Below the pieces are notes generated by a model that had not been told where the DNA came from, did no database searches, and saw only the letters and a list, made by a program, of their open reading frames with translations. A stretch of DNA of 64,000 nucleotides, from NCBI GenBank assembly GCA_014163555.1, contig JACJGO010000001.1, positions 186,001 through 250,000 on the forward strand. The letters are read 5' to 3'. Of the stretch, positions 1-64,000 are shown piece by piece. Position numbers and translations under genes: made by a program. Origin of the DNA: Flavisolibacter longurius. Its GTDB lineage: Bacteria; Bacteroidota; Bacteroidia; Chitinophagales; Chitinophagaceae. Within the stretch, counting starts at the first letter, position 1. Every line of letters starts with the position of its first letter.

Positions 1-1770
1 TTTTTGAAACGTAGCATAATCCTCTGCCGGCCAGGAATAACTGATCACCCTGTCGTACATCGACCGTGCCTGTGTAAAATTTCGGTTCATGTAATACACA
101 TCGGCCGTACGCACATAGGCATCTTGGGTAATAGGATCGGAATTGAGAGCAGCCCCTCTGGACAGCGGCTCAAAAAACGTTTGCGCTACCGGATAATTTT
201 CTTTGCGATAATAGGTATAGCCAAGATTGTATTTGACACTTCTTTCATTGGCCTCCCCATTTGCCGGCGCACCTGCGGATAAGTAAGCGTTGTAATAACG
301 AATGGCATCATCAACGCGGTTGTTGCGATAGGCCAGCTCGCCTTTCCAGAAGTTTATAAACGGAAGCACGGAAGCATTGTTTGGATCCCGAAGGGCTCTG
401 TCCAGCAAGGCTTCTGCATCCTGCAACTGTCCGTCGTTGATCAACTCCGTTGCCCGGCCGTAAAGGATCCGCGGCAAGAGGCGCCGAACATTTTGCGTGG
501 GGTTGCGAATGTTATCCAGTATAGCCAGGGCATCGCGGTAATTGTTGGTATTGGCCAAAGCTCCAACCAGCAGTTCCGTAGCCTCGCCCCGGTACGGCGA
601 ATCGGGATAATCGTTAAGAAAAGAACGCAGGTTATTCAGGGCTTCATCCTGGTAACCCAGTTCATAGGAAAGCTTGGCATAATTGAAACGGGCAATCTGC
701 TGCTGTTCCGCGTTGCTGGTGTTGGATGACGAAAACAAAAACGCATTACGGGCATTGGCCTTCTGTCCTGTTTTCAGGTATGCATCGGCCAGCAAATACA
801 TGGCATGCTGACTCAGCGAATCTTCTTTTCCACTCAGTTGCTTGAAACCGTCAATGGCCTTGTTGAAATCGCCGCCCTGGTAATAGGCATACGATAATTC
901 ATACAAATCTTCGCGGCGCACTTTCTTGGAACGGTTCACATAATCGGCCAGGTAAGGAAGCGCTTTGCTGTATTGTTTTTTTTCAAAATAAGCGTGGCCC
1001 AACAACTGCTTTAATTCCAGGTCATAAAACTGAGTTTGCCCTTTGCTCATTTTGCTTTCGGCATAGGCCACAGCTTCATCTTTTTTGCCCTGCACATAAT
1101 AGATCTGCGCAATGTAATAAGGTACGATGGGCGAATACTGCGGCTCGTTCTCTACCACACGAAAGGATGCCAGAGCATCGGTGTATTGCCGGTCGCGGAA
1201 GGCGATAAATCCATAATAATAATTGGCATCAACGTAGTTCGGGTCACTGGGTACCTGCCGAATGGCATCGAGCAACGGTTTTGCTTTGGCAAACTGCTGC
1301 ATGGTAAAGTACGCATAGCCCTGGTGAAATTTCATGTCGGCAGCCTCACGGTTATTGAGGTTGGCTACGTTGGCACCTTCGTACAGGGGCAGGGCATCGT
1401 TATAACGTTGCTGGCGGAAATAATATTCGGCCAGTTGAAACCGCATCATTTGTGCTCTTGCATTGTTTTTGGTGACATCAACAAACACCAGCGCATCCTG
1501 CTCGGCACGGGTTTCGTTTTGTTTCAGCGCACAGGCAATGGCATAATAATCCACTTCCTGCGCAACAATGGTATTGTTGATCTTATCGCTTTGCGTATAG
1601 GTTTGCTGTAATTCTTTTAAGATGGGATAAGCAAGGTTGTATTGCTCTTTCTGGTAATATTCCTTTGCTTCATAAAAGCGGTCCTGCGGGGCTTTGTAAA
1701 AAACAGTTTGCTGGGCGTAAGAAGAGAAAAAAACAACAAGGCCAAATGCAGAGGAGCAAAGTTTCTTCAT
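1..1770 (-). CDS. Secreted tetratricopeptide-repeat protein, 3' part beyond window
   Basis: The reading frame starts at an ATG at 1768-1770 and stays open to the window edge, so about 590 N-terminal residues are visible and the C-terminus is missing. The product begins with a signal peptide (MKKLCSSAFGLVVFFSSYAQ) followed by repeated helical pairs of TPR type, for example LAEYYFRQQRYNDALPLYEG, FHQGYAYFTMQQFAKAKPLL and FNYAKLSYELGYQDEALNNL. TPR arrays are protein-protein scaffolds; an exported one in a Bacteroidota is expected in the periplasm or at the inner face of the outer membrane. No catalytic domain is visible in this part. The exact role is unknown. The family call is firm, the function is not. 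Confidence 0.82.
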   Translation of the reverse strand, partial: MKKLCSSAFGLVVFFSSYAQQTVFYKAPQDRFYEAKEYYQKEQYNLAYPILKELQQTYTQSDKINNTIVAQEVDYYAIACALKQNETRAEQDALVFVDVTKNNARAQMMRFQLAEYYFRQQRYNDALPLYEGANVANLNNREAADMKFHQGYAYFTMQQFAKAKPLLDAIRQVPSDPNYVDANYYYGFIAFRDRQYTDALASFRVVENEPQYSPIVPYYIAQIYYVQGKKDEAVAYAESKMSKGQTQFYDLELKQLLGHAYFEKKQYSKALPYLADYVNRSKKVRREDLYELSYAYYQGGDFNKAIDGFKQLSGKEDSLSQHAMYLLADAYLKTGQKANARNAFLFSSSNTSNAEQQQIARFNYAKLSYELGYQDEALNNLRSFLNDYPDSPYRGEATELLVGALANTNNYRDALAILDNIRNPTQNVRRLLPRILYGRATELINDGQLQDAEALLDRALRDPNNASVLPFINFWKGELAYRNNRVDDAIRYYNAYLSAGAPANGEANERSVKYNLGYTYYRKENYPVAQTFFEPLSRGAALNSDPITQDAYVRTADVYYMNRNFTQARSMYDRVISYSWPAEDYATFQK

Positions 1771-1910
1771 GATATTCAGTTAACCGTTGGTGGATAAACG
1801 TCGTAAATATTCAAATTATTTCAGGGCCTGCCAAACTTCATTCCAAACAGAAACCTAAAATTTGGAATAGGGCAAGTTTAACAATTTCACTTTTTTAAAA
1901 TGTTTTCGAA

Positions 1911-1918
1911 TAGTTTTG
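1911..1918 (+). promoter_or_regulatory. Bacteroidetes-type -7 box of the doxX gene
   Basis: TAGTTTTG matches the TAnnTTTG consensus and lies 19 nt before the doxX start codon. No clear -33 element was seen. Confidence 0.55.
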
Positions 1919-1937
1919 CGGCCGATAAAATCAATCT

Positions 1938-2348
1938 ATGAAAAAACTGTTCAGCACCAAAGTTTCGGAGAGTACATTAAGCGTGGCCCTGTTTCTCTTG
2001 CGGGTCGGCGCCGGTTCTTTAATGATGATCCAGCACGGACTGGGCAAACTGCAGAATTTTGGAGCCCGGGCCAATTCATTTTCCGATCCGTTTGGTATTG
2101 GATCAACCACTTCGCTCTCATTGGTCATCTTTGCTGAATTCTTTTGTGCCGCCTTTGTTATACTCGGTCTTTTCACCCGGCTTGCCGCTATTCCTATTGT
2201 AATTGCAATGGGCGTGGCACTCTTTGTTGCACACAATGGTAATTTTTTTGGCAAAGGTGAACTGCCCGGACTGTTCCTGATTTGCTTTCTCGTGATTCTT
2301 CTCACCGGTCCCGGACGCTTCAGCCTGGATCGATTGATAGGTAAGTAG
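1938..2348 (+). CDS. DoxX family membrane protein
   Basis: This 136-residue protein has about four hydrophobic segments and the pattern of the DoxX/TQO small-subunit family: LFLLRVGAGSLMMIQHGLGK near the N-terminus, FAEFFCAAFVILGLFTRLAA in the middle and a short basic tail. Family members are small inner-membrane proteins, sometimes linked to quinone or redox chemistry; the function of stand-alone copies is poorly defined. The gene is monocistronic, with a -7 box at 1911-1918, and converges on the carboxypeptidase gene. The family call is good; any substrate is unknown. Confidence 0.8.
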   Translation: MKKLFSTKVSESTLSVALFLLRVGAGSLMMIQHGLGKLQNFGARANSFSDPFGIGSTTSLSLVIFAEFFCAAFVILGLFTRLAAIPIVIAMGVALFVAHNGNFFGKGELPGLFLICFLVILLTGPGRFSLDRLIGK

Positions 2349-2425
2349 TTTCGTGTATGTAGTTTTTGGTTTGTAGTTGCCCGCCGGCTGATTACTACTT
2401 GCCACTGGCTATTCACTACTCGCTA
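2346..2425. repeat. Short-word array spanning the 3' ends of doxX and dacB
   Basis: The 74-bp convergent spacer consists of degenerate words. The dacB side reads TAGCGAGTAGTGAATAG on the minus strand, beginning with the dacB stop codon. The doxX side has TAGTTT..TAGTTTTTGGTTTGTAG, beginning with the doxX stop. The same GAGTAGTGA word recurs after the E2 gene at 7895-7910. Confidence 0.6.
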
Positions 2426-3829
2426 TTTAAGAACATCCAGCACTTTGTACATTTTCTGTACAATTGACGATGCCGAACCGGTGTAGTTATTGACGATGAA
2501 AGCAACGATGTACGGCTTGCCGTCTTTGCTGGTATGATACCCGCAAAAACCTTTGGCGCCACCGATGGTTCCGCTTTTTAATTTCATGCCATTGTACACC
2601 GGAAAGCCTTCATAAAATCCGCTGAACCAAGGCTGCTTTTTTGCATAGTGCAGAACCGCTGCCTGCGCATGGGTTGTCACCCGGTTTTGAGGCGAAAGAC
2701 CGGAACCATCCTGCATGTTCAGTTCGGAAGCATCAATGCCGATGCCTTTGCTTTTCCAGTAATCGCGAATTACATCGCCGCCAATTTCGGATGCTGCCGT
2801 TTTTCCTTTTTTCAGTGCCATGGACTTGGCCAACGCTTCGCCATAAAGGTTGATGCTTTTGCGCAAAAACCAGTACACAATGCTGTCCATCGAAGGAGAA
2901 ACTTCCGTGTGAAAATATTGAATGCCGGAAGGAAGAGAACTTGTCGATTGTTTATTGAACGGAATGGTTTTCCCTTGTCCTGAAACACCATTTTTTGCCA
3001 GCGTATCCTGCCATGTGGAAAGGAACTGGTTCAGCGCAGACGGCATGGCCCCTGAGATGGTAAAGTGGGATTCCTGCACCGGGATGGTACCACGAACCGT
3101 TGCTATATTTTGGCCAACCGGAAGATAGATATAACTGTTATCTCCGCTGCCTTTGGCAGCCGATGTTACTTTCGATTCAAACGAAACACCATAAAGCGCA
3201 GGCTTTGTACCCACAACTGTCACGGCATCGCCGATACTGGTACCGGATTTTAAAAAGAGGTCATATTGATTTTCCCGCCAATTCAGTGAAGCCGCACCTG
3301 CACCATAGTAGTTGCCGATATCATCCCAGATCCAGCCACCAGGAATGGCATTACTCTCCCATCCTCTTTCATCCACTATCGTTGTGGAAAACGACCGGAT
3401 GCCTTTTTGCCGAAAAGCCCGGAACAAGCGGTCTATCACAGCTTTTTCTGAAGTACCGTCCCAGCGCCAACTTCCCAATGTAGGATCGCCGGAAGGCTTG
3501 ATGTAAAGACCGCCATCAAGCACGCCGTTTTTCAGCGAACCATAATAACCAAAAGCGGTCTCGAAGCGAAAGTCCTTTCCCAAAATTTCGTAGGCTGTTG
3601 CTGCGGTAATAATCTTTTGCGTGGAGGCGGGTGCCACACCAATTTGTGCATTTTTTTCAAAGACAACATTCCCGGTCGTTGCATCAAGAACATAGATAGA
3701 AGAAAGCGCACTTTTTGTTTGCGGATCATTTTCGAAAGTTGCAAATGCACGGGCCAGTTTTGCCGTCACAGTTTGCGCATCTGCATGAAGAAGAAAAAAT
3801 AAAGACAGAAAAAGAAATGAATTACGCAT
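2423..3829 (-). CDS. dacB: D-alanyl-D-alanine carboxypeptidase/endopeptidase, PBP4 (S13) type
   Basis: The 468-residue product carries a signal peptide (MRNSFLFLSLFFLLHADAQ) and the three motifs of penicillin-binding enzymes: SxxK as S69-T-Q-K72 in APASTQKI, SxN as SIN in RKSINLYGEA, and KSG in MKLKSGTIGGAKG. The spacing, with a large insert between the first two motifs, fits class C PBP4/DacB. These enzymes act in the periplasm, trimming the terminal D-Ala or cutting cross-links in peptidoglycan. The gene starts 2 nt after the end of the frameshifted barrel gene, so the two are probably co-transcribed. Confidence 0.9.
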   Translation of the reverse strand: MRNSFLFLSLFFLLHADAQTVTAKLARAFATFENDPQTKSALSSIYVLDATTGNVVFEKNAQIGVAPASTQKIITAATAYEILGKDFRFETAFGYYGSLKNGVLDGGLYIKPSGDPTLGSWRWDGTSEKAVIDRLFRAFRQKGIRSFSTTIVDERGWESNAIPGGWIWDDIGNYYGAGAASLNWRENQYDLFLKSGTSIGDAVTVVGTKPALYGVSFESKVTSAAKGSGDNSYIYLPVGQNIATVRGTIPVQESHFTISGAMPSALNQFLSTWQDTLAKNGVSGQGKTIPFNKQSTSSLPSGIQYFHTEVSPSMDSIVYWFLRKSINLYGEALAKSMALKKGKTAASEIGGDVIRDYWKSKGIGIDASELNMQDGSGLSPQNRVTTHAQAAVLHYAKKQPWFSGFYEGFPVYNGMKLKSGTIGGAKGFCGYHTSKDGKPYIVAFIVNNYTGSASSIVQKMYKVLDVLK

Positions 3830-3831
3830 CT

Positions 3832-4568
3832 TTAAAAATTTAGGTAAACACCAACTCCACTACCCAATCCGGCACCGCCTCTAGCCACTCGTTGGTGAAA
3901 CGAATTCATTTGCAAAGTATACACCTGTATGCTGTATAAAATGCCAAGGTTTTTATAAATGCGGGCCGATAGATCGAGACGTGGTTGCAGGCCAACCACA
4001 ATGGTGGCAGCGCCGGCACGGTATGCACTTCGCACCTGCTCCTCTTCGGCCGGTGATAATCGTACAAATGCCGGGTCAACCTGAAGGATAATTTTTTCGC
4101 TTATGCGAAAACCCACATTTACCTGGATTCCCACTTGCGCCTGGAACCAGTTAAGGCTCTTCTTTGTCAGTCGCCAAAATAGCCCTGTTGGCAGGTTGAG
4201 GTAATCATACTGAAAACGAATCCTTAGTAAACGAAACGAATCGGCACTACGACCGGAGAGTGTCAAATAGAAAAAAGAACATCGCCCAAACTGTATTTAT
4301 TCAGTACCATTTCCTTCCGGCTGAATCCTAATCCTGTTCGCAGGACAATTCGTGGGTTTCGCAAAGGGAGGTCGACATAGGCATTGGCCATTACTTCTGT
4401 AATCGTCCCAATTTTACCGCGCCGTTTTGTCGGCACCAGAGAATCCTGTTGAAATGTAGTGAGGTATAAAAGTCCGCTGATGTCTGCTTTAAAAGAAGGC
4501 GAGGTATGCTGTGCCTGCAAAACCCCGGAGAACAGGACTAGGAACAAAAGCAGAAAAACCCATTGCAT
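3832..4568 (-). pseudogene. Outer-membrane beta-barrel protein gene split by a one-base frameshift
   Basis: Two overlapping frames together read as one protein of about 245 residues. The first (4263-4568) has a signal peptide ending LFSGVLQAQ and beta strands up to SLGDVLFSI, then stops. The second (3832-4266) has no ATG, only a TTG, and continues with FFYLTLSGRSADSFRLLRIR and further amphipathic strands to a terminal F (GVGVYLNF), as in outer-membrane barrels. The frames join at a run of six T (minus strand, about 4270-4275); seven T would restore one continuous frame. This could be a real disruption, phase variation at the homopolymer, or a sequencing error. It precedes dacB. Confidence 0.72.
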
Positions 4569-4585
4569 GCAGTCAACTCTTTTTT

Positions 4586-4593
4586 CAAATGTA
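4586..4593 (-). promoter_or_regulatory. -7 box for the barrel gene-dacB unit
   Basis: On the minus strand this reads TACATTTG (TAnnTTTG), 17 nt before the ATG at 4568. It sits back-to-back with the cinA box. Confidence 0.5.
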
Positions 4594-4596
4594 GGT

Positions 4597-4604
4597 TATG
4601 TTTG
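4597..4604 (+). promoter_or_regulatory. -7 box for cinA
   Basis: TATGTTTG fits TAnnTTTG and lies 15 nt before the ATG at 4620. It lies downstream of an alternative in-frame ATG at 4563, which supports the 4620 start. Confidence 0.5.
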
Positions 4605-4619
4605 TATCCAATTGTTTGT

Positions 4620-5879
4620 ATGATACAAGTAGAGGCTTCTATAATTACTATTGGTGATGAACTCCTGATTGGCCAAACCATCGATACCAACAGCGCTTTC
4701 ATTTCGCAGGAACTAAACAAAATGGGCATCTGGGTGCGACGACGTGTTGCCATTGCTGATGACGGCCAGGCCATCAAACAAACACTAGCCGAAGAAGCGG
4801 GACAAAGCCAGATTATTATCATTACCGGGGGACTTGGTCCTACGGCTGATGATATTACTAAGCCAACTCTCTGCGAATACTTTAATACAAACCTGGTAGT
4901 GAATGAAGGCGCCCTGAAAAATGTAACGGAGATCTTTCAAAAGCTTGGCCGGCCCATGATCGAACGAAACGCCAAACAGGCCGAAGTGCCGGAAAGTTGC
5001 GTGGTACTACCCAACCTGCGGGGCACAGCACCAGGCATGTGGTTTGAAAAAGATGGGGTGGTGTACATTTCACTTCCCGGCGTACCGCATGAAATGAAAG
5101 GGCTGATGGCACACAGTGTGCTGCCGAAATTAAAGGAACAATTTACCTTGCCGGCCCTGCTGCACCGCACCTTGCTTACGGCCGGCCAGGGCGAATCCTT
5201 TATTGCCGAACGTCTGGTGGCATTTGAAGAAAACCTTCCTTCCCATATCAAGCTGGCCTATCTGCCAACGTACGGCATGGTGCGGTTGCGCCTTACCGGT
5301 AGAGCTGAAAATATGGCTGTGCTGACGGAGGAAATAGACAGCGCCTTTGCCAACCTGCAAGTACTGGTGAAAGAATGGCTGATTGCCGTTGAAGACGTAT
5401 CGGTTCCTGTCATTATCAGCTGGCTGCTGAAAGAAAAAGGGGCCACGCTTTCTACGGCCGAGAGCTGCACAGGTGGTTATATTGCCCACCTGTTGACATC
5501 ATTGCCGGGATCTTCGGCGATTTTTCTGGGCACTGTGGTAGCTTATGACAATTCGGTGAAAGAAAATGTTTTGGGTGTTGATAACAGAACATTACAGGAA
5601 CACGGTGCGGTGAGTGAACAAACGGTTCTGCAAATGGCGGCCGGTGCTTGCAAGCAGCTTCAAACCGATTACGCCATTGCCACATCGGGAATTATGGGTC
5701 CGGATGGAGGAAGTGGTGAAAAACCGGTAGGTACGGTTTGGATCGGGGTTGCCAATAAAGACGGCAGAGCGAAGGCGCAGAAATTTCATTTTCGGTTTGA
5801 CCGCATGCGAAATATTGAACTGGCAGCGAACAATGCGCTGTTGCTTTTGCGTAAGTTTTTACTGGAAAAAGAGGTGTGA
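4620..5879 (+). CDS. cinA: CinA-like protein, nicotinamide-nucleotide amidohydrolase
   Basis: This 419-residue protein has the two-domain CinA layout. The N-terminal MoCF/COG1058 domain shows ASIITIGDELLIGQTIDTNS and GGLGPTADDITKPTLCEYF. The C-terminal amidohydrolase domain shows STAESCTGGYIAHLLTSLPG and SGIMGPDGGSGEKPVGTVW. The family deamidates nicotinamide mononucleotide in pyridine-nucleotide recycling, and the N-terminal domain has been linked to ADP-ribose pyrophosphatase activity. The start at 4620 (MIQVEAS) is chosen because an upstream ATG at 4563 lies before the promoter box and adds an unconserved Cys-rich stretch. Transcription diverges from the barrel gene. Confidence 0.93.
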   Translation: MIQVEASIITIGDELLIGQTIDTNSAFISQELNKMGIWVRRRVAIADDGQAIKQTLAEEAGQSQIIIITGGLGPTADDITKPTLCEYFNTNLVVNEGALKNVTEIFQKLGRPMIERNAKQAEVPESCVVLPNLRGTAPGMWFEKDGVVYISLPGVPHEMKGLMAHSVLPKLKEQFTLPALLHRTLLTAGQGESFIAERLVAFEENLPSHIKLAYLPTYGMVRLRLTGRAENMAVLTEEIDSAFANLQVLVKEWLIAVEDVSVPVIISWLLKEKGATLSTAESCTGGYIAHLLTSLPGSSAIFLGTVVAYDNSVKENVLGVDNRTLQEHGAVSEQTVLQMAAGACKQLQTDYAIATSGIMGPDGGSGEKPVGTVWIGVANKDGRAKAQKFHFRFDRMRNIELAANNALLLLRKFLLEKEV

Positions 5880-5930
5880 AGGAATTGATTATTCATTATT
5901 CAATACTCATTATTAACAACTGAAGAACTC
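5877..5930 (+). repeat. Short-word array after cinA
   Basis: Directly after the TGA stop come AT-rich repeats of ATTCATTATTCAATACTCATT type. Confidence 0.45.
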
Positions 5931-5936
5931 ACTGAG

Positions 5937-6085
5937 AATTGCCCCGGCATTTATGCCGGGGTGGAATCACAAGACTTTATTTTTTGTATCGGCTGTAGCC
6001 GAACCGGGACTAGCTTCGGCTACAGCCGATATAAGTATCGTTTTTATTTGCTTTTCATCCCCGTGCTGAAGCCCGTGGCAATGAC
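5937..6085. repeat. REP-like inverted doublet (BIME/REPIN-like)
   Basis: The left unit carries a hairpin CCCCGGCAT-tt-ATGCCGGGG (5942-5961). The right unit, in the opposite orientation, reads ATTGCCACGGGCTTCAGCAC followed by GGGG on the minus strand. It resembles the left unit (ATTGCCCCGGCATTTATGCC then GGGG) and shares the flanking bases. The two flank a perfect 17-bp inverted repeat at 5987-6003/6015-6031. The head-to-head arrangement resembles REP doublets mobilised by RAYT transposases in other bacteria; no RAYT gene is in this window. Confidence 0.6.
5987..6031. repeat. Perfect 17-bp inverted repeat with 11-nt loop
   Basis: TATCGGCTGTAGCCGAA at 5987-6003 pairs fully with TTCGGCTACAGCCGATA at 6015-6031. 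There is no T-run afterwards, so it is not a typical terminator. Confidence 0.8.
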
Positions 6086-6502
6086 TGGATGAGCATTGGT
6101 TCTCAAAATCTCCTTGGGAAACAGATAGCTCTTGAAAAACCAAGAGATTATTCATGCTAAGAGCGTCGATTTAAATGAAGCCGATTCGGTAAACAAAAAA
6201 ACGGATAGATTTTCTACTATTGCTCATTTTGGAAGCGACTTCGCAAAAACTTAAAAACACCGTTAAAAACCATATAACCACCTTTGCTTATTTTTGGCGC
6301 TGATTGGAAAACGATTGCCTGCTACTGTAATGAATGGAGCGGAATGTTCAGCAGCGATAAAAGCGCTGAAGGGTGCGACGCAACAGGAGTTCAATAGTAG
6401 TAATGCCGCCGGGTACAAAAACCGGTGGCTGTAAACAACAAACGTCACCTGTAGAAAAACGGGTGCCGGCTTTGAACCTTTTAAAACTTTGAACTGATTT
6501 TT

Positions 6503-7882
6503 ATGCCTACTGTTGATTTGGTTATGCCTAAGATGGGCGAGAGTATCATGGAAGCCACGATTTTAAAATGGCACAAGGGTATTGGTGATACGGTTAAAAT
6601 GGATGAAACCTTATTGGAGATCGCCACCGATAAAGTGGATAGCGAAGTGCCTTCTACAGCCGAAGGGGTGATTGAAGAACTGCTGTTTAACGTGAACGAT
6701 GTGGTGCCCATCGGCACCGTTATTGCCCGCATCAATACCGGCGGACAGGGAAGCCAACCGGCAAGTGGAAATGGACAACAGGCAACGGCCCAGGCTACGC
6801 AGTCGGCGCCAGCAACAAATACACAAGCCGAATCCGCCGCACAGCCAACAGCCCAACAAACACCCAACACCCAACCCCAAACTCCAAACCCCAACCGTTT
6901 TTATTCGCCCCTGGTACTGAACATTGCTGCACAGGAAGGTGTCAGCATGAGTGAACTGGAAAGCATTCCGGGTACAGGTGCCGAGGGAAGGGTATCGAAA
7001 AAAGATATTCTGCAATACATCAGCGATAAAAAAGCAGGCAAAACATCCGGAGCCTCACAAGCAGCTTCTGCCCCGCAACAACCGCAAGCAGCCCGCCAGG
7101 AAATGGTAATTCCAATGGCCAAAGTGGAAGCAAGGGAAGAGCCGCAGTCGAACCAACTGACAAACTACAGCGGCAATGTAGAGATCATTGAAATGGACCG
7201 TATGCGCAAGCTGATTGCCGATCATATGGTGCGCAGCAAACACACCTCGCCGCATGTAACCTCCTTTACAGAAGCCGATGTTACCAACCTGGTGATGTGG
7301 CGTGACAAAGTGAAAAAGGAATTTGAAAAACGCGAAAGCACCAAGATCACGTTTACGCCCCTGTTCATTGAAGCCATTGTACGCTGTATCAAACGCTTCC
7401 CGCTGATCAACAGTTCTGTAGATGGGAACCGCATCATTGTAAAAAAAGACATCAACATCGGCATGGCCGCGGCCTTGCCCAGTGGCAACCTGATTGTTCC
7501 CGTTATTCGCAATGCAGATGGATTTAATCTGGTAGGCCTTGCCAAACAGGTAAACAGCCTGGCTGAAAATGCCCGCAACAATAAATTAAAACCGGAAGAC
7601 ATTGCCGATGGCACGTTTACCCTAACCAATGTGGGAACCTTTGGCAGCCTGATGGGAACCCCTATCATCAACCAGCCGCAGGTAGCTATATTGGCCGTAG
7701 GCGCCATTAAAAAACGCCCGGTCGTGATTGAAACACCGCATGGCGACAGCATTGCCATTCGCCATATGATGTACCTGTCCATGAGTTATGATCACCGTAT
7801 TGTTGACGGCAGCCTGGGTGCGACTTTCCTGACCGCCGTAGCCAATGAGCTGGAGAATTTTGACAGCAACCGGCAATATTAA
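6503..7882 (+). CDS. 2-oxoacid dehydrogenase complex dihydrolipoamide acyltransferase (E2)
   Basis: The 459-residue protein shows the E2 domain order. An N-terminal lipoyl domain carries the lipoylated Lys44 in EIATDKVDSEVPS. A low-complexity Gln/Pro/Thr/Asn linker (about 78-130) follows, then a peripheral subunit-binding domain (RFYSPLVLNIAAQEGVSMSE .. GAEGRVSKKDIL), a second linker and a catalytic acyltransferase core ending with H431-R-I-V-D435-G. E2 transfers the acyl group from E1 to CoA in the cytoplasm. Sequence alone does not separate 2-oxoglutarate from branched-chain or pyruvate forms here. E1 and E3 genes are not adjacent. The DNA of the first linker resembles an intergenic repeat (6856-6897). 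Confidence 0.9.
   Translation: MPTVDLVMPKMGESIMEATILKWHKGIGDTVKMDETLLEIATDKVDSEVPSTAEGVIEELLFNVNDVVPIGTVIARINTGGQGSQPASGNGQQATAQATQSAPATNTQAESAAQPTAQQTPNTQPQTPNPNRFYSPLVLNIAAQEGVSMSELESIPGTGAEGRVSKKDILQYISDKKAGKTSGASQAASAPQQPQAARQEMVIPMAKVEAREEPQSNQLTNYSGNVEIIEMDRMRKLIADHMVRSKHTSPHVTSFTEADVTNLVMWRDKVKKEFEKRESTKITFTPLFIEAIVRCIKRFPLINSSVDGNRIIVKKDINIGMAAALPSGNLIVPVIRNADGFNLVGLAKQVNSLAENARNNKLKPEDIADGTFTLTNVGTFGSLMGTPIINQPQVAILAVGAIKKRPVVIETPHGDSIAIRHMMYLSMSYDHRIVDGSLGATFLTAVANELENFDSNRQY
6856..6897 (+). repeat. Intergenic-type word array inside the E2 coding linker
   Basis: ACACCCAACACCCAACCCC and ACTCCAAACCCCAACC lie in frame and encode a TPN/QP-rich linker. The 14-mer ACTCCAAACCCCAA (6881-6894) recurs exactly, on the opposite strand, in the gltA-sucD spacer at 23862-23875. 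Confidence 0.65.
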
Positions 7883-7925
7883 GTAGATAGCAAGTAATGA
7901 GTAGTGAGTAGCCTTTACTACAACT
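7880..7925 (+). repeat. Short-word array after the E2 gene
   Basis: It starts with the stop codon and runs TAAGTAGATAGCAAGTAATG then AGTAGTGAGTAG, the same vocabulary as downstream of dacB. Confidence 0.6.
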
Positions 7926-7938
7926 CTCCTTTCATAAG

Positions 7939-7970
7939 AAAAGACCTCCTGAATGATCAGGAGGTCTTTT
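7939..7970. terminator. Bidirectional intrinsic terminator between convergent genes
   Basis: The 14-bp arms AAAAGACCTCCTGA/TCAGGAGGTCTTTT are perfect with a 4-nt loop. A-run and T-run on either side serve both the E2 gene and the phosphatase gene. Confidence 0.85.
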
Positions 7971-7978
7971 TATTTTAA

Positions 7979-8006
7979 TACGATACTACAAACTACTAAC
8001 CACTTA
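7979..8006 (-). repeat. Short-word array after the histidine-phosphatase gene
   Basis: On the minus strand, from the stop codon: TAAGTGGTTAGTAGTTTGTA. It uses GTAGT/GTTAGTAG words related to those at 2346-2425. Confidence 0.5.
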
Positions 8007-8510
8007 ACGTGCTTCAGTTTGCGGCACTTTTACCTTTTCGAAACTGAATTTATTGCCTTTCTTTTTGACAATAAACAAACTACCGTATTCCGTATCGGGA
8101 AGATCCGTAAGTTCGGAAGTGCCCATCATGCCATTGACAATATCGTCAACCGTGTTGGAATGGCCTACCACCAGTACATTTCCATCACTGATGTTTTTTA
8201 ACTCCTGGATCAACTGGTCGTGCTTACGGGGATCGTAGGTCTTCAACGTCACTCCATACAGTAGCCGCGTTGGTTCGGCTGTGGCGATGGTACGGGCATA
8301 GTTGGTGGAATATACAGCCTTGATGTTTTTATTGGTCAAAAGGTTTTTCAGATCAATGGCTTGTTTTTGTCCTTCGGCAGATAAGGGTGGATCGGCCGAC
8401 ATGGCCATAGTACCCCCGCCTTCTTTTTCGGCATGACGGGCAACATAATAGGTTGTGGTTTTGCAGGAAACAAAAAACAACAGTGCAGCGAAACAAAAGA
8501 ATCGAATCAT
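8004..8510 (-). CDS. Lipoprotein histidine phosphatase (phosphoglycerate-mutase fold)
   Basis: Translation from the ATG at 8510 gives 168 residues with a lipoprotein signal (FFCFAALLFFVSC, lipobox Cys16). The RHG-type active site R25-H26-A-E-K follows, with the second catalytic His in VVGHSNTVDD. This branch of the histidine phosphatase superfamily (SixA/PGM-like) hydrolyses phosphate esters through a phosphohistidine; the substrate is not predictable. An earlier in-frame ATG at 8555 adds 15 residues before the signal peptide and is disfavoured. The protein is expected to be anchored in a membrane on the periplasmic side. Confidence 0.85.
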   Translation of the reverse strand: MIRFFCFAALLFFVSCKTTTYYVARHAEKEGGGTMAMSADPPLSAEGQKQAIDLKNLLTNKNIKAVYSTNYARTIATAEPTRLLYGVTLKTYDPRKHDQLIQELKNISDGNVLVVGHSNTVDDIVNGMMGTSELTDLPDTEYGSLFIVKKKGNKFSFEKVKVPQTEAR

Positions 8511-8598
8511 AATCAAAATTGAATTAACAGCTTTAAAGATAATTGGGTCTGGCATTTGATTTGGAAATAATTAAATTAGGTATCTAAAATCGTGGGCT

Positions 8599-9309
8599 AT
8601 GAAAAAATTATCCGAGACCTGGTTTGCCGAAGGGTATATTGATTTCGAGTTAAAGAAATACACATTGCTGGCTTACCTGCAGGCCATTAACCAGTATTTT
8701 GATGAGAACAAACTGTACCCGCAACTGGCCGATCTGATTTTTCATTACAACAACATCATTGCTTTCCGGGAGAACAAACGTTACCTGCAGGAGCAGTTTC
8801 CCAAAAAGCTCACCGGTGTCCAGATCGAACAACTGCAGGTGCTGTATGAACAAATGATCGAGGATAATGAACTGATGCAGGAACTGGAAGACATCATCAA
8901 CTTTGCTGCCGGCCGCATGAAAACAACCATCAGCAGCGGCACTGAGATCTATGAATTTGTGGAAGAAAATCTTTCCATCTCTCCTATCGGTATTCTGCCG
9001 CTGGATGTGCAGGAAGGCTATTTCTTTTTAAGCACAGGAAAAACAAAATCAACCCGTGTTTACCAGTACCGTCTTTCTATTTTCGACAAACACGATGAGC
9101 GGTACCGCAGCATGAAAACCGCCTTTATTGATACGCTCCAGCGCAGCATGGTATATACTTATGAGAATATGAAATCCGAGTTGATCAAATCCCGGCAGGA
9201 TATCCCCAACCCGGCTGTGTATTGCATTGAAACGGAATTAAGTTTTCCCGTGGAGGAAACACTGCTTCCCATAGCCAAGCGTTCCCTGGTGAAGTATATT
9301 TCGGTTTGA
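8599..9309 (+). CDS. Conserved hypothetical protein, 236 aa
   Basis: I do not recognise a family. The protein is soluble, with no signal peptide or membrane segment. The first 115 residues are mostly helical and charged (AGRMKTTISSGTEIYEFVEE at the end of that part); the C-terminal half looks alpha/beta (QEGYFFLSTGKTKSTRVYQY, ELSFPVEETLLPIAKRSLVK). The coding sequence is intact, codon usage matches its neighbours, and a strong terminator follows. It is probably a Bacteroidota-specific cytoplasmic protein. It stands alone between the divergent phosphatase gene and the convergent S9 peptidase gene, so context gives no functional hint. Confidence 0.75.
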   Translation: MKKLSETWFAEGYIDFELKKYTLLAYLQAINQYFDENKLYPQLADLIFHYNNIIAFRENKRYLQEQFPKKLTGVQIEQLQVLYEQMIEDNELMQELEDIINFAAGRMKTTISSGTEIYEFVEENLSISPIGILPLDVQEGYFFLSTGKTKSTRVYQYRLSIFDKHDERYRSMKTAFIDTLQRSMVYTYENMKSELIKSRQDIPNPAVYCIETELSFPVEETLLPIAKRSLVKYISV

Positions 9310-9399
9310 TGTTACTCTATATTCGATATTGGATATTATTAAATACGGCCAGCTTTTATTTTAAGAATGCACTTGTATAGAGACCATTTCATTTTCTGT

Positions 9400-9440
9400 T
9401 AAACAAAGAGGCCGTTCTAATGGAACGGCCTCTTTGTTTA
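9400..9440. terminator. Bidirectional intrinsic terminator
   Basis: Perfect 18-bp arms (9400-9417 and 9423-9440) centred on AGAGGCCGTTC/GAACGGCCTCT with a 5-nt loop, between convergent genes. A/T-rich outer arms act as U-tracts on both strands. Confidence 0.88.
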
Positions 9441-9453
9441 ACATGGAGAGATT

Positions 9454-12408
9454 TTAATAATCTATTCCGGTACCGGCGGCACCACCCGGATCCACCTCAA
9501 GTCCCCAGTCTTTTCCCTTCTTCACAGCAGGAACGCCTTCGGTAATCCAACGGGCTGGCTTCTCGCCTTTCAGCAGCCAATCAAAAAACTGTTGTTCACG
9601 GATCTGGATATCCTTGCGGTTTCTGCGCTCTACCAGGTTGTGAGCCTCGCCGTTATAGTTCAGCAGCCATACCGGTTTGCCAAGTCTGCGCATGGCGGTA
9701 AAGTATTCAATGCCCTGGTACCAGGGAACAGCGCCATCCGCATCGTTTGACATAATCACCACCGGTGTTTTCACTTTTTTCAGGTGAAAGAACGGAGAGT
9801 TCTCAATATAAAGGTCCTGGCGTTCCCACGGTGTGGCACCAATACGGCTTTGTGTTTTTTCATACTGGAACTGGCGGTTCAAACCACTCTGCCAGCGAAT
9901 GCCACCATAAGCGCTGAACATGTTTACTACCGGTGCACCGGCCCATGCCGCTTTAAACATGTTCGTGGCGGTAATCAGGTGAGCCACCTGGTAGCCACCC
10001 CAGCTTTGTCCTTGGATACCGATGTTCTTTGCATCCACCCAGGGCAGCTTGGCCAGTGCCTGTGCACCACTCACTATGTAGTTGTATGCATCTTTACCCG
10101 GGTGTCCCTTTGTGTAGCTGATATCCGGTGCAAACACCAGGTAGCCACGGCTAACAAAGAAAGAAATATTGAGACGACTGGGTGTAGGCGACGGAGCAAT
10201 ATAGGAGTTCAGACCATCACTGAGCTTTTCGTAGAAGTAAATGATCATTGGGTATTTTTTCTTCGGATTAAAATTCTCTGGCTTGTACAGGATACCCGTT
10301 GATTCTTTACCATTGAATGTTTTCCATTTGTACAATTCAGCCGTGCCCCAGTTATAGGTTTCCTGTTGCGGGTTCAGCGAGGATAGCTTCGTAGCAGGAT
10401 AACCGGCCAGTTGCCAGCCTTTGCTTTCCTGCCTCGGTGTTGCTGCCACCACGTACAGGTCTGGTGATTGCGTGTAAGATTCTTTTGAATACAGGAAGGC
10501 ATTGGCACTATCGGCCTTTACAAATGTGCTGAATGCATAAGCGCCAAACGGCGTAATGAGCGTTGGCTCCGTTGCCTGCTGAAGATCCATTGCGGCCACT
10601 CCTGCCGACTTGCTTTTTTCATCAAACACACGGAAATACACCGGCTCATTGCCTTTGATAAAACGCTCTTCGCGGTCAACCCGGGCCATGCGGTAAACGT
10701 TTTTGGCAGCCCGGCCTTTTGTCAACAGTTTGGGAGCTGTTACTCCTTTCGGGTCAACTTTCCAAACATCATAGCGATCATAGATATAAACGGCTGCATC
10801 GTCTTCATGCCATCCCATTACACCATGCGGACTTGGATCGGCTGGTACATCATTGTCTTCATCGTAAAGTGGCACTTTTATTTTAGACGTGATGTTCCGT
10901 ACCGTCTTTCCATCCCAGGCGTGATAGTGCCTGCTTTTGTTATCGTACAACAGAATGTACTTACCGCCGGCAGAAGGAAATGCATACCCATCGTGACCTT
11001 TTTTCACCAACATCCTCTCCCCCGTTACCGGATTGATGGCATAAATATCTTTTACAGTGCTGCCGGTCCACTGGGCCTGTACACGGCGGCCGGTATCTGT
11101 CATGCCTACAAAATAGCGGCCATCACCTTCATTTGTGATCATTACATTGGGAAGTCCCAGAGACCCCAGCGGCACAATCTCACCTTTGGTAAAATTGAAG
11201 GTGGTGAGATAACTGCGCTTTAATTCATTTTGCAGATTATACAACTGCTGCGATTGCAGGTAATCATCTTTGTAATGCCATATATCCAGTTTTGCCAATT
11301 CAAAGTCAACCAAGGTAGTATCTTTTGCCGGCTGAATCGGCGCTACGCCAAATAGCAAACGGTTGCCGCTTTTGCTGAAGCTGACAGCTCCATTCTCACT
11401 AACGGTCATGCCTACTTCCATACCGGGAGTGTTTTTGTCAAGCAGCAGTTCGGCACTGTCACTGCCGCTACCGAAGAAATAAAGACCATAAAACTTCTGC
11501 AGGGCTTTGGTGGCCGTGTCTCTTTCCGCTACAAACGCCAAGCGACTGCCATCTTCAGAAAAGGCGAAGTTTTTAAAATCGTTGCCGCCTTTCAGGATCG
11601 TATCCAGCGCATCGCGTTTTGTATCGTAAATGGCAACAGCCGGTTTGCTGTTGCTGTCCCGCGGCGCTTTGGTAAAGCGAAGCACCAGTTTTTGTCCGCC
11701 TTTGCTGAAAGCATATTCGCTGACGTTTTTAAAAACTTTTTGCTTGCCGTTGTACAGGTTGTGCAATACCAGGTCGCTGCCCATTCCACCTGATGCGGCA
11801 GGAGAAGGATCATCATCCGCATCCATGCCGTCGGCGTTGCCACCTTTGGTGTTTTTCAATTGCACTACCAGTTGAATGAGCGAGTCCACTTTTGCCCGCA
11901 GGCTGTCAACCGTTTTTTGTGTAGGCAGTGCCGCCGGACGGACCGTTGCCGGTTCCCGCTCTTTGTGAAAAGCCAACCAACCGGCGCCTTTTTCCGGCAC
12001 CTTGTACGATCGGACCTTGGCCACTTTCAGCACCGCCTCTTTGCCCAATTCCAAAATGCCGATGGAATCCTTGGGCATGTCTTCGGCTTTTTTCTTTTTA
12101 ATGCGGGCATCTCTTGTTTCCTTAAAATGCGGTTTGATCCTGAATACCAGATAGCGACTGTCGTCGGTGATCACAGCATTATAGCCGCGGGGCACTTGTA
12201 TTTTGCCATTCTTATCCGTGGTTGATTGTACAAAAAGCGTGGCATCACCTTCCTGCGGCGAAACCACGTAAACAGCCCATTTGCCATTGTTGCTGAGCTG
12301 CCGTTCGGAAATGCTTTGCCAGCCATCGTAAACCGAATGATCCAGCGGTTTTTTTTGTGCCAAAAGGCAAAAGGGAGACAATAAGAAAAGAACCAGTAAT
12401 TTTTTCAT
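9454..12408 (-). CDS. S9 family (prolyl oligopeptidase-like) exported peptidase
   Basis: The 984-residue protein has a signal peptide (MKKLLVLFLLSPFCLLAQ), a long region of repeated beta blades, and a C-terminal alpha/beta-hydrolase domain. The catalytic serine is Ser802 in IQGQSWGGYQ; the acid is likely in SNDADGAVPW and the histidine in NGEAHNL. The layout fits dipeptidyl-peptidase IV/acylaminoacyl-peptidase relatives, which cut short peptides in the periplasm or outside the cell. An insert rich in Gly/Asp at about 190-210 (GGNADGMDADDDPSPAASGG) is probably a loop in the propeller. It is a single-gene unit ending at the terminator at 9400-9440. Confidence 0.9.
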   Translation of the reverse strand: MKKLLVLFLLSPFCLLAQKKPLDHSVYDGWQSISERQLSNNGKWAVYVVSPQEGDATLFVQSTTDKNGKIQVPRGYNAVITDDSRYLVFRIKPHFKETRDARIKKKKAEDMPKDSIGILELGKEAVLKVAKVRSYKVPEKGAGWLAFHKEREPATVRPAALPTQKTVDSLRAKVDSLIQLVVQLKNTKGGNADGMDADDDPSPAASGGMGSDLVLHNLYNGKQKVFKNVSEYAFSKGGQKLVLRFTKAPRDSNSKPAVAIYDTKRDALDTILKGGNDFKNFAFSEDGSRLAFVAERDTATKALQKFYGLYFFGSGSDSAELLLDKNTPGMEVGMTVSENGAVSFSKSGNRLLFGVAPIQPAKDTTLVDFELAKLDIWHYKDDYLQSQQLYNLQNELKRSYLTTFNFTKGEIVPLGSLGLPNVMITNEGDGRYFVGMTDTGRRVQAQWTGSTVKDIYAINPVTGERMLVKKGHDGYAFPSAGGKYILLYDNKSRHYHAWDGKTVRNITSKIKVPLYDEDNDVPADPSPHGVMGWHEDDAAVYIYDRYDVWKVDPKGVTAPKLLTKGRAAKNVYRMARVDREERFIKGNEPVYFRVFDEKSKSAGVAAMDLQQATEPTLITPFGAYAFSTFVKADSANAFLYSKESYTQSPDLYVVAATPRQESKGWQLAGYPATKLSSLNPQQETYNWGTAELYKWKTFNGKESTGILYKPENFNPKKKYPMIIYFYEKLSDGLNSYIAPSPTPSRLNISFFVSRGYLVFAPDISYTKGHPGKDAYNYIVSGAQALAKLPWVDAKNIGIQGQSWGGYQVAHLITATNMFKAAWAGAPVVNMFSAYGGIRWQSGLNRQFQYEKTQSRIGATPWERQDLYIENSPFFHLKKVKTPVVIMSNDADGAVPWYQGIEYFTAMRRLGKPVWLLNYNGEAHNLVERRNRKDIQIREQQFFDWLLKGEKPARWITEGVPAVKKGKDWGLEVDPGGAAGTGIDY

Positions 12409-12528
12409 ATCATGGTGACTTGTAAAGCCTAAAAGTAAGGAGAATGGCGCTTTAAAGTTCAGGAGATCACGAGTTTATAGGCCGATTTTATACTTTGTAA
12501 TCCAAGGTGTGACAAGCGAAACCAAAAG

Positions 12529-13398
12529 TTATTTTCCTGGCCGCAGCAATCGCCACATATGGAGCACAACGGCCAGTGCAATCAGGGCAAATCCAACATA
12601 AAACCATTGGCTGAACATTTGGTTCTCCTGGTAAAGCAAAAAGGCAAGGATGATTCCGTACAGCGGCTCCAGGGTAAGGGTCAGGTTCATGGTAAATGCC
12701 GATACTTTTTTTAACGCACGGATGTAAAGGAAAAAGGTGAGAATGGTGCAAAGCCAGCTTAATACCACCAGCCATAGCCAGTCCCAGGGTGTTGGCGCCG
12801 CCCATTTTTCGGGGAAGAAAACCTGGAAGAGCGGCAGCAGAATGGTTAGTCCCAGAAAGCCACCCGTTAGTTGGTAAAGGGTAATGTTTTCCGGATTGTG
12901 TTTATCGACAATGCTTTTGTTAAGCACAGATACCAGCACAGTAAAAAAAGAGGATAAAAGGCCCACTACAATACCGGTGGAGAATTGTATGTGGGTATTA
13001 TAAATAATTAAAATACCGGCAATGGCAAAGAGGCCCAAAAAGATTTCGAATGCATCGAAGCGTTTTTTTAAAATGAGCGGTTCGATCAGCGCGGCAATGA
13101 GTGCTGTGGTGGAAAGACAGGTAAGGGCAATAGTGACATTGGCGAGTTTGATGCTGGCGTAAAAACAAACCCAATGGAGTGCCAGTACAGTGCCGATCAG
13201 GGCAATCTTAAGCGCACCTTTCCATTCCATCTTGCGGGCTTTGCCAAGCACCAGGTAAAGCACCCACAGCGAAACCATCGTAATGAGCAGGCGCCACCAA
13301 ACCAGCATGGTAGAATCGAGAGTAATGGCCCTTCCCAGCACCCCGGTAAATCCCCACAGGAAAACAGCAGTGTGCAATTGCAACAGGGCCTTTTTCAT
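12529..13398 (-). CDS. EamA/DMT family transporter
   Basis: The 289-residue integral membrane protein has about ten transmembrane helices in two related halves, typical of EamA transporters (AVFLWGFTGVLGRAITLDST near the N-terminus; LVSVLNKSIVDKHNPENITL starting the second half). The charged C-terminus MWRLLRPGK is cytoplasmic by the usual rule. Family members export amino acids or other metabolites, and the substrate cannot be told from sequence. Monocistronic. Confidence 0.87.
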   Translation of the reverse strand: MKKALLQLHTAVFLWGFTGVLGRAITLDSTMLVWWRLLITMVSLWVLYLVLGKARKMEWKGALKIALIGTVLALHWVCFYASIKLANVTIALTCLSTTALIAALIEPLILKKRFDAFEIFLGLFAIAGILIIYNTHIQFSTGIVVGLLSSFFTVLVSVLNKSIVDKHNPENITLYQLTGGFLGLTILLPLFQVFFPEKWAAPTPWDWLWLVVLSWLCTILTFFLYIRALKKVSAFTMNLTLTLEPLYGIILAFLLYQENQMFSQWFYVGFALIALAVVLHMWRLLRPGK

Positions 13399-13629
13399 GG
13401 CGACGAAGATAACCCCTATGCCTTTAAAGGATAATTTATGATTGAACAGATTTTACAGAATCATGTTTCAAGATGAGCGGTAATTTGGCAGTTCGTTTAA
13501 TCGCCCGGTACAATGAATGAATCAGAATATGGGAAGAGCATTTTTTATCGTGGGTGACGATAAGGATAGGTTTTTATCATGTAATGGTTGTCCAATTCAT
13601 CGTACGTTAAATCTTGGTGATGTAAACAG

Positions 13630-13730
13630 GGAACCCCTCCGGGGTTCTTTCCTTTACAACACCCTTTCGCCGGGTTGCTACCTGGCGCTATTCACAGGAA
13701 AGCCCTACGGGCTTATAGTGAGAGGCATTT
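13630..13730. repeat. Modular hairpin element, type 1
   Basis: Small hairpins with 3-nt loops frame a central segment: GAACCCC-tcc-GGGGTTC (13630-13646) and AAGCCC-tac-GGGCTT at the other end, with GCCGGGTTGCTACCTGGCG between them. The organisation suggests a short non-autonomous dispersed element. Confidence 0.55.
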
Positions 13731-13859
13731 GATAAAGTGTCTGTATACATACCTAAAACCTCATTCCAGCGTATACTTTATTCTTTGGGAAATGGATTTA
13801 TCCATCTGCCATCTGGATGGATTTTTCGTTTGCAATCTGAATGGTTTGCCCGTAGACTT

Positions 13860-13965
13860 GATTTTAACGTCCGGCCACGGAGGGGCCACGCCTTGGCAGC
13901 CACCGGTGCAACCGGTGGAAAAGGGCGCAGTGATACAACCCCGACCCCGTAGGGGTCGAACATCC
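13860..13965. repeat. Modular hairpin element, type 2
   Basis: It contains CCACCGGT-gca-ACCGGTGG and CGACCCC-gta-GGGGTCG, two perfect hairpins with 3-nt loops, plus a GGCCACGGAGGGGCC hairpin. It shares the build of the 13630-13730 element but not its sequence. Confidence 0.55.
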
Positions 13966-14147
13966 ACCTACAGACAAGCATTTCATCCCAAAGCCTTTTC
14001 ATTTTTCGTGAACCCCGATAATTACCTTTTGATGCACAGCCATTGCTAAGGTCATCTGCCGGCTGTGCGGACACCGCCGGTGGCAGGTCCTAAAAGGGTG
14101 GTTGGCATATTCTCAGCAAAAGACTCTTTGTTACTACCAAAAACAAA

Positions 14148-14177
14148 AAGCCTCCGCCAGTTTGCTGGCAGAGGCTT
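14148..14177. terminator. Hairpin resembling a terminator
   Basis: AAGCCTCCGCCAG/CTGGCAGAGGCTT arms (one mismatch), 4-nt loop, preceded by an A-rich stretch. It could end transcripts reading leftwards from the ABC operon. Confidence 0.45.
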
Positions 14178-14267
14178 GAATATGTTTCATGCAAAAGCAA
14201 GGGTCTGTGCGGTAGAAAGCCCCTTCCGCCTGAGGCGGGGAGTTTAGGCGGGGGCCTGAGTCCTTTA

Positions 14268-15542
14268 TTATTTCTTAAACGCCCATTTCAGCATTTCTTT
14301 CCAGGTGGGCTTTTTACCGTACATCAAAATACCCGTACGGTAAATTTTTCCGGCAAACCATGTGGTAAACAGAAACCCTCCAACCAGCAAAGCCATGGAC
14401 AACACCAGTTGCCAAACAGGCACCGTTCCGGGTACGCCAAACGGGATGCGGGCCATCATTACAATGGGCGAACTGAAAGGAATGATACTGCCCCAGAAGG
14501 CCAGGTCTCCCGTTGGATCGGCGATCGCCGTTGTCATCAGGGCAATGGAAAAAATGACCAGCAGTGTAACCGGGAAAGAAAGCGATTGCGCTTCCCGCAT
14601 ATCTTCATTCACGGCACTACCGATGGCAGCATAAAGTGACGAATAGAAGAAGAATCCTCCCAGCATATAAAAGCCAAAGCAAAACAGGATCAGCGGAATA
14701 TTGATCTTGGTGAAAATATCCTGCACGCCTTCCATCACACCGGCAATGGCCGTGCTGCTACTGCCCGATGCCTTGGTGACATTATACAGCACAAAGGCAA
14801 ATACAATCCACAACAGAAACTGCGTGAGTGCCACCAGGCTGATACCAATGATCTTCCCCAGCATCAACTGAAACGGACGCACAGAAGACACCATGACTTC
14901 GGCAATACGGTTGGTCTTTTCTTCCAGAACACCCATCATGACCTGCGAGCCATAAATCAGGAGGATAAAATAAATCAGGAAAGCGGTAATATATCCAACC
15001 CCGCTGGCCACACTGGCATTGGCCGTGCGGTCCTGCATGTTTTCGGCATCCACCACAAGGCGGTTCTGCTGCAAAGCTACCCGGGTTTTTTCGTCTATGC
15101 CTAACTGTTGGTACTTTACTGTATTCCAGATGCCATTGAGTTTGCTTTGCACGCCGGAAATTGACTGCATGCCGTGGGTTTTATTGGTATGCAAAACTAT
15201 CTTCTGCGGTCCTTCGCTCACCGACATCGGTGGGATCACCACAAAACCATCAAAACCCATGGACGTAAAATGATTCCTCACACTGTCGGGTGCAACCGTC
15301 ACATATTCCAGATAGGAGGCGCTGTCCTGCAGGTTGCTTTGCGCTACAATACGCTTGTCAAACAATCCTGAGGAATCGATCAATGCTACCCGCAGTTGCT
15401 TGGAGGATTTTTTCGCCATATACCCGGTACCAAAAATGAGCAGAAGGTAAAGCAGCGGAAAAAGAATTGTGGAGATGATAAACGTTTTTTTCCGGACACG
15501 GGTCAGGTATTCGCGTTGTATTATCAGTAATGACTTGTTCAT
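14268..15542 (-). CDS. ABC-2 type exporter permease (NatB-like)
   Basis: The 424-residue protein has one N-terminal transmembrane helix (TFIISTILFPLLYLLLIFG), a large extracytoplasmic domain (about 45-180) and five or six helices in the C-terminal half. This is the layout of the NatB/YhaP group of ABC-2 permeases. It starts 9 nt after the stop of the ATPase gene, and the two should form one exporter in the inner membrane. Relatives export sodium or drugs; the substrate here is unknown. Confidence 0.88.
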   Translation of the reverse strand: MNKSLLIIQREYLTRVRKKTFIISTILFPLLYLLLIFGTGYMAKKSSKQLRVALIDSSGLFDKRIVAQSNLQDSASYLEYVTVAPDSVRNHFTSMGFDGFVVIPPMSVSEGPQKIVLHTNKTHGMQSISGVQSKLNGIWNTVKYQQLGIDEKTRVALQQNRLVVDAENMQDRTANASVASGVGYITAFLIYFILLIYGSQVMMGVLEEKTNRIAEVMVSSVRPFQLMLGKIIGISLVALTQFLLWIVFAFVLYNVTKASGSSSTAIAGVMEGVQDIFTKINIPLILFCFGFYMLGGFFFYSSLYAAIGSAVNEDMREAQSLSFPVTLLVIFSIALMTTAIADPTGDLAFWGSIIPFSSPIVMMARIPFGVPGTVPVWQLVLSMALLVGGFLFTTWFAGKIYRTGILMYGKKPTWKEMLKWAFKK

Positions 15543-15551
15543 GCAAAAATT

Positions 15552-16487
15552 TTAAGCGGTTACGTTTTGAAACTGACGGGCAGCAGGCGTGCCTTCTACC
15601 AGTTCAATAAAGATGTCGTTAAGTGAAGGAAGAATTTCGTTGAAAGAAGTGATGGTGGTTCCCTGTTGCAACAAGGTGCTCAATACCGTATTGGAATTGT
15701 AGCCTTCTTCGATTTTGATCACCACACTTTCCGCTTCTTTTTTGATAACGGTAAAAGCCGGGTGATCGCTGATGGCTAAGTCTCCGTCAACGCCTACACG
15801 GAAAAGTCCGGCCTTGAACTGCTGGCGGGCTTCCCGAACCGTGGCATCTAAAATTTTCTTACCCTTGTTCACCAAAATAATATGGTCGCAGATTTCTTCT
15901 ACCTGCTCCATGCGGTGCGTACTGAAAATGATGGTGGCGCCATTCTTGGCCAGGTTGAAAATTTCATCCTTGATCACATTGCTGTTTACCGGATCCAGGC
16001 CACTGAACGGTTCGTCCAATATGATCAGTTTCGGATTGTGAACAATGGTGGTTACAAATTGCAGTTTCTGTCCCATGCCCTTCGACAGGTCTTCCACTTT
16101 TTTATTCCACCAGCTTTCCATTTCCAGCTTTTCAAACCACTGTTTGTTCAGGCGCAGGGCCTCGCTATGCGACAAACCCTTCAACTGCGCTAGGTACATG
16201 GCCTGCTCACCAATCTTCATTTTTTTGTACAAGCCTCTCTCCTCCGGCATGTAACCGATCCGCTCCACATCTTTCAGGGCATTAAAGGGCTGGCCATCGA
16301 AAAGAATCTCGCCGCTATCGGGGTAAAAGATGCCGGTGATCATTCGGATCAGGGTTGTTTTACCGGCACCGTTGGGCCCTAATAGGCCAAAGATGCTGCC
16401 CGGTGCTACACCGAACGAAATATCGTCAACAGCTTTTTGTGTAGCGAAATACTTTTTAAGATGACGTGCTTCCAGTAGATTATTCAT
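15552..16487 (-). CDS. ABC transporter ATP-binding protein (NatA-like)
   Basis: The 311-residue ATPase carries all ABC motifs: Walker A GLLGPNGAGKTTL, signature LSKGMGQKLQ, Walker B LIILDEPFSGLDP and the switch His in FSTHRMEQ. About 80 residues follow the ATPase domain, as in drug/Na+ exporter ATPases. It is the first gene of a two-gene unit with the permease at 14268-15542 and powers that exporter on the cytoplasmic side. Confidence 0.92.
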   Translation of the reverse strand: MNNLLEARHLKKYFATQKAVDDISFGVAPGSIFGLLGPNGAGKTTLIRMITGIFYPDSGEILFDGQPFNALKDVERIGYMPEERGLYKKMKIGEQAMYLAQLKGLSHSEALRLNKQWFEKLEMESWWNKKVEDLSKGMGQKLQFVTTIVHNPKLIILDEPFSGLDPVNSNVIKDEIFNLAKNGATIIFSTHRMEQVEEICDHIILVNKGKKILDATVREARQQFKAGLFRVGVDGDLAISDHPAFTVIKKEAESVVIKIEEGYNSNTVLSTLLQQGTTITSFNEILPSLNDIFIELVEGTPAARQFQNVTA

Positions 16488-16646
16488 GCGATGCGTTTTG
16501 GCTTAAAATGTAAAGATGGTCAAGTTTACGGCATTCCGCTAAAACCCTGCAGTTTTTTCGGACAAACGGGGTGATTGTCGTTCCCAACGCATTTATTTTC
16601 CTATCACCTGGGGCAAATCTTAATAGACCGTTTAGAACGGCTCGCT

Positions 16647-16654
16647 TAATTTTG
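16647..16654 (+). promoter_or_regulatory. -7 box of the S1/P1 nuclease gene
   Basis: TAATTTTG fits TAnnTTTG; the ATG follows 26 nt later. Confidence 0.5.
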
Positions 16655-16680
16655 GCCACACATGTTTAGCCAGAAAAAAA

Positions 16681-17472
16681 ATGAAAACAATTCAACGAGC
16701 CTTCTTCCTTTGTTTTTTCTTTTCACTCCCCTTTGTCTCCCTGGCCTGGGGTGTTTTGGGGCACCGTATTGTAGGTGAAATCGCCAACCAGTACCTCACT
16801 ACAAAAGCCCGTGCAGAGATCAGGAAAATCCTGGGCAATGAAACCATTGCCATGTCGGCAAACTGGGCGGATTTTATCAAGTCCGATTCAACTTTCGATT
16901 ACCTGAATTCATGGCACTATATCAACCTTGATTCTGGCCTGACGCGAAACGAGATTCTTACCTACCTCAAAACCGATACGGTTACGGATGTGTACACAAG
17001 GATAAACTTTCTTGTCAGCGAATTGAAAAAGAAAAATCTTTCCATCGATAAAAAACGGATGTACCTGCGGCTTCTTATTCATTTTGTTGGTGATGTTCAC
17101 CAACCCATGCACATAGGCCGCCGGCAGGACCTGGGAGGCAATCGTGTACGGGTAAACTGGTTCAACACGCCAACCAACCTGCATGCCGTTTGGGACGAAT
17201 CGCTGGTGAACTTTCAGCAGTTAAGCTATACCGAATACACAAAGGCCATCAACTTCACTACATTGAAGCAGCGGCAAGCCTGGCAAAGACAACCCCTGAG
17301 CGAATGGATAGTTGAATCGTACGACATTGCGCAAAACCTTTACAGCGAAATCACCCGTCCCGATCAGCGCCTGAGTTATGATTACAATTTCCGGCACATT
17401 GCCACTGTGAACGATCGTCTTTTGAAAGGCGGCGTACGCTTAGCCGGCTTGCTAAACAGCATTTTCAGGTAA
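16681..17472 (+). CDS. Secreted S1/P1-type zinc nuclease
   Basis: The 263-residue product has a signal peptide whose predicted cleavage (SLA|WGVLGHR) leaves Trp23 as the new N-terminus, which in this family binds zinc with its free amino group. Other likely ligands are in GHRIVGE, NWADFI, SWHYIN, LLIHFVGDVHQPMHIG and NLHAVWDE. S1/P1 nucleases use three zinc ions to cut single-stranded nucleic acids and remove 3'-phosphates, here in the periplasm or outside. A related zinc hydrolase follows at 17567-18574. Confidence 0.9.
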   Translation: MKTIQRAFFLCFFFSLPFVSLAWGVLGHRIVGEIANQYLTTKARAEIRKILGNETIAMSANWADFIKSDSTFDYLNSWHYINLDSGLTRNEILTYLKTDTVTDVYTRINFLVSELKKKNLSIDKKRMYLRLLIHFVGDVHQPMHIGRRQDLGGNRVRVNWFNTPTNLHAVWDESLVNFQQLSYTEYTKAINFTTLKQRQAWQRQPLSEWIVESYDIAQNLYSEITRPDQRLSYDYNFRHIATVNDRLLKGGVRLAGLLNSIFR

Positions 17473-17492
17473 GTCAGATCTTGAAGGACTTT

Positions 17493-17515
17493 AAAAGAGT
17501 GCTCTGCACTCTTTT
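17493..17515 (+). terminator. Intrinsic terminator after the S1/P1 nuclease gene
   Basis: AAAAGAGTGC/GCACTCTTTT arms with a 3-nt loop and a T7 tail. It separates the nuclease gene from the next gene. Confidence 0.85.
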
Positions 17516-17566
17516 TTTATGACCACTACAACAAGCTCCTGGTGCACCTTTGCAAAAATCTTTTGC

Positions 17567-18574
17567 ATGAAAGCCTTTATGAAACGGTTTGCTCCTACCC
17601 TCTTACTGTTTGTTTTGATCCTTTGCAGCAGTTGGGGCTTCCTGATGCACCGAACGCTTACCCAGTTATCGGTTTACCAGCTGCCTAAAGAAATGCAGCC
17701 GTTTTTCTACCAGCATATGGAAGACCTGGTTAAACATTCTGTGCGCCCCGATGAGCGGCGGAGTAAAGACTCCACGGAGGCACCCAAACATTTTATTGAC
17801 CTGGAAGGATTTGGTGATGATGCCGCACACCAGATGCCACCCGATTGGAAAACGGCAGTAGCCAGGTATTCTGAAGACAGTCTTGTGAAGTATGGCTATG
17901 TACCGTATTGGGTGATTGTCATGCAGGAGCAGCTTACCAATGCGTTTAAAAGACAGAACAGGGACAGCATTTTATTCTATGCTACTGACCTGGCCCACTA
18001 TATTCAGGATGCGCATGTGCCGCTGCACACTACCATTAATTATGATGGACAGTTAACCGATCAGAAAGGCCTGCATTCGCTTTGGGAAAGTGTGGTTCCC
18101 GAACTAACTCTGGATGGCTTTAATCTGAAAGCACAGAAAAAAGCCCGGTATATTCAGAACAAAGAAGCGCGGATCTGGGACGCTGTGCGGGGCTCGTTTA
18201 CATTGGTTCCCGGCGTGCTGGAAAAAGAAAAAGAAGCCTCCAAAGGGTTCACCGATTCAACAAAATACCGCTGGCAAAAACGCAATGGAAGAGACGTGCG
18301 GTATTACACCAAAGAGTTTGCCCTGGCCTATGCAAAGCTGCTGGACCCAACGGTAAACGAACAGGCAACACGGGCTGCCAATGCAGTAGCGGATTACTGG
18401 TACACGGCTTGGGTGGATGCAGGCAAACCTGACCTGCAAAAATTACTCAAGCAGGAATGGAATGAAGGGTATAAAGAAAAACTTGATGCGGAACGAAAAG
18501 CTTACCGCAAGAACAAGCTGTTGAAAAATGGACAGTTGCTTTCAAAGAAAGAGCCGTCGCGTAGTGGTGAATAG
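17567..18574 (+). CDS. Secreted zinc-dependent phospholipase C/S1-P1-like hydrolase
   Basis: From the ATG at 17567 the product has 335 residues. A signal peptide would be cut before W23 (CSS|WGFLMHRTLT), giving the N-terminal Trp used for zinc binding in the PLC/P1 fold. Further likely ligands are in HFIDLEGFGDD, YATDLAHYIQDAHVPLHTT and GLHSLWES. An upstream ATG at 17519 adds 16 residues ahead of the signal peptide, and an ATG at 17579 is also possible. The C-terminal 50 residues are Lys/Glu-rich. The substrate, phospholipid or nucleic acid, is uncertain. Confidence 0.82.
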   Translation: MKAFMKRFAPTLLLFVLILCSSWGFLMHRTLTQLSVYQLPKEMQPFFYQHMEDLVKHSVRPDERRSKDSTEAPKHFIDLEGFGDDAAHQMPPDWKTAVARYSEDSLVKYGYVPYWVIVMQEQLTNAFKRQNRDSILFYATDLAHYIQDAHVPLHTTINYDGQLTDQKGLHSLWESVVPELTLDGFNLKAQKKARYIQNKEARIWDAVRGSFTLVPGVLEKEKEASKGFTDSTKYRWQKRNGRDVRYYTKEFALAYAKLLDPTVNEQATRAANAVADYWYTAWVDAGKPDLQKLLKQEWNEGYKEKLDAERKAYRKNKLLKNGQLLSKKEPSRSGE

Positions 18575-18639
18575 AAGCCGGAAGAAAGCTGCCGTTTGTA
18601 GATGAGAATAGTGAGTTTGAAATGATACGGCGACGTACA

Positions 18640-18672
18640 AAAAAGCCCGCATACTGAATATGCGGGCTTTTT
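18640..18672. terminator. Bidirectional intrinsic terminator
   Basis: AAAAAGCCCGCATA/TATGCGGGCTTTTT, perfect 14-bp arms, 5-nt loop, between convergent genes. Confidence 0.87.
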
Positions 18673-18686
18673 GTTTAAATGAATAA

Positions 18687-18722
18687 CATTTGCCAATTGC
18701 TTATTGCCTTTTGCCAATTGAA
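18687..18722 (-). repeat. Short-word array overlapping the 3' end of the FAD protein gene
   Basis: CAATTGCTTATTGC (18694-18707) occurs again exactly at 28677-28690 after rpoC; CCAATTG repeats at both ends. The stop codon of the FAD gene lies inside the array. Confidence 0.6.
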
Positions 18723-20269
18723 ACAGCAATGGCATCGGCTACCCGTTCGCCATCCATGGCAGCACTGACAATGCCACCGGCATAACCAGCACCTTCGCCG
18801 CAGGGATAAAGATTTTTTACCTGTGGGTGCTGCAGCGTTTCATCGCGGGGAATCCTTACCGGCGATGAGGTTCTTGACTCCGTAGCCACCACCACGGCAT
18901 CATTGGAGAAATAACCACGCATACGTTTGCCCCATTCTTTAAACGCAACCTGTAATGCCTGGTGCACAAACGGCGGCAACACTTCTTTCAGCGAAGCAGA
19001 ATGAATACCGGGCAGGTAGCTGCAATCGGGCAGTGAGGTGGCAACCTTGTTGTTGGCAAAATCGACCATTCGTTGAGCCGGCGCCACCAGTTTACCGCCA
19101 CCAACCGCAAATGCTTTTTGCTCAATGGACTGCTGGAAAAACATGCCAGCCAGCGGTCCCCATTTTTTGAAAGCTTGGATATTGGCTTCATCTACCGTTA
19201 CTACGATGCCGCTATTAGCATACGGATTATTACGTTTCGAAGGCGACCAGCCATTGACAACAATTTCTCCCTGTGCCGTTGCTGCCGGCGCAATGATGCC
19301 ACCCGGGCACATGCAAAACGAAAACACACCTTTGCCATTCACCTGCTCTACCAAACTATACGATGCCGGAGGCAGGTGTTCATCTCTTGTGGGGCAATGA
19401 TACTGGATGCTGTCGATGATGGTTTGGGGATGCTCTACCCGAACGCCAAGGGCAAAGGGCTTGAAAAAGATCTCTATTTTTTTGTGGTGCAAAAGCTGAA
19501 AAATATCCCGTGCAGAATGGCCTGTTGCCAGGATAACAGCATCGGCTAATCGTTTTTCTCCGCCGTTCACCACTACCCCTTTTGCACTATCGCCGTCGAG
19601 GATAAAATCCGTCACTTTTTTCTCAAAAAGCACTTCGCCCCCGCAAGCAATGATCTGTTCGCGAATTGCAGTAATGATATGGGGCAATTTATTGGTGCCA
19701 ATGTGCGGATGCGCCACGTAGGTGATCTTTTCATCGGCGCCAAACTGTACCAGTGCATGTAAGATCCGGGCTACATCACCACGCTTGGTGCTGCGGGTGT
19801 AAAGTTTTCCATCACTGTAGGTGCCGGCACCACCCTCTCCAAAACAATAATTGCTTTCATCATTCATCACACCTTCCTTGTTGATGGCAGCAAGGTCTCT
19901 GCGACGGGCTCGTACATCTTTGCCCCGCTCCAGCACAATGGGCTTAATGCCCAGTTCAATCAGCCGGATAGCGGCAAATAACCCGGCCGGACCGGCGCCA
20001 ATTACGATCACGCTGTTTTTGGCAGCATGCACATCCTTTAGGTGCAACAACACCGGTTCCGTGTGTTGGTAGGGTTCATCAATAAAAACGGTAACCGTAA
20101 GCTGAATCCATACTTGCTTGCGGCTGCGGGCATCAATGGATTGTTTCAGAATCTTATAGCCAGTCAGTCGGGAAGGTGAAACCGTACAAGCCTGCGCCAA
20201 TACGGTAGTTAGTTTATCTACATCGGTTGCCTCGGAAGGCAATACTTTAAGCGTTATTTGTTTTTGCAT
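18701..20269 (-). CDS. FAD-dependent dehydrogenase of the COG2509 type
   Basis: The 522-residue protein has an N-terminal domain of about 85 residues, then a dinucleotide-binding motif VIVIGAGPAGLFAAIRLIEL and the family hallmark CFGEGGAGTYSDGKLYTRS, and near the end PCGEGAGYAGGIVSAAMDG, which closes the FAD site. It is cytoplasmic with no signal peptide. COG2509-type proteins are widespread and mostly uncharacterised. The last residues (SIGKRQ) are encoded by a spacer-type repeat, so the C-terminus may have been altered by repeat growth. Confidence 0.85.
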   Translation of the reverse strand: MQKQITLKVLPSEATDVDKLTTVLAQACTVSPSRLTGYKILKQSIDARSRKQVWIQLTVTVFIDEPYQHTEPVLLHLKDVHAAKNSVIVIGAGPAGLFAAIRLIELGIKPIVLERGKDVRARRRDLAAINKEGVMNDESNYCFGEGGAGTYSDGKLYTRSTKRGDVARILHALVQFGADEKITYVAHPHIGTNKLPHIITAIREQIIACGGEVLFEKKVTDFILDGDSAKGVVVNGGEKRLADAVILATGHSARDIFQLLHHKKIEIFFKPFALGVRVEHPQTIIDSIQYHCPTRDEHLPPASYSLVEQVNGKGVFSFCMCPGGIIAPAATAQGEIVVNGWSPSKRNNPYANSGIVVTVDEANIQAFKKWGPLAGMFFQQSIEQKAFAVGGGKLVAPAQRMVDFANNKVATSLPDCSYLPGIHSASLKEVLPPFVHQALQVAFKEWGKRMRGYFSNDAVVVATESRTSSPVRIPRDETLQHPQVKNLYPCGEGAGYAGGIVSAAMDGERVADAIAVSIGKRQ

Positions 20270-20289
20270 AGCGTCAGGTATTTATCCTG

Positions 20290-20406
20290 AAAACGTTAAA
20301 CACGAATTTTTACACGTATTACACGAAGGGCTAAACTTTTTTCTCATTTCCTTTTCTCTTCATCGAACGGTTGCACTTATTGAACATTCGTGCATTCTGT
20401 GCTTTA
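20290..20406 (-). repeat. Short-word array between uup and the FAD gene
   Basis: CACGAATTTTTACACGTATT then ACACGAA on one side and ATTCGTGCATTCTGTGC on the other form inverted words (CACGAA/TTCGTG). On the minus strand the array starts with the uup stop codon. Confidence 0.5.
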
Positions 20407-22308
20407 GTTTGTGTTGAAGATTTCACTGAGTTCCAACCAGCGCATTTCTTTTTCTTCAATTGCAGTGTTAATGGAAGTAATGCGTTCGGAGAACTCCTGC
20501 AGTTTGTTAAACGGCAGGGCCGCATCCGACATTTGTGCTGTTAACTCAGACCGTTCTTTCTCAAGCCCCGCAATCTCTTTTTCCAGCGTTTCAAATTCAC
20601 GCTGCTCTTTAAAGCTCATCTTCTTTTTACCGGGAACAACGGGCTTTTCTTCCACCGGTTTAGTTACAGGTACCTCTTTCTTAATTTCCTCCGGATTGGT
20701 TTCCTGTGTTTTTTGCCACTCCCGGTATTGCGTGTAGTTGCCGGGGAAATCACGGATCACACCGTTGCCTTCAAACACAAAAAGGTGATCAACCAGGCGG
20801 TCCATAAAATAGCGGTCGTGGCTGACAATCAGCAGGCAGCCAGGAAAGTCGAGCAGAAAAGATTCCAGCACCGAAAGCGTAGGCAGGTCCAGGTCATTTG
20901 TCGGCTCATCGAGGATGAGGAAATTCGGGTTGCGAAAAAGAATCGTCAACAAATGCAGTCGGCGTTTTTCACCACCACTTAACCGGCTGATGTAAGTGTA
21001 TTGCTGCTCCGGCGGAAACAGGAAAAGTTCTAGGAATTGCGCAGCGCTCATCGAAGAGCCATCGGCCAGGGGAAAGTTCTCTGCAATGTTCTTGACATAT
21101 TCGATCACCCGCATGTCTTCTTTTACCTGCAGGCCTGTTTGCGAGTAATTGCCAAATACAACGGTATCTCCCACGTTGATCTTACCGCTGTCAGCCGGTT
21201 CCAGTTCCTGCAGGATGTTGATAAAGGTTGATTTGCCGGCGCCGTTCTTTCCCACGATGCCCAGCCGCTCTCCTTTTTTAAATGCATAGTCGAAACCTTT
21301 CAGGATGGTTTTGTCGCCAAAGCTTTTGTACACCTTTTTCATCTCCACGATCTTCCCACCCAGGCGGCTCATTTTGCTTTGCAACTGCACCTGCTGATCT
21401 ACCAACTGCTGTTTGGCCTTTTTTTCTACTTCGTAGAAAGCATCCTGCCGGCTTTTTGATTTCGTGGTACGGGCCTTAGGTTGCTTGCGCATCCATTCCA
21501 GTTCCTTCCGGTATAGGTTTCTTGCCTTGCTGATGCTGGCAGCTTCCGACTCTTCACGGGCTGCCTTCTTCTCTAAAAAATTTTGATAGTCGCCTTTGTG
21601 TACATAAAGGTTTTCATCCATCTCCCAGATCTCGCTGCAGACGTTGTCCAAAAAATAGCGGTCGTGGGTAACCAGGATAAGCGTTACGTTTTCCTTGTTC
21701 AGGTAATGTTCCAGCCATTCTACCATTTCCACGTCGAGGTGGTTGGTAGGTTCATCCATGATCAGCAACACATGCTTGTGTTCAAAGCCAATGTCGATCA
21801 GCGTTCGGGCCAGGGCAATGCGTTTTCGCTGACCACCGCTAAGCGTTGAAACCGTTTGATGCAGGTTCTGCACTTTCAGCTTACTTAGGATCTGTTGCAC
21901 TTTGGCTTCAAAATCCCAGGCGCCAAGGTCATCCATCTTTATCATCGCTTCGCTGAACCTCTCGTGGTATTCGGCTGTGTCTTCCTGTTCATCTACCAGT
22001 TCCTCGTATTCTTTTATTGCCGCCAATACAGGGTGTGCCACATGAAAGATGTTATCCAGCGTAGTAGCAGCCTCATCCAGCTTGGGTTCCTGCTCAAAAA
22101 AAGCCAGGTCTACATCTTTGTGGATCCAGATCTTGCCGGTTTCCGCAGCCTCTTGTCCTGCGATGATTTTTAGGAGTGTTGATTTACCCGAACCGTTGCG
22201 GGCCACAAGGGCAATTTTATCGCCTTCGGAAATATGAAAAGAAATGTTTTGAAAAAGCGGCTTTACACCGTAGGATTTACTCAGGTTCTCTGCTGACACA
22301 TAATGCAT
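20404..22308 (-). CDS. uup: ABC-F ATPase, Uup-like
   Basis: The 634-residue protein has two ABC domains without membrane segments: Walker A ARNGSGKST and GKNGAGKST, signatures LSGGQRKRIALAR and LSGGEKRRLHLL, Walker B LLIMDEPTNHLD and FLILDEPTNDLD. The inter-domain linker (about 245-310) is rich in basic and acidic residues. A C-terminal coiled coil (about 565-634) distinguishes Uup from EttA-type proteins. ABC-F proteins bind the ribosomal E site; Uup is linked to ribosome function and tolerance of transposon excision. A -7 box lies only 4 nt before the ATG, so the mRNA is probably leaderless. Confidence 0.9.
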   Translation of the reverse strand: MHYVSAENLSKSYGVKPLFQNISFHISEGDKIALVARNGSGKSTLLKIIAGQEAAETGKIWIHKDVDLAFFEQEPKLDEAATTLDNIFHVAHPVLAAIKEYEELVDEQEDTAEYHERFSEAMIKMDDLGAWDFEAKVQQILSKLKVQNLHQTVSTLSGGQRKRIALARTLIDIGFEHKHVLLIMDEPTNHLDVEMVEWLEHYLNKENVTLILVTHDRYFLDNVCSEIWEMDENLYVHKGDYQNFLEKKAAREESEAASISKARNLYRKELEWMRKQPKARTTKSKSRQDAFYEVEKKAKQQLVDQQVQLQSKMSRLGGKIVEMKKVYKSFGDKTILKGFDYAFKKGERLGIVGKNGAGKSTFINILQELEPADSGKINVGDTVVFGNYSQTGLQVKEDMRVIEYVKNIAENFPLADGSSMSAAQFLELFLFPPEQQYTYISRLSGGEKRRLHLLTILFRNPNFLILDEPTNDLDLPTLSVLESFLLDFPGCLLIVSHDRYFMDRLVDHLFVFEGNGVIRDFPGNYTQYREWQKTQETNPEEIKKEVPVTKPVEEKPVVPGKKKMSFKEQREFETLEKEIAGLEKERSELTAQMSDAALPFNKLQEFSERITSINTAIEEKEMRWLELSEIFNTN

Positions 22309-22312
22309 GGCG

Positions 22313-22320
22313 CAAAATTA
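22313..22320 (-). promoter_or_regulatory. -7 box directly upstream of the uup start codon
   Basis: TAATTTTG on the minus strand, with only CGCC between it and the ATG at 22308. Transcription would start at or next to the AUG. Confidence 0.5.
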
Positions 22321-22371
22321 ACCCTGTCCGAACCATGATTTGTAAGATTAAGGGGGATTTAAAGGAAATAA

Positions 22372-22399
22372 AAAAGTCGTCCAAAACTGAACGACTTTT
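22372..22399 (-). terminator. Intrinsic terminator after gltA
   Basis: AAAAGTCGT/ACGACTTTT arms with a 10-nt loop that can pair further, A-run and T-run on both sides. Confidence 0.7.
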
Positions 22400-22464
22400 C
22401 TTTATAAAGAGAATCAATGATTCCTATTTGTCTTCAAAATCCACCTAAATCCTGGTTCAGACGA

Positions 22465-23790
22465 TTACTCACCCCACACTTCATCTTCGCCTTTTAGCCA
22501 TTTTTTTACCAGCTCTGTGGTTACCGATTTGGGACGTTCAAGTGGCATGCCCAAAGCACGGTCCCAGCAAAGGCTGGACAATACACCCAAAGCGCGGCTT
22601 ACCGCAAAAAGCACGGTGTAAAACTCATATTCCACCATGCCATAATGCACCAGCAGGGCACCGCTGTGCGCATCTACATTGGGCCATGGGTTTTTGACCT
22701 TTCCCAGCGATTGCAGAATAGGCGGCACCGCTTCGTAAATGTTCCATACGGTTTGCACCAGCGGATCATCGGGCATATGCTTTTTACCAAATTCCATTTG
22801 TGCCGTAAAGCGGGGATCGGTTTTGCGCAGCACAGCATGACCGTACCCTGGTACCACCTTTCCGCTTTCCAGCGTTTTCTTTACATAGTCAGCAATCTGT
22901 TCTTTGGTTGGCGATTCCGTTTTCAACTCTTCCCGCATTTCAAAGATCCACTTGATCACTTCCTGGTTGGCCAGCCCGTGCAGCGGACCCGCCAGGCCAT
23001 TCATGCCGGCAGCATAACTGAGGTAGGGATCGCTGAGCGCAGAACCTACCAGGTGCGTTGTATGCGCAGATACATTTCCGCCCTCATGGTCGGCATGAAT
23101 CGTCATGTACAGGCGCATCAGTTCTTTAAAGCTTTCGTCCTGAAAGCCCATCATGTGGGCAAAGTTGCCTGCCCAGTCGAGCAGGCCATCGGGCTGAATA
23201 TGCTCTCCGCCTTTGTACTTGCGACGGTAGATATACGCTGCTACTCTTGGCAGGCGGGCAATCAGATCCATGGCATCATCAAAGACAGCATCCCAGTAAT
23301 CTTTTTTATTCATACCGGCTGCATAGCGTTTGGCAAACTGGCTTTCGGTCTGCAGGGCCATCACCGCCGTAACAAATTGCGTCATCGGGTGCGCCGATAC
23401 CGGCAGAGCTTCAATGGTGGCAAAAACATGGTTGGGAACATGGCTACGGCGCTGCCAAACATCGGTAACATGCTGCACATCGGCATCGTTGGGCAATTCG
23501 CCAATCAGCATGAGGTAAAAAAGACCTTCGGGCAGTGGTTCGGAACCACCTTCGGCTTTCGGTAATTTTTCCCGCAATTCAGGAATGGAATAACCGCGGA
23601 AACGAATGCCTTCCTGGGCATCCAGGAGTGAAGTTTCAGAAACCAGTCCAGTCATGCCCCGCATACCCTGGTAAATCTGCGACAACTGGACTTCACCAAT
23701 TTTTTTTGTACCGTATTCTTTCAAGAGATCTTTGATTTCGGCAGCAAGCGCATCGCCTTTTTCTTTGAACCTGTCTTTGATAATTCCCAT
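22465..23790 (-). CDS. gltA: Citrate synthase, eukaryotic (mitochondrial) type
   Basis: The 441-residue enzyme condenses acetyl-CoA and oxaloacetate in the TCA cycle. The active-site regions are ADHEGGNVSAHTTHLVGSAL (first His), VVPGYGHAVLRKTDPRF (second His) and PWPNVDAHSGALLVHYG (Asp). These stretches and the overall length match the mitochondrial/type I enzyme rather than the hexameric proteobacterial form; a Bacteroidota branch of this type is known. It diverges from sucD, another TCA gene, across a repeat-filled spacer. A terminator lies at 22372-22399. Confidence 0.94.
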   Translation of the reverse strand: MGIIKDRFKEKGDALAAEIKDLLKEYGTKKIGEVQLSQIYQGMRGMTGLVSETSLLDAQEGIRFRGYSIPELREKLPKAEGGSEPLPEGLFYLMLIGELPNDADVQHVTDVWQRRSHVPNHVFATIEALPVSAHPMTQFVTAVMALQTESQFAKRYAAGMNKKDYWDAVFDDAMDLIARLPRVAAYIYRRKYKGGEHIQPDGLLDWAGNFAHMMGFQDESFKELMRLYMTIHADHEGGNVSAHTTHLVGSALSDPYLSYAAGMNGLAGPLHGLANQEVIKWIFEMREELKTESPTKEQIADYVKKTLESGKVVPGYGHAVLRKTDPRFTAQMEFGKKHMPDDPLVQTVWNIYEAVPPILQSLGKVKNPWPNVDAHSGALLVHYGMVEYEFYTVLFAVSRALGVLSSLCWDRALGMPLERPKSVTTELVKKWLKGEDEVWGE

Positions 23791-23849
23791 TACATTGAAA
23801 ATTTTATATTGAGACGTGTTTATTTGAGCGTGGTAAAGTTAAGGAAAGA

Positions 23850-23997
23850 ACAGTTTTGGGTTTGGGGTTTGGAGTCTTGCGTTTAGAGTTGGGGTGATGA
23901 TGCTATTTTCTTCTACTGCTCTAACAGCCAAATTGCAGGAAAGTTTGGTTGGATGAAAGAATAACCCGAAACTCCAAACGCCAAACTCCAAACTTCT
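23850..23997. repeat. Inverted short-word arrays in the gltA-sucD spacer
   Basis: The left side has GGGTTTGGGGTTTGGAGT; the right side has AAACTCCAAACGCCAAACTC then CAAAC. The two sides are complementary vocabularies about 100 bp apart. Confidence 0.65.
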
Positions 23998-23998
23998 T

Positions 23999-24006
23999 TA
24001 CTTTTG
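23999..24006 (+). promoter_or_regulatory. -7 box of sucD
   Basis: TACTTTTG fits TAnnTTTG. A possible TTG start at 24004 overlaps this box, so translation must start downstream, at 24025. Confidence 0.6.
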
Positions 24007-24024
24007 CGCAACTTAAATCGGATT

Positions 24025-24897
24025 ATGAGCATTCTTGTAAACAAAGATTCAAAAGTCCTGGTGCAGGGTTTTACCGGCACAGAAGGTACATTTCATGCCG
24101 CGCAAATGATCGAATACGGAACCAATGTTGTGGGTGGTGTCACTCCCGGTAAAGGCGGCACTACGCACCTCGACAGGAAAGTTTTCAATACGGTGGCTGG
24201 TTGTGTAAAAGAAACCGGTGCCAACGTCTCCATCATATTTGTACCGCCGGCCTTTGCTGCAGATGCCATTCTGGAAGCAGCCGACGCCGGTGTAGCGCTT
24301 GTGGTGTGCATAACTGAAGGTATTCCAGTGCAGGACATGGTGAAGGTAAAAGCGGCCCTGAAAGGAAAAGGCACAAGGCTGATTGGTCCTAACTGCCCGG
24401 GTGTAATCACTGCCGACGAATGCAAAGTGGGTATTATGCCAGGATTTGTTTTCAAGAAAGGACGCATTGGAATTGTTTCCAAATCCGGTACGCTGACTTA
24501 TGAAGCTGCCGACCAGGTGGCCAAAGCCGGTTTGGGAATTTCTACCGCCGTAGGCATTGGCGGCGATCCAATCATTGGTACCACCACGAAAGAAGCGGTA
24601 GAACTGTTTATGAATGATCCGGAAACCGATGCCATTGTGATGATTGGCGAAATTGGCGGCGGTATGGAAGCAGAAGCAGCCCGTTGGATTCGTGATAACG
24701 GCAACCAAAAACCTGTTGTTGGTTTTATTGCCGGTCAAACCGCACCTCCCGGCCGGCGGATGGGACATGCTGGAGCCATTGTTGGTGGTGCAGAAGATAC
24801 TGCCGCTGCCAAAATGCAGATCATGGAAGAATGTGGTATTCATGTGGTGCACAGTCCTGCTGATATTGGCAAAACCATGGCCAGTGTGATCAAGTAA
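24025..24897 (+). CDS. sucD: Succinate-CoA ligase, alpha subunit
   Basis: The product has 290 residues starting [18 protein letters not shown]. It shows the CoA-binding Rossmann domain ([20 protein letters not shown]), the ligase domain motifs [20 protein letters not shown] and [13 protein letters not shown], and the phosphohistidine loop [20 protein letters not shown]. With SucB's partner role played by SucC (beta subunit, not in the window), the enzyme interconverts succinyl-CoA and succinate, making ATP or GTP. It is adjacent to and divergent from gltA. The start codon choice follows the -7 box. Confidence 0.95.
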
Positions 24898-24980
24898 CGG
24901 CAAACGTGAAAAGTGAAACCAAGTGAGGTTTATTCTATCGTGTATTCCGGTTTCACATCTTCTGTTTGACGTTTCACCTA
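24895..24980 (+). repeat. Inverted short-word array after sucD
   Basis: Just after the stop, AAACGTGAAAAGTGAAACC is followed about 30 nt later by GGTTTCACATC..TTTGACGTTTCACC, the complementary words. Related CGTTTGACGTC words occur after the ompH-like gene. Confidence 0.55.
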
Positions 24981-25235
24981 CAAAATAGTGAGGCCCTTCT
25001 AAAGCGAAGGGCCTCGTCGTATTCAATACGTACGAATTTAAACTGGCGAATACGGATTTTAATTACAGTCCAGGTTACGTTTTCAGGGCTAGATAATAGA
25101 AGGTTTGAAAGCAGTATCGTTTAGACCCTGATTGGTAAAGATTCGTTAAGCAAAAAGGCATTGGAATAGGTTTACACCTTTGTGTTGTGGCGAGAACGTT
25201 AAAGCTTTCGTAAGGTGAAAAGGTGTTTGAAAAAA
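24898..25235. other. 338-bp spacer between sucD and rfaE1
   Basis: It holds the word array and a GAGGCCCTTC/GAAGGGCCTC hairpin (24990-25015) that could terminate both convergent genes although its T-run is poor. From 25020 to 25235 I see no gene or clear element. Confidence 0.55.
24990..25015. terminator. Probable terminator hairpin between sucD and rfaE1
   Basis: Perfect 10-bp arms GAGGCCCTTC/GAAGGGCCTC, 6-nt loop, but no run of T afterwards. Confidence 0.5.
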
Positions 25236-26225
25236 TCAGGTGAGCAGCATTTCACATTCATGAAATAGCTTGGAGGGATTGATGGCCGCTGTACCCACTT
25301 CTTCACAAACGAGACCGCCGGCGATGTTAGCCAGTTCGGCCATCAGATGTACGTTCTTCCTTGCCGCATACACCAGTGCCGCTACGGCAATCACCGTATC
25401 ACCGGCACCGGAAACATCGGCAATGTTGCGGATGTGCGAAGGAATAATGGCGGCATCTTTTCCCTTTTGATAGAATACGCCTTTCTCCGATAACGTAATG
25501 AAAGAAACCTGGTGATGCAATTGCGCCACTAACTGCTGGTGAATATTCTGGAGATGATCCACGTTAGCCTCTACTGAAATCAGGTTCAACGCTTCGCGGA
25601 CTTCTTTCAAGTTGGGCTTGAATATATCGACGTGCTGGTAAGCAAAAAAGTTTTTGCGCTTGGGATCAACAGCCGTGATGATGCCTTCTTTTCGGCACAT
25701 AGCAATCACGCCTTTGATCACTTCTTTCGTCAGCACACCTTTGTTGTAATCTTCCAGGATAACGACCTGCGGCCTTTCAATGTTAATGAATTGCTGAAAG
25801 CGTTGCAGCATGGCTTGCTGGTCTTCCTGCGACAGATCGTTGGTGATCTCGGCATCCAACCGCATCATTTGCTGGTTACGACTGATGATGCGGGTTTTGT
25901 TAGTGGTAACGCGGTTTTTGCTGCCGAAACAATAGGCCGTATTAATGCTTTTTTCTTCATAAAGCTTCATCAGGCAGGCAGCATCTTCATCAGCACCTGT
26001 AACGGAAAGAATAAAGGCCTGTGCACCGAGTGAACGAAGATTCAACGCCACGTTACCGGCACCACCCAGGCGCTGTTCACGGTGGTGTAATGAAACAATG
26101 GGCACCGGTGCTTCGGGTGAGATGCGTTCCACTTCGCCCCAGATATACGTATCCAGCATTACATCCCCTACAACACCAACTTTTATCGATTCAAAATCAC
26201 GAAACAATTGCCCGAAGTTCTCCAT
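25236..26225 (-). CDS. rfaE1: PfkB-type sugar kinase, RfaE1-like (heptose-7-phosphate kinase)
   Basis: Starting at the ATG at 26225 gives 329 residues beginning MENFGQLFRDFESIKVGVVG. PfkB signatures are RLGGAGNVALNL (54-58 GGAGN) and the C-terminal DVSGAGDTVIA with catalytic Asp276. The sequence resembles the kinase half of HldE (ISPEAPVPIV, QQMMRLDAE), which phosphorylates D-glycero-D-manno-heptose 7-phosphate for LPS core synthesis. The nucleotidyltransferase half is absent, as is usual for separate RfaE1. A longer frame to 26342 overlaps the permease gene and is rejected. The gene starts 8 nt after the permease stop. Confidence 0.87.
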   Translation of the reverse strand: MENFGQLFRDFESIKVGVVGDVMLDTYIWGEVERISPEAPVPIVSLHHREQRLGGAGNVALNLRSLGAQAFILSVTGADEDAACLMKLYEEKSINTAYCFGSKNRVTTNKTRIISRNQQMMRLDAEITNDLSQEDQQAMLQRFQQFINIERPQVVILEDYNKGVLTKEVIKGVIAMCRKEGIITAVDPKRKNFFAYQHVDIFKPNLKEVREALNLISVEANVDHLQNIHQQLVAQLHHQVSFITLSEKGVFYQKGKDAAIIPSHIRNIADVSGAGDTVIAVAALVYAARKNVHLMAELANIAGGLVCEEVGTAAINPSKLFHECEMLLT

Positions 26226-26233
26226 AGTTGCGG

Positions 26234-27715
26234 CTATCCTTTTTTGCGGGCCAAAGCAATGAAATAAATCGGAATTCCAAGCAAAACAATTGCTAATCCG
26301 TAAAGCGAATATTGCGGCGAAGCATAAACCAGTCCCACGCAAAAAGCAACCGCCAGAATAATATAGAGGATCGGAAGCACCGGGTAGCCCACTGCTTTAT
26401 ACGGCCGCTCCGCATCGGGCCTTTGCTTGCGCAGAATAAAAATGCCGATGAGGGTGAGTACATAAAAAATAACCACCACAAAAGAAATCATTGTCAGCAG
26501 TTCGCCATAGGTACCGCTCAGGCAGAGAACGGAGGCCCATGCCGCCTGGATCCATAACGCATATTCCGGAACAGAGTGTTTGTTCAACGTTCCTGTTTTT
26601 TTGAAAAAAAGTTTGTCCTTCGCCATCGTATAATATACCCTTGCACCCGCCAGGATTAATCCATTGTTGCAACCAAACGTAGAGACCATGATCAACACTG
26701 CAATGACATAAGGTCCCGCATCGGTGCCCAAAAACTGTTCAGCTGCCACTACCGCCACACGGTCGTTTTTAGCGCTGGCAATGCCATCAAGCGGTAACAC
26801 ATACAGGTACATCAGATTCGCACAGAGATAAATGATCGTAACAATCAGGGTTCCGAAGAAAAGGCTCAACCCGATGTTGCGCTGCGGATTTTTTACCTCA
26901 CCGGCAATAAACGTAACATTGTTCCAGGCATCGGAACTAAAGATGGAGCCTACCATCGCCGCAGCAATGCCGCCGGCCAGCACAGCGCCGCCTACGCCTT
27001 TCCAGTCGATGACACCATCCGTTACGGTAGCCTGTCTTCCGCTAAAACCGGTTGCCCAGTTTTGATCCCAAAAGCTTGATTGCGTAAGTAAAAAGCCGAG
27101 AATGATCAGCCCAAATAAGGCCAGCAGTTTTGCCGTGGTAAACGTGGTTTGAATCAGCTTACCGCCTTTCACACCTTTCGTGTTGGTATAGGTCAGAAAA
27201 AGAATGGAAAGAATGGCTAGAATTTGCGCAGCATTAATGGAAAACGAATATTGCATCACGCCGGCGGCATCTACACCTTTTTCAATTCCCCAGAGAACAT
27301 TGCCCTCTCCTACCGCTGGTATCAGGTAAGCGGTAAACCGGCTGAATGCTACTGCAACCGCTGCAATGGTTGCGGTTTGAATGACAGCAAAAAAACTCCA
27401 GCCATACAGAAAGCCTGCCAGCGGATTGTAAGCCTCACGAAGGTAAACATACTGTCCGCCAGCTTTGGGAAACATGGCACTCAGCTCACCATAACTGAGA
27501 GCAGCAGAAATGGTCATAAAACCGGTGATCACCCACACGGCAATCAACCAGCCGGCACTGCCCACATTGCGGGTTATATCGGCGCTTACAATAAAAATAC
27601 CGGAACCAATCATGGATCCGGCAACAATCATTGTGGCATCGGTTAAACCCAGAGAACGTTTAAAGCTTTTATCTTCCTGAATGGCCTCTTGTGGCGTCAG
27701 TACATCCTGCTGCAT
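26234..27715 (-). CDS. APC family amino-acid permease
   Basis: The 493-residue membrane protein has about twelve helices and the APC start region (TMIVAGSMIGSGIFIVSADI), where unwound helix 1 binds the amino-acid amine. The second half includes GCNNGLILAGARVYYTMAKD and SVPEYALWIQAAWASVLCLS, typical of the LAT-like branch. It imports or exchanges an amino acid at the inner membrane; the substrate is not predictable. It forms a tight pair with rfaE1 with no obvious functional link. Confidence 0.9.
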   Translation of the reverse strand: MQQDVLTPQEAIQEDKSFKRSLGLTDATMIVAGSMIGSGIFIVSADITRNVGSAGWLIAVWVITGFMTISAALSYGELSAMFPKAGGQYVYLREAYNPLAGFLYGWSFFAVIQTATIAAVAVAFSRFTAYLIPAVGEGNVLWGIEKGVDAAGVMQYSFSINAAQILAILSILFLTYTNTKGVKGGKLIQTTFTTAKLLALFGLIILGFLLTQSSFWDQNWATGFSGRQATVTDGVIDWKGVGGAVLAGGIAAAMVGSIFSSDAWNNVTFIAGEVKNPQRNIGLSLFFGTLIVTIIYLCANLMYLYVLPLDGIASAKNDRVAVVAAEQFLGTDAGPYVIAVLIMVSTFGCNNGLILAGARVYYTMAKDKLFFKKTGTLNKHSVPEYALWIQAAWASVLCLSGTYGELLTMISFVVVIFYVLTLIGIFILRKQRPDAERPYKAVGYPVLPILYIILAVAFCVGLVYASPQYSLYGLAIVLLGIPIYFIALARKKG

Positions 27716-27856
27716 GCAAAGAATTTTTTTGGAAGATAGGTATTCGATCGTGAAACGGGAAACGTCAGTTTAGAAAAGAAAAACAACGACTTCTGTTCGA
27801 TGAATTGCAGCTATACTGTCGCATGGCTTTTATGACAGCCAGGTATCCAGAATAAA

Positions 27857-27886
27857 ACTGGAGAAACCATTTACGGTTTCTCCAGT
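27857..27886. terminator. Terminator-like hairpin between ompH-like gene and permease
   Basis: ACTGGAGAAACC/GGTTTCTCCAGT, perfect 12-bp arms, 6-nt loop. On the minus strand it lies about 30 nt downstream of the ompH-like stop. Confidence 0.65.
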
Positions 27887-27919
27887 CTCACATCTCGCCA
27901 TTGACGTTTGACGTCTTTA
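27885..27919 (-). repeat. Short-word array after the ompH-like gene
   Basis: From the stop codon on the minus strand: TAAAGACGTCAAACGTCAAT, with ACGTCAA repeated, then ggcgagatgtgag. Confidence 0.5.
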
Positions 27920-28525
27920 TTTCTTTTTGATCTTGTATTTCTCATTTAACCCGGTGATCAGGTCCGAGGTAATGTTCAGGGCACTGTCGCGGTAAAAAAT
28001 AAACCCGGGCTCGTAAGCCAGGATGTAGGAATAGCCTTTGTCCCTGTTGTATTCTTTCAGGTACTCTTCCACCTTTGCTTTTACATCCTGCATTTTACGC
28101 ATGTAAAGGTCCTGGTAGCGGGACTCCATCGTTTGCTTGGTGGTTCGAATCTTATCCTGTAATTGAAGAATGTCACGGTTGGCATTTTCCGATTCTACCT
28201 GCGACATAGTATTGGCCTGTCCCTGGTAATGCGTAATGCGGTCGTTGTATGATTTTTGTAAACGGGTCAATTCCGAATTGATCTTTTCTTCTTCGCGGCT
28301 CAATTCTGATTTCACATCCTTGATCAATACAAAATTGTTGTTAATGGAATCCATTTCGAAGTAGGCAATCTTAAAATCGCCGGTGTTAGGAGTCGTTGCA
28401 GCAACGCCTTTCTGCAGGGAGGAAGGTTTTGTTTGCGGTGTATTCTTTCCTGAAAAATGCAGATAAAACAGAAGGCCTACAGCAAGCAAAAGAACAACAT
28501 TCAGAACAAGAGAAACATTCTTCAT
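27917..28525 (-). CDS. OmpH/Skp family periplasmic chaperone-like protein
   Basis: The 202-residue protein starts with a hydrophobic segment (VSLVLNVVLLLAVGLLFYLH), then FKIAYFEMDSINNNFVLIKD and a long coiled coil (about 70-150) rich in Glu, Lys, Gln. It ends with a short beta part (YSYILAYEPGFIFYRDSALN). This is the Skp/OmpH layout, a trimeric holdase guiding outer-membrane proteins across the periplasm. The hydrophobic start has no clear cleavage site, so the protein may stay membrane-anchored, unlike E. coli Skp. Confidence 0.85.
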   Translation of the reverse strand: MKNVSLVLNVVLLLAVGLLFYLHFSGKNTPQTKPSSLQKGVAATTPNTGDFKIAYFEMDSINNNFVLIKDVKSELSREEEKINSELTRLQKSYNDRITHYQGQANTMSQVESENANRDILQLQDKIRTTKQTMESRYQDLYMRKMQDVKAKVEEYLKEYNRDKGYSYILAYEPGFIFYRDSALNITSDLITGLNEKYKIKKK

Positions 28526-28648
28526 GAAAGGGATACTTTATCAGACGAAAATAGGGTTAACAGCGCATTTTGAAGTGTTAAAACGTCAGATGTAGAGCGT
28601 GTTCCATCAAACATTTTGACACCATTTACGAAAGCAATGTAAAGAAAA

Positions 28649-28673
28649 AAGGAGCAAGAAAATCTTGCTCCTT
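28649..28673 (-). terminator. Intrinsic terminator of the rpoBC unit
   Basis: AAGGAGCAAGA/TCTTGCTCCTT arms with a 3-nt loop. On the minus strand the hairpin is followed by TTTTTTCTTT. It lies 33 nt after the rpoC stop. Confidence 0.85.
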
Positions 28674-28675
28674 CG

Positions 28676-28708
28676 TCAATTGCTTATTGCGAATTGTTTA
28701 TTGCATTA
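28676..28708 (-). repeat. Short-word array after rpoC
   Basis: From the rpoC stop on the minus strand: TAATGCAATAAACAATTCGC then AATAAGCAATTG. It shares an exact 14-mer (28677-28690) with 18694-18707. Confidence 0.6.
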
Positions 28709-31700
28709 TTCGTCGTCATCAAAAGACATGGCCTCACGGGCAGTTTGCAGCAATTCATATTCTTCCTTGCTACCAACGATCATGTTTTCGAAGTCACGCA
28801 AACCTGTACCCGCCGGGATAAGGTGACCGGTGATCACGTTCTCTTTCAGACCCAGCATATCATCTGTTTTACCTTGGATGGCAGCAGATGACAATACTTT
28901 GGTTGTTTCCTGGAACGAGGCGGCCGAGATCCAGCTTTGTACACCCAGCGATGCTTTTGTGATACCCAGCAAGGTTGGTTGTGACGTTGCCGGTTTGGCA
29001 TCGCGGTACTCCACCAGTTGCTTGTCATTCCGACGCAGGATCGAGTTTTCTTCACGCAGCTCACGCAGGGTAACAATCTGGCCGGCACGCATGCGTGTGC
29101 TTTCACCAGGCTCCGTTACTACCTTCTTATCGAAGATGTGGTCATTCTCTTCAATGAACTCGAACTTATCGGTAAGGTCTTCTTCGAGGAACTTGGTATC
29201 ACCCGGATCAACGATAGAAACCTTGCGCATCATCTGGCGAACAATCACTTCAATGTGCTTGTCGTTGATTTTTACACCCTGTAAGCGATATACTTCCTGA
29301 ATCTCGTTCACCACGTACTGTTGTACGGCGAACGGTCCCTGGATTTGCAGGATATCGCCAGGAGCAATCTGTCCGTCAGAGAGAGCAGAACCGGCTTTTA
29401 CGAAGTCGCCATCCTGCGCCAGGATCTGGCGGGTCAGCGGAACCAGGTATTTGCGGGTTACACCATCTTTTGCTTCTACAATAATCTCACGGTTACCACG
29501 CTTCACAGCACCCATCGTTACCACACCATCGATCTCAGAAACGATCGCAGGGTTGGACGGGTTACGGGCTTCGAACAATTCGGTTACACGTGGCAGACCA
29601 CCGGTGATATCACGCAGCTTACCCAGCACACGTGGAATTTTCACCAGCACCTGACCAGCTTTCACCTGGTCGCCTTCATCAATTACGATGTGGCTTCCGG
29701 TAGGCATGTTGTAAGACTTGCGCTCCTTGCCATCAACGATGATAGACGGGATCTTTGTTTTATCACGGGTTTCAATTACCACTTTCTCACGGTGACCCGT
29801 TTGTTCATCAGCCTCTTCGCGATAAGTAACACCTTCAATTACGTTTTCGAATTTCAGGGTACCATCAATTTCGGCCATGATAACATTGTTGAACGGATCC
29901 CATGTACAGATCACATCGCCCTTCTTCACCTGCTGACCATCTTTCACCTGCAGGGTTGCACCGTACGGAATGTTTACCACATTCAACAGGCGGTCATTCT
30001 TCACATCCATGTTACGGATCTCACCGGTACGACCGATAACCACCTGCACTTTATCGCCTTCGTTATTGGTAGTCGTTACCGTACGCAGACCATCAAATTG
30101 CAGGGTACCATCGAACTTGGCGGCCAGCGTTGATTCAACCGCAGCCGAACCAGCCACACCACCCACGTGGAAGGTACGCAGTGTCAACTGTGTACCCGGT
30201 TCACCGATGGACTGGGCAGCGATGATACCAACGGCATCACCTTTCTGGGCCATGTAACCGGTAGCCAGGTTTTTACCATAACACTTCACGCAGGTACCAC
30301 GCTTGCTTTCGCAGGTCAGTACGGAGCGGATTTCTACAGTTTCGATGCCGGCATCTTCGATACGACGGGCAATCGCTTCGGTAATTTCTTCACCGGCAGC
30401 AACGATCAGGTCTTCTGACTGCGGATCGTAGACATTGTGCAGCGAAGTACGACCTTCGATACGATCGGCCAGCGGCTCGATGATGTCCTCATTATCTTTC
30501 AGGGCAGAAGTAGCGATACCACGCAGGGTTCCGCAATCTTCTTCCGTAATCACAACGTCTTGTGCAACGTCAACCAGACGACGGGTCAGGTAACCGGCAT
30601 CGGCTGTTTTCAGGGCCGTATCCGCCAGACCTTTCCGGGCACCGTGGGTAGAGATGAAGTAATCCAATACGTTCAATCCACCTTTAAAGTTCGAAAGGAT
30701 CGGGTTTTCGATGATCTCCGAACCGGTAGAGCCAGACTTCCGCGGCTTGGCCATCAGCCCCCTGATACCGGCAAGCTGTTTGATCTGCTGCTTGGAACCA
30801 CGGGCACCGGAATCCAACATCATAAATACAGAATTGAACCCTTGTTTATCGGTAGCCAGATCACGAATAAGCGTCTCCGTGATACGGGTATCCACACGTG
30901 ACCAGATATCTACGATTTGGTTATAACGTTCGTTGTTGGTGATCAGACCCATGTTGTAGTTTTCCCACACTTCGTCCACTTCACCTTTGGCATTGTCAAC
31001 GAGTTCCTGTTTGATCTCAGGGATGATCAGATCATTGATAGAGAACGACAGACCACCTTTGAAGGCCATACGGAAACCAAGCTGCTTGATGTCATCGAGG
31101 AATTTCGCAGTCTTTGGAATGTTAGTGATCGAGATGATGTCACCAATGATCTCCCGAAGGTTCTTCTTCGTCAACAGGGCGTTTACAAAACCAACTTCTT
31201 TCGGTACAAACTGGTTGAAGATCACACGACCTACCGTTGTATCCAGCAATTTGTTGGTGAGTGTACCATCTTCGTTACGAACGTTTGTTTTCACTTTGAT
31301 GTGCGCATGCAGATCAATGCGGTTTTCGTTGTAAGCGATGATGACTTCTTCTGTGCTGTAGAAGGCTTTTCCTTCACCACGAACCTTCAGCGCTTCCGTT
31401 GACTTACGTCCTTTTGAAATATAGTACAGACCGAGTACCATGTCCTGTGAAGGCAGGGTGATCGGCGTACCGTTCTGCGGGTTCAGGATGTTGTGCGAAG
31501 CCAGCATCAGCAACTGTGCTTCCAGAATAGCGGCGTGGCTCAGGGGCACGTGTACGGCCATCTGGTCACCGTCAAAGTCGGCGTTGAACGCTGACGTAAC
31601 AAGCGGGTGCAGTTGAATCGCTTTCCCTTCTACTAATTTGGGCTGGAAGGCCTGGATAGACAACCGGTGCAGCGTTGGGGCACGGTTCAACATTACCGGG

Positions 31701-33001
31701 TGACCTTTCAGAATATTTTCCAGGATATCCCAAACAACAGCTTCTTTTTTATCAACCAATTTACGGGCTGATTTTACTGTTTTTACGATACCTCTTTCAA
31801 TCAATTTGCGAATGATGAATGGCTTGAACAGTTCAGCCGCCATGTCTTTCGGTAAGCCACACTCGTAAAGTTTCAACTCAGGACCTACCACAATTACCGA
31901 ACGGCCAGAGTAGTCAACACGCTTACCAAGGAGGTTTTGGCGGAAACGGCCTTGTTTCCCTTTCAGTACATCTGAAAGTGATTTCAGGGCACGGCCGCCT
32001 TCTGCTTTTACAGCGTTAGACTTACGGCTGTTGTCGAACAGGGAGTCAACGGCTTCCTGCAGCATACGCTTTTCGTTACGCAGGATCACCTCGGGGGCTT
32101 TGATCTCCAACAAACGCTTCAGGCGGTTGTTACGGATGATTACACGACGATAAAGATCGTTCAGGTCAGACGACGCGAAACGGCCACCATCCAGCGGAAC
32201 CAGCGGACGCAGTTCCGGCGGAATCACGGGAATGTATTGCATCACCATCCACTCGGGACGGTTAGAAATTCTTGTTTGCGCATCGCGGAACGATTCAACG
32301 ACAGAAAGTCGCTTTAAGGCGTCTGCCTTCCGCTGCTGGGATGTTTCAGTAGCGGCGGCATTGCGCAGGTCAAATGACAGGGTATCAAGGTCAATGCGGG
32401 CCAGCAGGTCATGCACGGCTTCGGCACCCATTTTGGCGATGAACTTGTTGGGATCATCATCCGGCAGGTACTGGTTTTCCTTTGGCAAAGCGTCAATGAT
32501 GTCCAGGTATTCTTCCTCTGTCAGCAGGTCACCGTAATTCTGGCCTTTGTCGGCACGCAGGCCGGGCTGAATCACCACGAAACGCTCATAATACACAATG
32601 GACTCCAATTTCTTAGAGCTCATGCCAAGCAGGTATCCAATTTTGTTCGGCAGGGATTTGAAGTACCAGATGTGGACAACGGGTACAACCAGCTTAATAT
32701 GTCCCATGCGTTCGCGACGTACTTTCTTCTCGGTTACTTCCACACCGCAACGGTCACAAACAATGCCTTTGTAACGAATGCGCTTGTACTTACCGCAGGC
32801 ACATTCGTAATCTTTTACAGGACCAAAAATCCGCTCGCAGAACAAGCCATCACGTTCAGGCTTATACGTACGGTAGTTAATGGTTTCAGGCTTAAGGATT
32901 TCACCAAAGCTTTTTTCCAGAATGCTGTCCGGTGAAGCCAAACCAATCGTGATCTTCGAAAACGTTGGTCTTGGACGATTGTCTCTTTTATTAAAAGCCA
33001 T
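28706..33001 (-). CDS. rpoC: RNA polymerase subunit beta'
   Basis: The 1431-residue subunit has the N-terminal zinc site ([20 protein letters not shown]), the catalytic magnesium motif N473-ADFDGDQ (Asp475, 477, 479), and the second zinc site ([11 protein letters not shown]). The trigger-loop region ([20 protein letters not shown]) follows. The C-terminus ends in an acidic DDDE tail. With RpoB it forms the active centre of RNA polymerase. It lies 107 bp downstream of rpoB, and that spacer contains a 48-bp perfect palindrome. A terminator follows at 28649-28673. Confidence 0.98.
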
Positions 33002-33027
33002 TTTTACTTATTTCTGATTTGAAGATT

Positions 33028-33111
33028 TGTAATATGTGAGTGGTGAGTTGTCAGTGGTGAGTAAGTGAGTGTTAACACTCACTTACTCACCACTGACCAT
33101 TCACAACCTTA
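33028..33111 (-). repeat. Short-word array between rpoB and rpoC
   Basis: From the rpoB stop on the minus strand the words GGTTGTGAATGGTCAGTGG and GTGAGTAAGTGAG run into their own reverse complements. The middle is the palindrome at 33050-33097. Confidence 0.7.
33050..33097. repeat. Perfect 48-bp palindrome between rpoB and rpoC
   Basis: Arms of 24 bp (33050-33073 and 33074-33097) are exact reverse complements with no loop; the centre is GTGTTAACAC. Flanking words extend the symmetry imperfectly. There is no T-run, so a normal intrinsic terminator is unlikely. Confidence 0.9.
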
Positions 33112-36100
33112 TTCATCAAACTTAAGGTCCAGACCCAAGCCTCTTAATTCATGAACCAATACGTTGAAGGATTCAGGAATACCGGCACGAGGAATGTTAT
33201 CACCTTTCACAATTGCTTCGTATGTTTTTGCACGGCCAATGATGTCATCCGACTTTATGGTAAGGAGTTCCTGCAGGATGTTGGAGGCACCGTATGCTTC
33301 CAGTGCCCACACCTCCATCTCACCAAAACGCTGACCACCAAACTGCGCTTTACCACCCAGCGGCTGCTGTGTAATCAAGCTGTATGGCCCGATGCTTCTT
33401 GCGTGCATCTTATCATCCACCATGTGGTGTAGTTTGATGATGTAGATAACACCTACTGTTGCTTTCTGGTCAAAGCGATCACCGGTTTCACCATCGTACA
33501 AGTAAGTGTGACCATACATTGGGATGCCCGCTTCTTCACAAAACTTGGCGATATCTTCTGTGCTGGCACCGTCAAAGATTGGCGTAGCGAATTTTCGTCC
33601 GAGTTCAACACCAGCCCAACCGAGTACAGTTTCATAGATCTGTCCAAGGTTCATACGGGAGGGTACACCCAGCGGATTCAGAACGATGTCAACCGGCGTT
33701 CCATCTTCGAGGAACGGCATGTCTTCCTGGCGAACGATCTTAGCAACGATACCTTTGTTTCCGTGGCGACCGGCCATCTTATCACCCACTTTCAGCTTAC
33801 GCTTAACAGCCAGGTAAACTTTCGCCAGCTTCAATACACCGGCAGGCAATTCATCACCGATAGAGATATTGAATTTCTCCCGCTTGTAACGTCCCAGCTC
33901 TTCGTTGTACTTGATGCTGTAGTTGTGGAGCAATACGTTGATCTGCTCGTCCACTTTTGCATCACCGGTCCAACCCAAGGGGTTCACGTTCATGTAGTCG
34001 ATCTGCGAAAGATTCTTCTGTGTGAACTTGGCACCTTTGCCGATCAGCATTTCACCGAAGTTGTTGCTAACACCGGCAGATGCTTTTTCTTTCAGCAAGG
34101 TTTGCAGTTTGTCGAGAAGTACTTCCATCAACTCAGCAACTTTCTTCTCGTGGTCACGCTCCTGCTTTTCCAGTGCAGCCTTCTCACGAACCTTGGCGTT
34201 CTTATCTTTCTTCGCTCGTTGGAACAACTTCTTGTTAATCACCACACCTTCCACACCATTCGGTGCTTTCAGTGAAGCGTCTTTGGCATCACCGGCTTTG
34301 TCACCGAAGATGGCGCGGAGAAGTTTTTCTTCCGGTGTCGGGTCAGATTCACCTTTTGGTGTGATCTTGCCAATCAGGATATCACCTTCCTTGATTTGTG
34401 CACCAATGCGGATGATACCGTTTTCGTCCAGATCTCTCGTTGCTTCTTCCGAAACGTTCGGGATATCCGGCGTGAGTTCTTCTTCACCCAGCTTGGTATC
34501 ACGTACTTCCAGTTCGTATTCAGAAATGTGAACGGAAGTAAACATATCTTCTTTGACAACTCTTTCAGAGATTACGATGGCATCCTCGAAGTTGTAACCT
34601 TTCCATGGCATGAAGGCCACCTTCAGGTTTTTACCAAGAGCCAACTCGCCGTCTTTGGTGGCATAACCTTCGGTTAAGAAATCACCATCTTTCACACGCT
34701 GACCTTTCTTCACGGCAGGCTTCAGGTTGATGGATGTTTCCTGGTTGGTTTTAATGAACTTGGTTAATCTGTAAATCACCAGATCATCTTCAAAAGAAAC
34801 CAGCCGTTGTTCGTCGTTACGGTTGTAACGAACATGAATTTCGTTGGCATCTACAAACTCAACCACACCATCACCATCGGCGTGAATTTGGATCCTGGCA
34901 TCACGGGCAGCTTTGCCTTCCAGACCTGTACCAACAACGGGGACATCCGGACGCAACAGCGGAACCGCCTGGCGTTGCATGTTCGAACCCATCAGGGCAC
35001 GGTTGGCATCGTCGTGCTCCAGGAACGGAATCAGGGAAGCCGACAGACCAACAATCTGGTTAGGGGCAACGTCCATATATTCCACCTCATTTTTATCCAA
35101 AATCGGGAAGTCACCCGTCTCACGGCTTACGATCTTATCTTCCGCAAAATTGTTTTTATCATCCAGCGGCGTATTGGCCTGGGCAATTTTTGCTGTGTCT
35201 TCTTCTTCCGCACTCAAAAACGTCAATTGCTTCATGTCCACTTTACCGTCTTTTACTTTACGGTAAGGCGTTTCAATAAAGCCCATTTCGTTGATAGCGG
35301 CGTGTACGCAAAGCGTCGAAATCAAACCAATGTTTGGTCCTTCCGGCGTTTCAATCGTACACAGGCGACCATAGTGCGAGTAGTGTACATCACGAACTTC
35401 GAAACCGGCTCTTTCGCGGCTCAGACCACCGGGTCCGAGGGCGGAGATACGACGCTTGTGCGTTATCTCGGAAAGCGGGTTTGTCTGATCAAGGAACTGC
35501 GACAACTGCGAGGTACCAAAGAAGGAGTTGATCACAGAAGAAAGGGTTCTTGCATTGATCAGATCCACCGGCGTGAACACCTCGTTGTCACGAACGTTCA
35601 TCCGCTCACGGATGGTACGGGCCATACGGGCCAAGCCAACGCCAAACTGCGCATACAACTGCTCGCCTACTGTACGAACACGACGGTTAGACAAGTGGTC
35701 TATATCATCGATCTCCGCTTTACCATTGGTCAGGCGAACCAAGTATTTAATGATAAGGATGATATCTTCCTTGGTCAATGTTTTTTGCTCTTTCTCGGCA
35801 TTCAGACCCAGCTTGCGGTTGATCTTGTAACGACCAACTTCGCCGAGGTCGTAACGCTTATCGGAGAAGAACAGTTTATCAATGATACCTCGGGCCGTTT
35901 CGTTGTCCGGTGCATCGGCACCACGCAACTGGCGATAGATCACCTGAACCGCTTCCAGTTCAGAGTTCGAAGTATCCTTGTTTAATGTATTATAGATAAT
36001 TGCGTAGTCACCACCCACATCTTCTTTCTGGATGAACACCGATTTAATGTCCATATCAGAAATGGTTTCGATGGCTTCTTCGTCCAGTACAGAGTCACGT

Positions 36101-36915
36101 TCCAGCACCACTTCGTTCCGCTCGATGGAAACCACCTCGCCGGTGTCCTCATCTACGAAATCTTCTACCCAGCTACGGAGTACACGGGCAGCCAGGCGAC
36201 GGCCAACGTATTTCTCCAGTTCTTTGCGGGTGCCCGGAACCTCGTCGGCCATGCCAAACAGTTCCAGAATGTCTTTATCGGTTTCATAACCAATAGAACG
36301 GAGCAGCGTTGTCACCGGGAATTTTTTCTTCCTGTCGATGTACGCATACATCACGTTGTTGATGTCAGTGGCAAATTCCATCCACGCTCCCTTGAACGGG
36401 ATCACACGAGCGGAGTAGATCTTGGTACCGTTGGGGTGAATAGACTGGCCGAAGAATACACCGGGTGAACGGTGTAACTGGGAAACCACCACACGTTCGG
36501 CACCGTTGATAACAAACGTACCGCGGGGGGTCATATACGGAATGTTTCCAAGGAATACGTCCTGAACGATCGTTTGGAAGTCGATGTGCTCTTCATCGTT
36601 ACAACTCAGGCGAAGCTTTGCTTTCAGGGGAACAGCGTAGGTCAGTCCACGCTCCATACACTCTTCGATGGTGTAGCGGGGCGGATCGATGAAGTAATCC
36701 AGAAATTCGAGAACGAAAATGTTGCGGGTGTCTGTGATCGGAAAGTTTTCCTTGAACACACGGAACAAGCCTTCTACATTTCGTTTGTCGGGAGTCGTTT
36801 CGAGCTGGAAGAACTCCTTGAAGGATTGAATTTGAACCGCGAGAAGATCAGGGGTTTCGGCAAGATTTCCAATTTTTCCGAAATTGATCCTTTGATTCGT
36901 CGTTGTTGTAGACAT
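33109..36915 (-). CDS. rpoB: RNA polymerase subunit beta
   Basis: The 1268-residue subunit shows the rifampicin-region sequences ([40 protein letters not shown]), the nucleotide-contact stretch [15 protein letters not shown] and the C-terminal clamp contact [20 protein letters not shown]. The residue pattern of cluster I ([21 protein letters not shown]) is the rifampicin-sensitive form. Unlike in most bacteria the gene does not follow rplL directly: an M13 peptidase gene and an opposite-strand HHH gene intervene, and rpoB has its own 245-bp upstream region with promoter-like boxes. Confidence 0.98.
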
Positions 36916-36970
36916 ATATTACAAACCGGTTTTTTAATTGTCCAGACGCAACAAAATCTCCCCAGGCCCC

Positions 36971-36987
36971 TATCCGCGAGGCGGATA
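36971..36987 (-). promoter_or_regulatory. Small hairpin in the rpoB leader
   Basis: TATCCGC-gag-GCGGATA, 7-bp arms, within the predicted 5' leader of rpoB. It could influence rpoB expression or be a short dispersed repeat. Confidence 0.4.
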
Positions 36988-37044
36988 AACGCTTGGAAAT
37001 GAGAAATTTAATTCAGAATTTGCGACGTCAAGATTGTTTTTGGC

Positions 37045-37052
37045 CAAAACTA
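37045..37052 (-). promoter_or_regulatory. -7 box of rpoB (candidate 1)
   Basis: TAGTTTTG on the minus strand, about 130 nt before the rpoB start. Confidence 0.45.
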
Positions 37053-37060
37053 AAGGATTG

Positions 37061-37068
37061 CAAAGCTA
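37061..37068 (-). promoter_or_regulatory. -7 box of rpoB (candidate 2)
   Basis: TAGCTTTG on the minus strand, 16 bp upstream of candidate 1. The two cannot be ranked from sequence. Confidence 0.35.
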
Positions 37069-37122
37069 AGGATTTCCCGTATATGAGCAAGTTTTTGTCT
37101 ACAACAAAGATTACGCCATAAA

Positions 37123-37130
37123 TATTTTTG
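37123..37130 (+). promoter_or_regulatory. -7 box of the HHH protein gene
   Basis: TATTTTTG fits TAnnTTTG, 30 nt before the ATG at 37161. Confidence 0.45.
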
Positions 37131-37160
37131 TATTTTCTTAATAGATGGTAACTTTTTAGC

Positions 37161-38099
37161 ATGTTACCAAAACAACTGCTGAAAGACTACCTGGTCTTTA
37201 CACGGAAAGACCGTATTGGTGCCATAATGATTGTTGCTGTCGTTGGCGGCAGCCTTTTTCTTCCCCGGTTTTTGGCACCGGCTCCACAAGCCATCTTCAC
37301 CGAAAAAGATACCGCCCTTGTACTGGCAATGGATACACTGCAGCAACGCCAGGCGCAAAAAAAGTTTTCTGCCCGGGAAGAAAATCAGTCAGCTTACCAG
37401 TATGAGCGGTCCTCCTCCCCTAGTTTTACAGGGGGAGAATTGTTTCCTTTTGATCCCAACATCATCACAGTTTCAGATTGGCAACGACTGGGACTGCGGG
37501 AACGCACCGCGAAAACCATATTGAATTATGTCAGCAAAGGCGGACGCTTTTATAAACCGGAGGACCTGCAAAAAATCTGGGGCTTGCCGGAGGGGTTTTA
37601 TAACCGGGTGAAAGATTATATCCGGTTACCGGAAAAGGCGAAAAGAACACCGCATGACGACGACGACAAACCGGAATTTGTCCGGGCAGAACGGAATCCG
37701 TTTTTGGTCAATATCAACGATGCGGATACGGCAGCCCTGATTGCACTGCCGGGCATCGGCAGCAAACTTTCGGCAAGGATCATTGCCTTTCGGGAAAAGC
37801 TGGGCGGCTTTTACTCGGTAGAGCAGGTAAGTGAAACCTTTGGTCTGCCGGACAGTACCTTTCAGAAAATTAAATCGCGTCTGCAGGTAGATGGTAACAA
37901 AATTCGGAAGATCAACATCAACACCGCTACAAAAGACGAATTGAAGGAACACCCTTATATCCGCTGGAAACTGGCCAATGTTATTGTCGAATATCGCAAC
38001 CAACATGGTTCGTTTAGAAGTCCAGAGGAGTTACGCAACATTGTTTTGATTGATGAAAAAACTTTTGAAAAAATTGCTCCTTATGTCAGTTTAGATTAG
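37161..38099 (+). CDS. Membrane-anchored helix-hairpin-helix (ComEA-like) protein
   Basis: The 312-residue protein has a single transmembrane helix near the N-terminus (IGAIMIVAVVGGSLFLPRF) and a spacer, then three or four HhH units: WQRLGLRERTAKTILNYVSK, ADTAALIALPGIGSKLSARI and ININTATKDELKEHPYIRW with LANVIVEYRNQHGSF. HhH pairs bind DNA non-specifically; ComEA uses them in DNA uptake. A periplasmic DNA receptor is one option, but no other competence gene is nearby. The gene is on the plus strand, inside the otherwise minus-strand rpl-rpo region. Confidence 0.85.
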   Translation: MLPKQLLKDYLVFTRKDRIGAIMIVAVVGGSLFLPRFLAPAPQAIFTEKDTALVLAMDTLQQRQAQKKFSAREENQSAYQYERSSSPSFTGGELFPFDPNIITVSDWQRLGLRERTAKTILNYVSKGGRFYKPEDLQKIWGLPEGFYNRVKDYIRLPEKAKRTPHDDDDKPEFVRAERNPFLVNINDADTAALIALPGIGSKLSARIIAFREKLGGFYSVEQVSETFGLPDSTFQKIKSRLQVDGNKIRKININTATKDELKEHPYIRWKLANVIVEYRNQHGSFRSPEELRNIVLIDEKTFEKIAPYVSLD

Positions 38100-38133
38100 A
38101 TGGATTACTACAAGTATCTCGATTTATTAAAAA

Positions 38134-38162
38134 GAAAATGCCCTCAACACGAGGGCATTTTC
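38134..38162. terminator. Bidirectional intrinsic terminator
   Basis: GAAAATGCCCTC/GAGGGCATTTTC, perfect 12-bp arms, 5-nt loop, between the convergent HHH and M13 genes. Confidence 0.85.
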
Positions 38163-38177
38163 TTTCGAAGAATATTT

Positions 38178-40220
38178 CTACCAAATTCTTGCGCGGCTTT
38201 CCGGCTTGAGATAAAGCTTGTCTCCTTCTTTTACATTAAAGGCTGCATAAAAAGGTTCGAAGTTGGAAAGCGGGCCGTTTACACGGAACATTTCCGGCGA
38301 ATGCGGATCAACATTGAGGCGCATACGCATTTGCTCATCCCGACTTTTTAACCGCCATACTTGGGCAAAACCCAAGAAGAAGCGCTGATCCGGCGTAAAT
38401 CCTTCAATCATTTCTTTGCTCTGGCCTTGTTTGGTTAGTTTAAATGCATCGTAAGCAATGGCCAAACCGCCAATGTCGGCAATGTTTTCACCCAGCGTCA
38501 AATCACCTTTTACAGGGATGCTGTCAAACATTTTGTAGTTGCTGTACTGTGCTACCACGCCGTTGGTTTTGGCTTTGAACTTTGTCGCATCTTCCGCAGA
38601 CCACCAGTTTTGCATGTTGCCTTTATCATCATACTGGCTGCCCTGGTCGTCAAAACCGTGAGTCATTTCATGACCGATCACCATGCCGATACCGCCGTAA
38701 TTGATCGCATCATCAGCAGCGGGATCAAAGAAAGGAAACTGTAAAATGCCGGCTGGAAATACAATCTCGTTGTTGGAAGGATTGTAATAGGCGTTCACCG
38801 TTGGAGGACTCATGAACCACTCATTGCGGTCAACTGGCTTGCCCACTTTACCGATCAGCTCTTTCTGTGTATGCAATTGAACCGCTTTGGCATTGGCGAA
38901 GTAGTTGTTGCGATCGATGGTCACATCGTCGTAGGATTTCCATTTAGTAGGATACCCAATCTTTTTCAGAAAAGTGTTCAACTTCACCAAAGCTTTTTGC
39001 TTGGTGCTGTCGCTCATCCAATCCAACTTTTGAATACGGGCTTCAAATGCCTTTTGCAAATTGTTCACCAGTTCATCCATGCGCTGTTTTGCCGATTCGT
39101 TGAAGTGCTTTTTCACATACAACTGACCCAGCAGTTCGCCCAGTCCGCCATCCACCTGGTTGACGATGGTTTTCCAGCGTTCGGTTTGTACTTTTTGTCC
39201 GTTAAACGCTTTGTTGAATTCAAAGGCCGCATCACGGAAGTCTTTGCCTAGCAGGTTAGCATTATCGGCGATATAATCAAACTTGACCTTTGTTTTCCAA
39301 ACTTCGATAGGCTGCGAAACCAGCAAGGTGTTCAACACTGTAAAATACCCGGGCTGTGCAATGTTCACGCTGTCGGGTTTTACATTCAGCTTGGCAAAAA
39401 AGCCTTCCCAGTTGATGTTGGGTTGCGTCTTCTGCAAATCGGCAACCGCCATTTTATTATAATTCTTCTGCGGGTCCCGCATCTCGGCCGGTGTTCGGTG
39501 CGATTTGGCAATTTCTGTTTCCAGGGCCAGAACCGCTTCCGCATTTTTTGAAGCTGTGGCAACATCTGCTCCGGTTAGCGAGAATAGCTTGGTGATGTAA
39601 TCACTGTACGCCTTTCTTGCTGCTTTGGTAGCGCTGTCCCCTTTGGTGTAATAATCTTTCTCAGGAAGGTTAAGTCCAGACTGGAAAAATATAGCGATGT
39701 TTTCTGTGCTCTTCTTTTCATCGGCAGCCACATAAAAACCCATCATGTTGCCATCGCCGGTTGCATAGTTTTCGGCAATGAGAGCCATCAGATCCTTGTG
39801 ATCCTTCACGGCATCCACCTTTGCCAGCATAGGTTTCAGCGGCTCTGCACCCACTTTTTCAATGGCAACAGTATCCATACCACTGGCATAAAAATCGCCC
39901 ACTTTTTGCTCCAAGCCTCCCTTAGCGCTATTTGCTTTGGCTGCATCCTGCAGAATGGTATGCAGGCTTTTCAGGTTCTCATCATAAAGGGTATAAAAAC
40001 TGCCCCAGCCGCTTTGGTCATCCGGAATCACGGTTGTCTTCATCCACGAGCCATTGGCATACATGAAAAAATCATCACCCGGTCGAACGGTGGAATCGAT
40101 ACCGGCTTTATCAAAAAATTCAGTACGGTTGGCGCCCTGGGTCTTCACACCATTTTCACAGGCAACCAGTGCCAGTAGCGAAAGCCCGGCACCACAGAGC
40201 AAAACGTTTTTCGTTCTCAT
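38178..40220 (-). CDS. M13 family zinc metallopeptidase lipoprotein
   Basis: The 680-residue protein has a lipoprotein signal (LLCGAGLSLLALVAC, Cys21) and the neprilysin/PepO layout: a large N-terminal domain (RPGDDFFMYANGSWMKTTVI), the zinc motif H517-EMTH521 in MVIGHEMTHGFDDQG, the third ligand in TLGENIADIGGLAIAYDA, and the substrate region VNAYYNPSNNEIVFPAGILQ. The C-terminal end RARIW matches the usual (C/R)xW ending of the family. It degrades peptides of up to about 40 residues outside the cytoplasm. Its place between rplL and rpoB is unusual. Confidence 0.93.
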   Translation of the reverse strand: MRTKNVLLCGAGLSLLALVACENGVKTQGANRTEFFDKAGIDSTVRPGDDFFMYANGSWMKTTVIPDDQSGWGSFYTLYDENLKSLHTILQDAAKANSAKGGLEQKVGDFYASGMDTVAIEKVGAEPLKPMLAKVDAVKDHKDLMALIAENYATGDGNMMGFYVAADEKKSTENIAIFFQSGLNLPEKDYYTKGDSATKAARKAYSDYITKLFSLTGADVATASKNAEAVLALETEIAKSHRTPAEMRDPQKNYNKMAVADLQKTQPNINWEGFFAKLNVKPDSVNIAQPGYFTVLNTLLVSQPIEVWKTKVKFDYIADNANLLGKDFRDAAFEFNKAFNGQKVQTERWKTIVNQVDGGLGELLGQLYVKKHFNESAKQRMDELVNNLQKAFEARIQKLDWMSDSTKQKALVKLNTFLKKIGYPTKWKSYDDVTIDRNNYFANAKAVQLHTQKELIGKVGKPVDRNEWFMSPPTVNAYYNPSNNEIVFPAGILQFPFFDPAADDAINYGGIGMVIGHEMTHGFDDQGSQYDDKGNMQNWWSAEDATKFKAKTNGVVAQYSNYKMFDSIPVKGDLTLGENIADIGGLAIAYDAFKLTKQGQSKEMIEGFTPDQRFFLGFAQVWRLKSRDEQMRMRLNVDPHSPEMFRVNGPLSNFEPFYAAFNVKEGDKLYLKPESRARIW

Positions 40221-40338
40221 TCATTTGTGTTTATCCGGTAAATATGGAAATTTTTTGGGGAAGATGGCTACCGGTTATCAAAATTGTAATTGGAGGATGG
40301 TTTGATCTGAAAAATCTGCAATAGTGATCAAAAGAAAA

Positions 40339-40356
40339 GCCCCGCAATTGCGGGGC
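40339..40356 (-). terminator. Intrinsic terminator after rplL
   Basis: GCCCCGCAATTGCGGGGC is a perfect 18-bp palindrome, followed on the minus strand by TTTTCTTTTG. It ends the rplKAJL transcript before the M13 gene. Confidence 0.85.
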
Positions 40357-40382
40357 CTTAATTATGTCATGCAAAGATGAAA

Positions 40383-40763
40383 TTAAGCGATTTCAACTTC
40401 AGCACCAGCTTCTTTCAGCTTGTTAGCGATGTCTTCAGCGGTAGCTTTGTCAACACCTTCTTTAACAGGCTTCGGAGCGCCGTCTACTAAGTCTTTTGCT
40501 TCTTTCAGACCCAGGCCAGTCAGGTCTTTTACAACCTTAACCACATTCAGTTTACCGGCACCGGCAGACTTCAGGATAACGTTGAAAGAAGTTTTTTCTT
40601 CAGCAGCAGGAGCAGCAGCACCACCGCCAGCAGCAGGACCAGCTACTACAGCAGCCGCTGCAGGCTCAATACCATACTCTTCTTTCAGGATCTTTGCGAG
40701 TTCGTTAACGTCTTTTACAGACAGGTTCACCAGTTGTTCGGCGAAAGCTTTCAAATCAGCCAT
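40383..40763 (-). CDS. rplL: Ribosomal protein bL12 (L7/L12)
   Basis: The 126-residue stalk protein has the N-terminal dimerisation helices, an Ala/Gly-rich hinge ([19 protein letters not shown]) and the C-terminal factor-binding domain ([20 protein letters not shown], then [20 protein letters not shown]). Several copies bind uL10 and recruit translation GTPases. It is the last gene of the rplKAJL unit; a terminator follows instead of rpoB. Confidence 0.97.
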
Positions 40764-40857
40764 TGTTTTACATTTTAAATAACCGCCTTCACAGCTTACG
40801 GCTCCGGCGGAAGGTTTATAAAAGTGTCTTCACTTGTACCCGAAGACTTGGGATTTA

Positions 40858-40933
40858 ATGTGATAATGTGACAATTTGAAAACGAAAAGCAAATTCAATT
40901 TTCAAATTTGCACATTTGCTAATTTTCGAATTA
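40858..40933 (-). repeat. Short-word array between rplJ and rplL
   Basis: From the rplJ stop on the minus strand come TAATTCGAAAATTAGC, then GCAAATTTGAAAATTG and AATTTGC. CAATTTGAAAA on the plus strand at about 40872 pairs with TTTTCAAATTTG. Confidence 0.6.
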
Positions 40934-41458
40934 GCTAGCTCTCTCTTCCAGCGCCTTCACCAGTGCAGCGAGTTTGTTACCGGCATTCAGGCCAGAGATA
41001 ACATTCTTCGCAGGTGATTGCAACAGACCGATGATTTCACCAATCAGGTCTTGCTTGCTCTTCAGCGCCTTCAGCGTATCCAGTTGATCGTTGCCGGCAA
41101 ATACATCACCGTCAATAAAGGCGGCTTTCAGTGCAGGCAATTCACCTTTTATGGCTGTGCGGAAATCAGAAATGATCAGCGCCGGCTCTTTCGGATTTTC
41201 AGAAAACAACAGGGCCGTTACACCATGCAGTGAGTCGAACATACCGGAAAAACGCTCTTCGTTCAAGCCTTCCAGTGCTTTTTTGATCAGGGTGTTTTTC
41301 GCCACTTTCATTTCAACATTCTTGTTGAAGCAAATGCGACGCAGTTTACCTACCTGGTCAACCGAAAGTGATTCTGTATTGGTAACATAGAAGTTGTTGT
41401 ACTGAGAAAATTTCTCTTTCAACGCTTCTATGACTTCATTTTTTTGTTCTTTGGTCAT
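40931..41458 (-). CDS. rplJ: Ribosomal protein uL10
   Basis: The 175-residue protein begins MTKEQKNEVIEALKEKFSQY and has the uL10 core (KLRRICFNKNVEMKVAKNTL) plus a C-terminal helix for bL12 dimers (GNKLAALVKALEERAS). It anchors the stalk to 23S rRNA and in many bacteria represses its own operon. The following 167-bp spacer to rplL contains a word array and a GTGTCTTC/GAAGAC hairpin near 40825-40850. Confidence 0.97.
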   Translation of the reverse strand: MTKEQKNEVIEALKEKFSQYNNFYVTNTESLSVDQVGKLRRICFNKNVEMKVAKNTLIKKALEGLNEERFSGMFDSLHGVTALLFSENPKEPALIISDFRTAIKGELPALKAAFIDGDVFAGNDQLDTLKALKSKQDLIGEIIGLLQSPAKNVISGLNAGNKLAALVKALEERAS

Positions 41459-41485
41459 TGTAATAAAGTTTGTCCTTTGCGAGGA

Positions 41486-42181
41486 TTAGTGAACAAAAGA
41501 TTTCGTGTCGATTGTGATACCAGGGCTCATGGTTGCAGCCATTGTCAAGCCTTTCAGGTAGGTACCTTTTGCTGTTGCAGGCTTGGCTTTGATCAAAGCG
41601 TTGATCAGTTCCTGCGCATTGCCGGCAATTTTCTCAGGCGTGAATGATACGCGGCCGATAGAAGCATGGATGATACCTGCTTTGTCAACCTTGAAGGCGA
41701 TCTTACCACCTTTTACTTCATTTACTGCAGCAGCTACATCGTTGGTAACCGTACCGGTCTTAGGGTTCGGCATCAGGTTACGGGGACCGAGGATTTTACC
41801 CAGACGACCGATCTTCGGCATCACGGCAGGTGTTGCCACGATAACGTCAACATCAGTCCAGCCACCTTCAATCTTTTGTACAAATTCATCGAGACCTACA
41901 AAGTCAGCACCGGCGCCTTTGGCAGCGGCTTCCTGGTCAGGACCGCAAAGTACCAATACGCGTTTTGTTTTACCGGTACCGTGTGGCAGGGTTACCGTGC
42001 CACGGATAGCCTGGTCAGCTTTTTTGGGATCAACACCCAGGCGAACATGTATATCTACAGATGCATCAAACTTGGTTGTGTTTACTTCTTTTACCAGTGC
42101 CGCAGCATCTTTCAAAGAGTAAGCTTTGTTCGCATCAACCTTGGCGTTTGCTGCTTTTCTTTTTTTGGGAATAAATGCCAT
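41486..42181 (-). CDS. rplA: Ribosomal protein uL1
   Basis: The 231-residue protein starts [20 protein letters not shown]. Signature regions are [20 protein letters not shown] and [20 protein letters not shown]. It forms the mobile L1 stalk at the E site and can act as a translational repressor of the rplK-rplA mRNA. A TTG two codons upstream extends the frame, but the ATG at 42181 is the conventional start. It lies 27 bp from each neighbour. Confidence 0.97.
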
Positions 42182-42208
42182 TTTCAAATTCGTTTAAAGT
42201 GTTCGAAA

Positions 42209-42646
42209 TTATTTTGCAGGGGCTCCTTCTACTGTCAAACCCATGCTACGAGCAGTACCGGCTACCATGGAAGCAGCGCTTTCCAGGGTAAAGGCGTTCA
42301 AATCAGCCATTTTATCCTTGGCGATTTCTTCTACCTGAGCCCAGGTTACTTTTCCAACCTTCTGACGGTTAGGCTCTTTCGAACCGCTTTGAATTTTTGC
42401 GGCTTCTTTCAGCTGGACGGCTGCGGGAGGAGTTTTGATGATAAAGTCGAACGACTTATCGGAGTAAACTGTCAGCAAAACAGGAAGCACTTTTCCCATT
42501 TTGTCTTGTGTCCTTGCGTTGAACTGCTTGCAGAATTCCATGATGTTAACACCTTTGGAACCCAACGCCGGACCAATTGGAGGTGCAGGGTTGGCCTGGC
42601 CACCCTTGCACTGAAGCTTTACATAGCCAGTGATTTCTTTTGCCAT
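42209..42646 (-). CDS. rplK: Ribosomal protein uL11
   Basis: The 145-residue protein has [20 protein letters not shown] with the [20 protein letters not shown] stretch, and ends with the rRNA-binding domain ([20 protein letters not shown]). It binds the GTPase-associated centre of 23S rRNA. It is the first gene of rplK-rplA-rplJ-rplL, with its own promoter-like box at 42765-42772; nusG, the usual upstream neighbour, is 2.8 kb away. Confidence 0.97.
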
Positions 42647-42675
42647 TTTCTTTTTGATTTATTGGTTCAAGCGTC

Positions 42676-42760
42676 CTTCGGTCTGTCATTCTGAGCTTGC
42701 CGAAGAACTCCCAAATTCCTCAATTTTCACACGGAGTGAATCTCTAAAGAACTCTTTGGG
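42676..42760 (-). repeat. Dispersed-repeat remnant in the rplK leader
   Basis: CTGTCATTCTGAGCTTGCCG followed by AAGAACTC matches, from memory, a phrase often seen dispersed in Bacteroidota and Chlorobi genomes (TCATTCTGAGCGAAGCGAAG type). CTTCGG (42676-42681) pairs with CCGAAG (42700-42705). The family assignment is from recall. Confidence 0.5.
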
Positions 42761-42764
42761 GTCG

Positions 42765-42772
42765 CAAAAGTA
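42765..42772 (-). promoter_or_regulatory. -7 box of the rplKAJL operon
   Basis: TACTTTTG on the minus strand, giving a leader of about 110 nt before rplK. Confidence 0.55.
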
Positions 42773-42848
42773 TGCGTTTTAGTTGATATGAAGGAAAAAT
42801 TGCCCGGAGTATTTTGTTAAGAAGGGCCCAACATTCCTCCCCTTCTGC

Positions 42849-42856
42849 TAGTTTTG
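42849..42856 (+). promoter_or_regulatory. -7 box of the FkbM methyltransferase gene
   Basis: TAGTTTTG fits TAnnTTTG, 18 nt before the ATG at 42875. A TTG start at 42854 overlaps the box and is rejected. Confidence 0.55.
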
Positions 42857-42874
42857 CAGCCTTCAAACCCACCG

Positions 42875-43663
42875 ATGATCAATAATATAAAAAGCCTTCT
42901 TTTCAGAATCCTGAAGATTGACAGATACCTTTCAATGGTACAAAAAGGCTACCGTGCCGGTTTTCAGCTAGGCTTGCTCAAAAACAACCCTTCTTACCAG
43001 TGGCATTACTTTGTTTCTTCCCTGGTAAAAGAGGGTGATCACATCATTGACATCGGGGCTAACCTGGGTTATTTTACGGTTCAATTTGCCGACAAGGTTA
43101 AAAATAGCGGACACCTGTACTGCGTAGAACCTGTGGCCCCGTTCAGAAAACAATTGCAAAAACTTACAGCCGGACGGCCCAATATAACGGTACTCCCCTA
43201 TGCCCTTGGTGAGGCCAGTGATGTGCAGGTTACGCTTGGTATTCCGGTAGAATTTCAAAAGCTTGGCTACCTGCGCCACGGCACCACCACTCTGCTGCAC
43301 GGCGGCAACCGGGCCGATGGCAAATATTCGTTTGAAGCGACCCTGAAAAAGGGCAGCGAATTGTTTGTGGATTTGCCAAAACTGGATTATATCAAATGCG
43401 ATATTGAAGGCTATGAAACAGTTGTTTTGCCCGAAATGGAATCGGTGCTGCAGAAGTTTCATCCGCTGGTTCAACTCGAAACCTGGGGTGGACAGTTGCA
43501 GACCATGTACAGTTTTTTTCAAAAGCTTGGTTTCAGCGCTTACTATCTTTCTAATGGGAGGCTTTTCCCGCTCGAAAACAAACCCCAAGACCGTTGGGGA
43601 GAAAGCGACCTGCTTTTTGTTCCTGAAAACAAGATGAACAGGATAAGACCCTTTCTTGGCTAG
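42875..43663 (+). CDS. FkbM family SAM-dependent methyltransferase
   Basis: Translation from 42875 gives 262 residues. The SAM-binding motif is HIIDIGANLGYFTVQFADKV (GANLG at 61-65), followed by GHLYCVEPVAPFRKQLQKL and the FkbM-typical LDYIKCDIEGYETVVLPEM. Members O-methylate sugars or polyketides. With a GT-C glycosyltransferase convergent to it, a role in modifying a surface glycan is plausible. It is transcribed against the surrounding ribosomal genes and looks like an insertion into that cluster. Confidence 0.87.
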   Translation: MINNIKSLLFRILKIDRYLSMVQKGYRAGFQLGLLKNNPSYQWHYFVSSLVKEGDHIIDIGANLGYFTVQFADKVKNSGHLYCVEPVAPFRKQLQKLTAGRPNITVLPYALGEASDVQVTLGIPVEFQKLGYLRHGTTTLLHGGNRADGKYSFEATLKKGSELFVDLPKLDYIKCDIEGYETVVLPEMESVLQKFHPLVQLETWGGQLQTMYSFFQKLGFSAYYLSNGRLFPLENKPQDRWGESDLLFVPENKMNRIRPFLG

Positions 43664-43680
43664 AAGTAATGACTCCTTCC

Positions 43681-43707
43681 GAATAGACTTTCGTCGCAAG
43701 TCTATTC
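43681..43707. terminator. Bidirectional terminator
   Basis: GAATAGACTT/AAGTCTATTC, perfect 10-bp arms, 7-nt loop, T-run on the plus strand, between convergent genes. Confidence 0.75.
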
Positions 43708-43711
43708 TTTC

Positions 43712-45334
43712 TTAGCGGTACAGAAACGCTTCGTTATTCATCGCCCAATCAAAAAAATGAAACAGGGTGTCCCGCTTTTCTTCTTTTAACTGGTAGATAT
43801 AGGAGAACTTGACATTCGTTGAAACAGCAGACGTATCCAACTTCATCACCCTTCCTGTTTGCAGGTAATAATAGTACGGCACCTGGTACGAAAGCACCGG
43901 CGCCACCTTTGCCGTATCGTGCTGAAATCGGAACAAACTGGTATTGATGGCAATGGGCATCGCCTCTGCATCCGCTTTGAAAGAAATGGGGGCTCCTCCC
44001 GCTTTTTCAACCATGGTTTGTACAATGGGCTGATAGTTTTGAAGCGCCTTATGCTGTATCGGAATAAAGAGCGCTGCATACGTAAGGCGCAATAAAATAA
44101 TACCGGCAATCAATAGCCAGATGCGCTGCCGAGAACCGAAAAAGAATTGGTAGGAATAGGCGAAGAGAGCAGCACACAGGAGGATAATTAGCAAGAGCGA
44201 AGTTCTCTCAATAAAAGGAACAACGCCAACCGCAATGGCTGCTGCCAGAAAAACAAAACCAAAGGGCCGAAGAATCTTGTTAAATGCATCTGGTCTTTCC
44301 TCCGAAAAACGTTGGTAGATGTAGGCAAGAATGGTGCAGGCAAAGGGCAGAAACATGTACACATAACGGATCTTGGGTTGCCCGGTAAACCAATAAACCC
44401 AAAGATTAAAAACAATAAAAAGAATGGAAAACCGCACCAGTGGATTCTGCCCTAACTGAAAACGAACTTTGGTAAATAATAACAATAGCAGCAGAGACCA
44501 GGGTGCCAGCATTTTGAGGAACAAAATGGGATAAAAAGCTGCTTTTTCCGGAAGCCGGTTTGCTCTTTCGCCAACTGCTGATTTTATAAAAGCTTCATTC
44601 AATAAATTGGTTAGGTACCGGAACGGGGAATTGTATTGACTGTACAGGAAAAAATAAAGGGCCAGCACACCTGCGAACACAAACAGGCCCAAAATATGTT
44701 TCCAATTAAAAACAACTTTCACCGATCTGGCATAGACCCACAAAGCCGAAAGTGTTAGACCCTGGAATAAGATGGAAGGAAATCCTTTGGTCAGGAAACC
44801 AATCGCACAAATAAGGTAAGAGGTTAGGAAGAGAAGGAAAAATTTCCGCTGCTCATAAAACCAGAAAATGCAAATTGCCTGGAGATAAACAAGAAATCCA
44901 TAAAAGATATCGATTTCAGCGCCATTGGCCAGCCCGTAAAAATAAACATCACCGCAGGTGATGATAAACACAGCAGAAAGCGCCGCGATGGCATGCGGCA
45001 AAAATCGTTTGGCAAATTGGTAATGAACCATCGCCATCAGCATATAAAAAATCAGGGAGGGAAGACGAAGTACAAAGGCGGATGCCGAACCCGTAAGCCA
45101 GATAAAAAAGCTGAGTATCCAATTAAAAAGCGGTGGTTTGTTGTAATAATCCAGCCCTAAAAGAGTCGGCTGAATGTAATTTCCGGAATGCAGCATTTCA
45201 ATCGAAATTACCGCCCTGCGGGGCTCTTCTCCTGCCAACTCCAGGTGACCAAGGTTAACCACGGCTGATAGGATATAAAAAACAGCCAGTCCAATAACGT
45301 AAATCCATTCCTTTTTTTCTTTCAGCAATTGCAT
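43712..45334 (-). CDS. GT-C glycosyltransferase, GT39/ArnT-like
   Basis: The 540-residue inner-membrane protein has about twelve helices. The first extracytoplasmic loop carries the acidic motif AGEEPRRAVISIEMLHSGNY and LLGLDYYNKPPLFNWILSFF, typical of ArnT/PMT-type enzymes that use polyprenyl-linked sugars. A C-terminal non-membrane domain of about 120 residues follows. It probably moves a sugar onto lipid A, a glycan or a protein on the periplasmic side. The ATG at 45334 is preferred to a GTG at 45340. It sits between nusG and rplK, after the nusG terminator. Confidence 0.85.
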   Translation of the reverse strand: MQLLKEKKEWIYVIGLAVFYILSAVVNLGHLELAGEEPRRAVISIEMLHSGNYIQPTLLGLDYYNKPPLFNWILSFFIWLTGSASAFVLRLPSLIFYMLMAMVHYQFAKRFLPHAIAALSAVFIITCGDVYFYGLANGAEIDIFYGFLVYLQAICIFWFYEQRKFFLLFLTSYLICAIGFLTKGFPSILFQGLTLSALWVYARSVKVVFNWKHILGLFVFAGVLALYFFLYSQYNSPFRYLTNLLNEAFIKSAVGERANRLPEKAAFYPILFLKMLAPWSLLLLLLFTKVRFQLGQNPLVRFSILFIVFNLWVYWFTGQPKIRYVYMFLPFACTILAYIYQRFSEERPDAFNKILRPFGFVFLAAAIAVGVVPFIERTSLLLIILLCAALFAYSYQFFFGSRQRIWLLIAGIILLRLTYAALFIPIQHKALQNYQPIVQTMVEKAGGAPISFKADAEAMPIAINTSLFRFQHDTAKVAPVLSYQVPYYYYLQTGRVMKLDTSAVSTNVKFSYIYQLKEEKRDTLFHFFDWAMNNEAFLYR

Positions 45335-45353
45335 GAACACCCATTAAAACCAC

Positions 45354-45384
45354 AAAAAAAGCTGATTCTTTTGAACCAGCTTTT
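45354..45384 (-). terminator. Intrinsic terminator after nusG
   Basis: On the minus strand, AAAGCTGGTTC-aaaa-GAATCAGCTTT with one mismatch, followed by a T-run. It separates secE-nusG from the glycosyltransferase gene. Confidence 0.8.
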
Positions 45385-45406
45385 GAATAAAATATGTTGC
45401 GACAAC

Positions 45407-45988
45407 TTAGCTTAATTTTTCAACCTGCATGTAGTTGAGCTCAACCGGTGTAGAACGACCAAATATCTTTACGGTAACTTTCAGTTTTTTCTTTTCGTCG
45501 TTTACTTCTTCGATGGTACCATTAAAGTCGTTGAACGGTCCCTCGATGATCTTGATGGTTTCGCCAACGATAAACGGTTCGCTCATGCTTACGCCACCGG
45601 CTTCGGCCATTTCATCCATCTTACCCAGCATTTTGTTCACTTCGGACTTACGCAGGGCAATGGGATTTTCCTTACCAAGGAAATGAATAACGTTGGACGT
45701 ATTCTTGATAATATCGCGGAGGTCATCACTCAGTTTGCCTTCAGCTATTTCAATCATCACATAACCGGGATAGTAGTTACGTTCCCGCATTACTTTTTTC
45801 CCGTTCTGCACTTTATAAACTTTCTCTACCGGAAGAAACACCTGCTTTACAACATCACTCCAGCCTCTGGAGATTTCTTTATCCAGATATTCTTTTACCT
45901 TCTTCTCTTTGCCACTCACCACACGCAGCACATACCACTTGGTTTCCTGCTGTTGCGGCTCTCCAATATTTTGCGCTGTAGCTTCCAT
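45407..45988 (-). CDS. nusG: Transcription elongation/antitermination factor NusG
   Basis: The 193-residue protein has the NGN domain (KWYVLRVVSGKEKKVKEYLD; MRERNYYPGYVMIEI) and the C-terminal KOW domain (GETIKIIEGPFNDFNGTIEE). NusG binds the RNA polymerase clamp and couples it to Rho or the ribosome. It starts 2 nt after the secE stop. A terminator follows, so it does not read into rplK as in many bacteria. Confidence 0.97.
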   Translation of the reverse strand: MEATAQNIGEPQQQETKWYVLRVVSGKEKKVKEYLDKEISRGWSDVVKQVFLPVEKVYKVQNGKKVMRERNYYPGYVMIEIAEGKLSDDLRDIIKNTSNVIHFLGKENPIALRKSEVNKMLGKMDEMAEAGGVSMSEPFIVGETIKIIEGPFNDFNGTIEEVNDEKKKLKVTVKIFGRSTPVELNYMQVEKLS

Positions 45989-45990
45989 GC

Positions 45991-46182
45991 TTAGAAAATT
46001 TTATAAATAAACTTCAACCCTGAGGCTGAGATCAGGTCCATGAGAGCAACAAGGGCTGTGATCAGCAAAGTGGAAATCAGCACGATCATGGTGGACTGCT
46101 GCAATTGCAACCAGTTTGGCCAGGTTACTTTCTCTCCCAGTTCTTTGTACGAATCGCGGAAGTAGTTTGAAATTTTGTTCAT
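45991..46182 (-). CDS. secE: Preprotein translocase subunit SecE
   Basis: From the ATG at 46182 the protein is 63 residues: MNKISNYFRDSYKELGEKVT then WPNWLQLQQSTMIVL, one transmembrane helix and a short tail. This is the short SecE form, which clamps SecY. An upstream ATG at 46209 adds nine unconserved residues. It lies between tRNA-Trp and nusG, the usual order. Confidence 0.95.
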   Translation of the reverse strand: MNKISNYFRDSYKELGEKVTWPNWLQLQQSTMIVLISTLLITALVALMDLISASGLKFIYKIF

Positions 46183-46199
46183 AAAAATGGTTCGATGTT

Positions 46200-46262
46200 C
46201 AATGCTCAAGGTTCGGTGTCAGAAGGTTTTTTTACCCCGAACACCGAACCTTAAACAATTAA
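46200..46262 (-). repeat. Inverted short-word array between secE and tRNA-Trp
   Basis: AAGGTTCGGTGT (46208-46219) pairs with ACACCGAACCTT (46241-46252). Further GTTC words flank it, and a T7 run lies in the loop. Confidence 0.6.
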
Positions 46263-46272
46263 ACGTTGTTAG

Positions 46273-46343
46273 CACGGGCAGAGAGATTCGAACTCCCATC
46301 AACGGTTTTGGAGACCGCTATTCTGCCATTGAACTATGCCCGT
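46273..46343 (-). tRNA. tRNA-Trp (CCA)
   Basis: The minus strand folds as a tRNA: acceptor ACGGGCA/TGCCCGT, anticodon stem and loop GGTCTCCAAAACC with anticodon CCA, T-arm GGGAGTTCGAATCTC (pairing imperfect at one end), discriminator G. The CCA end is not encoded. Its place between tuf and secE is the classical one. Confidence 0.95.
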
Positions 46344-46349
46344 TTGAAA

Positions 46350-46380
46350 GCTAAGAGCTACCCGGCGGATAGCTCTTAGC
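46350..46380 (-). terminator. Hairpin between tuf and tRNA-Trp
   Basis: GCTAAGAGCT/AGCTCTTAGC, 10-bp arms, 11-nt loop, no clear T-run. It may be a processing or termination structure. Confidence 0.4.
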
Positions 46381-46424
46381 AATATTGCAGCAAATATAAG
46401 AGTATTTGCTCTGCCTTTCGGCCA

Positions 46425-46453
46425 ATAGCTAAAAGCTAAAGGCTAAAAGCTTA
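46425..46453 (-). repeat. Short-word array after tuf
   Basis: From the tuf stop codon on the minus strand: TAAGCTTTTAGCCTTTAGCT then TTTAGCTATTGG. CTTTTAGC repeats three times. Confidence 0.65.
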
Positions 46454-47638
46454 TTTTAAGATATCAGTAACCTGGCCGGCACCTACTGTACGACCACCTT
46501 CACGGATGGCGAACTTCAGACCTTTCTCCATCGCGATCGGTTGGATCAGGTGTACAGTCAGGTTGGTATTATCACCAGGCATTACCATCTCTGTTCCTTC
46601 CGGCAGAATTACTTCACCGGTTACGTCCGTTGTACGGAAGTAGAACTGAGGACGATATTTGTTAAAGAATGGCGTGTGACGGCCACCTTCTTCTTTGCTC
46701 AGTACGTAAACTTCGCCTTTGAATTCGGTGTGCGGAGTTATAGAACCCGGCTTCACGATAACCATACCGCGACGGATCTGGGTTTTTTCAATACCACGCA
46801 ACAGCAGACCGGCGTTGTCACCAGCTTCACCTTCATCAAGGAGTTTGCGGAACATTTCTACACCAGTACAAACTGAGTTCAGCGGAGCATCCATCAAACC
46901 TACGATCTCAACAGCCTCGCCAACTTTGATGCGGCCACGTTCGATACGACCAGTAGCAACCGTACCACGACCAGTGATTGAGAATACGTCTTCTACAGAC
47001 ATCAGGAAAGGAAGATCAACCGGACGGGGAGGCAGCGGAATGTAGCTGTCAACAGCGTCCATCAGCTCTTCTACTTTGGAAACCCACTTGGCTTCACCAG
47101 CCAGAGCACCAGTAGCAGAACCTTGAATGATTGGCGTATTGTCACCGTCGAAACCATAAGAGCTCAACAGGTCGCGGATTTCCATCTCAACCAGTTCCAG
47201 CAGCTCAGGGTCATCAACCAGATCAACTTTGTTCATGAATACCACAATACGAGGTACACCTACCTGGCGGGCCAACAGGATGTGCTCTTTTGTTTGCGGC
47301 ATAGGACCATCGGTAGCAGCCACAACCAAGATAGCACCGTCCATTTGCGCAGCACCAGTAATCATGTTCTTCACGTAGTCAGCGTGACCAGGACAGTCAA
47401 CGTGCGCATAGTGGCGGCTGACTGTTTGGTATTCTACGTGAGCCGTGTTAATGGTGATACCACGCTCTCTTTCTTCTGGAGCACCATCGATTTCATCGTA
47501 TTTTTTTGCTTCCGCCATACCCTTTGACGCCAGAATGGAGGTAATAGCAGCAGTCAAAGTGGTTTTACCATGGTCAACGTGACCGATGGTACCTACGTTA
47601 ACGTGGGGTTTATCCCGCTTGAAACTTTCTTTTGCCAT
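46451..47638 (-). CDS. tuf: Elongation factor Tu
   Basis: The 395-residue GTPase has the P-loop GHVDHGKT (19-26), switch [25 protein letters not shown], and NKVD/SATGAL for guanine specificity. Domains 2 and 3 follow ([39 protein letters not shown]). It delivers aminoacyl-tRNA to the ribosome. It follows four tRNA genes in the same order as in the E. coli tufB operon and is probably co-transcribed with them from the box at 48584-48591. Confidence 0.98.
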
Positions 47639-48000
47639 CTTATCGGTTTTTAGTTGTGGAGTTTTTGTTTTTGTTTTTCTCCCTCCGAACCAACTAAAAG
47701 CTCGAAGGAAAATTTTTGGGCTAAGTGTTCAAAGAAGAGAAAGTGTTAAAGGAAAATCTCTTTTGCTCCTTTCCTCTTTTCATCTCTTAGCTTAATCTTT
47801 TTTATGTTACCGGCAACCGAGGTTCTATTGAGCTTCTGTTGCAATCTATGGTTTGTTCGTTTTATTTCTTCCGGTGGAAGATATAAAACGAAACACACTT
47901 GTACATTTTGTTCGCTATGCAGCGAAGCCGTAAACCGAAAAATGCCAATCGCTTCCTGAGACGCCTCATTCACGATTGACTCTTTATCATTCACGTTTTG
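47639..48000 (-). other. 362-bp spacer between tRNA-Thr(GGT) and tuf
   Basis: No gene is convincing. Purine-rich words near 47720-47757 (AGAAGAGAAAGTG) face pyrimidine-rich words near 47763-47792 (CTCCTTTCCTCTTTTCATC), an inverted word pattern. The rest, up to 48000, shows no element I recognise and could be a 5' leader of tuf after tRNA processing. Confidence 0.5.
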
Positions 48001-48072
<72 letters not shown>

Positions 48073-48073
48073 A

Positions 48074-48157
48074 TTCTCAGTTGGTAGTTTCTAGTCGGTG
48101 GTTTGTTGTTGTAAAAAAGAACGACAAACTACAAACCTCAAACCACAAACGAGTTTG
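48074..48157 (-). repeat. Inverted short-word array between tRNA-Thr and tRNA-Gly
   Basis: GGTGGTTTGTTGTTG on one side faces ACAAACTACAAACCTCAAAC then CACAAAC on the other. Confidence 0.6.
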
Positions 48158-48158
48158 G

Positions 48159-48231
48159 AGCGGAAGACCGGGCTCGAACCGGCCACCTATAGCTTGGAAG
48201 GCTATCGCTCTACCAAATGAGCTACTTCCGC
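48159..48231 (-). tRNA. tRNA-Gly (TCC)
   Basis: Minus strand: acceptor GCGGAAG/CTTCCGC, anticodon arm ATAGCCTTCCAAGCTAT with anticodon TCC, T-arm CCGGTTCGAGCCCGG. Matches glyT position in E. coli. Confidence 0.95.
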
Positions 48232-48239
48232 TTGAAGTT

Positions 48240-48330
48240 ATGTTCACAAGTTTACAAGTTCACTGGTTCACGAGTTGGAAAAACCAACTTGCGAACTTGT
48301 GAACGAGTGAACTCGTAAACTGTTCAAAGA
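48240..48330 (-). repeat. Inverted short-word array between tRNA-Gly and tRNA-Tyr
   Basis: GTTTACAAGTTCACTGGTTC and its neighbours are answered by GAACGAGTGAACTCGTAAAC. The two halves meet at GTTGGaaaaaCCAAC, giving a long imperfect hairpin of about 40 bp per arm. Confidence 0.7.
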
Positions 48331-48335
48331 ACCGG

Positions 48336-48418
48336 TGGGCAGGAGTGGATTCGAACCACTGAAGTCGAAAGACAGCGGATTTACAGTCCGCCCCATTTGG
48401 CCGCTCTGGAACCTGCCC
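48336..48418 (-). tRNA. tRNA-Tyr (GTA)
   Basis: Minus strand: acceptor GGGCAGG/CCTGCCC, long variable arm as expected for a class II tRNA, anticodon arm GCGGACTGTAAATCCGC with anticodon GTA, T-arm GTGGTTCGAATCCAC. Length 83 nt without CCA. Confidence 0.95.
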
Positions 48419-48419
48419 G

Positions 48420-48461
48420 GAAAAAGCTACCAGCCACTCGCTGTTAACTACTAGCTTTTCC
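48420..48461 (-). repeat. Short-word array between tRNA-Tyr and tRNA-Thr
   Basis: AAAAAGCTA at one end and TAGCTTTT at the other bracket CCAGCCACTCGCTGTTAACT, which resembles the dacB-side vocabulary. Confidence 0.5.
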
Positions 48462-48465
48462 TCAG

Positions 48466-48538
48466 AGCCACTTGTCGGAATCGAACCAACGACCTACTGA
48501 TTACAAATCAGTTGCTCTACCAGCTGAGCTAAAGTGGC
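48466..48538 (-). tRNA. tRNA-Thr (TGT)
   Basis: Minus strand: acceptor GCCACTT/AAGTGGC, anticodon arm CTGATTTGTAATCAG with anticodon TGT, T-arm GTTGGTTCGATTCCGAC. First gene of the tRNA-tuf unit, matching thrU in E. coli. Confidence 0.95.
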
Positions 48539-48583
48539 TTGTGTTTTCTGTTTTTTAAAGAGCTCCCTTGTTTTTCGGGATGG

Positions 48584-48613
48584 CAAAGGTAATGGAAAAT
48601 GAATATCAGCAAA
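48584..48613 (-). promoter_or_regulatory. Promoter of the tRNA-tuf operon
   Basis: On the minus strand, TTTG (48610-48613) and TACCTTTG (48584-48591) are separated by 18 bp, close to the TTTG-N19-TAnnTTTG consensus. The first tRNA starts 45 nt downstream. Confidence 0.65.
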
Positions 48614-48646
48614 ATCGAAACGAAAAATTTTTCGCGAAGGACAAAA

Positions 48647-48672
48647 AAAATCCCGCCCGTGGGCAGGATTTT
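48647..48672 (-). terminator. Intrinsic terminator after hpf
   Basis: AAAATCCCGCCC/GGGCAGGATTTT, one mismatch, 2-nt loop; on the minus strand a run of T follows. Confidence 0.82.
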
Positions 48673-48681
48673 GAAATTTTT

Positions 48682-48981
48682 TTAAGCGGCAAGTCTTTCT
48701 TTTTTCTTTTTGATTTGTTGCACCAGAGCATCAAAGGCTTCTTCAAAAGAGGCCTCAAACGATTTGCTCGTAGACTTTACAAAAAAGTCGGCCTTCGGCA
48801 CATGCACCCGTATTTCGGCAATTTTATCCTTGATCGTGTGTTTTACATTATCCAGATTCAAAATAACATCCACTTTGATAATCCGGTCATGATACTGCGT
48901 TAGCTTTTGTAATTTCTTGGTGATATAATCAACCAGCTTTTTGTCTGCATCAAAGTGAAGGGCTTGAACATGTACGGTCAT
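48682..48981 (-). CDS. hpf: Ribosome hibernation-promoting factor (short HPF/RaiA type)
   Basis: From the ATG at 48981 the protein has 99 residues: MTVHVQALHFDADKKLVDYI, the beta-alpha-beta-beta-beta-alpha HPF fold, DRIIKVDVILNLDN, then the basic end QQIKKKKERLAA. HPF binds the 30S subunit and stores or protects idle ribosomes. The short form lacks the dimerisation tail of long HPF. An upstream ATG at 49014 adds eleven unconserved residues. Confidence 0.9.
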   Translation of the reverse strand: MTVHVQALHFDADKKLVDYITKKLQKLTQYHDRIIKVDVILNLDNVKHTIKDKIAEIRVHVPKADFFVKSTSKSFEASFEEAFDALVQQIKKKKERLAA

Positions 48982-49109
48982 AGAATTGATTTTATCTGTG
49001 AAAAAATAAGTCAAAGAACATTTTACGGTAGGACTATGAAGGTACTTACTGAAGCTTAGCCTTCCAAAGAAAAAGGACGAAAATTTTTTCTGATTTTTAT
49101 CATGCGAAC

Positions 49110-50006
49110 TCAGGCTTTTGGATGGGCATTTTTGTAAATATTCTTTAGTTTTTCTATTGTGTTGTGCGTATAGATCTGGGTGGCTGCAAGGCTGCTATGG
49201 CCCAGCAGTTCTTTCACAGCATTGAGATCAGAACCGTTGTTGGTAAGATGGGTTGCAAATGTATGCCGCAACACATGCGGGCTTCGCTTTTGAATAGTCG
49301 TAACCAAACTCAGGTACTTTTTTACAGATGCATAAACCGTCCGAGGCGATAAAGGTTTGCCTTTTTCTGTCACAAATAGAGTTTCAGCAGCATTAGGAAT
49401 TTCGATCCGCTTTTTTTGTGTGTACTCCAACAAGGATGATTTCAATGTTGCATTCATGGGTATGATTCGCTCCTTATTTCCTTTGCCCAAAACTTTTATG
49501 TTGTTGCCGGAAAAGTTAACACCGCTCTCCTTCAACCCGATCGCTTCAGCCAAACGCATACCAGATTGGTAGAACAATAGGAGAAGCAGGCGTTCCGTCT
49601 GGCCTTTCCAGGTATTGGGGAAGGTCACATGATCAAACAGAAGTTTTATGTCCTTCTCGGCTACAAAATTGGGCAGCCTTTTTTCGGACTTCGGTGCTAC
49701 GACCTTAGCCATGGGAGTCTGACGTATAGTTCCGGTTTTTAGCTGGAACTTGAAAAAGGATTTCAGGGTTGAAATTTTCCGGTTGATGCTTTTTGCAGAG
49801 AGCCCGTCATCTTTCAGCGAAGCCAGCCAGCTCCTGACGATGGTATGTGTGAGCTGGGGTAAAGTCATCTCCCCAAATTGTACCATGACAAAGTCGTAGA
49901 AGGCAATCAGGTCGGTTTGGTAAGAAAGAATGGTATGACGTGAATACCGCTTTTCAAACTTCAAGTAATCTATGAAAGGCTGGATAACGAGGTGATGGTT
50001 TTCCAT
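49110..50006 (-). CDS. Tyrosine recombinase XerC/XerD type
   Basis: The 298-residue protein has an N-terminal SAM-like DNA-binding domain (FEKRYSRHTILSYQTDLIAF) and a catalytic domain with the first Arg in YQSGMRLAEAIGL, the HxxR box in SPHVLRHTFATHL, the LGHSSLAATQIYTH box and the Tyr nucleophile in IYTH. Length and conservation fit the chromosome-dimer resolvases that act at dif, although XerC and XerD cannot be separated by eye. It sits between rpsU and hpf. The rpsU terminator lies right before its start codon. Confidence 0.9.
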   Translation of the reverse strand: MENHHLVIQPFIDYLKFEKRYSRHTILSYQTDLIAFYDFVMVQFGEMTLPQLTHTIVRSWLASLKDDGLSAKSINRKISTLKSFFKFQLKTGTIRQTPMAKVVAPKSEKRLPNFVAEKDIKLLFDHVTFPNTWKGQTERLLLLLFYQSGMRLAEAIGLKESGVNFSGNNIKVLGKGNKERIIPMNATLKSSLLEYTQKKRIEIPNAAETLFVTEKGKPLSPRTVYASVKKYLSLVTTIQKRSPHVLRHTFATHLTNNGSDLNAVKELLGHSSLAATQIYTHNTIEKLKNIYKNAHPKA

Positions 50007-50007
50007 A

Positions 50008-50048
50008 AAAAAACAATAGCTGCAAAGTAAGGAATACCTTGCAGCTAT
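50008..50048 (-). terminator. Intrinsic terminator of rpsU, directly before xerC
   Basis: On the minus strand ATAGCTGCAA..TTGCAGCTAT arms are followed by TGTTTTTTT and then the xerC ATG at 50006. Read-through or a promoter inside would be needed to express xerC. Confidence 0.75.
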
Positions 50049-50075
50049 ACAATATTGTGGTTTTGAGGTCGAAGC

Positions 50076-50273
50076 TTAGCTTTCGATCTTTCCGCTTGCG
50101 ATCTGCTGTTTGTAAACAGCCTTCAGTACCTCGCCCCGGCGTTTCACTGAGGGCTTGGTGAATGACTGTCGCTCACGCAACTGCAACAAGATTTTGGCTT
50201 TCTCGAACTTCTTTTTGTATTTCTTGAGAGCCTTGTCTATGTTTTCGCAGTCTTTCGAATCGATAATTAGCAT
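50076..50273 (-). CDS. rpsU: Ribosomal protein bS21
   Basis: The 65-residue basic protein is MLIIDSKDCENIDKALKKYK then the RQSFTKPSVKRRGEVLKAVY block. In Bacteroidota bS21, with bS18 and bS6, covers the 3' end of 16S rRNA and hides the anti-Shine-Dalgarno. Consistent with autoregulation by this mechanism, this gene is preceded by AAGGAGGT at ideal spacing, while the other starts I checked in the window have none. It is followed by a terminator and diverges from ribE. Confidence 0.95.
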   Translation of the reverse strand: MLIIDSKDCENIDKALKKYKKKFEKAKILLQLRERQSFTKPSVKRRGEVLKAVYKQQIASGKIES

Positions 50274-50280
50274 GCGTAAT

Positions 50281-50288
50281 ACCTCCTT
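50281..50288 (-). promoter_or_regulatory. Perfect Shine-Dalgarno of rpsU
   Basis: AAGGAGGT on the minus strand, 7 nt before the ATG at 50273. A TATATTCG sequence at 50307-50314 may be the -7 box. Confidence 0.85.
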
Positions 50289-50369
50289 TTGCTTTTTTTC
50301 AGGCTGCGAATATAGTCCTAATTTTTACTCCAATCCAAAACAAAATGCAAAAACCCCGAATTTTACGCC

Positions 50370-50957
50370 ATGTTTACGGGCATTATTGAAAGTTTGGGCG
50401 AAGTAAAAGAATTCTATGAAACCGGCACCAACAAGACCTTTTGGGTCGAGTCGCCTCTCTCCCACCAGTTTACCATAGACCAAAGCGTATCCCACGATGG
50501 CGTTTGCCTAACGGTTGAAGAAGTGCGGGATAGCCGGCACCGGATAACGGCCGTGTGGGAAACCCTGGAAAAAACGGTACTGAATCAATGGAGACCCGGC
50601 CGTACCGTCAACCTGGAACAAAGCCTGTTACCTTCCAAAAGGCTGGACGGCCATTTTGTACAGGGTCATGTTGACACGGTTGGTACTTGCGAAAAGGTTG
50701 CTGACCGCAACGGCAGCCATGAATTCACATTTTCGTTTCCGAAAAAATTTGCCCCGCTGGTGATCGAAAAAGGCTCCATCAGCGTCAACGGTACTAGCCT
50801 TACGATTTTTGACGTAAAAAAGACCTCGTTCAAGGTGGCCATCATCCCATACACGTTTCAGCATACCAACCTGCAGTTTTTGAAAGAAGGCGATGCGGTG
50901 AATCTGGAGTTTGATATGATTGGGAAGTATATTTACCGCTCAAAGCAGCTGACCTAA
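50370..50957 (+). CDS. ribE: Riboflavin synthase, alpha chain
   Basis: The 195-residue enzyme has two homologous lumazine-binding barrels, each opening with the typical pattern: MFTGIIESLGEVKEF with SVSHDGVCLTVEE, and GHFVQGHVDTVGTCEKVADR with ISVNGTSLTIFDV. It dismutates two 6,7-dimethyl-8-ribityllumazine molecules to riboflavin in the cytoplasm. No FMN riboswitch is visible in the 96-bp upstream spacer. It is followed 3 bp later by a methyltransferase gene that is probably co-transcribed. Confidence 0.95.
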   Translation: MFTGIIESLGEVKEFYETGTNKTFWVESPLSHQFTIDQSVSHDGVCLTVEEVRDSRHRITAVWETLEKTVLNQWRPGRTVNLEQSLLPSKRLDGHFVQGHVDTVGTCEKVADRNGSHEFTFSFPKKFAPLVIEKGSISVNGTSLTIFDVKKTSFKVAIIPYTFQHTNLQFLKEGDAVNLEFDMIGKYIYRSKQLT

Positions 50958-50960
50958 TTC

Positions 50961-51899
50961 ATGGATGAACTTCATACTGCGCAGCCTGACATTACTGCAA
51001 AATACGCCATAGACCTTACAAAAAGAGAAGCGATTGAATGCCCGATTTGCACAGGGCAGCACACGAAGCTGGTCTATATCGTACGATCATGGAAAATTGT
51101 CAAATGCGAAGATTGCCAATTTGTTTATGTAAACCCACGGTTGATAAAAGATGAACTCCTCAAACTTTACGTATCTGATTATTTTGACAATCAATTGTTC
51201 GGTTACTTCCATTATACAGAAGGCAGGGATTTTCGTAAACGAAACTTTCAAAAATGGGTAAAGGATGCACTCCCCTATATTGCTCAAACTAAAAAAATTA
51301 AAGCGCTTGATATAGGCTGCGCATCCGGATATTGCCTTGAAGTGTTTCAGGAAAAAGGCTGGTATGCCCATGGCGTGGAACTAGATCATACACTGGCAAA
51401 AGAACTCAGGCAGAAAGGATTTACCGTTTACGACTCTCCGTTGCTGCAGTTGGGCAACATAGGGAAATTCAACATTGTAACTATGTTTGATGTCATTGAA
51501 CACCTGACTGACTTACATGAGAACGTTTCTATCTTAAATCAATTGGTAGAGGACAATGGAATCGTGGTACTGGTAACACCCAATTACAGCAGTTGGCAAC
51601 GACTTCTTTTTCAGAAAAGGTGGTTTCAATTCAAACCCGTTGAACACATTAACTATTTTACTATACATAGCCTGCGGAAATTAGTAGAAGCAAACGGATT
51701 CAAGATAATTAAAAGTAAGAGATCGGGGCAGTTCTGCAATACCGATTTCCTTGCTAACAGAATCTCAAAATACAGATTTGGCTTTCTGCTGCCATTGCTC
51801 CGGGTGGCACAAAAATTACTTGGCAAAAAACACCATTATTTCTATGTAGACACTGCTAGCCTTTATGTTGTTTTGCAAAAAAAAGCAAGCGGTAGATAA
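50961..51899 (+). CDS. Zinc-ribbon class I SAM-dependent methyltransferase
   Basis: The 312-residue protein starts with a zinc ribbon (C27-P-I-C30 and C49-E-D-C52, then QFVYVNPR) and continues with a Rossmann methyltransferase domain (ALDIGCASGYCLEVFQEKG at 115-133; FNIVTMFDVIEHLTDLHENV). This layout is common in surface-polysaccharide and lipid modification clusters. It follows ribE closely but has no link to riboflavin. Its 3' end overlaps the opposite-strand membrane protein gene by 44 bp. Confidence 0.85.
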   Translation: MDELHTAQPDITAKYAIDLTKREAIECPICTGQHTKLVYIVRSWKIVKCEDCQFVYVNPRLIKDELLKLYVSDYFDNQLFGYFHYTEGRDFRKRNFQKWVKDALPYIAQTKKIKALDIGCASGYCLEVFQEKGWYAHGVELDHTLAKELRQKGFTVYDSPLLQLGNIGKFNIVTMFDVIEHLTDLHENVSILNQLVEDNGIVVLVTPNYSSWQRLLFQKRWFQFKPVEHINYFTIHSLRKLVEANGFKIIKSKRSGQFCNTDFLANRISKYRFGFLLPLLRVAQKLLGKKHHYFYVDTASLYVVLQKKASGR

Positions 51900-53037
51900 G
51901 GGGTTTCAATACAACAATTGATGATACAGAGAAAAAAGGTGAGAGTGTAAGAAAAAACCGGTTGTGATAATCGTCACATTGCAAGGCAACCGTCATGGCA
52001 AAAAGAAAAATAGAGGATAATATAAAGACTGTTACTGCTACAGGAAAAACGTATAATAGTTTTCTTATTCCAATTAAAAAACAACCATACCACAATGCTA
52101 GATAACCGATTAAAAATCCATTGTGAAATGGTGAGTAATATGATCGAATCATTGTAAAAAAGTAACGCAATCGGACAACGGCAAGTCCAAAAAAATGATC
52201 GAAATTGTGTATAAGATAATAGGATAACTGGTAAAGTTGGTTAGGGTGATTTGTTAGAACAAGATCATCAACCTTTTCACCTGGTATGTCACAAATAATG
52301 TCGCCTTCCGTAATGGCACGTTGCATATTCCAATCCCTTGTTGTGGTAAATACCACTTGTACGATAAAGTTCAGCGCCAGCAGCGCCAGAATCACAGTGC
52401 CAAAAAAGAAAAACCGTTGCTTTTTTGAGAGTTTAAAAAATATAAAAAGAAGCACTGGCGGAACAAATAAAATACCAAGTGGCCGACTAAACACTACAAA
52501 TGAAAGAATGGCAAACAAAGCTAGTATATAGCCAGTTGTCAAATTACGGAAGAGGAGCAGGTGAGCAAACAAAAACATTACTGCACTATAAAAAAAACAC
52601 TCAGTATACAAATAAAGCGACCAAGACTGGTATGGCCAGAAGCTTAGCAACATAACAATCACAAACAGTGGAGATAACCGGTCTCTGAAAAAAAAACAAA
52701 GTGCTTTATAGAAATACAGATAGGAAACAAGATTGATACCCATAATGAACAACAGCGCACCAGCCAATCCAAGTTTTAACAGAAAAGAGATCATAATAAC
52801 CAAAACGGTGGTTAAATAAAACAAGTAGCGAGGAGAAGTAAATTGCTGATGTTCTAGAAGATATTTTGCCTCATGTATGTACTTTTCGGCCTCTAACTCA
52901 AAGTGAACACCAAAGCTTAGAAACCAAATTACCTGAAAGCAAAGCCATAACAGCCCCACTATTGTATAGCCTTTTCCTTGAAGCGACCACTGCCGTGTTG
53001 TTGAAGTAGGTTGGTTACTGAATTCGATTGGGGTCAT
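51856..53037 (-). CDS. Polytopic membrane protein, GT-C glycosyltransferase-like
   Basis: From the ATG at 53037 the protein has 393 residues and about ten to eleven transmembrane helices. Weak features of the GT-C superfamily are an early extracytoplasmic loop with acidic residues (HFELEAEKYIHEAKYLLEH), WSLYLYTECFFYSAVMFL and a late YHNRFFLTLSPFF. No clear catalytic motif can be assigned, so the call is tentative. A GTG at 53046 would overlap the upstream gene; the ATG lies 1 nt after that gene's TAA, which suggests translational coupling. Confidence 0.65.
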   Translation of the reverse strand: MTPIEFSNQPTSTTRQWSLQGKGYTIVGLLWLCFQVIWFLSFGVHFELEAEKYIHEAKYLLEHQQFTSPRYLFYLTTVLVIMISFLLKLGLAGALLFIMGINLVSYLYFYKALCFFFRDRLSPLFVIVMLLSFWPYQSWSLYLYTECFFYSAVMFLFAHLLLFRNLTTGYILALFAILSFVVFSRPLGILFVPPVLLFIFFKLSKKQRFFFFGTVILALLALNFIVQVVFTTTRDWNMQRAITEGDIICDIPGEKVDDLVLTNHPNQLYQLSYYLIHNFDHFFGLAVVRLRYFFTMIRSYYSPFHNGFLIGYLALWYGCFLIGIRKLLYVFPVAVTVFILSSIFLFAMTVALQCDDYHNRFFLTLSPFFSVSSIVVLKPLIYRLLFFAKQHKG

Positions 53038-53038
53038 T

Positions 53039-53962
53039 TTAAGCACAATAATATTTTTTACGCCACATACTTGCTATCTTCTTTTGGATTATTAGCAACA
53101 GCAGCACAATCCAACTAAGGAAGAGTGCAGATTTGCAAAAAAATAGAAAACTGACTTTATCTCGTTTGCTATATACTTTATACCAGGAGACAGGTAGAAA
53201 ATATCTTTTTAGTTTTTCAGAAAGTGAGTATACAGCTTCTTTATCAAAATCATGGTAATAGTAAAGTATGCTTTGCAAAGAATAGTAAGTACGATATATA
53301 TGGTTTTCGCTCAGTAAGGATGACCATCCGCTTCCCATTTGGCTGTAGGGGTTCTGCGCAGCACTATCAAAAGCCTTAATAAAATCGATCAAGTTCAGAT
53401 ATTTCCCGCTGCTGTTCTTTAGCAGACAAAGATTGTTCATCGCATCTGTAAAAACCCAAGTCCCCGAATTTTCATCATAAAATTCGTTGACAATGTGATT
53501 TTGGCCTTTGTTGATTATTTCAATAGTCCGACACGGTATATTCTCAACCCGGCAGAAAAAGAAGAACATTGTACCAAAGTTACCACACCAAAGTTTCTGG
53601 TTTTTGTCGTCTCGCAAAGATAGATATTGCTGCAATGGCTCCGCCGTTTGTATAAACGTACTGGGAGAACCGATTTGCGAGCTAAAACGTTTATAGAGAA
53701 AAGAAGCGATAGCAGAAGCTTTTGTGGCAGTAGGGTCAAGTTTCCGAACAACAGAATCCAATATCTTCCTACCAGCTGCTAATTCTGATTGGCTGTATCG
53801 TGCACCCGGCCCTTCCCATGACTTTTTACAATCTTCATCACATGGGTCATACAAGGAATTATATGTAGTATACGGAACATACTGAAAAAAATCCCTGAAC
53901 ACAAAAACGACCAGATTAAGAATGCTAACAAACAAAAACAAGTAAACTAACCTCTTCTCCAT
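53039..53962 (-). CDS. Membrane-anchored transglutaminase-like protein
   Basis: The 307-residue protein has a hydrophobic helix at each end (LVYLFLFVSILNLVVFVF; ALFLSWIVLLLLIIQKK), placing the middle part outside the cytoplasm. The middle shows a transglutaminase-like Cys-His-Asp order: C126 in KLWCGNFGTMFFFFCRVENI, H156 in KGQNHIVNEFYD and D173 in WVFTDAMNN. Such domains can be cysteine peptidases, amidases or acyl-transfer enzymes. Its partner at 51856-53037 is translated 1 nt downstream, so the pair probably works together on a surface substrate. I know no characterised equivalent. Confidence 0.75.
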   Translation of the reverse strand: MEKRLVYLFLFVSILNLVVFVFRDFFQYVPYTTYNSLYDPCDEDCKKSWEGPGARYSQSELAAGRKILDSVVRKLDPTATKASAIASFLYKRFSSQIGSPSTFIQTAEPLQQYLSLRDDKNQKLWCGNFGTMFFFFCRVENIPCRTIEIINKGQNHIVNEFYDENSGTWVFTDAMNNLCLLKNSSGKYLNLIDFIKAFDSAAQNPYSQMGSGWSSLLSENHIYRTYYSLQSILYYYHDFDKEAVYSLSEKLKRYFLPVSWYKVYSKRDKVSFLFFCKSALFLSWIVLLLLIIQKKIASMWRKKYYCA

Positions 53963-54084
53963 CTAATGCATATTAAAATAGCCTTTGGAAAGTAAGTGTT
54001 TTAAAACAGCTATCGGCAAACATATTATTTATACAGGTCTTTCCAGAAAACAAAACAACAATCATTAACACCTACCGCTATCCG

Positions 54085-55248
54085 CTAATTAGCACCTGTG
54101 TACTTTGCGTGACTGGCTTCACCACCGACCGAGTTTTGTTTTGACAATATTATTCCCTGCCTGTCGCGTAACCTAAATTTATTTAGTATTGAGAAATACA
54201 CTGGCTTTTCGAAGTATTTATAGGCAAGCACCGACACAAATTGTAGTAACAGATATAAAAGAATAAGATTACTCGTAACATGAAAAAAGAAAACTTCTGC
54301 AATGATACCAATGTGTATCAAATAAAAAGCATAAGAGCTTTTCCCCAACAGCTCGAGTAGGTTGGAAGCAAGGAGTTTTTTTATGATTGTTTTCTCTGTA
54401 AGCAATCCATAGTAAAAAAGAGCAATTGAAGCCGGAAGTAAAAAATTGAATAATGATAAGCTTACCAATGAAAAATTATAAGAAGGCTGCTGATTTTGCC
54501 ACGCCAAAAAAGCCATCAGCATCAAAAAACAAATAAAAAAGAGTCCACCAAGCAATGTAACAACGATGCCTTTTGGCCTCACTCCTTGCTTTTTAAATTG
54601 CATACACAAAAATATGCCTACAAAAAACTCAAAGCACCGACCAAAAAAATTGCTGGAAAATAAATAGTTACCATTACCCCAAATATTCAAATTAGAGTAA
54701 GTAGATGATAACCACACCAAGAATAAACCAATCCCTATTAACAGAGGCACTTGCAGCCAAAATAATCGCCGGAACCTGATAAGCCAAAAGCCCATTGGTG
54801 CATATAAATAAAACGTTTCTTCAACCGTTAAACTCCAGGATTGCGTAAGGCCAGAAAACATGTAATGCGAACTCATCCCATGAAGCAGTGACAGATTTAA
54901 CAGAATGGTTTTTACGTCCGGAATCTGATTTACCTGTATTGCCTTTAAAGTAATATTAGCCAAAAGTACAACCCAGTAAAGTGGAAAAATGCGGGCTATA
55001 CGCTTAATAAAATACTGACGCAATGATTGCCCGGATGTGAGAAACAAGTAATAACCATGCGTTATCAAAAAGCCGCTTAAAACAAAAAAAACACTTACAC
55101 CAATGTTTAATTGTCGCAAGATAAAATACCCCCAAGACCGTTCTTCGGCCGAAAACAGCAATTCAGCATAATGAAACAGGAACACCATACTGGCTGCCAA
55201 AAATCGAATACCAGTTAATGCTGGAAAATTTTCTCTTTTATTAATCAT
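54085..55248 (-). CDS. Membrane O-acyltransferase, OafA/AT3 family
   Basis: The 387-residue protein has about ten helices. The AT3 hallmark region is FPALTGIRFLAASMVFLFHY with the essential His, followed by NIGVSVFFVLSGFLITHGYY and IKRIARIFPLYWVVLL. These enzymes add acetyl or other acyl groups to surface glycans. It starts 61 bp after the porU2-like gene, beyond a terminator, and belongs by function to the glycan-related genes to its left. Confidence 0.9.
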   Translation of the reverse strand: MINKRENFPALTGIRFLAASMVFLFHYAELLFSAEERSWGYFILRQLNIGVSVFFVLSGFLITHGYYLFLTSGQSLRQYFIKRIARIFPLYWVVLLANITLKAIQVNQIPDVKTILLNLSLLHGMSSHYMFSGLTQSWSLTVEETFYLYAPMGFWLIRFRRLFWLQVPLLIGIGLFLVWLSSTYSNLNIWGNGNYLFSSNFFGRCFEFFVGIFLCMQFKKQGVRPKGIVVTLLGGLFFICFLMLMAFLAWQNQQPSYNFSLVSLSLFNFLLPASIALFYYGLLTEKTIIKKLLASNLLELLGKSSYAFYLIHIGIIAEVFFFHVTSNLILLYLLLQFVSVLAYKYFEKPVYFSILNKFRLRDRQGIILSKQNSVGGEASHAKYTGAN

Positions 55249-55266
55249 TAAAACGCCGAAATAAAA

Positions 55267-55293
55267 AAAGCTACCAGTTTTGCCGGCAGCTTT
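55267..55293 (-). terminator. Intrinsic terminator after the porU2-like gene
   Basis: On the minus strand AAAGCTGCCGG pairs with CTGGTAGCTTT using two G-U pairs; a run of seven T follows. Confidence 0.82.
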
Positions 55294-55308
55294 AATCTGA
55301 TTAATTCA

Positions 55309-58300
55309 TCATCGCATCAGATACATCTTTCCGTATCCTTTGTTGAAATATTTGTCAGTTGGGTCATCTGATGCTGTGTATTTATCCAATGATTTACCAT
55401 TTTGATTGGTGATAACCCGATAAAGATAAACACCGTTGCCAAGCTTTTGACCATATTGATCTGTACCATCCCATTTAAAATCAGTGATGTTTCGTCCGAT
55501 GCGCAGCGGGCCCAATTCATCTTTTGTAATCTCCCGCACGATTTTACCGGTAACGGTCAGGATCTGTATTCGTATATTTTGTGGCACCTCAGAACCGGTA
55601 AGTGTAAATACAAAAGATGTAGATGTTGTAAAAGGATTGGGATAATTGAGCATGTTGGATATCATAGGTTTGTTGACAACCTGGAATCCAACGCGGTATG
55701 ACACGGTGCCAGCTGCATTGTTGCTCATATCTTTGCCCGTCACGATCAATTCATAGTCGCCGTCTTCTGTAAAGAAAGGTCGAAGGCGAACCGTAGCATT
55801 ATTTGAAACATTAGGAGCACCAGTTGCCGGTGTAAATGTTAGGGTATCGCTATTGTAGCGATAGGTCTTCAAAACACCACTAGGGAAGCGCACCTGCACG
55901 GATAGTACCGATGTATCATTTAGCAACATCCACTTTGCTTCGTCTTTTAATTTGATCAAAATATCAGGCTTTGCTGAGACAATATCCCTGTTCAGAATGT
56001 GTACATTGTCAAATGTCACATCCATCATTGGATTGAGTGTGTCACCGCGTACAAAAAAGTGGCGGAAGGCAAAGTTATTAAAACGGTATTGCTCAAGCGG
56101 TTTGTTGCCCGGATTTACATCAACAAAAAGCGAATTACTTCCTACCAATTGTTTGGTGTCGATGTTGAAATGAACTAAAACTGTATCATTAGCATTCAGT
56201 GGCTTAAGTGGCTGAACGGCAATCAACTTTTGTACACCATGCCGGTCTGTCACCTGCACTTTAACTTCGATACTATCAGAAAAATTGCTTGCGCTAACGT
56301 TCTTAAAGGCTATGCGGAAATCCACCGGCTCACCAACATCAAAAGTATCTTTCATTTGAAAATATAAATTGGGAGCCATTAGTCCTTCCGGCAACGGATC
56401 ATATGTTAATCGCCAGTATCCTAACTGAAACGGAGTATGGTAAATACTGTCTACATTACGCATATGTATTTTCAGATAAGGAAACTGCTTTGCGTCAATG
56501 ACTGACAGATCTACAACAGGCTGGTTCATTTTAATACCATTCATCACGGTGTCAACATTTCCGTTCTCTTTAATCCCAATGAGGCTGAATAGAATATCAT
56601 CGCCTCCTCCCTGATCAATTGTTTTACCTCCCCACTTAAACTCCTTCCAGTTCTTAGCTGGGCCAAAAGCCGGAGATGTTGCATATCCAATTGTATCCGG
56701 AGTGAAATAATCAGCAGATAATGCGATCTTATCATATATCCCCTCACTAAAAATCGATTTAGGCTCTACCTCTGCTTTTGCATCTTTTTTGTATGTAAAT
56801 ATGAAGGCACGTGGTCGGTAAAAGGAATCGATATCAGAAAAACCCTGACCCTGTAAATGGTGATAAATAGACCGATTTCTACCCAAGGATACTGTATCAT
56901 TTTTCCAAACATCAACAAATACATTGTTGTTGGGTTCAGATGTTCCAAAATTTCGAACAGTCACAATGTGGCCTGCTGGGATTAATTCAAGAAACTCAAC
57001 CAGTTTTTTGCGCTTATCAGCATTATTTAACACATATTGGAAGTTATAAACACGATCTGTTCCGCAAATATTATCACTACCATACTGGCCGGGCTGACCG
57101 GATGGCGCATTAAACCAAGGTTTAAAAGTAACCGGGTCAAATACATTGATGACAAGACTAGGCCATTCACAGATACTGCGAATCAACCCATTGTAACCAT
57201 TAATCGCAACGGCAAATTCCGCTGCTTGTGTTACGGCAGTCACAAACACACCGCTTCGAATCAGCAAATTATTTTTCGTAAAAGGGAATCGCCATGTAGA
57301 ACCATTTTCTAGGATTAAATGATTTGTATTGGTTTTTTGGTGCTGATAAAAATGAGATTGATTAAAACCCACTGAATGATTACTTAAATATATAAATGAT
57401 GAGGTGTTCCATGAATAATTGCTGTTGGTTGATTCTGGTGCTACCCGCCAATAATATACCAAGCTGTCTTTGAAAGTCAAACCTGGTTCAAACTCAATAA
57501 GCCCACCAGGAGCGGTTTTATAAACAACTACCTTAGCCGGGGAGTTAAACAGCTCTGTGGTATCGATCTCCACACGGTATGTACGAGCAGTAGCAAAAGG
57601 ATTCGCTGTGGAGACTTTTAATGTCACTGAAGGCTGAGTGATGATACCCATATTTATTGGATATACTGGACGGGCCTCGTCTTCGAAAATCAGAAATTCA
57701 CGAGAAGCTGCGTTATTGGTCTCAAAAACCTCCTCTACAATATTATCCGCATCAACCGTTACAAAGATCTTATTATTGCCTTTATCGCGAATTGGATCAA
57801 TTCCTACTTGAAAAATCAATGAGTCCATATAGCGGGTACCATTGACGGTATCGCGTCGAATTACTTCCGTAACACCATCCGGAAATTGGCGTTTGGTTTC
57901 AATTACAATTTGCCGGTTAATGGCTTTACCCAGGTTTTTTACTGAAACTTTTACCTGAAAGGACTGATCTGCCACTGATACAAAACTTGGTGACATGATG
58001 ATCATATCATCAGTGATTGTATAATCGGGCTTTGCTTGCTGATTAAGCCTTATTGCTGGGTCACCATTCAACACTGTCTCCTCAGCATTCGCACGAGCGA
58101 AAAAATCTTCTGTGGTGGTATAGCTGTAGACATCTTCCGTTGTTCTTTTCAGGATATCGCCAATGGTGCCGCCATAAAGAGTGCTCGACATATTCGTATA
58201 AGACCGTGTATTAAATATGTCAAGATAATGGACTATTCCAAAGTGCGTGGATGCCAGGAAATTGATAGATCCCCGCTCCGGCTCCAGCACATACTTATCC

Positions 58301-60399
58301 GAGAGGTAGGTTCGTGAAACAAAACGACCCACATTGAAATCAAATGTATTTCCTGCATTACAACCAAGGGCAAAAAACATTGGGTATTTTCCAGCATTGT
58401 TATAATGAGCCGGATCATCAAGGTTGAATTCCAAGGTTGTTGCAGATGAGTGACCGTAATAAGTGATCAGGCTTACACCATTGTTGATTAATCGGGTTAA
58501 ATCCTCGTCGTTCAGTTGCTCCACAGAATTTGTACTTACTTTCCGGAAGGTTGTGACCTTAGCCCCCATCAGTGTATCCTGAATTTTGTTGCGATAATTC
58601 GACATGTACTGATTAAGAATGTCATCTAAGAAAACATCGCCGGCACCGATAATATGCGCAACCTGTTTCATCCAGTCCTTGTCTGCAATGTTGGGTGATG
58701 GTGTCCGCTGCGCCGTTTCGTAGTCTTTTACTTTTTTCAGGTAGGTTGCCACTTCCGCAGGGGTTATGGCTGTTAAGCGGCCCACAGGAACCAACGGACG
58801 GGAGGTGCTTAAGTCAGCACCCAGCAACATGTCTGACGCGGGATAACCGAAGGTGGGAACAAGGTTCAGCCTTTCCAAATCTGATTTTACAGAAGGATTG
58901 CTATTAGTTTCATATAGCTGCTGGTGCAAATAGTGAACGCCTCTACCAATTATGAACACATGCTTAGGCGCTACTGGATATCGGCTGCGGGCATACATAA
59001 TGAAGTTGCGGATACCGGCCGGATGTTTTTTAATCCCAAATGCAAACTGATCATTCAACTGGTCATCTAAGTAAATTTTGGCATTGTAATTACCACCATT
59101 GGCTGAGGCCCGATAGGACCTGTATTCATCCACAGGATTGGAACCATTGGCTCCATTAAACAGCAGTGAATTTGAGATGATTAGGTAGTCGCCTTGTGTG
59201 GCAGCCGTATTATAATTGATAAAGTTGCGCACCTGCATGGTTTGAATGCTGCCTAAATTGCTAGCTGCCTGACTTACCAGCACCAGGTTACGCGGTGAAG
59301 CAGAGGGCTGCAAAACCACCTGTACCAGCGAACCGGAAATTTGTGCTTCATACCGTTTCCCATTGGTCAGATCATATAGCACCGGCGCTACACTGCCATG
59401 ACTGAAACCTTCAATCTGCAGAAAGTTTCCCTGTGTGGAGGCAGCCAAGCTAAACTCAAAATTTGCAGCACCGCCAAAATTAAATTGGCGCGGGTACGTC
59501 AGCTCAATTTTGTGTACCACCATTCTATCCACAGGGCAAGTAGACGTACCACAGGCTTCTGTTATGTTTTTGACAACGATGGCTGCATTTCCGGAAGAAA
59601 TCCGGCTTGCGCCAAAACTCGCCTCCTTTACCGATTCCCGCATAAAAGGCACCTGGTCACCCAACAGCGAATCACCATTAAGCGTCACCAGGTATCGGCG
59701 GGAATTATATGCATTGCCGGTAACAGCTATTTTGAAGCTGGCATCCGGACCCGAGGCAGCCACAAATAAATTATTCAAATTGTCGGTGAGTGAGCCATCG
59801 CGGGGAATATCCGATGACGTCCATCCTTCGCCCCTGTCATAAGAAGACGAATACAGGTGATCGGAGCCGACAACATAATACAGGCCACGGTTGATCTGGC
59901 TGCGGTACCACTTGCCGGTTGTATACATAAAATAAGGTTCGGCAGGAAGCGTATTGCCACTGACATTATTGGCTGTTGGCTGCAGACGAAGATTGCCGCC
60001 TGCCGGGTTCACTGTAAGAAAATATGTTGCCGAATCGGTCAATAAACTCCATTTGTCGTTATATTGAAATGCGGGATCACGGTAAAGTTCGCGGTCAGGT
60101 TTGCCATCGTTCATTTGGCCCCAGAACTCAATGTAATCGGTACCGCTTAATTCACCGGTTTGTCGAGAGGTATATAGTGGCACCTGCACACCGTTGCGCC
60201 AGAGCTGGAATTGCTCTGCCGATGCACTACCCAAGCCCACAGCAGCAAGCGTGGTAGATGGAATGCGGAATACACCGTTGCTGCCTACTTTGAATTTATA
60301 ATAGGTTTTGGCATAGTCGATCCACTCGTTATTGAACCGCTGTTGGGCACCGGCTGTAATGGCCAGCAACACCAGTAAGCCAAAAAAGATTTTTCTCAT
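55309..60399 (-). CDS. porU2: PorU2-like C25 (gingipain-type) T9SS protein
   Basis: The 1696-residue protein has a signal peptide (MRKIFFGLLVLLAITAGAQ), N-terminal beta-rich domains, a C25 cysteine peptidase domain with His650 in LITYYGHSSATTLEFNLDDP and Cys680 in FFALGCNAGNTFDF, then CARDB-like Ig repeats (about 820-1550) and an FlgD-like C-terminal domain (WDGTDQYGQKLGNGVYLYR). PorU is the sortase of type IX secretion, removing the C-terminal signal and linking cargo to the surface with PorV. The extra Ig part and length separate this from ordinary PorU; the PorU2 name is from recalled family labels. It follows a porV-like gene by 27 bp. Confidence 0.82.
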   Translation of the reverse strand: MRKIFFGLLVLLAITAGAQQRFNNEWIDYAKTYYKFKVGSNGVFRIPSTTLAAVGLGSASAEQFQLWRNGVQVPLYTSRQTGELSGTDYIEFWGQMNDGKPDRELYRDPAFQYNDKWSLLTDSATYFLTVNPAGGNLRLQPTANNVSGNTLPAEPYFMYTTGKWYRSQINRGLYYVVGSDHLYSSSYDRGEGWTSSDIPRDGSLTDNLNNLFVAASGPDASFKIAVTGNAYNSRRYLVTLNGDSLLGDQVPFMRESVKEASFGASRISSGNAAIVVKNITEACGTSTCPVDRMVVHKIELTYPRQFNFGGAANFEFSLAASTQGNFLQIEGFSHGSVAPVLYDLTNGKRYEAQISGSLVQVVLQPSASPRNLVLVSQAASNLGSIQTMQVRNFINYNTAATQGDYLIISNSLLFNGANGSNPVDEYRSYRASANGGNYNAKIYLDDQLNDQFAFGIKKHPAGIRNFIMYARSRYPVAPKHVFIIGRGVHYLHQQLYETNSNPSVKSDLERLNLVPTFGYPASDMLLGADLSTSRPLVPVGRLTAITPAEVATYLKKVKDYETAQRTPSPNIADKDWMKQVAHIIGAGDVFLDDILNQYMSNYRNKIQDTLMGAKVTTFRKVSTNSVEQLNDEDLTRLINNGVSLITYYGHSSATTLEFNLDDPAHYNNAGKYPMFFALGCNAGNTFDFNVGRFVSRTYLSDKYVLEPERGSINFLASTHFGIVHYLDIFNTRSYTNMSSTLYGGTIGDILKRTTEDVYSYTTTEDFFARANAEETVLNGDPAIRLNQQAKPDYTITDDMIIMSPSFVSVADQSFQVKVSVKNLGKAINRQIVIETKRQFPDGVTEVIRRDTVNGTRYMDSLIFQVGIDPIRDKGNNKIFVTVDADNIVEEVFETNNAASREFLIFEDEARPVYPINMGIITQPSVTLKVSTANPFATARTYRVEIDTTELFNSPAKVVVYKTAPGGLIEFEPGLTFKDSLVYYWRVAPESTNSNYSWNTSSFIYLSNHSVGFNQSHFYQHQKTNTNHLILENGSTWRFPFTKNNLLIRSGVFVTAVTQAAEFAVAINGYNGLIRSICEWPSLVINVFDPVTFKPWFNAPSGQPGQYGSDNICGTDRVYNFQYVLNNADKRKKLVEFLELIPAGHIVTVRNFGTSEPNNNVFVDVWKNDTVSLGRNRSIYHHLQGQGFSDIDSFYRPRAFIFTYKKDAKAEVEPKSIFSEGIYDKIALSADYFTPDTIGYATSPAFGPAKNWKEFKWGGKTIDQGGGDDILFSLIGIKENGNVDTVMNGIKMNQPVVDLSVIDAKQFPYLKIHMRNVDSIYHTPFQLGYWRLTYDPLPEGLMAPNLYFQMKDTFDVGEPVDFRIAFKNVSASNFSDSIEVKVQVTDRHGVQKLIAVQPLKPLNANDTVLVHFNIDTKQLVGSNSLFVDVNPGNKPLEQYRFNNFAFRHFFVRGDTLNPMMDVTFDNVHILNRDIVSAKPDILIKLKDEAKWMLLNDTSVLSVQVRFPSGVLKTYRYNSDTLTFTPATGAPNVSNNATVRLRPFFTEDGDYELIVTGKDMSNNAAGTVSYRVGFQVVNKPMISNMLNYPNPFTTSTSFVFTLTGSEVPQNIRIQILTVTGKIVREITKDELGPLRIGRNITDFKWDGTDQYGQKLGNGVYLYRVITNQNGKSLDKYTASDDPTDKYFNKGYGKMYLMR

Positions 60400-60426
60400 T
60401 GCAATGTTATTTTAGTACGGATGGGG

Positions 60427-61539
60427 TTAGTTTCTTCTTTTATTCTTGTTGTTTACAAGGTCAAGCTGTAAAGAAAATACATGAGTATAAAGCGGATTGG
60501 ACTGATTGGCCAGGTTGGTAAAAGCATAATCGATCCGCACATTCTGCAGCCTAAAGCCGGCACCGGCGCTTGGCTGGTAGATCCAAACCTTTTTCTGGTT
60601 GAGGGTATCGCCATCAGCCAGGGCACGCTGGAAATTATTAATGCCGCCCCGCAGGTACAGCACATCGTTGATATTGAGTTCGGCTCCCAGTTTCGGATCA
60701 ATGCTGATCGGGTCTCCGCTTACCAAGGTATTGCGCTTTCCATCGAATGTAAGATCCAAGTTGGCTTCGGCCAGGAGGCTTAGCTTTTTTGAAAACTCAA
60801 AGTTGCGGCCAGCGCCAAGAATCAGGCGGGGCGCTGTCATTTCGGTTGATTTAACCGGAATATCATTATTGGTCAGGTAAAGCGCCTCTTTTTCCCGCTC
60901 GGTAAATGAAAACGACCAGGCATTGAACGTAGTGGTAATGTCACGAGCCGCAACGCCAAGGCGCCAGGCCCCGGTGCGGATTTGCAGGCCAGCATCCAGG
61001 CCAAAGCCCCAGGCTTTTGCAAAGCTGCCCACGCTGCGGTGAATCACTTTTGCATTGATACCAAAATTGATGCTTTTGTCTTCGGTTTCTTTGATGTTTT
61101 GTGCCAGGGAAAGCAAAAACGCATAATCTGCCGAAGAGAAAGACTGAATGTTGTTGTAATTCACCGAACCATCCGGCTCCACCAGGAACAGGGTGTTCAT
61201 GATATCGTCCACGGCAAAACGCAGGGCCGAAATGCCGATCGTACGCTTGTTGTTCGAAACTGGCAGCGCAAGGCTGGCATAATCGTATTTGCCAATGCCG
61301 GCAAAATACTCGGCATGCATCACGTTAACGTTGCCATAGTCTTTCACCTGCGCCAGACCGGCCGGATTCCAATAACCGGCCGTACCGTCTTTCACGGAGG
61401 CAATCTGCGCACTGCCCATGGCAAGTCCGCGGGCACCAGCACCGATATTTAAAAATTCATTGGAATACTTTCGGAATTGCGCTTGAGCAGAAAAACAAAA
61501 GAGCCCGAGCACAGCAAGGGCAGCAAGTTTGCGCTTCAT
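60427..61539 (-). CDS. porV2: PorV/PorQ family outer-membrane protein
   Basis: From the ATG at 61539 the protein has 370 residues: a signal peptide (KLAALAVLGLFCFSAQA), then the family start RKYSNEFLNIGAGARGLAMG and DGTAGYWNPAGLAQV, as in FadL-like PorV/PorQ barrels, and repeated beta strands to the basic tail NNKNKRRN. PorV shuttles T9SS cargo to the PorU attachment complex. The operon with the PorU2-like gene implies a dedicated attachment unit. The longer frame to 61626 is rejected because it lacks a proper signal start. Confidence 0.88.
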   Translation of the reverse strand: MKRKLAALAVLGLFCFSAQAQFRKYSNEFLNIGAGARGLAMGSAQIASVKDGTAGYWNPAGLAQVKDYGNVNVMHAEYFAGIGKYDYASLALPVSNNKRTIGISALRFAVDDIMNTLFLVEPDGSVNYNNIQSFSSADYAFLLSLAQNIKETEDKSINFGINAKVIHRSVGSFAKAWGFGLDAGLQIRTGAWRLGVAARDITTTFNAWSFSFTEREKEALYLTNNDIPVKSTEMTAPRLILGAGRNFEFSKKLSLLAEANLDLTFDGKRNTLVSGDPISIDPKLGAELNINDVLYLRGGINNFQRALADGDTLNQKKVWIYQPSAGAGFRLQNVRIDYAFTNLANQSNPLYTHVFSLQLDLVNNKNKRRN

Positions 61540-61623
61540 TACAGTGATTTTCGGATAAGCAATGGAAATTAAACGCTGTTTTCTCATGGATATTGGATAG
61601 GTAAACAGTTTTTGGCTGCAGAA

Positions 61624-61631
61624 CAAATATA
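61624..61631 (-). promoter_or_regulatory. -7 box of the porV2-porU2 operon
   Basis: TATATTTG on the minus strand, about 85 nt before the porV2 ATG at 61539. Confidence 0.55.
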
Positions 61632-61716
61632 CTCTCTCAAATTCAAATTCATAGAAGTGGCAAGGCTTTTCACGGCGGACTGGTGGAAAATCCCGGTCAA
61701 TTTGCCCCTTGCTGCC

Positions 61717-61724
61717 TACATTTG
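61717..61724 (+). promoter_or_regulatory. -7 box of tyrS
   Basis: TACATTTG fits TAnnTTTG. The leader downstream to the ATG at 61827 is about 95 nt and consists mostly of a word array. Confidence 0.55.
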
Positions 61725-61734
61725 CGGCCGAAAA

Positions 61735-61826
61735 GTTTACAGTTTACCGTTTGCTGTTTGCCGTTGAGAAACCTTTTCAACAAGAACTGTGAACAGTAAA
61801 AACTGTGAACGGCAAACCTTACAGAA
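61735..61826 (+). repeat. Inverted short-word array in the tyrS leader
   Basis: GTTTACAGTTTACCGTTTGC then TGTTTGCCGTTG is answered by ACTGTGAACAGTAAAAACTG then TGAACGGCAAACC. The arrays would form a long 5'-UTR hairpin just before the start codon. Confidence 0.65.
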
Positions 61827-63101
61827 ATGAATCTAATAGAAGAACTGCGCTGGCGGGGTCTTTTGCAGGATATTATGCCGGGTACAGAAGAGCAGCTCGC
61901 CAAAGAACTTACTTCGGGCTACATTGGCTTTGATCCAACAGCCGATTCACTGCATATCGGCAGCCTTATTCCTATTCTTTTGCTGGTGCACCTGCAGCGT
62001 GCCGGCCACAAGCCCTATGCCCTGGTGGGCGGTGCTACCGGAATGGTGGGTGATCCCAGCTTTAAAAGCAGCGAACGGGTAATGCTGGGCGAAGAAGAAC
62101 TGCAGAAAAACGTGGAAGGCATCCAAAAGCAATTGATGAAATACCTTGACTTCACCCCCGGGCCGACAGCGGCTGAAATGGTGAATAACTATGATTGGTT
62201 TAAAGACATCAGCTTCCTGGATTTTATCCGCGATGTGGGCAAGCACATTACCGTGAACTACATGATGAGCAAGGACAGTGTTCGCAAGCGCATAGAGGGA
62301 GAATCGGGTATTTCTTTCACGGAGTTTACTTACCAGTTGATACAGGGTTATGATTTTTACTGGCTCTACAAAAACAAAGGCTGCAAGCTGCAAATGGGTG
62401 GCAGCGACCAGTGGGGTAACATTACAACGGGTACTGAAATCATTCGCCGCAAGGCCGGTGGTGAAGCCTTTGCTTTTACCTGTCCCCTGCTGACCAAAAG
62501 CGATGGCGGAAAGTTTGGCAAGTCCGAAGGCGGTAATGTGTGGCTCGATCCGCAACGCACCACACCATATCAGTTTTACCAGTTCTGGGTGAATGCTGCC
62601 GATGCTGACGCAGAAAAATGGATCAGGATCTTTACGTTTCTTCCCGCTGAAGAAATTGAGAGCCTGATTGCAGAACACCGACAGGATGCATCCAAAAGGG
62701 TACTGCAAAAGCGCCTGGCGCAGGAAGTCACCGTTTTTGTACACGGTGAAGAAGAATACCGCAACGCTATTGAAACCACCGAAAAATTGTTTGCGCAGCA
62801 AAACGCTTCCGCTGATTCACTGAGTGCTGAGGACCTTGAAGGCATGCAGGGTATCATTAAATTGCCCTATGCCTTAAATGCTTTGCAGGCTGGCGTTAAT
62901 GTGGTGAACCTGGTAACGGAAACAGGCATTTTCCCTAGCAAAGGCGAAGCCCGAAAACTGATCCAGAACGGAGGGCTCAGCATCAACCGCGAGAAAGTTA
63001 CAGATGCCCAACTGCAGGTGGACAGCAGCCACTTACTTCACAACAAATACATTTTGTTGCAAAAAGGAAAGAAGAATTATTACCTGGTAATTGCGGAATA
63101 A
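61827..63101 (+). CDS. tyrS: Tyrosyl-tRNA synthetase
   Basis: The 424-residue class I synthetase has the HIGH-like motif HIGSL (43-47) after GFDPTADS, tyrosine-pocket residues in [13 protein letters not shown] and GGSDQWGN, the KMSKS-like loop K229-F-G-K-S233, and a C-terminal S4 RNA-binding domain ([20 protein letters not shown]). It charges tRNA-Tyr in the cytoplasm. The 5' leader contains an inverted word array; I see no T-box, which would be unexpected in this phylum. Confidence 0.97.
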
Positions 63102-63117
63102 ATCAAGACAAAAGTTG

Positions 63118-63153
63118 AAAAGGGGAGCCCGGTAATTGCGTGGTTCCCCTTTT
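63118..63153. terminator. Intrinsic terminator between tyrS and the aminotransferase gene
   Basis: AAAAGGGGAGCC/GGTTCCCCTTTT with one G-T pair, followed by TTTATTTTC on the plus strand. Confidence 0.85.
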
Positions 63154-63165
63154 TATTTTCAGTTA

Positions 63166-64000
63166 TCAGGAAGCACCTCGGGCAAATGCCCGGATCCCTT
63201 CCACCAGTTTGTCCAACTGGTCAGTGGTAGTGTAAACGTTGGGTGTAATGCGAACGCCATGGATATTTTCCCACTCAATGCTAGTAGCGTGAATTTTATG
63301 CCGGTTGAAAAGAAAACTGTCCAGTTCACCCGGCTTTTTCCCTTCTACCGACACTAACCCGATGGCACAGCTCCAGGCCGGGTGCAGAGAGGTGTGCAAT
63401 TTCACCTTGGGCTCGTCTTTTACCTTTTCCATCCAGTAATTCTTAAGATAATGCAGCCGTTTCTGCTTGCGTTCACTGCCAATCATCTGGTGAAACTCTA
63501 TCGCCTTGCCAATGGCCTGTTCAATAAAAAACGGGCGGGTACCCAGGTGCTCAAACTTGCGAATATCATCCTTGAGCGGGTCATCGCTGGCAAACAGGGG
63601 ATATATGTTTTTAATCTTTTCTTTTTTTACATACAACAAACCGCTGCCGATGGGTGCATACAACCATTTGTGCAGGCTGGTGGCAAAATAATCCGCTCCC
63701 AGGTCGGGAATCGCAAACTGCAAATGCGCAAAACTATGGGCGCCGTCTACCAAAACTTCGATGCCTCGTTTATGGGCTTCATCCGCAATTTTACGCACAG
63801 GCAAAACCTGTCCATTCCAGTTAATGATATGCGTTATGTTCACCACCTTCGTCCGGGGTGAAAACGCAGAAACAAACTTCTTAACCAGGTAGGCTTCATT
63901 CTCCGAAGGCAATTCAAGGTTTACCCATACTACTTTAATCCCATCCCGCTTTTCCCGCTGCTTCCAGGCATTCACCACGTTGGGATAATCCTGCTTAGAA
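63166..64000 (-). CDS. Class V-fold PLP-dependent aminotransferase, N-terminus beyond window
   Basis: The frame is open to the window end, so 277 C-terminal codons are visible and the start is missing; the GTG at 63978 is internal. The PLP-binding Lys lies in DYFATSLHKWLYAPIGSG, the PLP-ring Asp and adjacent His in LVDGAHSFAHL, and a class V-type end follows (HGVRITPNVYTTTDQLDKLV). It resembles the isopenicillin-N-epimerase-like/selenocysteine-lyase-like branch, whose members differ widely in substrate. The residue before the HK pair and the HATSI region fit an enzyme acting on small amino acids, but no substrate can be named. Confidence 0.85.
   Translation of the reverse strand, partial: SKQDYPNVVNAWKQREKRDGIKVVWVNLELPSENEAYLVKKFVSAFSPRTKVVNITHIINWNGQVLPVRKIADEAHKRGIEVLVDGAHSFAHLQFAIPDLGADYFATSLHKWLYAPIGSGLLYVKKEKIKNIYPLFASDDPLKDDIRKFEHLGTRPFFIEQAIGKAIEFHQMIGSERKQKRLHYLKNYWMEKVKDEPKVKLHTSLHPAWSCAIGLVSVEGKKPGELDSFLFNRHKIHATSIEWENIHGVRITPNVYTTTDQLDKLVEGIRAFARGAS

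What the first reader, a model, noticed from the sequence alone, without database searches (positions are those of the whole stretch)
2346..61826. Stop-codon-anchored short-word arrays fill many intergenic spacers
At about thirteen gene 3' ends the DNA changes at the stop codon into a degenerate array of 5-10 nt words, each spacer with its own vocabulary. Examples: dacB TAGCGAGTAGTGAATAG; E2 TAAGTAGATAGCAAGTAATG; tuf TAAGCTTTTAGCCTTTAGCT; ompH-like TAAAGACGTCAAACGTCAAT; also doxX, cinA, histidine phosphatase, FAD protein, uup, sucD, rpoC, rpoB and rplJ. The spacers between tRNA genes and the gltA-sucD and tyrS leaders have the same build. Words mostly occur in both orientations, so spacers fold on themselves, and many supply stops in several frames. 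They do not match terminators, CRISPR or known mobile elements. I know no described family. They could be slippage-grown 3'UTR structures, products of a replication or repair process acting at transcript ends, or a regulatory RNA layer.
Basis: partly seen in the sequence, partly recalled or inferred. Interest (0 to 1): 0.78.

Follow-up and report, generated by a model that had tools for sequence, protein, structure and literature searches.

The report
Self-rewriting heptamer hairpins between genes
The gaps between genes of this soil bacterium and its relatives often hold two facing arrays of imperfect 7- or 8-letter repeats; the shape can persist between species while the letters are replaced, most likely through DNA-copying slips and hairpin template switching, not through a known regulatory system.

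Summary
In 400 kb of the window's genome (Flavisolibacter group, Chitinophagaceae) intergenic DNA is periodic at 7 nt (z 12.4, also 14 and 21) and weakly at 8; 28 and 10 of 249 spacers carry arrays, against 0.04 and 0.14 expected. Coding DNA nearly lacks them; 28 E. coli spacers have none. Thirteen of 33 window stretches tested reach p<=0.01. Array edges lie within 5 nt of a stop in 25% of cases, 5% expected; most form two inverted arms. Orthologous spacers can keep the form but change the words: the tRNA-Trp/secE spacer has two-arm arrays in six congeners with little between-species likeness in all 15 pairs. Arms change together: 67 double changes against 29 expected. Best explanation: a self-sustaining mutational process, unit slippage plus hairpin template switching, perhaps eased by missing SbcCD. 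No event was caught and no function tested; an RNA role is not excluded. Intergenic heptamer arrays are published for Xanthomonas/Nostoc and Beggiatoaceae, so this is a new variant: many vocabularies, octamers too, two-arm, stop-anchored, with genome dialects.

The parts
2346..2428 (.). doxX/dacB convergent spacer, period-7 words
   Evidence: lag 7 p=0.003; inverted score not significant (p=0.86); DoxX and Peptidase_S13
5880..5915 (+). array after the cinA stop (ATTCATT-like heptamers)
   Evidence: p=0.003 (stretch 5877-5930), inverted p=0.25; TRF period 7
6841..6894 (+). heptamer array inside coding DNA, linker of the E2 subunit (reads AQPTAQQTPNTQPQTPNPN)
7883..8003 (.). E2/histidine phosphatase convergent spacer, words on both sides of an intrinsic terminator (by eye)
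   Evidence: lag 7 p=0.003, inverted p=0.04
9310..9340 (+). array after the stop of 8599-9309 (ATATTCG/ATATTGG)
   Evidence: p=0.003; the significant inverted score there is a terminator
18690..18720 (-). period-7 run over the 3' end of the FAD protein gene
   Evidence: TRF only; spacer test not significant
23841..24003 (.). gltA/sucD divergent spacer: left arm 23841-23883 (GTTTGGG), right arm 23963-24003 (AAACTCC)
   Evidence: p=0.003, inverted p=0.01; arms; Pfam
24898..25235 (+). 3' side of sucD (marginal)
   Evidence: p=0.05, inverted p=0.29
27716..27916 (-). after the OmpH-like gene: GTCAAAC/GTGAGAC words, a terminator, then inverse words (marginal here)
   Evidence: p=0.047, inverted p=0.11; G008 ortholog has arms around a terminator
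28526..28705 (-). after rpoC: CAATAAG words then a terminator (marginal)
   Evidence: p=0.027, inverted p=0.26; G006 ortholog
33002..33108 (-). rpoB-rpoC spacer, two-arm GTGA-core heptamer hairpin
   Evidence: lag 7 p=0.003, inverted p=0.01; orthologs; Pfam
40764..40930 (-). rplJ-rplL spacer, octamer array
   Evidence: lag 8 p=0.003, inverted p=0.03; Pfam
46183..46271 (-). tRNA-Trp/secE spacer, two-arm array (TTCGGTG)
   Evidence: lag 7 p=0.003, inverted p=0.01; six-species comparison; 70 spacers; SecE by Pfam
46344..46450 (-). tuf/tRNA-Trp spacer (AGCTTTT words, conserved in relatives)
   Evidence: lag 7 p=0.003, inverted p=0.02
47639..47999 (-). tRNA-Thr/tuf leader, octamer array
   Evidence: lag 8 p=0.007, inverted p=0.05
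48073..48155 (-). tRNA-tRNA spacer, GTTTGNG heptamers and their inverse
   Evidence: p=0.003, inverted p=0.01
48232..48333 (-). tRNA-tRNA spacer, GTTCACNN octamers and their inverse
   Evidence: lag 8 p=0.003, inverted p=0.01
61732..61820 (+). tyrS leader, GTTTACN words and their inverse
   Evidence: lag 7 p=0.003, inverted p=0.10; arm positions; Pfam

Best explanation
The arrays are self-sustaining mutational structures in DNA. (1) A spacer segment of 7 or 8 nt is duplicated or lost by slippage, giving imperfect tandem words. (2) The array folds back as a hairpin and the polymerase, stalled, copies one arm from the other (quasipalindrome template switching), so both arms share words and change together. 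(3) Repeated rounds sweep a new word variant through the array, so form and often position last longer than letters. (4) Coding DNA eliminates the events, so they accumulate between genes, often from the first bases after a stop. (5) Loss of the hairpin nuclease SbcCD in Chitinophagaceae may be permissive. Shown: periodicity, inverted arms, coupled change, turnover, place. Inferred: the copying mechanism, the order of events in step 3, elimination in step 4, the SbcCD role.
For: Only lags 7 and 8 (and 14, the double) stand out: 98 and 43 segments against 0-5 at lags 4-6 and 9-13 in the intergenic DNA of eight genomes; 63 and 42 against 0-3 at lags 5, 6, 9, 10 in 1190 spacers of 80 loci. Arms pair in register: identity 0.81 on the best diagonal, 0.57 one word off, 0.24 otherwise (74 arrays). 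Word-order shuffles: p<=0.05 in 26 of 68. Paired sites: 67 double changes against 29 expected; 38 of them complementary, where about 10 (a third of 29) or, granting the excess of double changes, 22 (a third of 67) would be expected (38 alignments). Arm-to-arm similarity within a species exceeds same-arm similarity between species in 45 of 56 comparisons at 18 spacers. Unit replacement: GGAGTCA x18 here, GGCGTTT x13 at the same spacer of G014. Polarity: 5' arm G>C in 59, C>G in 19, equal in 6 of 84 array hairpins (p=6e-6); 37, 39 and 16 of 92 others; G-C share 0.68 against 0.49; such a G-C asymmetry is what PMC8794818 derives from intrastrand template switching. An array also occurs in coding DNA at a linker. 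SbcD reaches the cut-off in 2 of 32 genomes, G024 and G037, both outside the family and array-poor.
Against: No single event was seen; no strain series was held. Indel lengths show only a slight excess at 7 and 14 in arrays. No loop inversion, a known by-product of switching between strands, was flagged in 17 comparisons, one of them just at the threshold. The T-A share is 0.50, above the 0.39 of other hairpins but not above half, so the predicted asymmetry is only half met. SbcD is not detected in array-poor Chitinophagaceae either (Puia has one weak hit, 41.6 bits), so its absence does not explain who has arrays, and the cut-off also misses 5 of the 13 control genomes with a hit. XseA absence is only suggestive (11 of 13 array-rich, 9 of 19 others; Fisher p=0.06, kinship ignored). 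A toy simulation gave both traits only when slippage and switching were both on, but then in just 2 of 60 runs, with rates of my choice. The best-diagonal, word-order and arm-to-arm tests favour the observed state because arms were picked as best alignments; the species pairs are not independent. Persistence at the tRNA-Trp/secE spacer could mean selection.
Confidence: 0.55

Rival explanations
1. Selected RNA hairpins: the transcribed two-arm arrays act in mRNA or tRNA-precursor processing, stability or attenuation; form is selected, letters are free.
For: Form kept with changed letters in the tRNA-Trp/secE spacer (24 of 70 distinct spacers have both a significant array and inverted arms); excess of complementary double changes; five of seven tRNA-adjacent window stretches are arrays.
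Against: Selection for pairing gives no 7/8 periodicity; arrays occur between divergent genes (20 of 175), in two of four such own spacers ending beside a -7-like box and so probably upstream of that transcript (box consensus recalled); in three cases, by my reading of the 12 flagged among 90 two-arm arrays, array arms lie around a terminator; 44 of 70 spacers have no significant array there.
Confidence: 0.2
2. Selected DNA structure: hairpin/cruciform arrays at gene borders absorb supercoils, insulate or organise the chromosome.
For: Found in all gene orientations; independent of terminators; stop anchoring.
Against: 745 of 901 spacers lack one; array and non-array spacers are about equally conserved in own/G014 pairs (0.72 against 0.74); related genera do without.
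Confidence: 0.12
3. A mobile or copied repeat family (REP/MITE-like) that spreads from spacer to spacer.
For: Genome dialects in Terrimonas (40% of pairs alike) and G009 (26%), smaller excesses in G011, G012 and G014.
Against: In this genome pairs are hardly more alike than with other genomes (3.1% against 1.9%), in G003 and G008 not more; no fixed sequence or ends; RAYT-type transposases occur in 29 of 32 genomes whatever their arrays.
Confidence: 0.1
4. Binding-site arrays for a protein that reads 7- or 8-nt repeats.
For: Strict unit length; shared word grammar above a column-permuted control (1.75% against 0.17%).
Against: Words differ between spacers and between species at the same place, which a single sequence reader would hardly tolerate (inference).
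Confidence: 0.05

Closest known systems
GGGAATC / GGGGA(C/T)T heptamer arrays of Xanthomonas and Nostoc (PMC4692102; passages, Discussion)
   Same: [quoted passage not shown] it reports the idea that the unit reflects the DNA segment held by the polymerase active site.
   Different: One G-rich, G-quadruplex-forming unit type per genome; here many vocabularies, octamers too, mostly two-arm, whole-unit replacement; neither unit is a consensus word here.
TAACTGA direct repeats of Beggiatoaceae, some cyanobacteria and Bacteroidetes (PMC4679880; abstract, Bacteroidetes section)
   Same: Intergenic heptamer arrays; in some Bacteroidetes with other heptamers beside them.
   Different: One exact word, in the main genome mostly just upstream of starts; related heptamers rarely or never as direct repeats.
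Quasipalindrome template-switch mutation (E. coli PMC7202029, passages; yeast PMC8604942 and PMC3820800, abstracts; RNA stems PMC8794818, abstract, passages and Discussion)
   Same: Arm homogenisation, multi-site changes, predicted G-C pair asymmetry.
   Different: Described for separate sites; here it would act together with 7/8-nt slippage at about a sixth of spacers (156 of 901).
Borg tandem repeats (PMC9879509, abstract)
   Same: Independently arising, fast-evolving repeats.
   Different: Direct repeats in archaeal extrachromosomal elements, also in genes.

Membership tests
Bacterial heptameric repeat arrays (Xanthomonas/Nostoc type) | 7-nt unit, intergenic | tested here: met
   octamers occur as well
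Bacterial heptameric repeat arrays (Xanthomonas/Nostoc type) | one shared G-rich unit type per genome | tested here: not met
   62 distinct consensus units among 98 lag-7 segments of eight genomes, none of them GGGAATC, GGGGATT or GGGGACT; vocabulary test
TAACTGA repeats | word TAACTGA, upstream of start codons | tested here: not met
   0 of 98 lag-7 segments have it as consensus, any rotation or strand; no anchoring at starts
Quasipalindrome template-switch hotspots | imperfect inverted repeat whose arms are made alike in multi-base steps | tested here: inconclusive
   coupled change met; no individual event observed, no loop inversion flagged
REP/RAYT elements | conserved palindrome in many copies tied to a RAYT | tested here: not met
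   little shared sequence in this genome; RAYT presence does not follow arrays
Intrinsic terminators | GC stem followed by a T run | tested here: not met
   terminator-like sites equally frequent with and without arrays (23 of 120, 87 of 462)
Rfam RNA families | score over a family's gathering threshold | tested here: not met
   only five tRNAs in the window

The most novel reading that the evidence does not exclude
A genetic element whose architecture, not its sequence, is inherited: a lineage-specific copying or repair activity keeps writing two facing 7/8-mer arrays into the same gene borders and can exchange a whole vocabulary within about 10% divergence, so each genome, and in this one nearly each spacer, speaks its own dialect.
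Probability: 0.15. Interest if true: 0.88.

Novelty: new variant of a known kind. Interest (0 to 1): 0.62.

Why it matters
If right, natural genomes hold hundreds of records of slippage plus template switching, readable by comparison: a direct test bed for why bacterial repeats favour 7 nt, for how hairpins arise and stay paired without selection, and for what SbcCD-type nucleases prevent. It also warns that coupled changes in intergenic stems, usually taken as proof of functional RNA, can come from mutation alone. My extrapolation (38 array spacers in 400 kb) is some 500 arrays in this 5.66-Mb genome.

Tried and rejected
Tried without result: array edge beside a Bacteroidota-type -7 box (9 of 205 against 6.0 +/- 2.1 by random placement; box consensus recalled); loop inversion between arms (0 of 17 flagged, one at the threshold); unit-length indels (slight excess only); RAYT correlation (present in 29 of 32 genomes); SbcC_Walker_B (over cut-off in 18 of 32 genomes; in 16 of these the protein has 1133-1177 aa and SbcD is not over its cut-off, which from recall I take for MukB/JetC-like proteins, so this model does not tell SbcC). 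Left-arm G+T bias was weak (16 to 8 own, 28 to 17 genus); G against C was clear. Considered and rejected: assembly artefact (arrays also in the single-contig genome G003; the single-contig G015 is weak), CRISPR (no spacers, by inspection), Rfam family, guard of extra stop codons (many words, such as GTTTGGG, hold none).

Limits of the counts: genes were called by my own hexamer script, not curated; four of the nine 'coding' lag-7 segments begin at the called start and look like over-extended genes. Species pairs are not independent; one search set 114 gapped pairs aside. Array-rich and array-poor labels for searches come from 40-400 kb per genome for G handles and about 20 kb for L-derived ones. 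In one search the 80 loci were the best 80 of 577. In one search spacers over 300 nt were left out. In one search only the best segment of each array spacer was used. Eight of ten genus genomes sampled are array-rich; the other eight of the 18 in the genus were not sampled for this. Searches behind statements on print: in one open-licence library; the 2007 survey of bacterial simple repeats that PMC4692102 cites was not seen. PMC4060949 (passages) reports repeats of 4-11-nt units as normally or weakly over-represented across phyla.
Full report
What was checked. The window is G000:C58:186001-250000 of a 5.66-Mb genome. Its genus mate G008 has a contig of the same length, with nusG at the same place, as Flavisolibacter nicotianae NZ_RBCI01000003.1, so the window is from a Flavisolibacter-group member of the Chitinophagaceae (inference). 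I took 400 kb of its contig, called genes and tRNAs by script, and compared spacers with dinucleotide-preserving shuffles.

The arrays are real and their unit is 7 or 8. Self-match of intergenic DNA peaks at lag 7 (z 12.4), 14 (7.4), 21 (7.9), and less at 8 (4.9) and 16 (3.3); coding DNA is at background there. Lag 3 also stands out (8.6), perhaps unannotated coding. Twenty-eight of 249 spacers hold a lag-7 segment of score 12 or more (0.04 expected), ten a lag-8 one (0.14), at most one at each of lags 5, 6, 9, 10. Over eight genomes: 98 lag-7 and 43 lag-8 segments in about 97 kb of intergenic DNA, 9 and 0 in roughly nine times more coding DNA. Of those nine, four begin at a called start and look over-extended; the clearest in a gene lies in the linker of the E2 subunit at window 6841-6894 (my reading). 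In 50 kb of E. coli K-12, 28 spacers, none reaches score 11 at lags 5-10.

Anatomy. One quarter of 131 array edges facing a stop lie within 5 nt of it (5% expected); at starts there is no such excess. Array rates over nine genomes: 90 of 514 co-directional, 29 of 140 convergent, 20 of 175 divergent, 17 of 72 tRNA-adjacent spacers; none of 69 spacers under 50 nt. Most are two-arm: in the own genome 26 of 37, in seven congeners 50 of 71 beat all 20 shuffles for inverted match. Loops run from 0 to 150 nt (74 arrays). The 5' arm is G-richer (59 against 19, 6 equal; other hairpins 37 against 39, 16 equal). Terminator-like sites are as frequent with arrays (23 of 120) as without (87 of 462).

Distribution. 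Strong in 8 of 10 genus genomes sampled and in Terrimonas ferruginea (G020), weak in G005 and G015, absent or weak in G018, G019, G022 and five genomes of other families of the order, of which G024 and G030 have two arrays each. In 80 NusG-flanking loci of GTDB species, lag 7 and 8 counts are 63 and 42 of 1190 spacers (2.4 expected each), other lags 0-3; patchy by genus (4 of 18 spacers in Niastella caeni, 0 of 14 in N. vici).

Evolution. Between this genome and G014 (90-91% identical over rpoC and rpoB DNA) 97 orthologous spacers compare: 15 have arrays in both, 5 and 7 in one only; about 4.5 shared would be expected by chance (my arithmetic). Array spacers are about as similar (mean 0.72) as others (0.74), yet some changed wholesale: own GGAGTCA x18 against GGCGTTT x13; own octamers against heptamers in the tRNA spacer 48232-48333. 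In the tRNA-Trp/secE spacer six species carry unlike vocabularies; the same arm is scarcely alike between species (0.17-0.32) while arms match within (0.50-0.68) in all 15 pairs (arms were chosen for within-species match, which favours this contrast). By contrast the tuf/tRNA-Trp spacer keeps its AGCTTTT words in all six genomes shown (by eye). Among 70 distinct tRNA-Trp/secE spacers, 26 have a significant array and 24 of those also inverted arms; 44 have no significant array. Paired positions change together: 67 double changes against 29 expected, 38 complementary against about 10, or 22 if the excess of double changes is granted.

Vocabulary. In eight genomes' arrays, same-genome pairs are more alike than between-genome pairs (7.6% against 1.75% at 0.6): highest in Terrimonas (40%) and G009 (26%), raised in G011, G012 and G014, little in the own genome (3.1% against 1.9%), not in G003 and G008; permuting unit columns drops the rate to 0.17%, so a loose common grammar exists.

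Mechanism. Slippage explains the unit and tandem order; template switching explains inverted arms, coupled change and, in part, the G-C polarity (PMC8794818 expects G-C and U-A pairs to rise; here G-C 0.68, T-A 0.50, against 0.49 and 0.39 in other hairpins). PMC4692102 reports the idea that the heptamer preference reflects the DNA segment held by the polymerase active site. In yeast, quasipalindrome events were seen only under high transcription (PMC3820800, abstract). SbcD reached the cut-off in 2 of 32 genomes (G024, G037) with partial scores in G026 and G035, all outside the family, and a weaker one (41.6 bits) in Puia inside it; hence its loss may permit but cannot by itself decide. Exonuclease VII large subunit is not over cut-off in 11 of 13 array-rich and 9 of 19 other genomes (p=0.06, not corrected for kinship).

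What remains open. No event was caught in the act, function was not tested, and selection at single loci such as tRNA-Trp/secE cannot be excluded.

Noticed in passing
window 6364-6421; also 47639-47999 and spacers of relatives: A dispersed element of about 50-60 nt around GTGCGACGCAAC recurs: 11 matches in this genome, the window's own included, and similar stretches in the rpoB-rpoC spacers of L019 and L026 (by eye). No Rfam match in the window.
   Followed up: partly
L052 10381-10506 (strand -): Perfect heptamer array GGAGTCA x18; at the orthologous spacer G014 has GGCGTTT x13 (L282 11537-11627).
   Followed up: partly
window 6841-6894: Heptamer word array inside the E2 linker coding sequence, read in frame as a Q/P/T/N-rich peptide.
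   Followed up: no
L023, L025, L027 rpoB-rpoC spacers: Beside word arrays there are other repeat-like stretches (GGCTTCG...GTAGCGAAG type and GGCCCCC...GGGAACTTAGG type) shared with L019 and L026 in part (by eye).
   Followed up: no
genomes G005, G019, G022, G096-G108: Proteins of 1133-1177 aa with an SbcC-type Walker B although SbcD is not over its cut-off; not over cut-off in the nine other Flavisolibacter-group genomes searched.
   Followed up: no
intergenic DNA of C58:1-400000: Lag-3 self-match is also raised (z 8.6), perhaps missed small genes or gene remnants.
   Followed up: no
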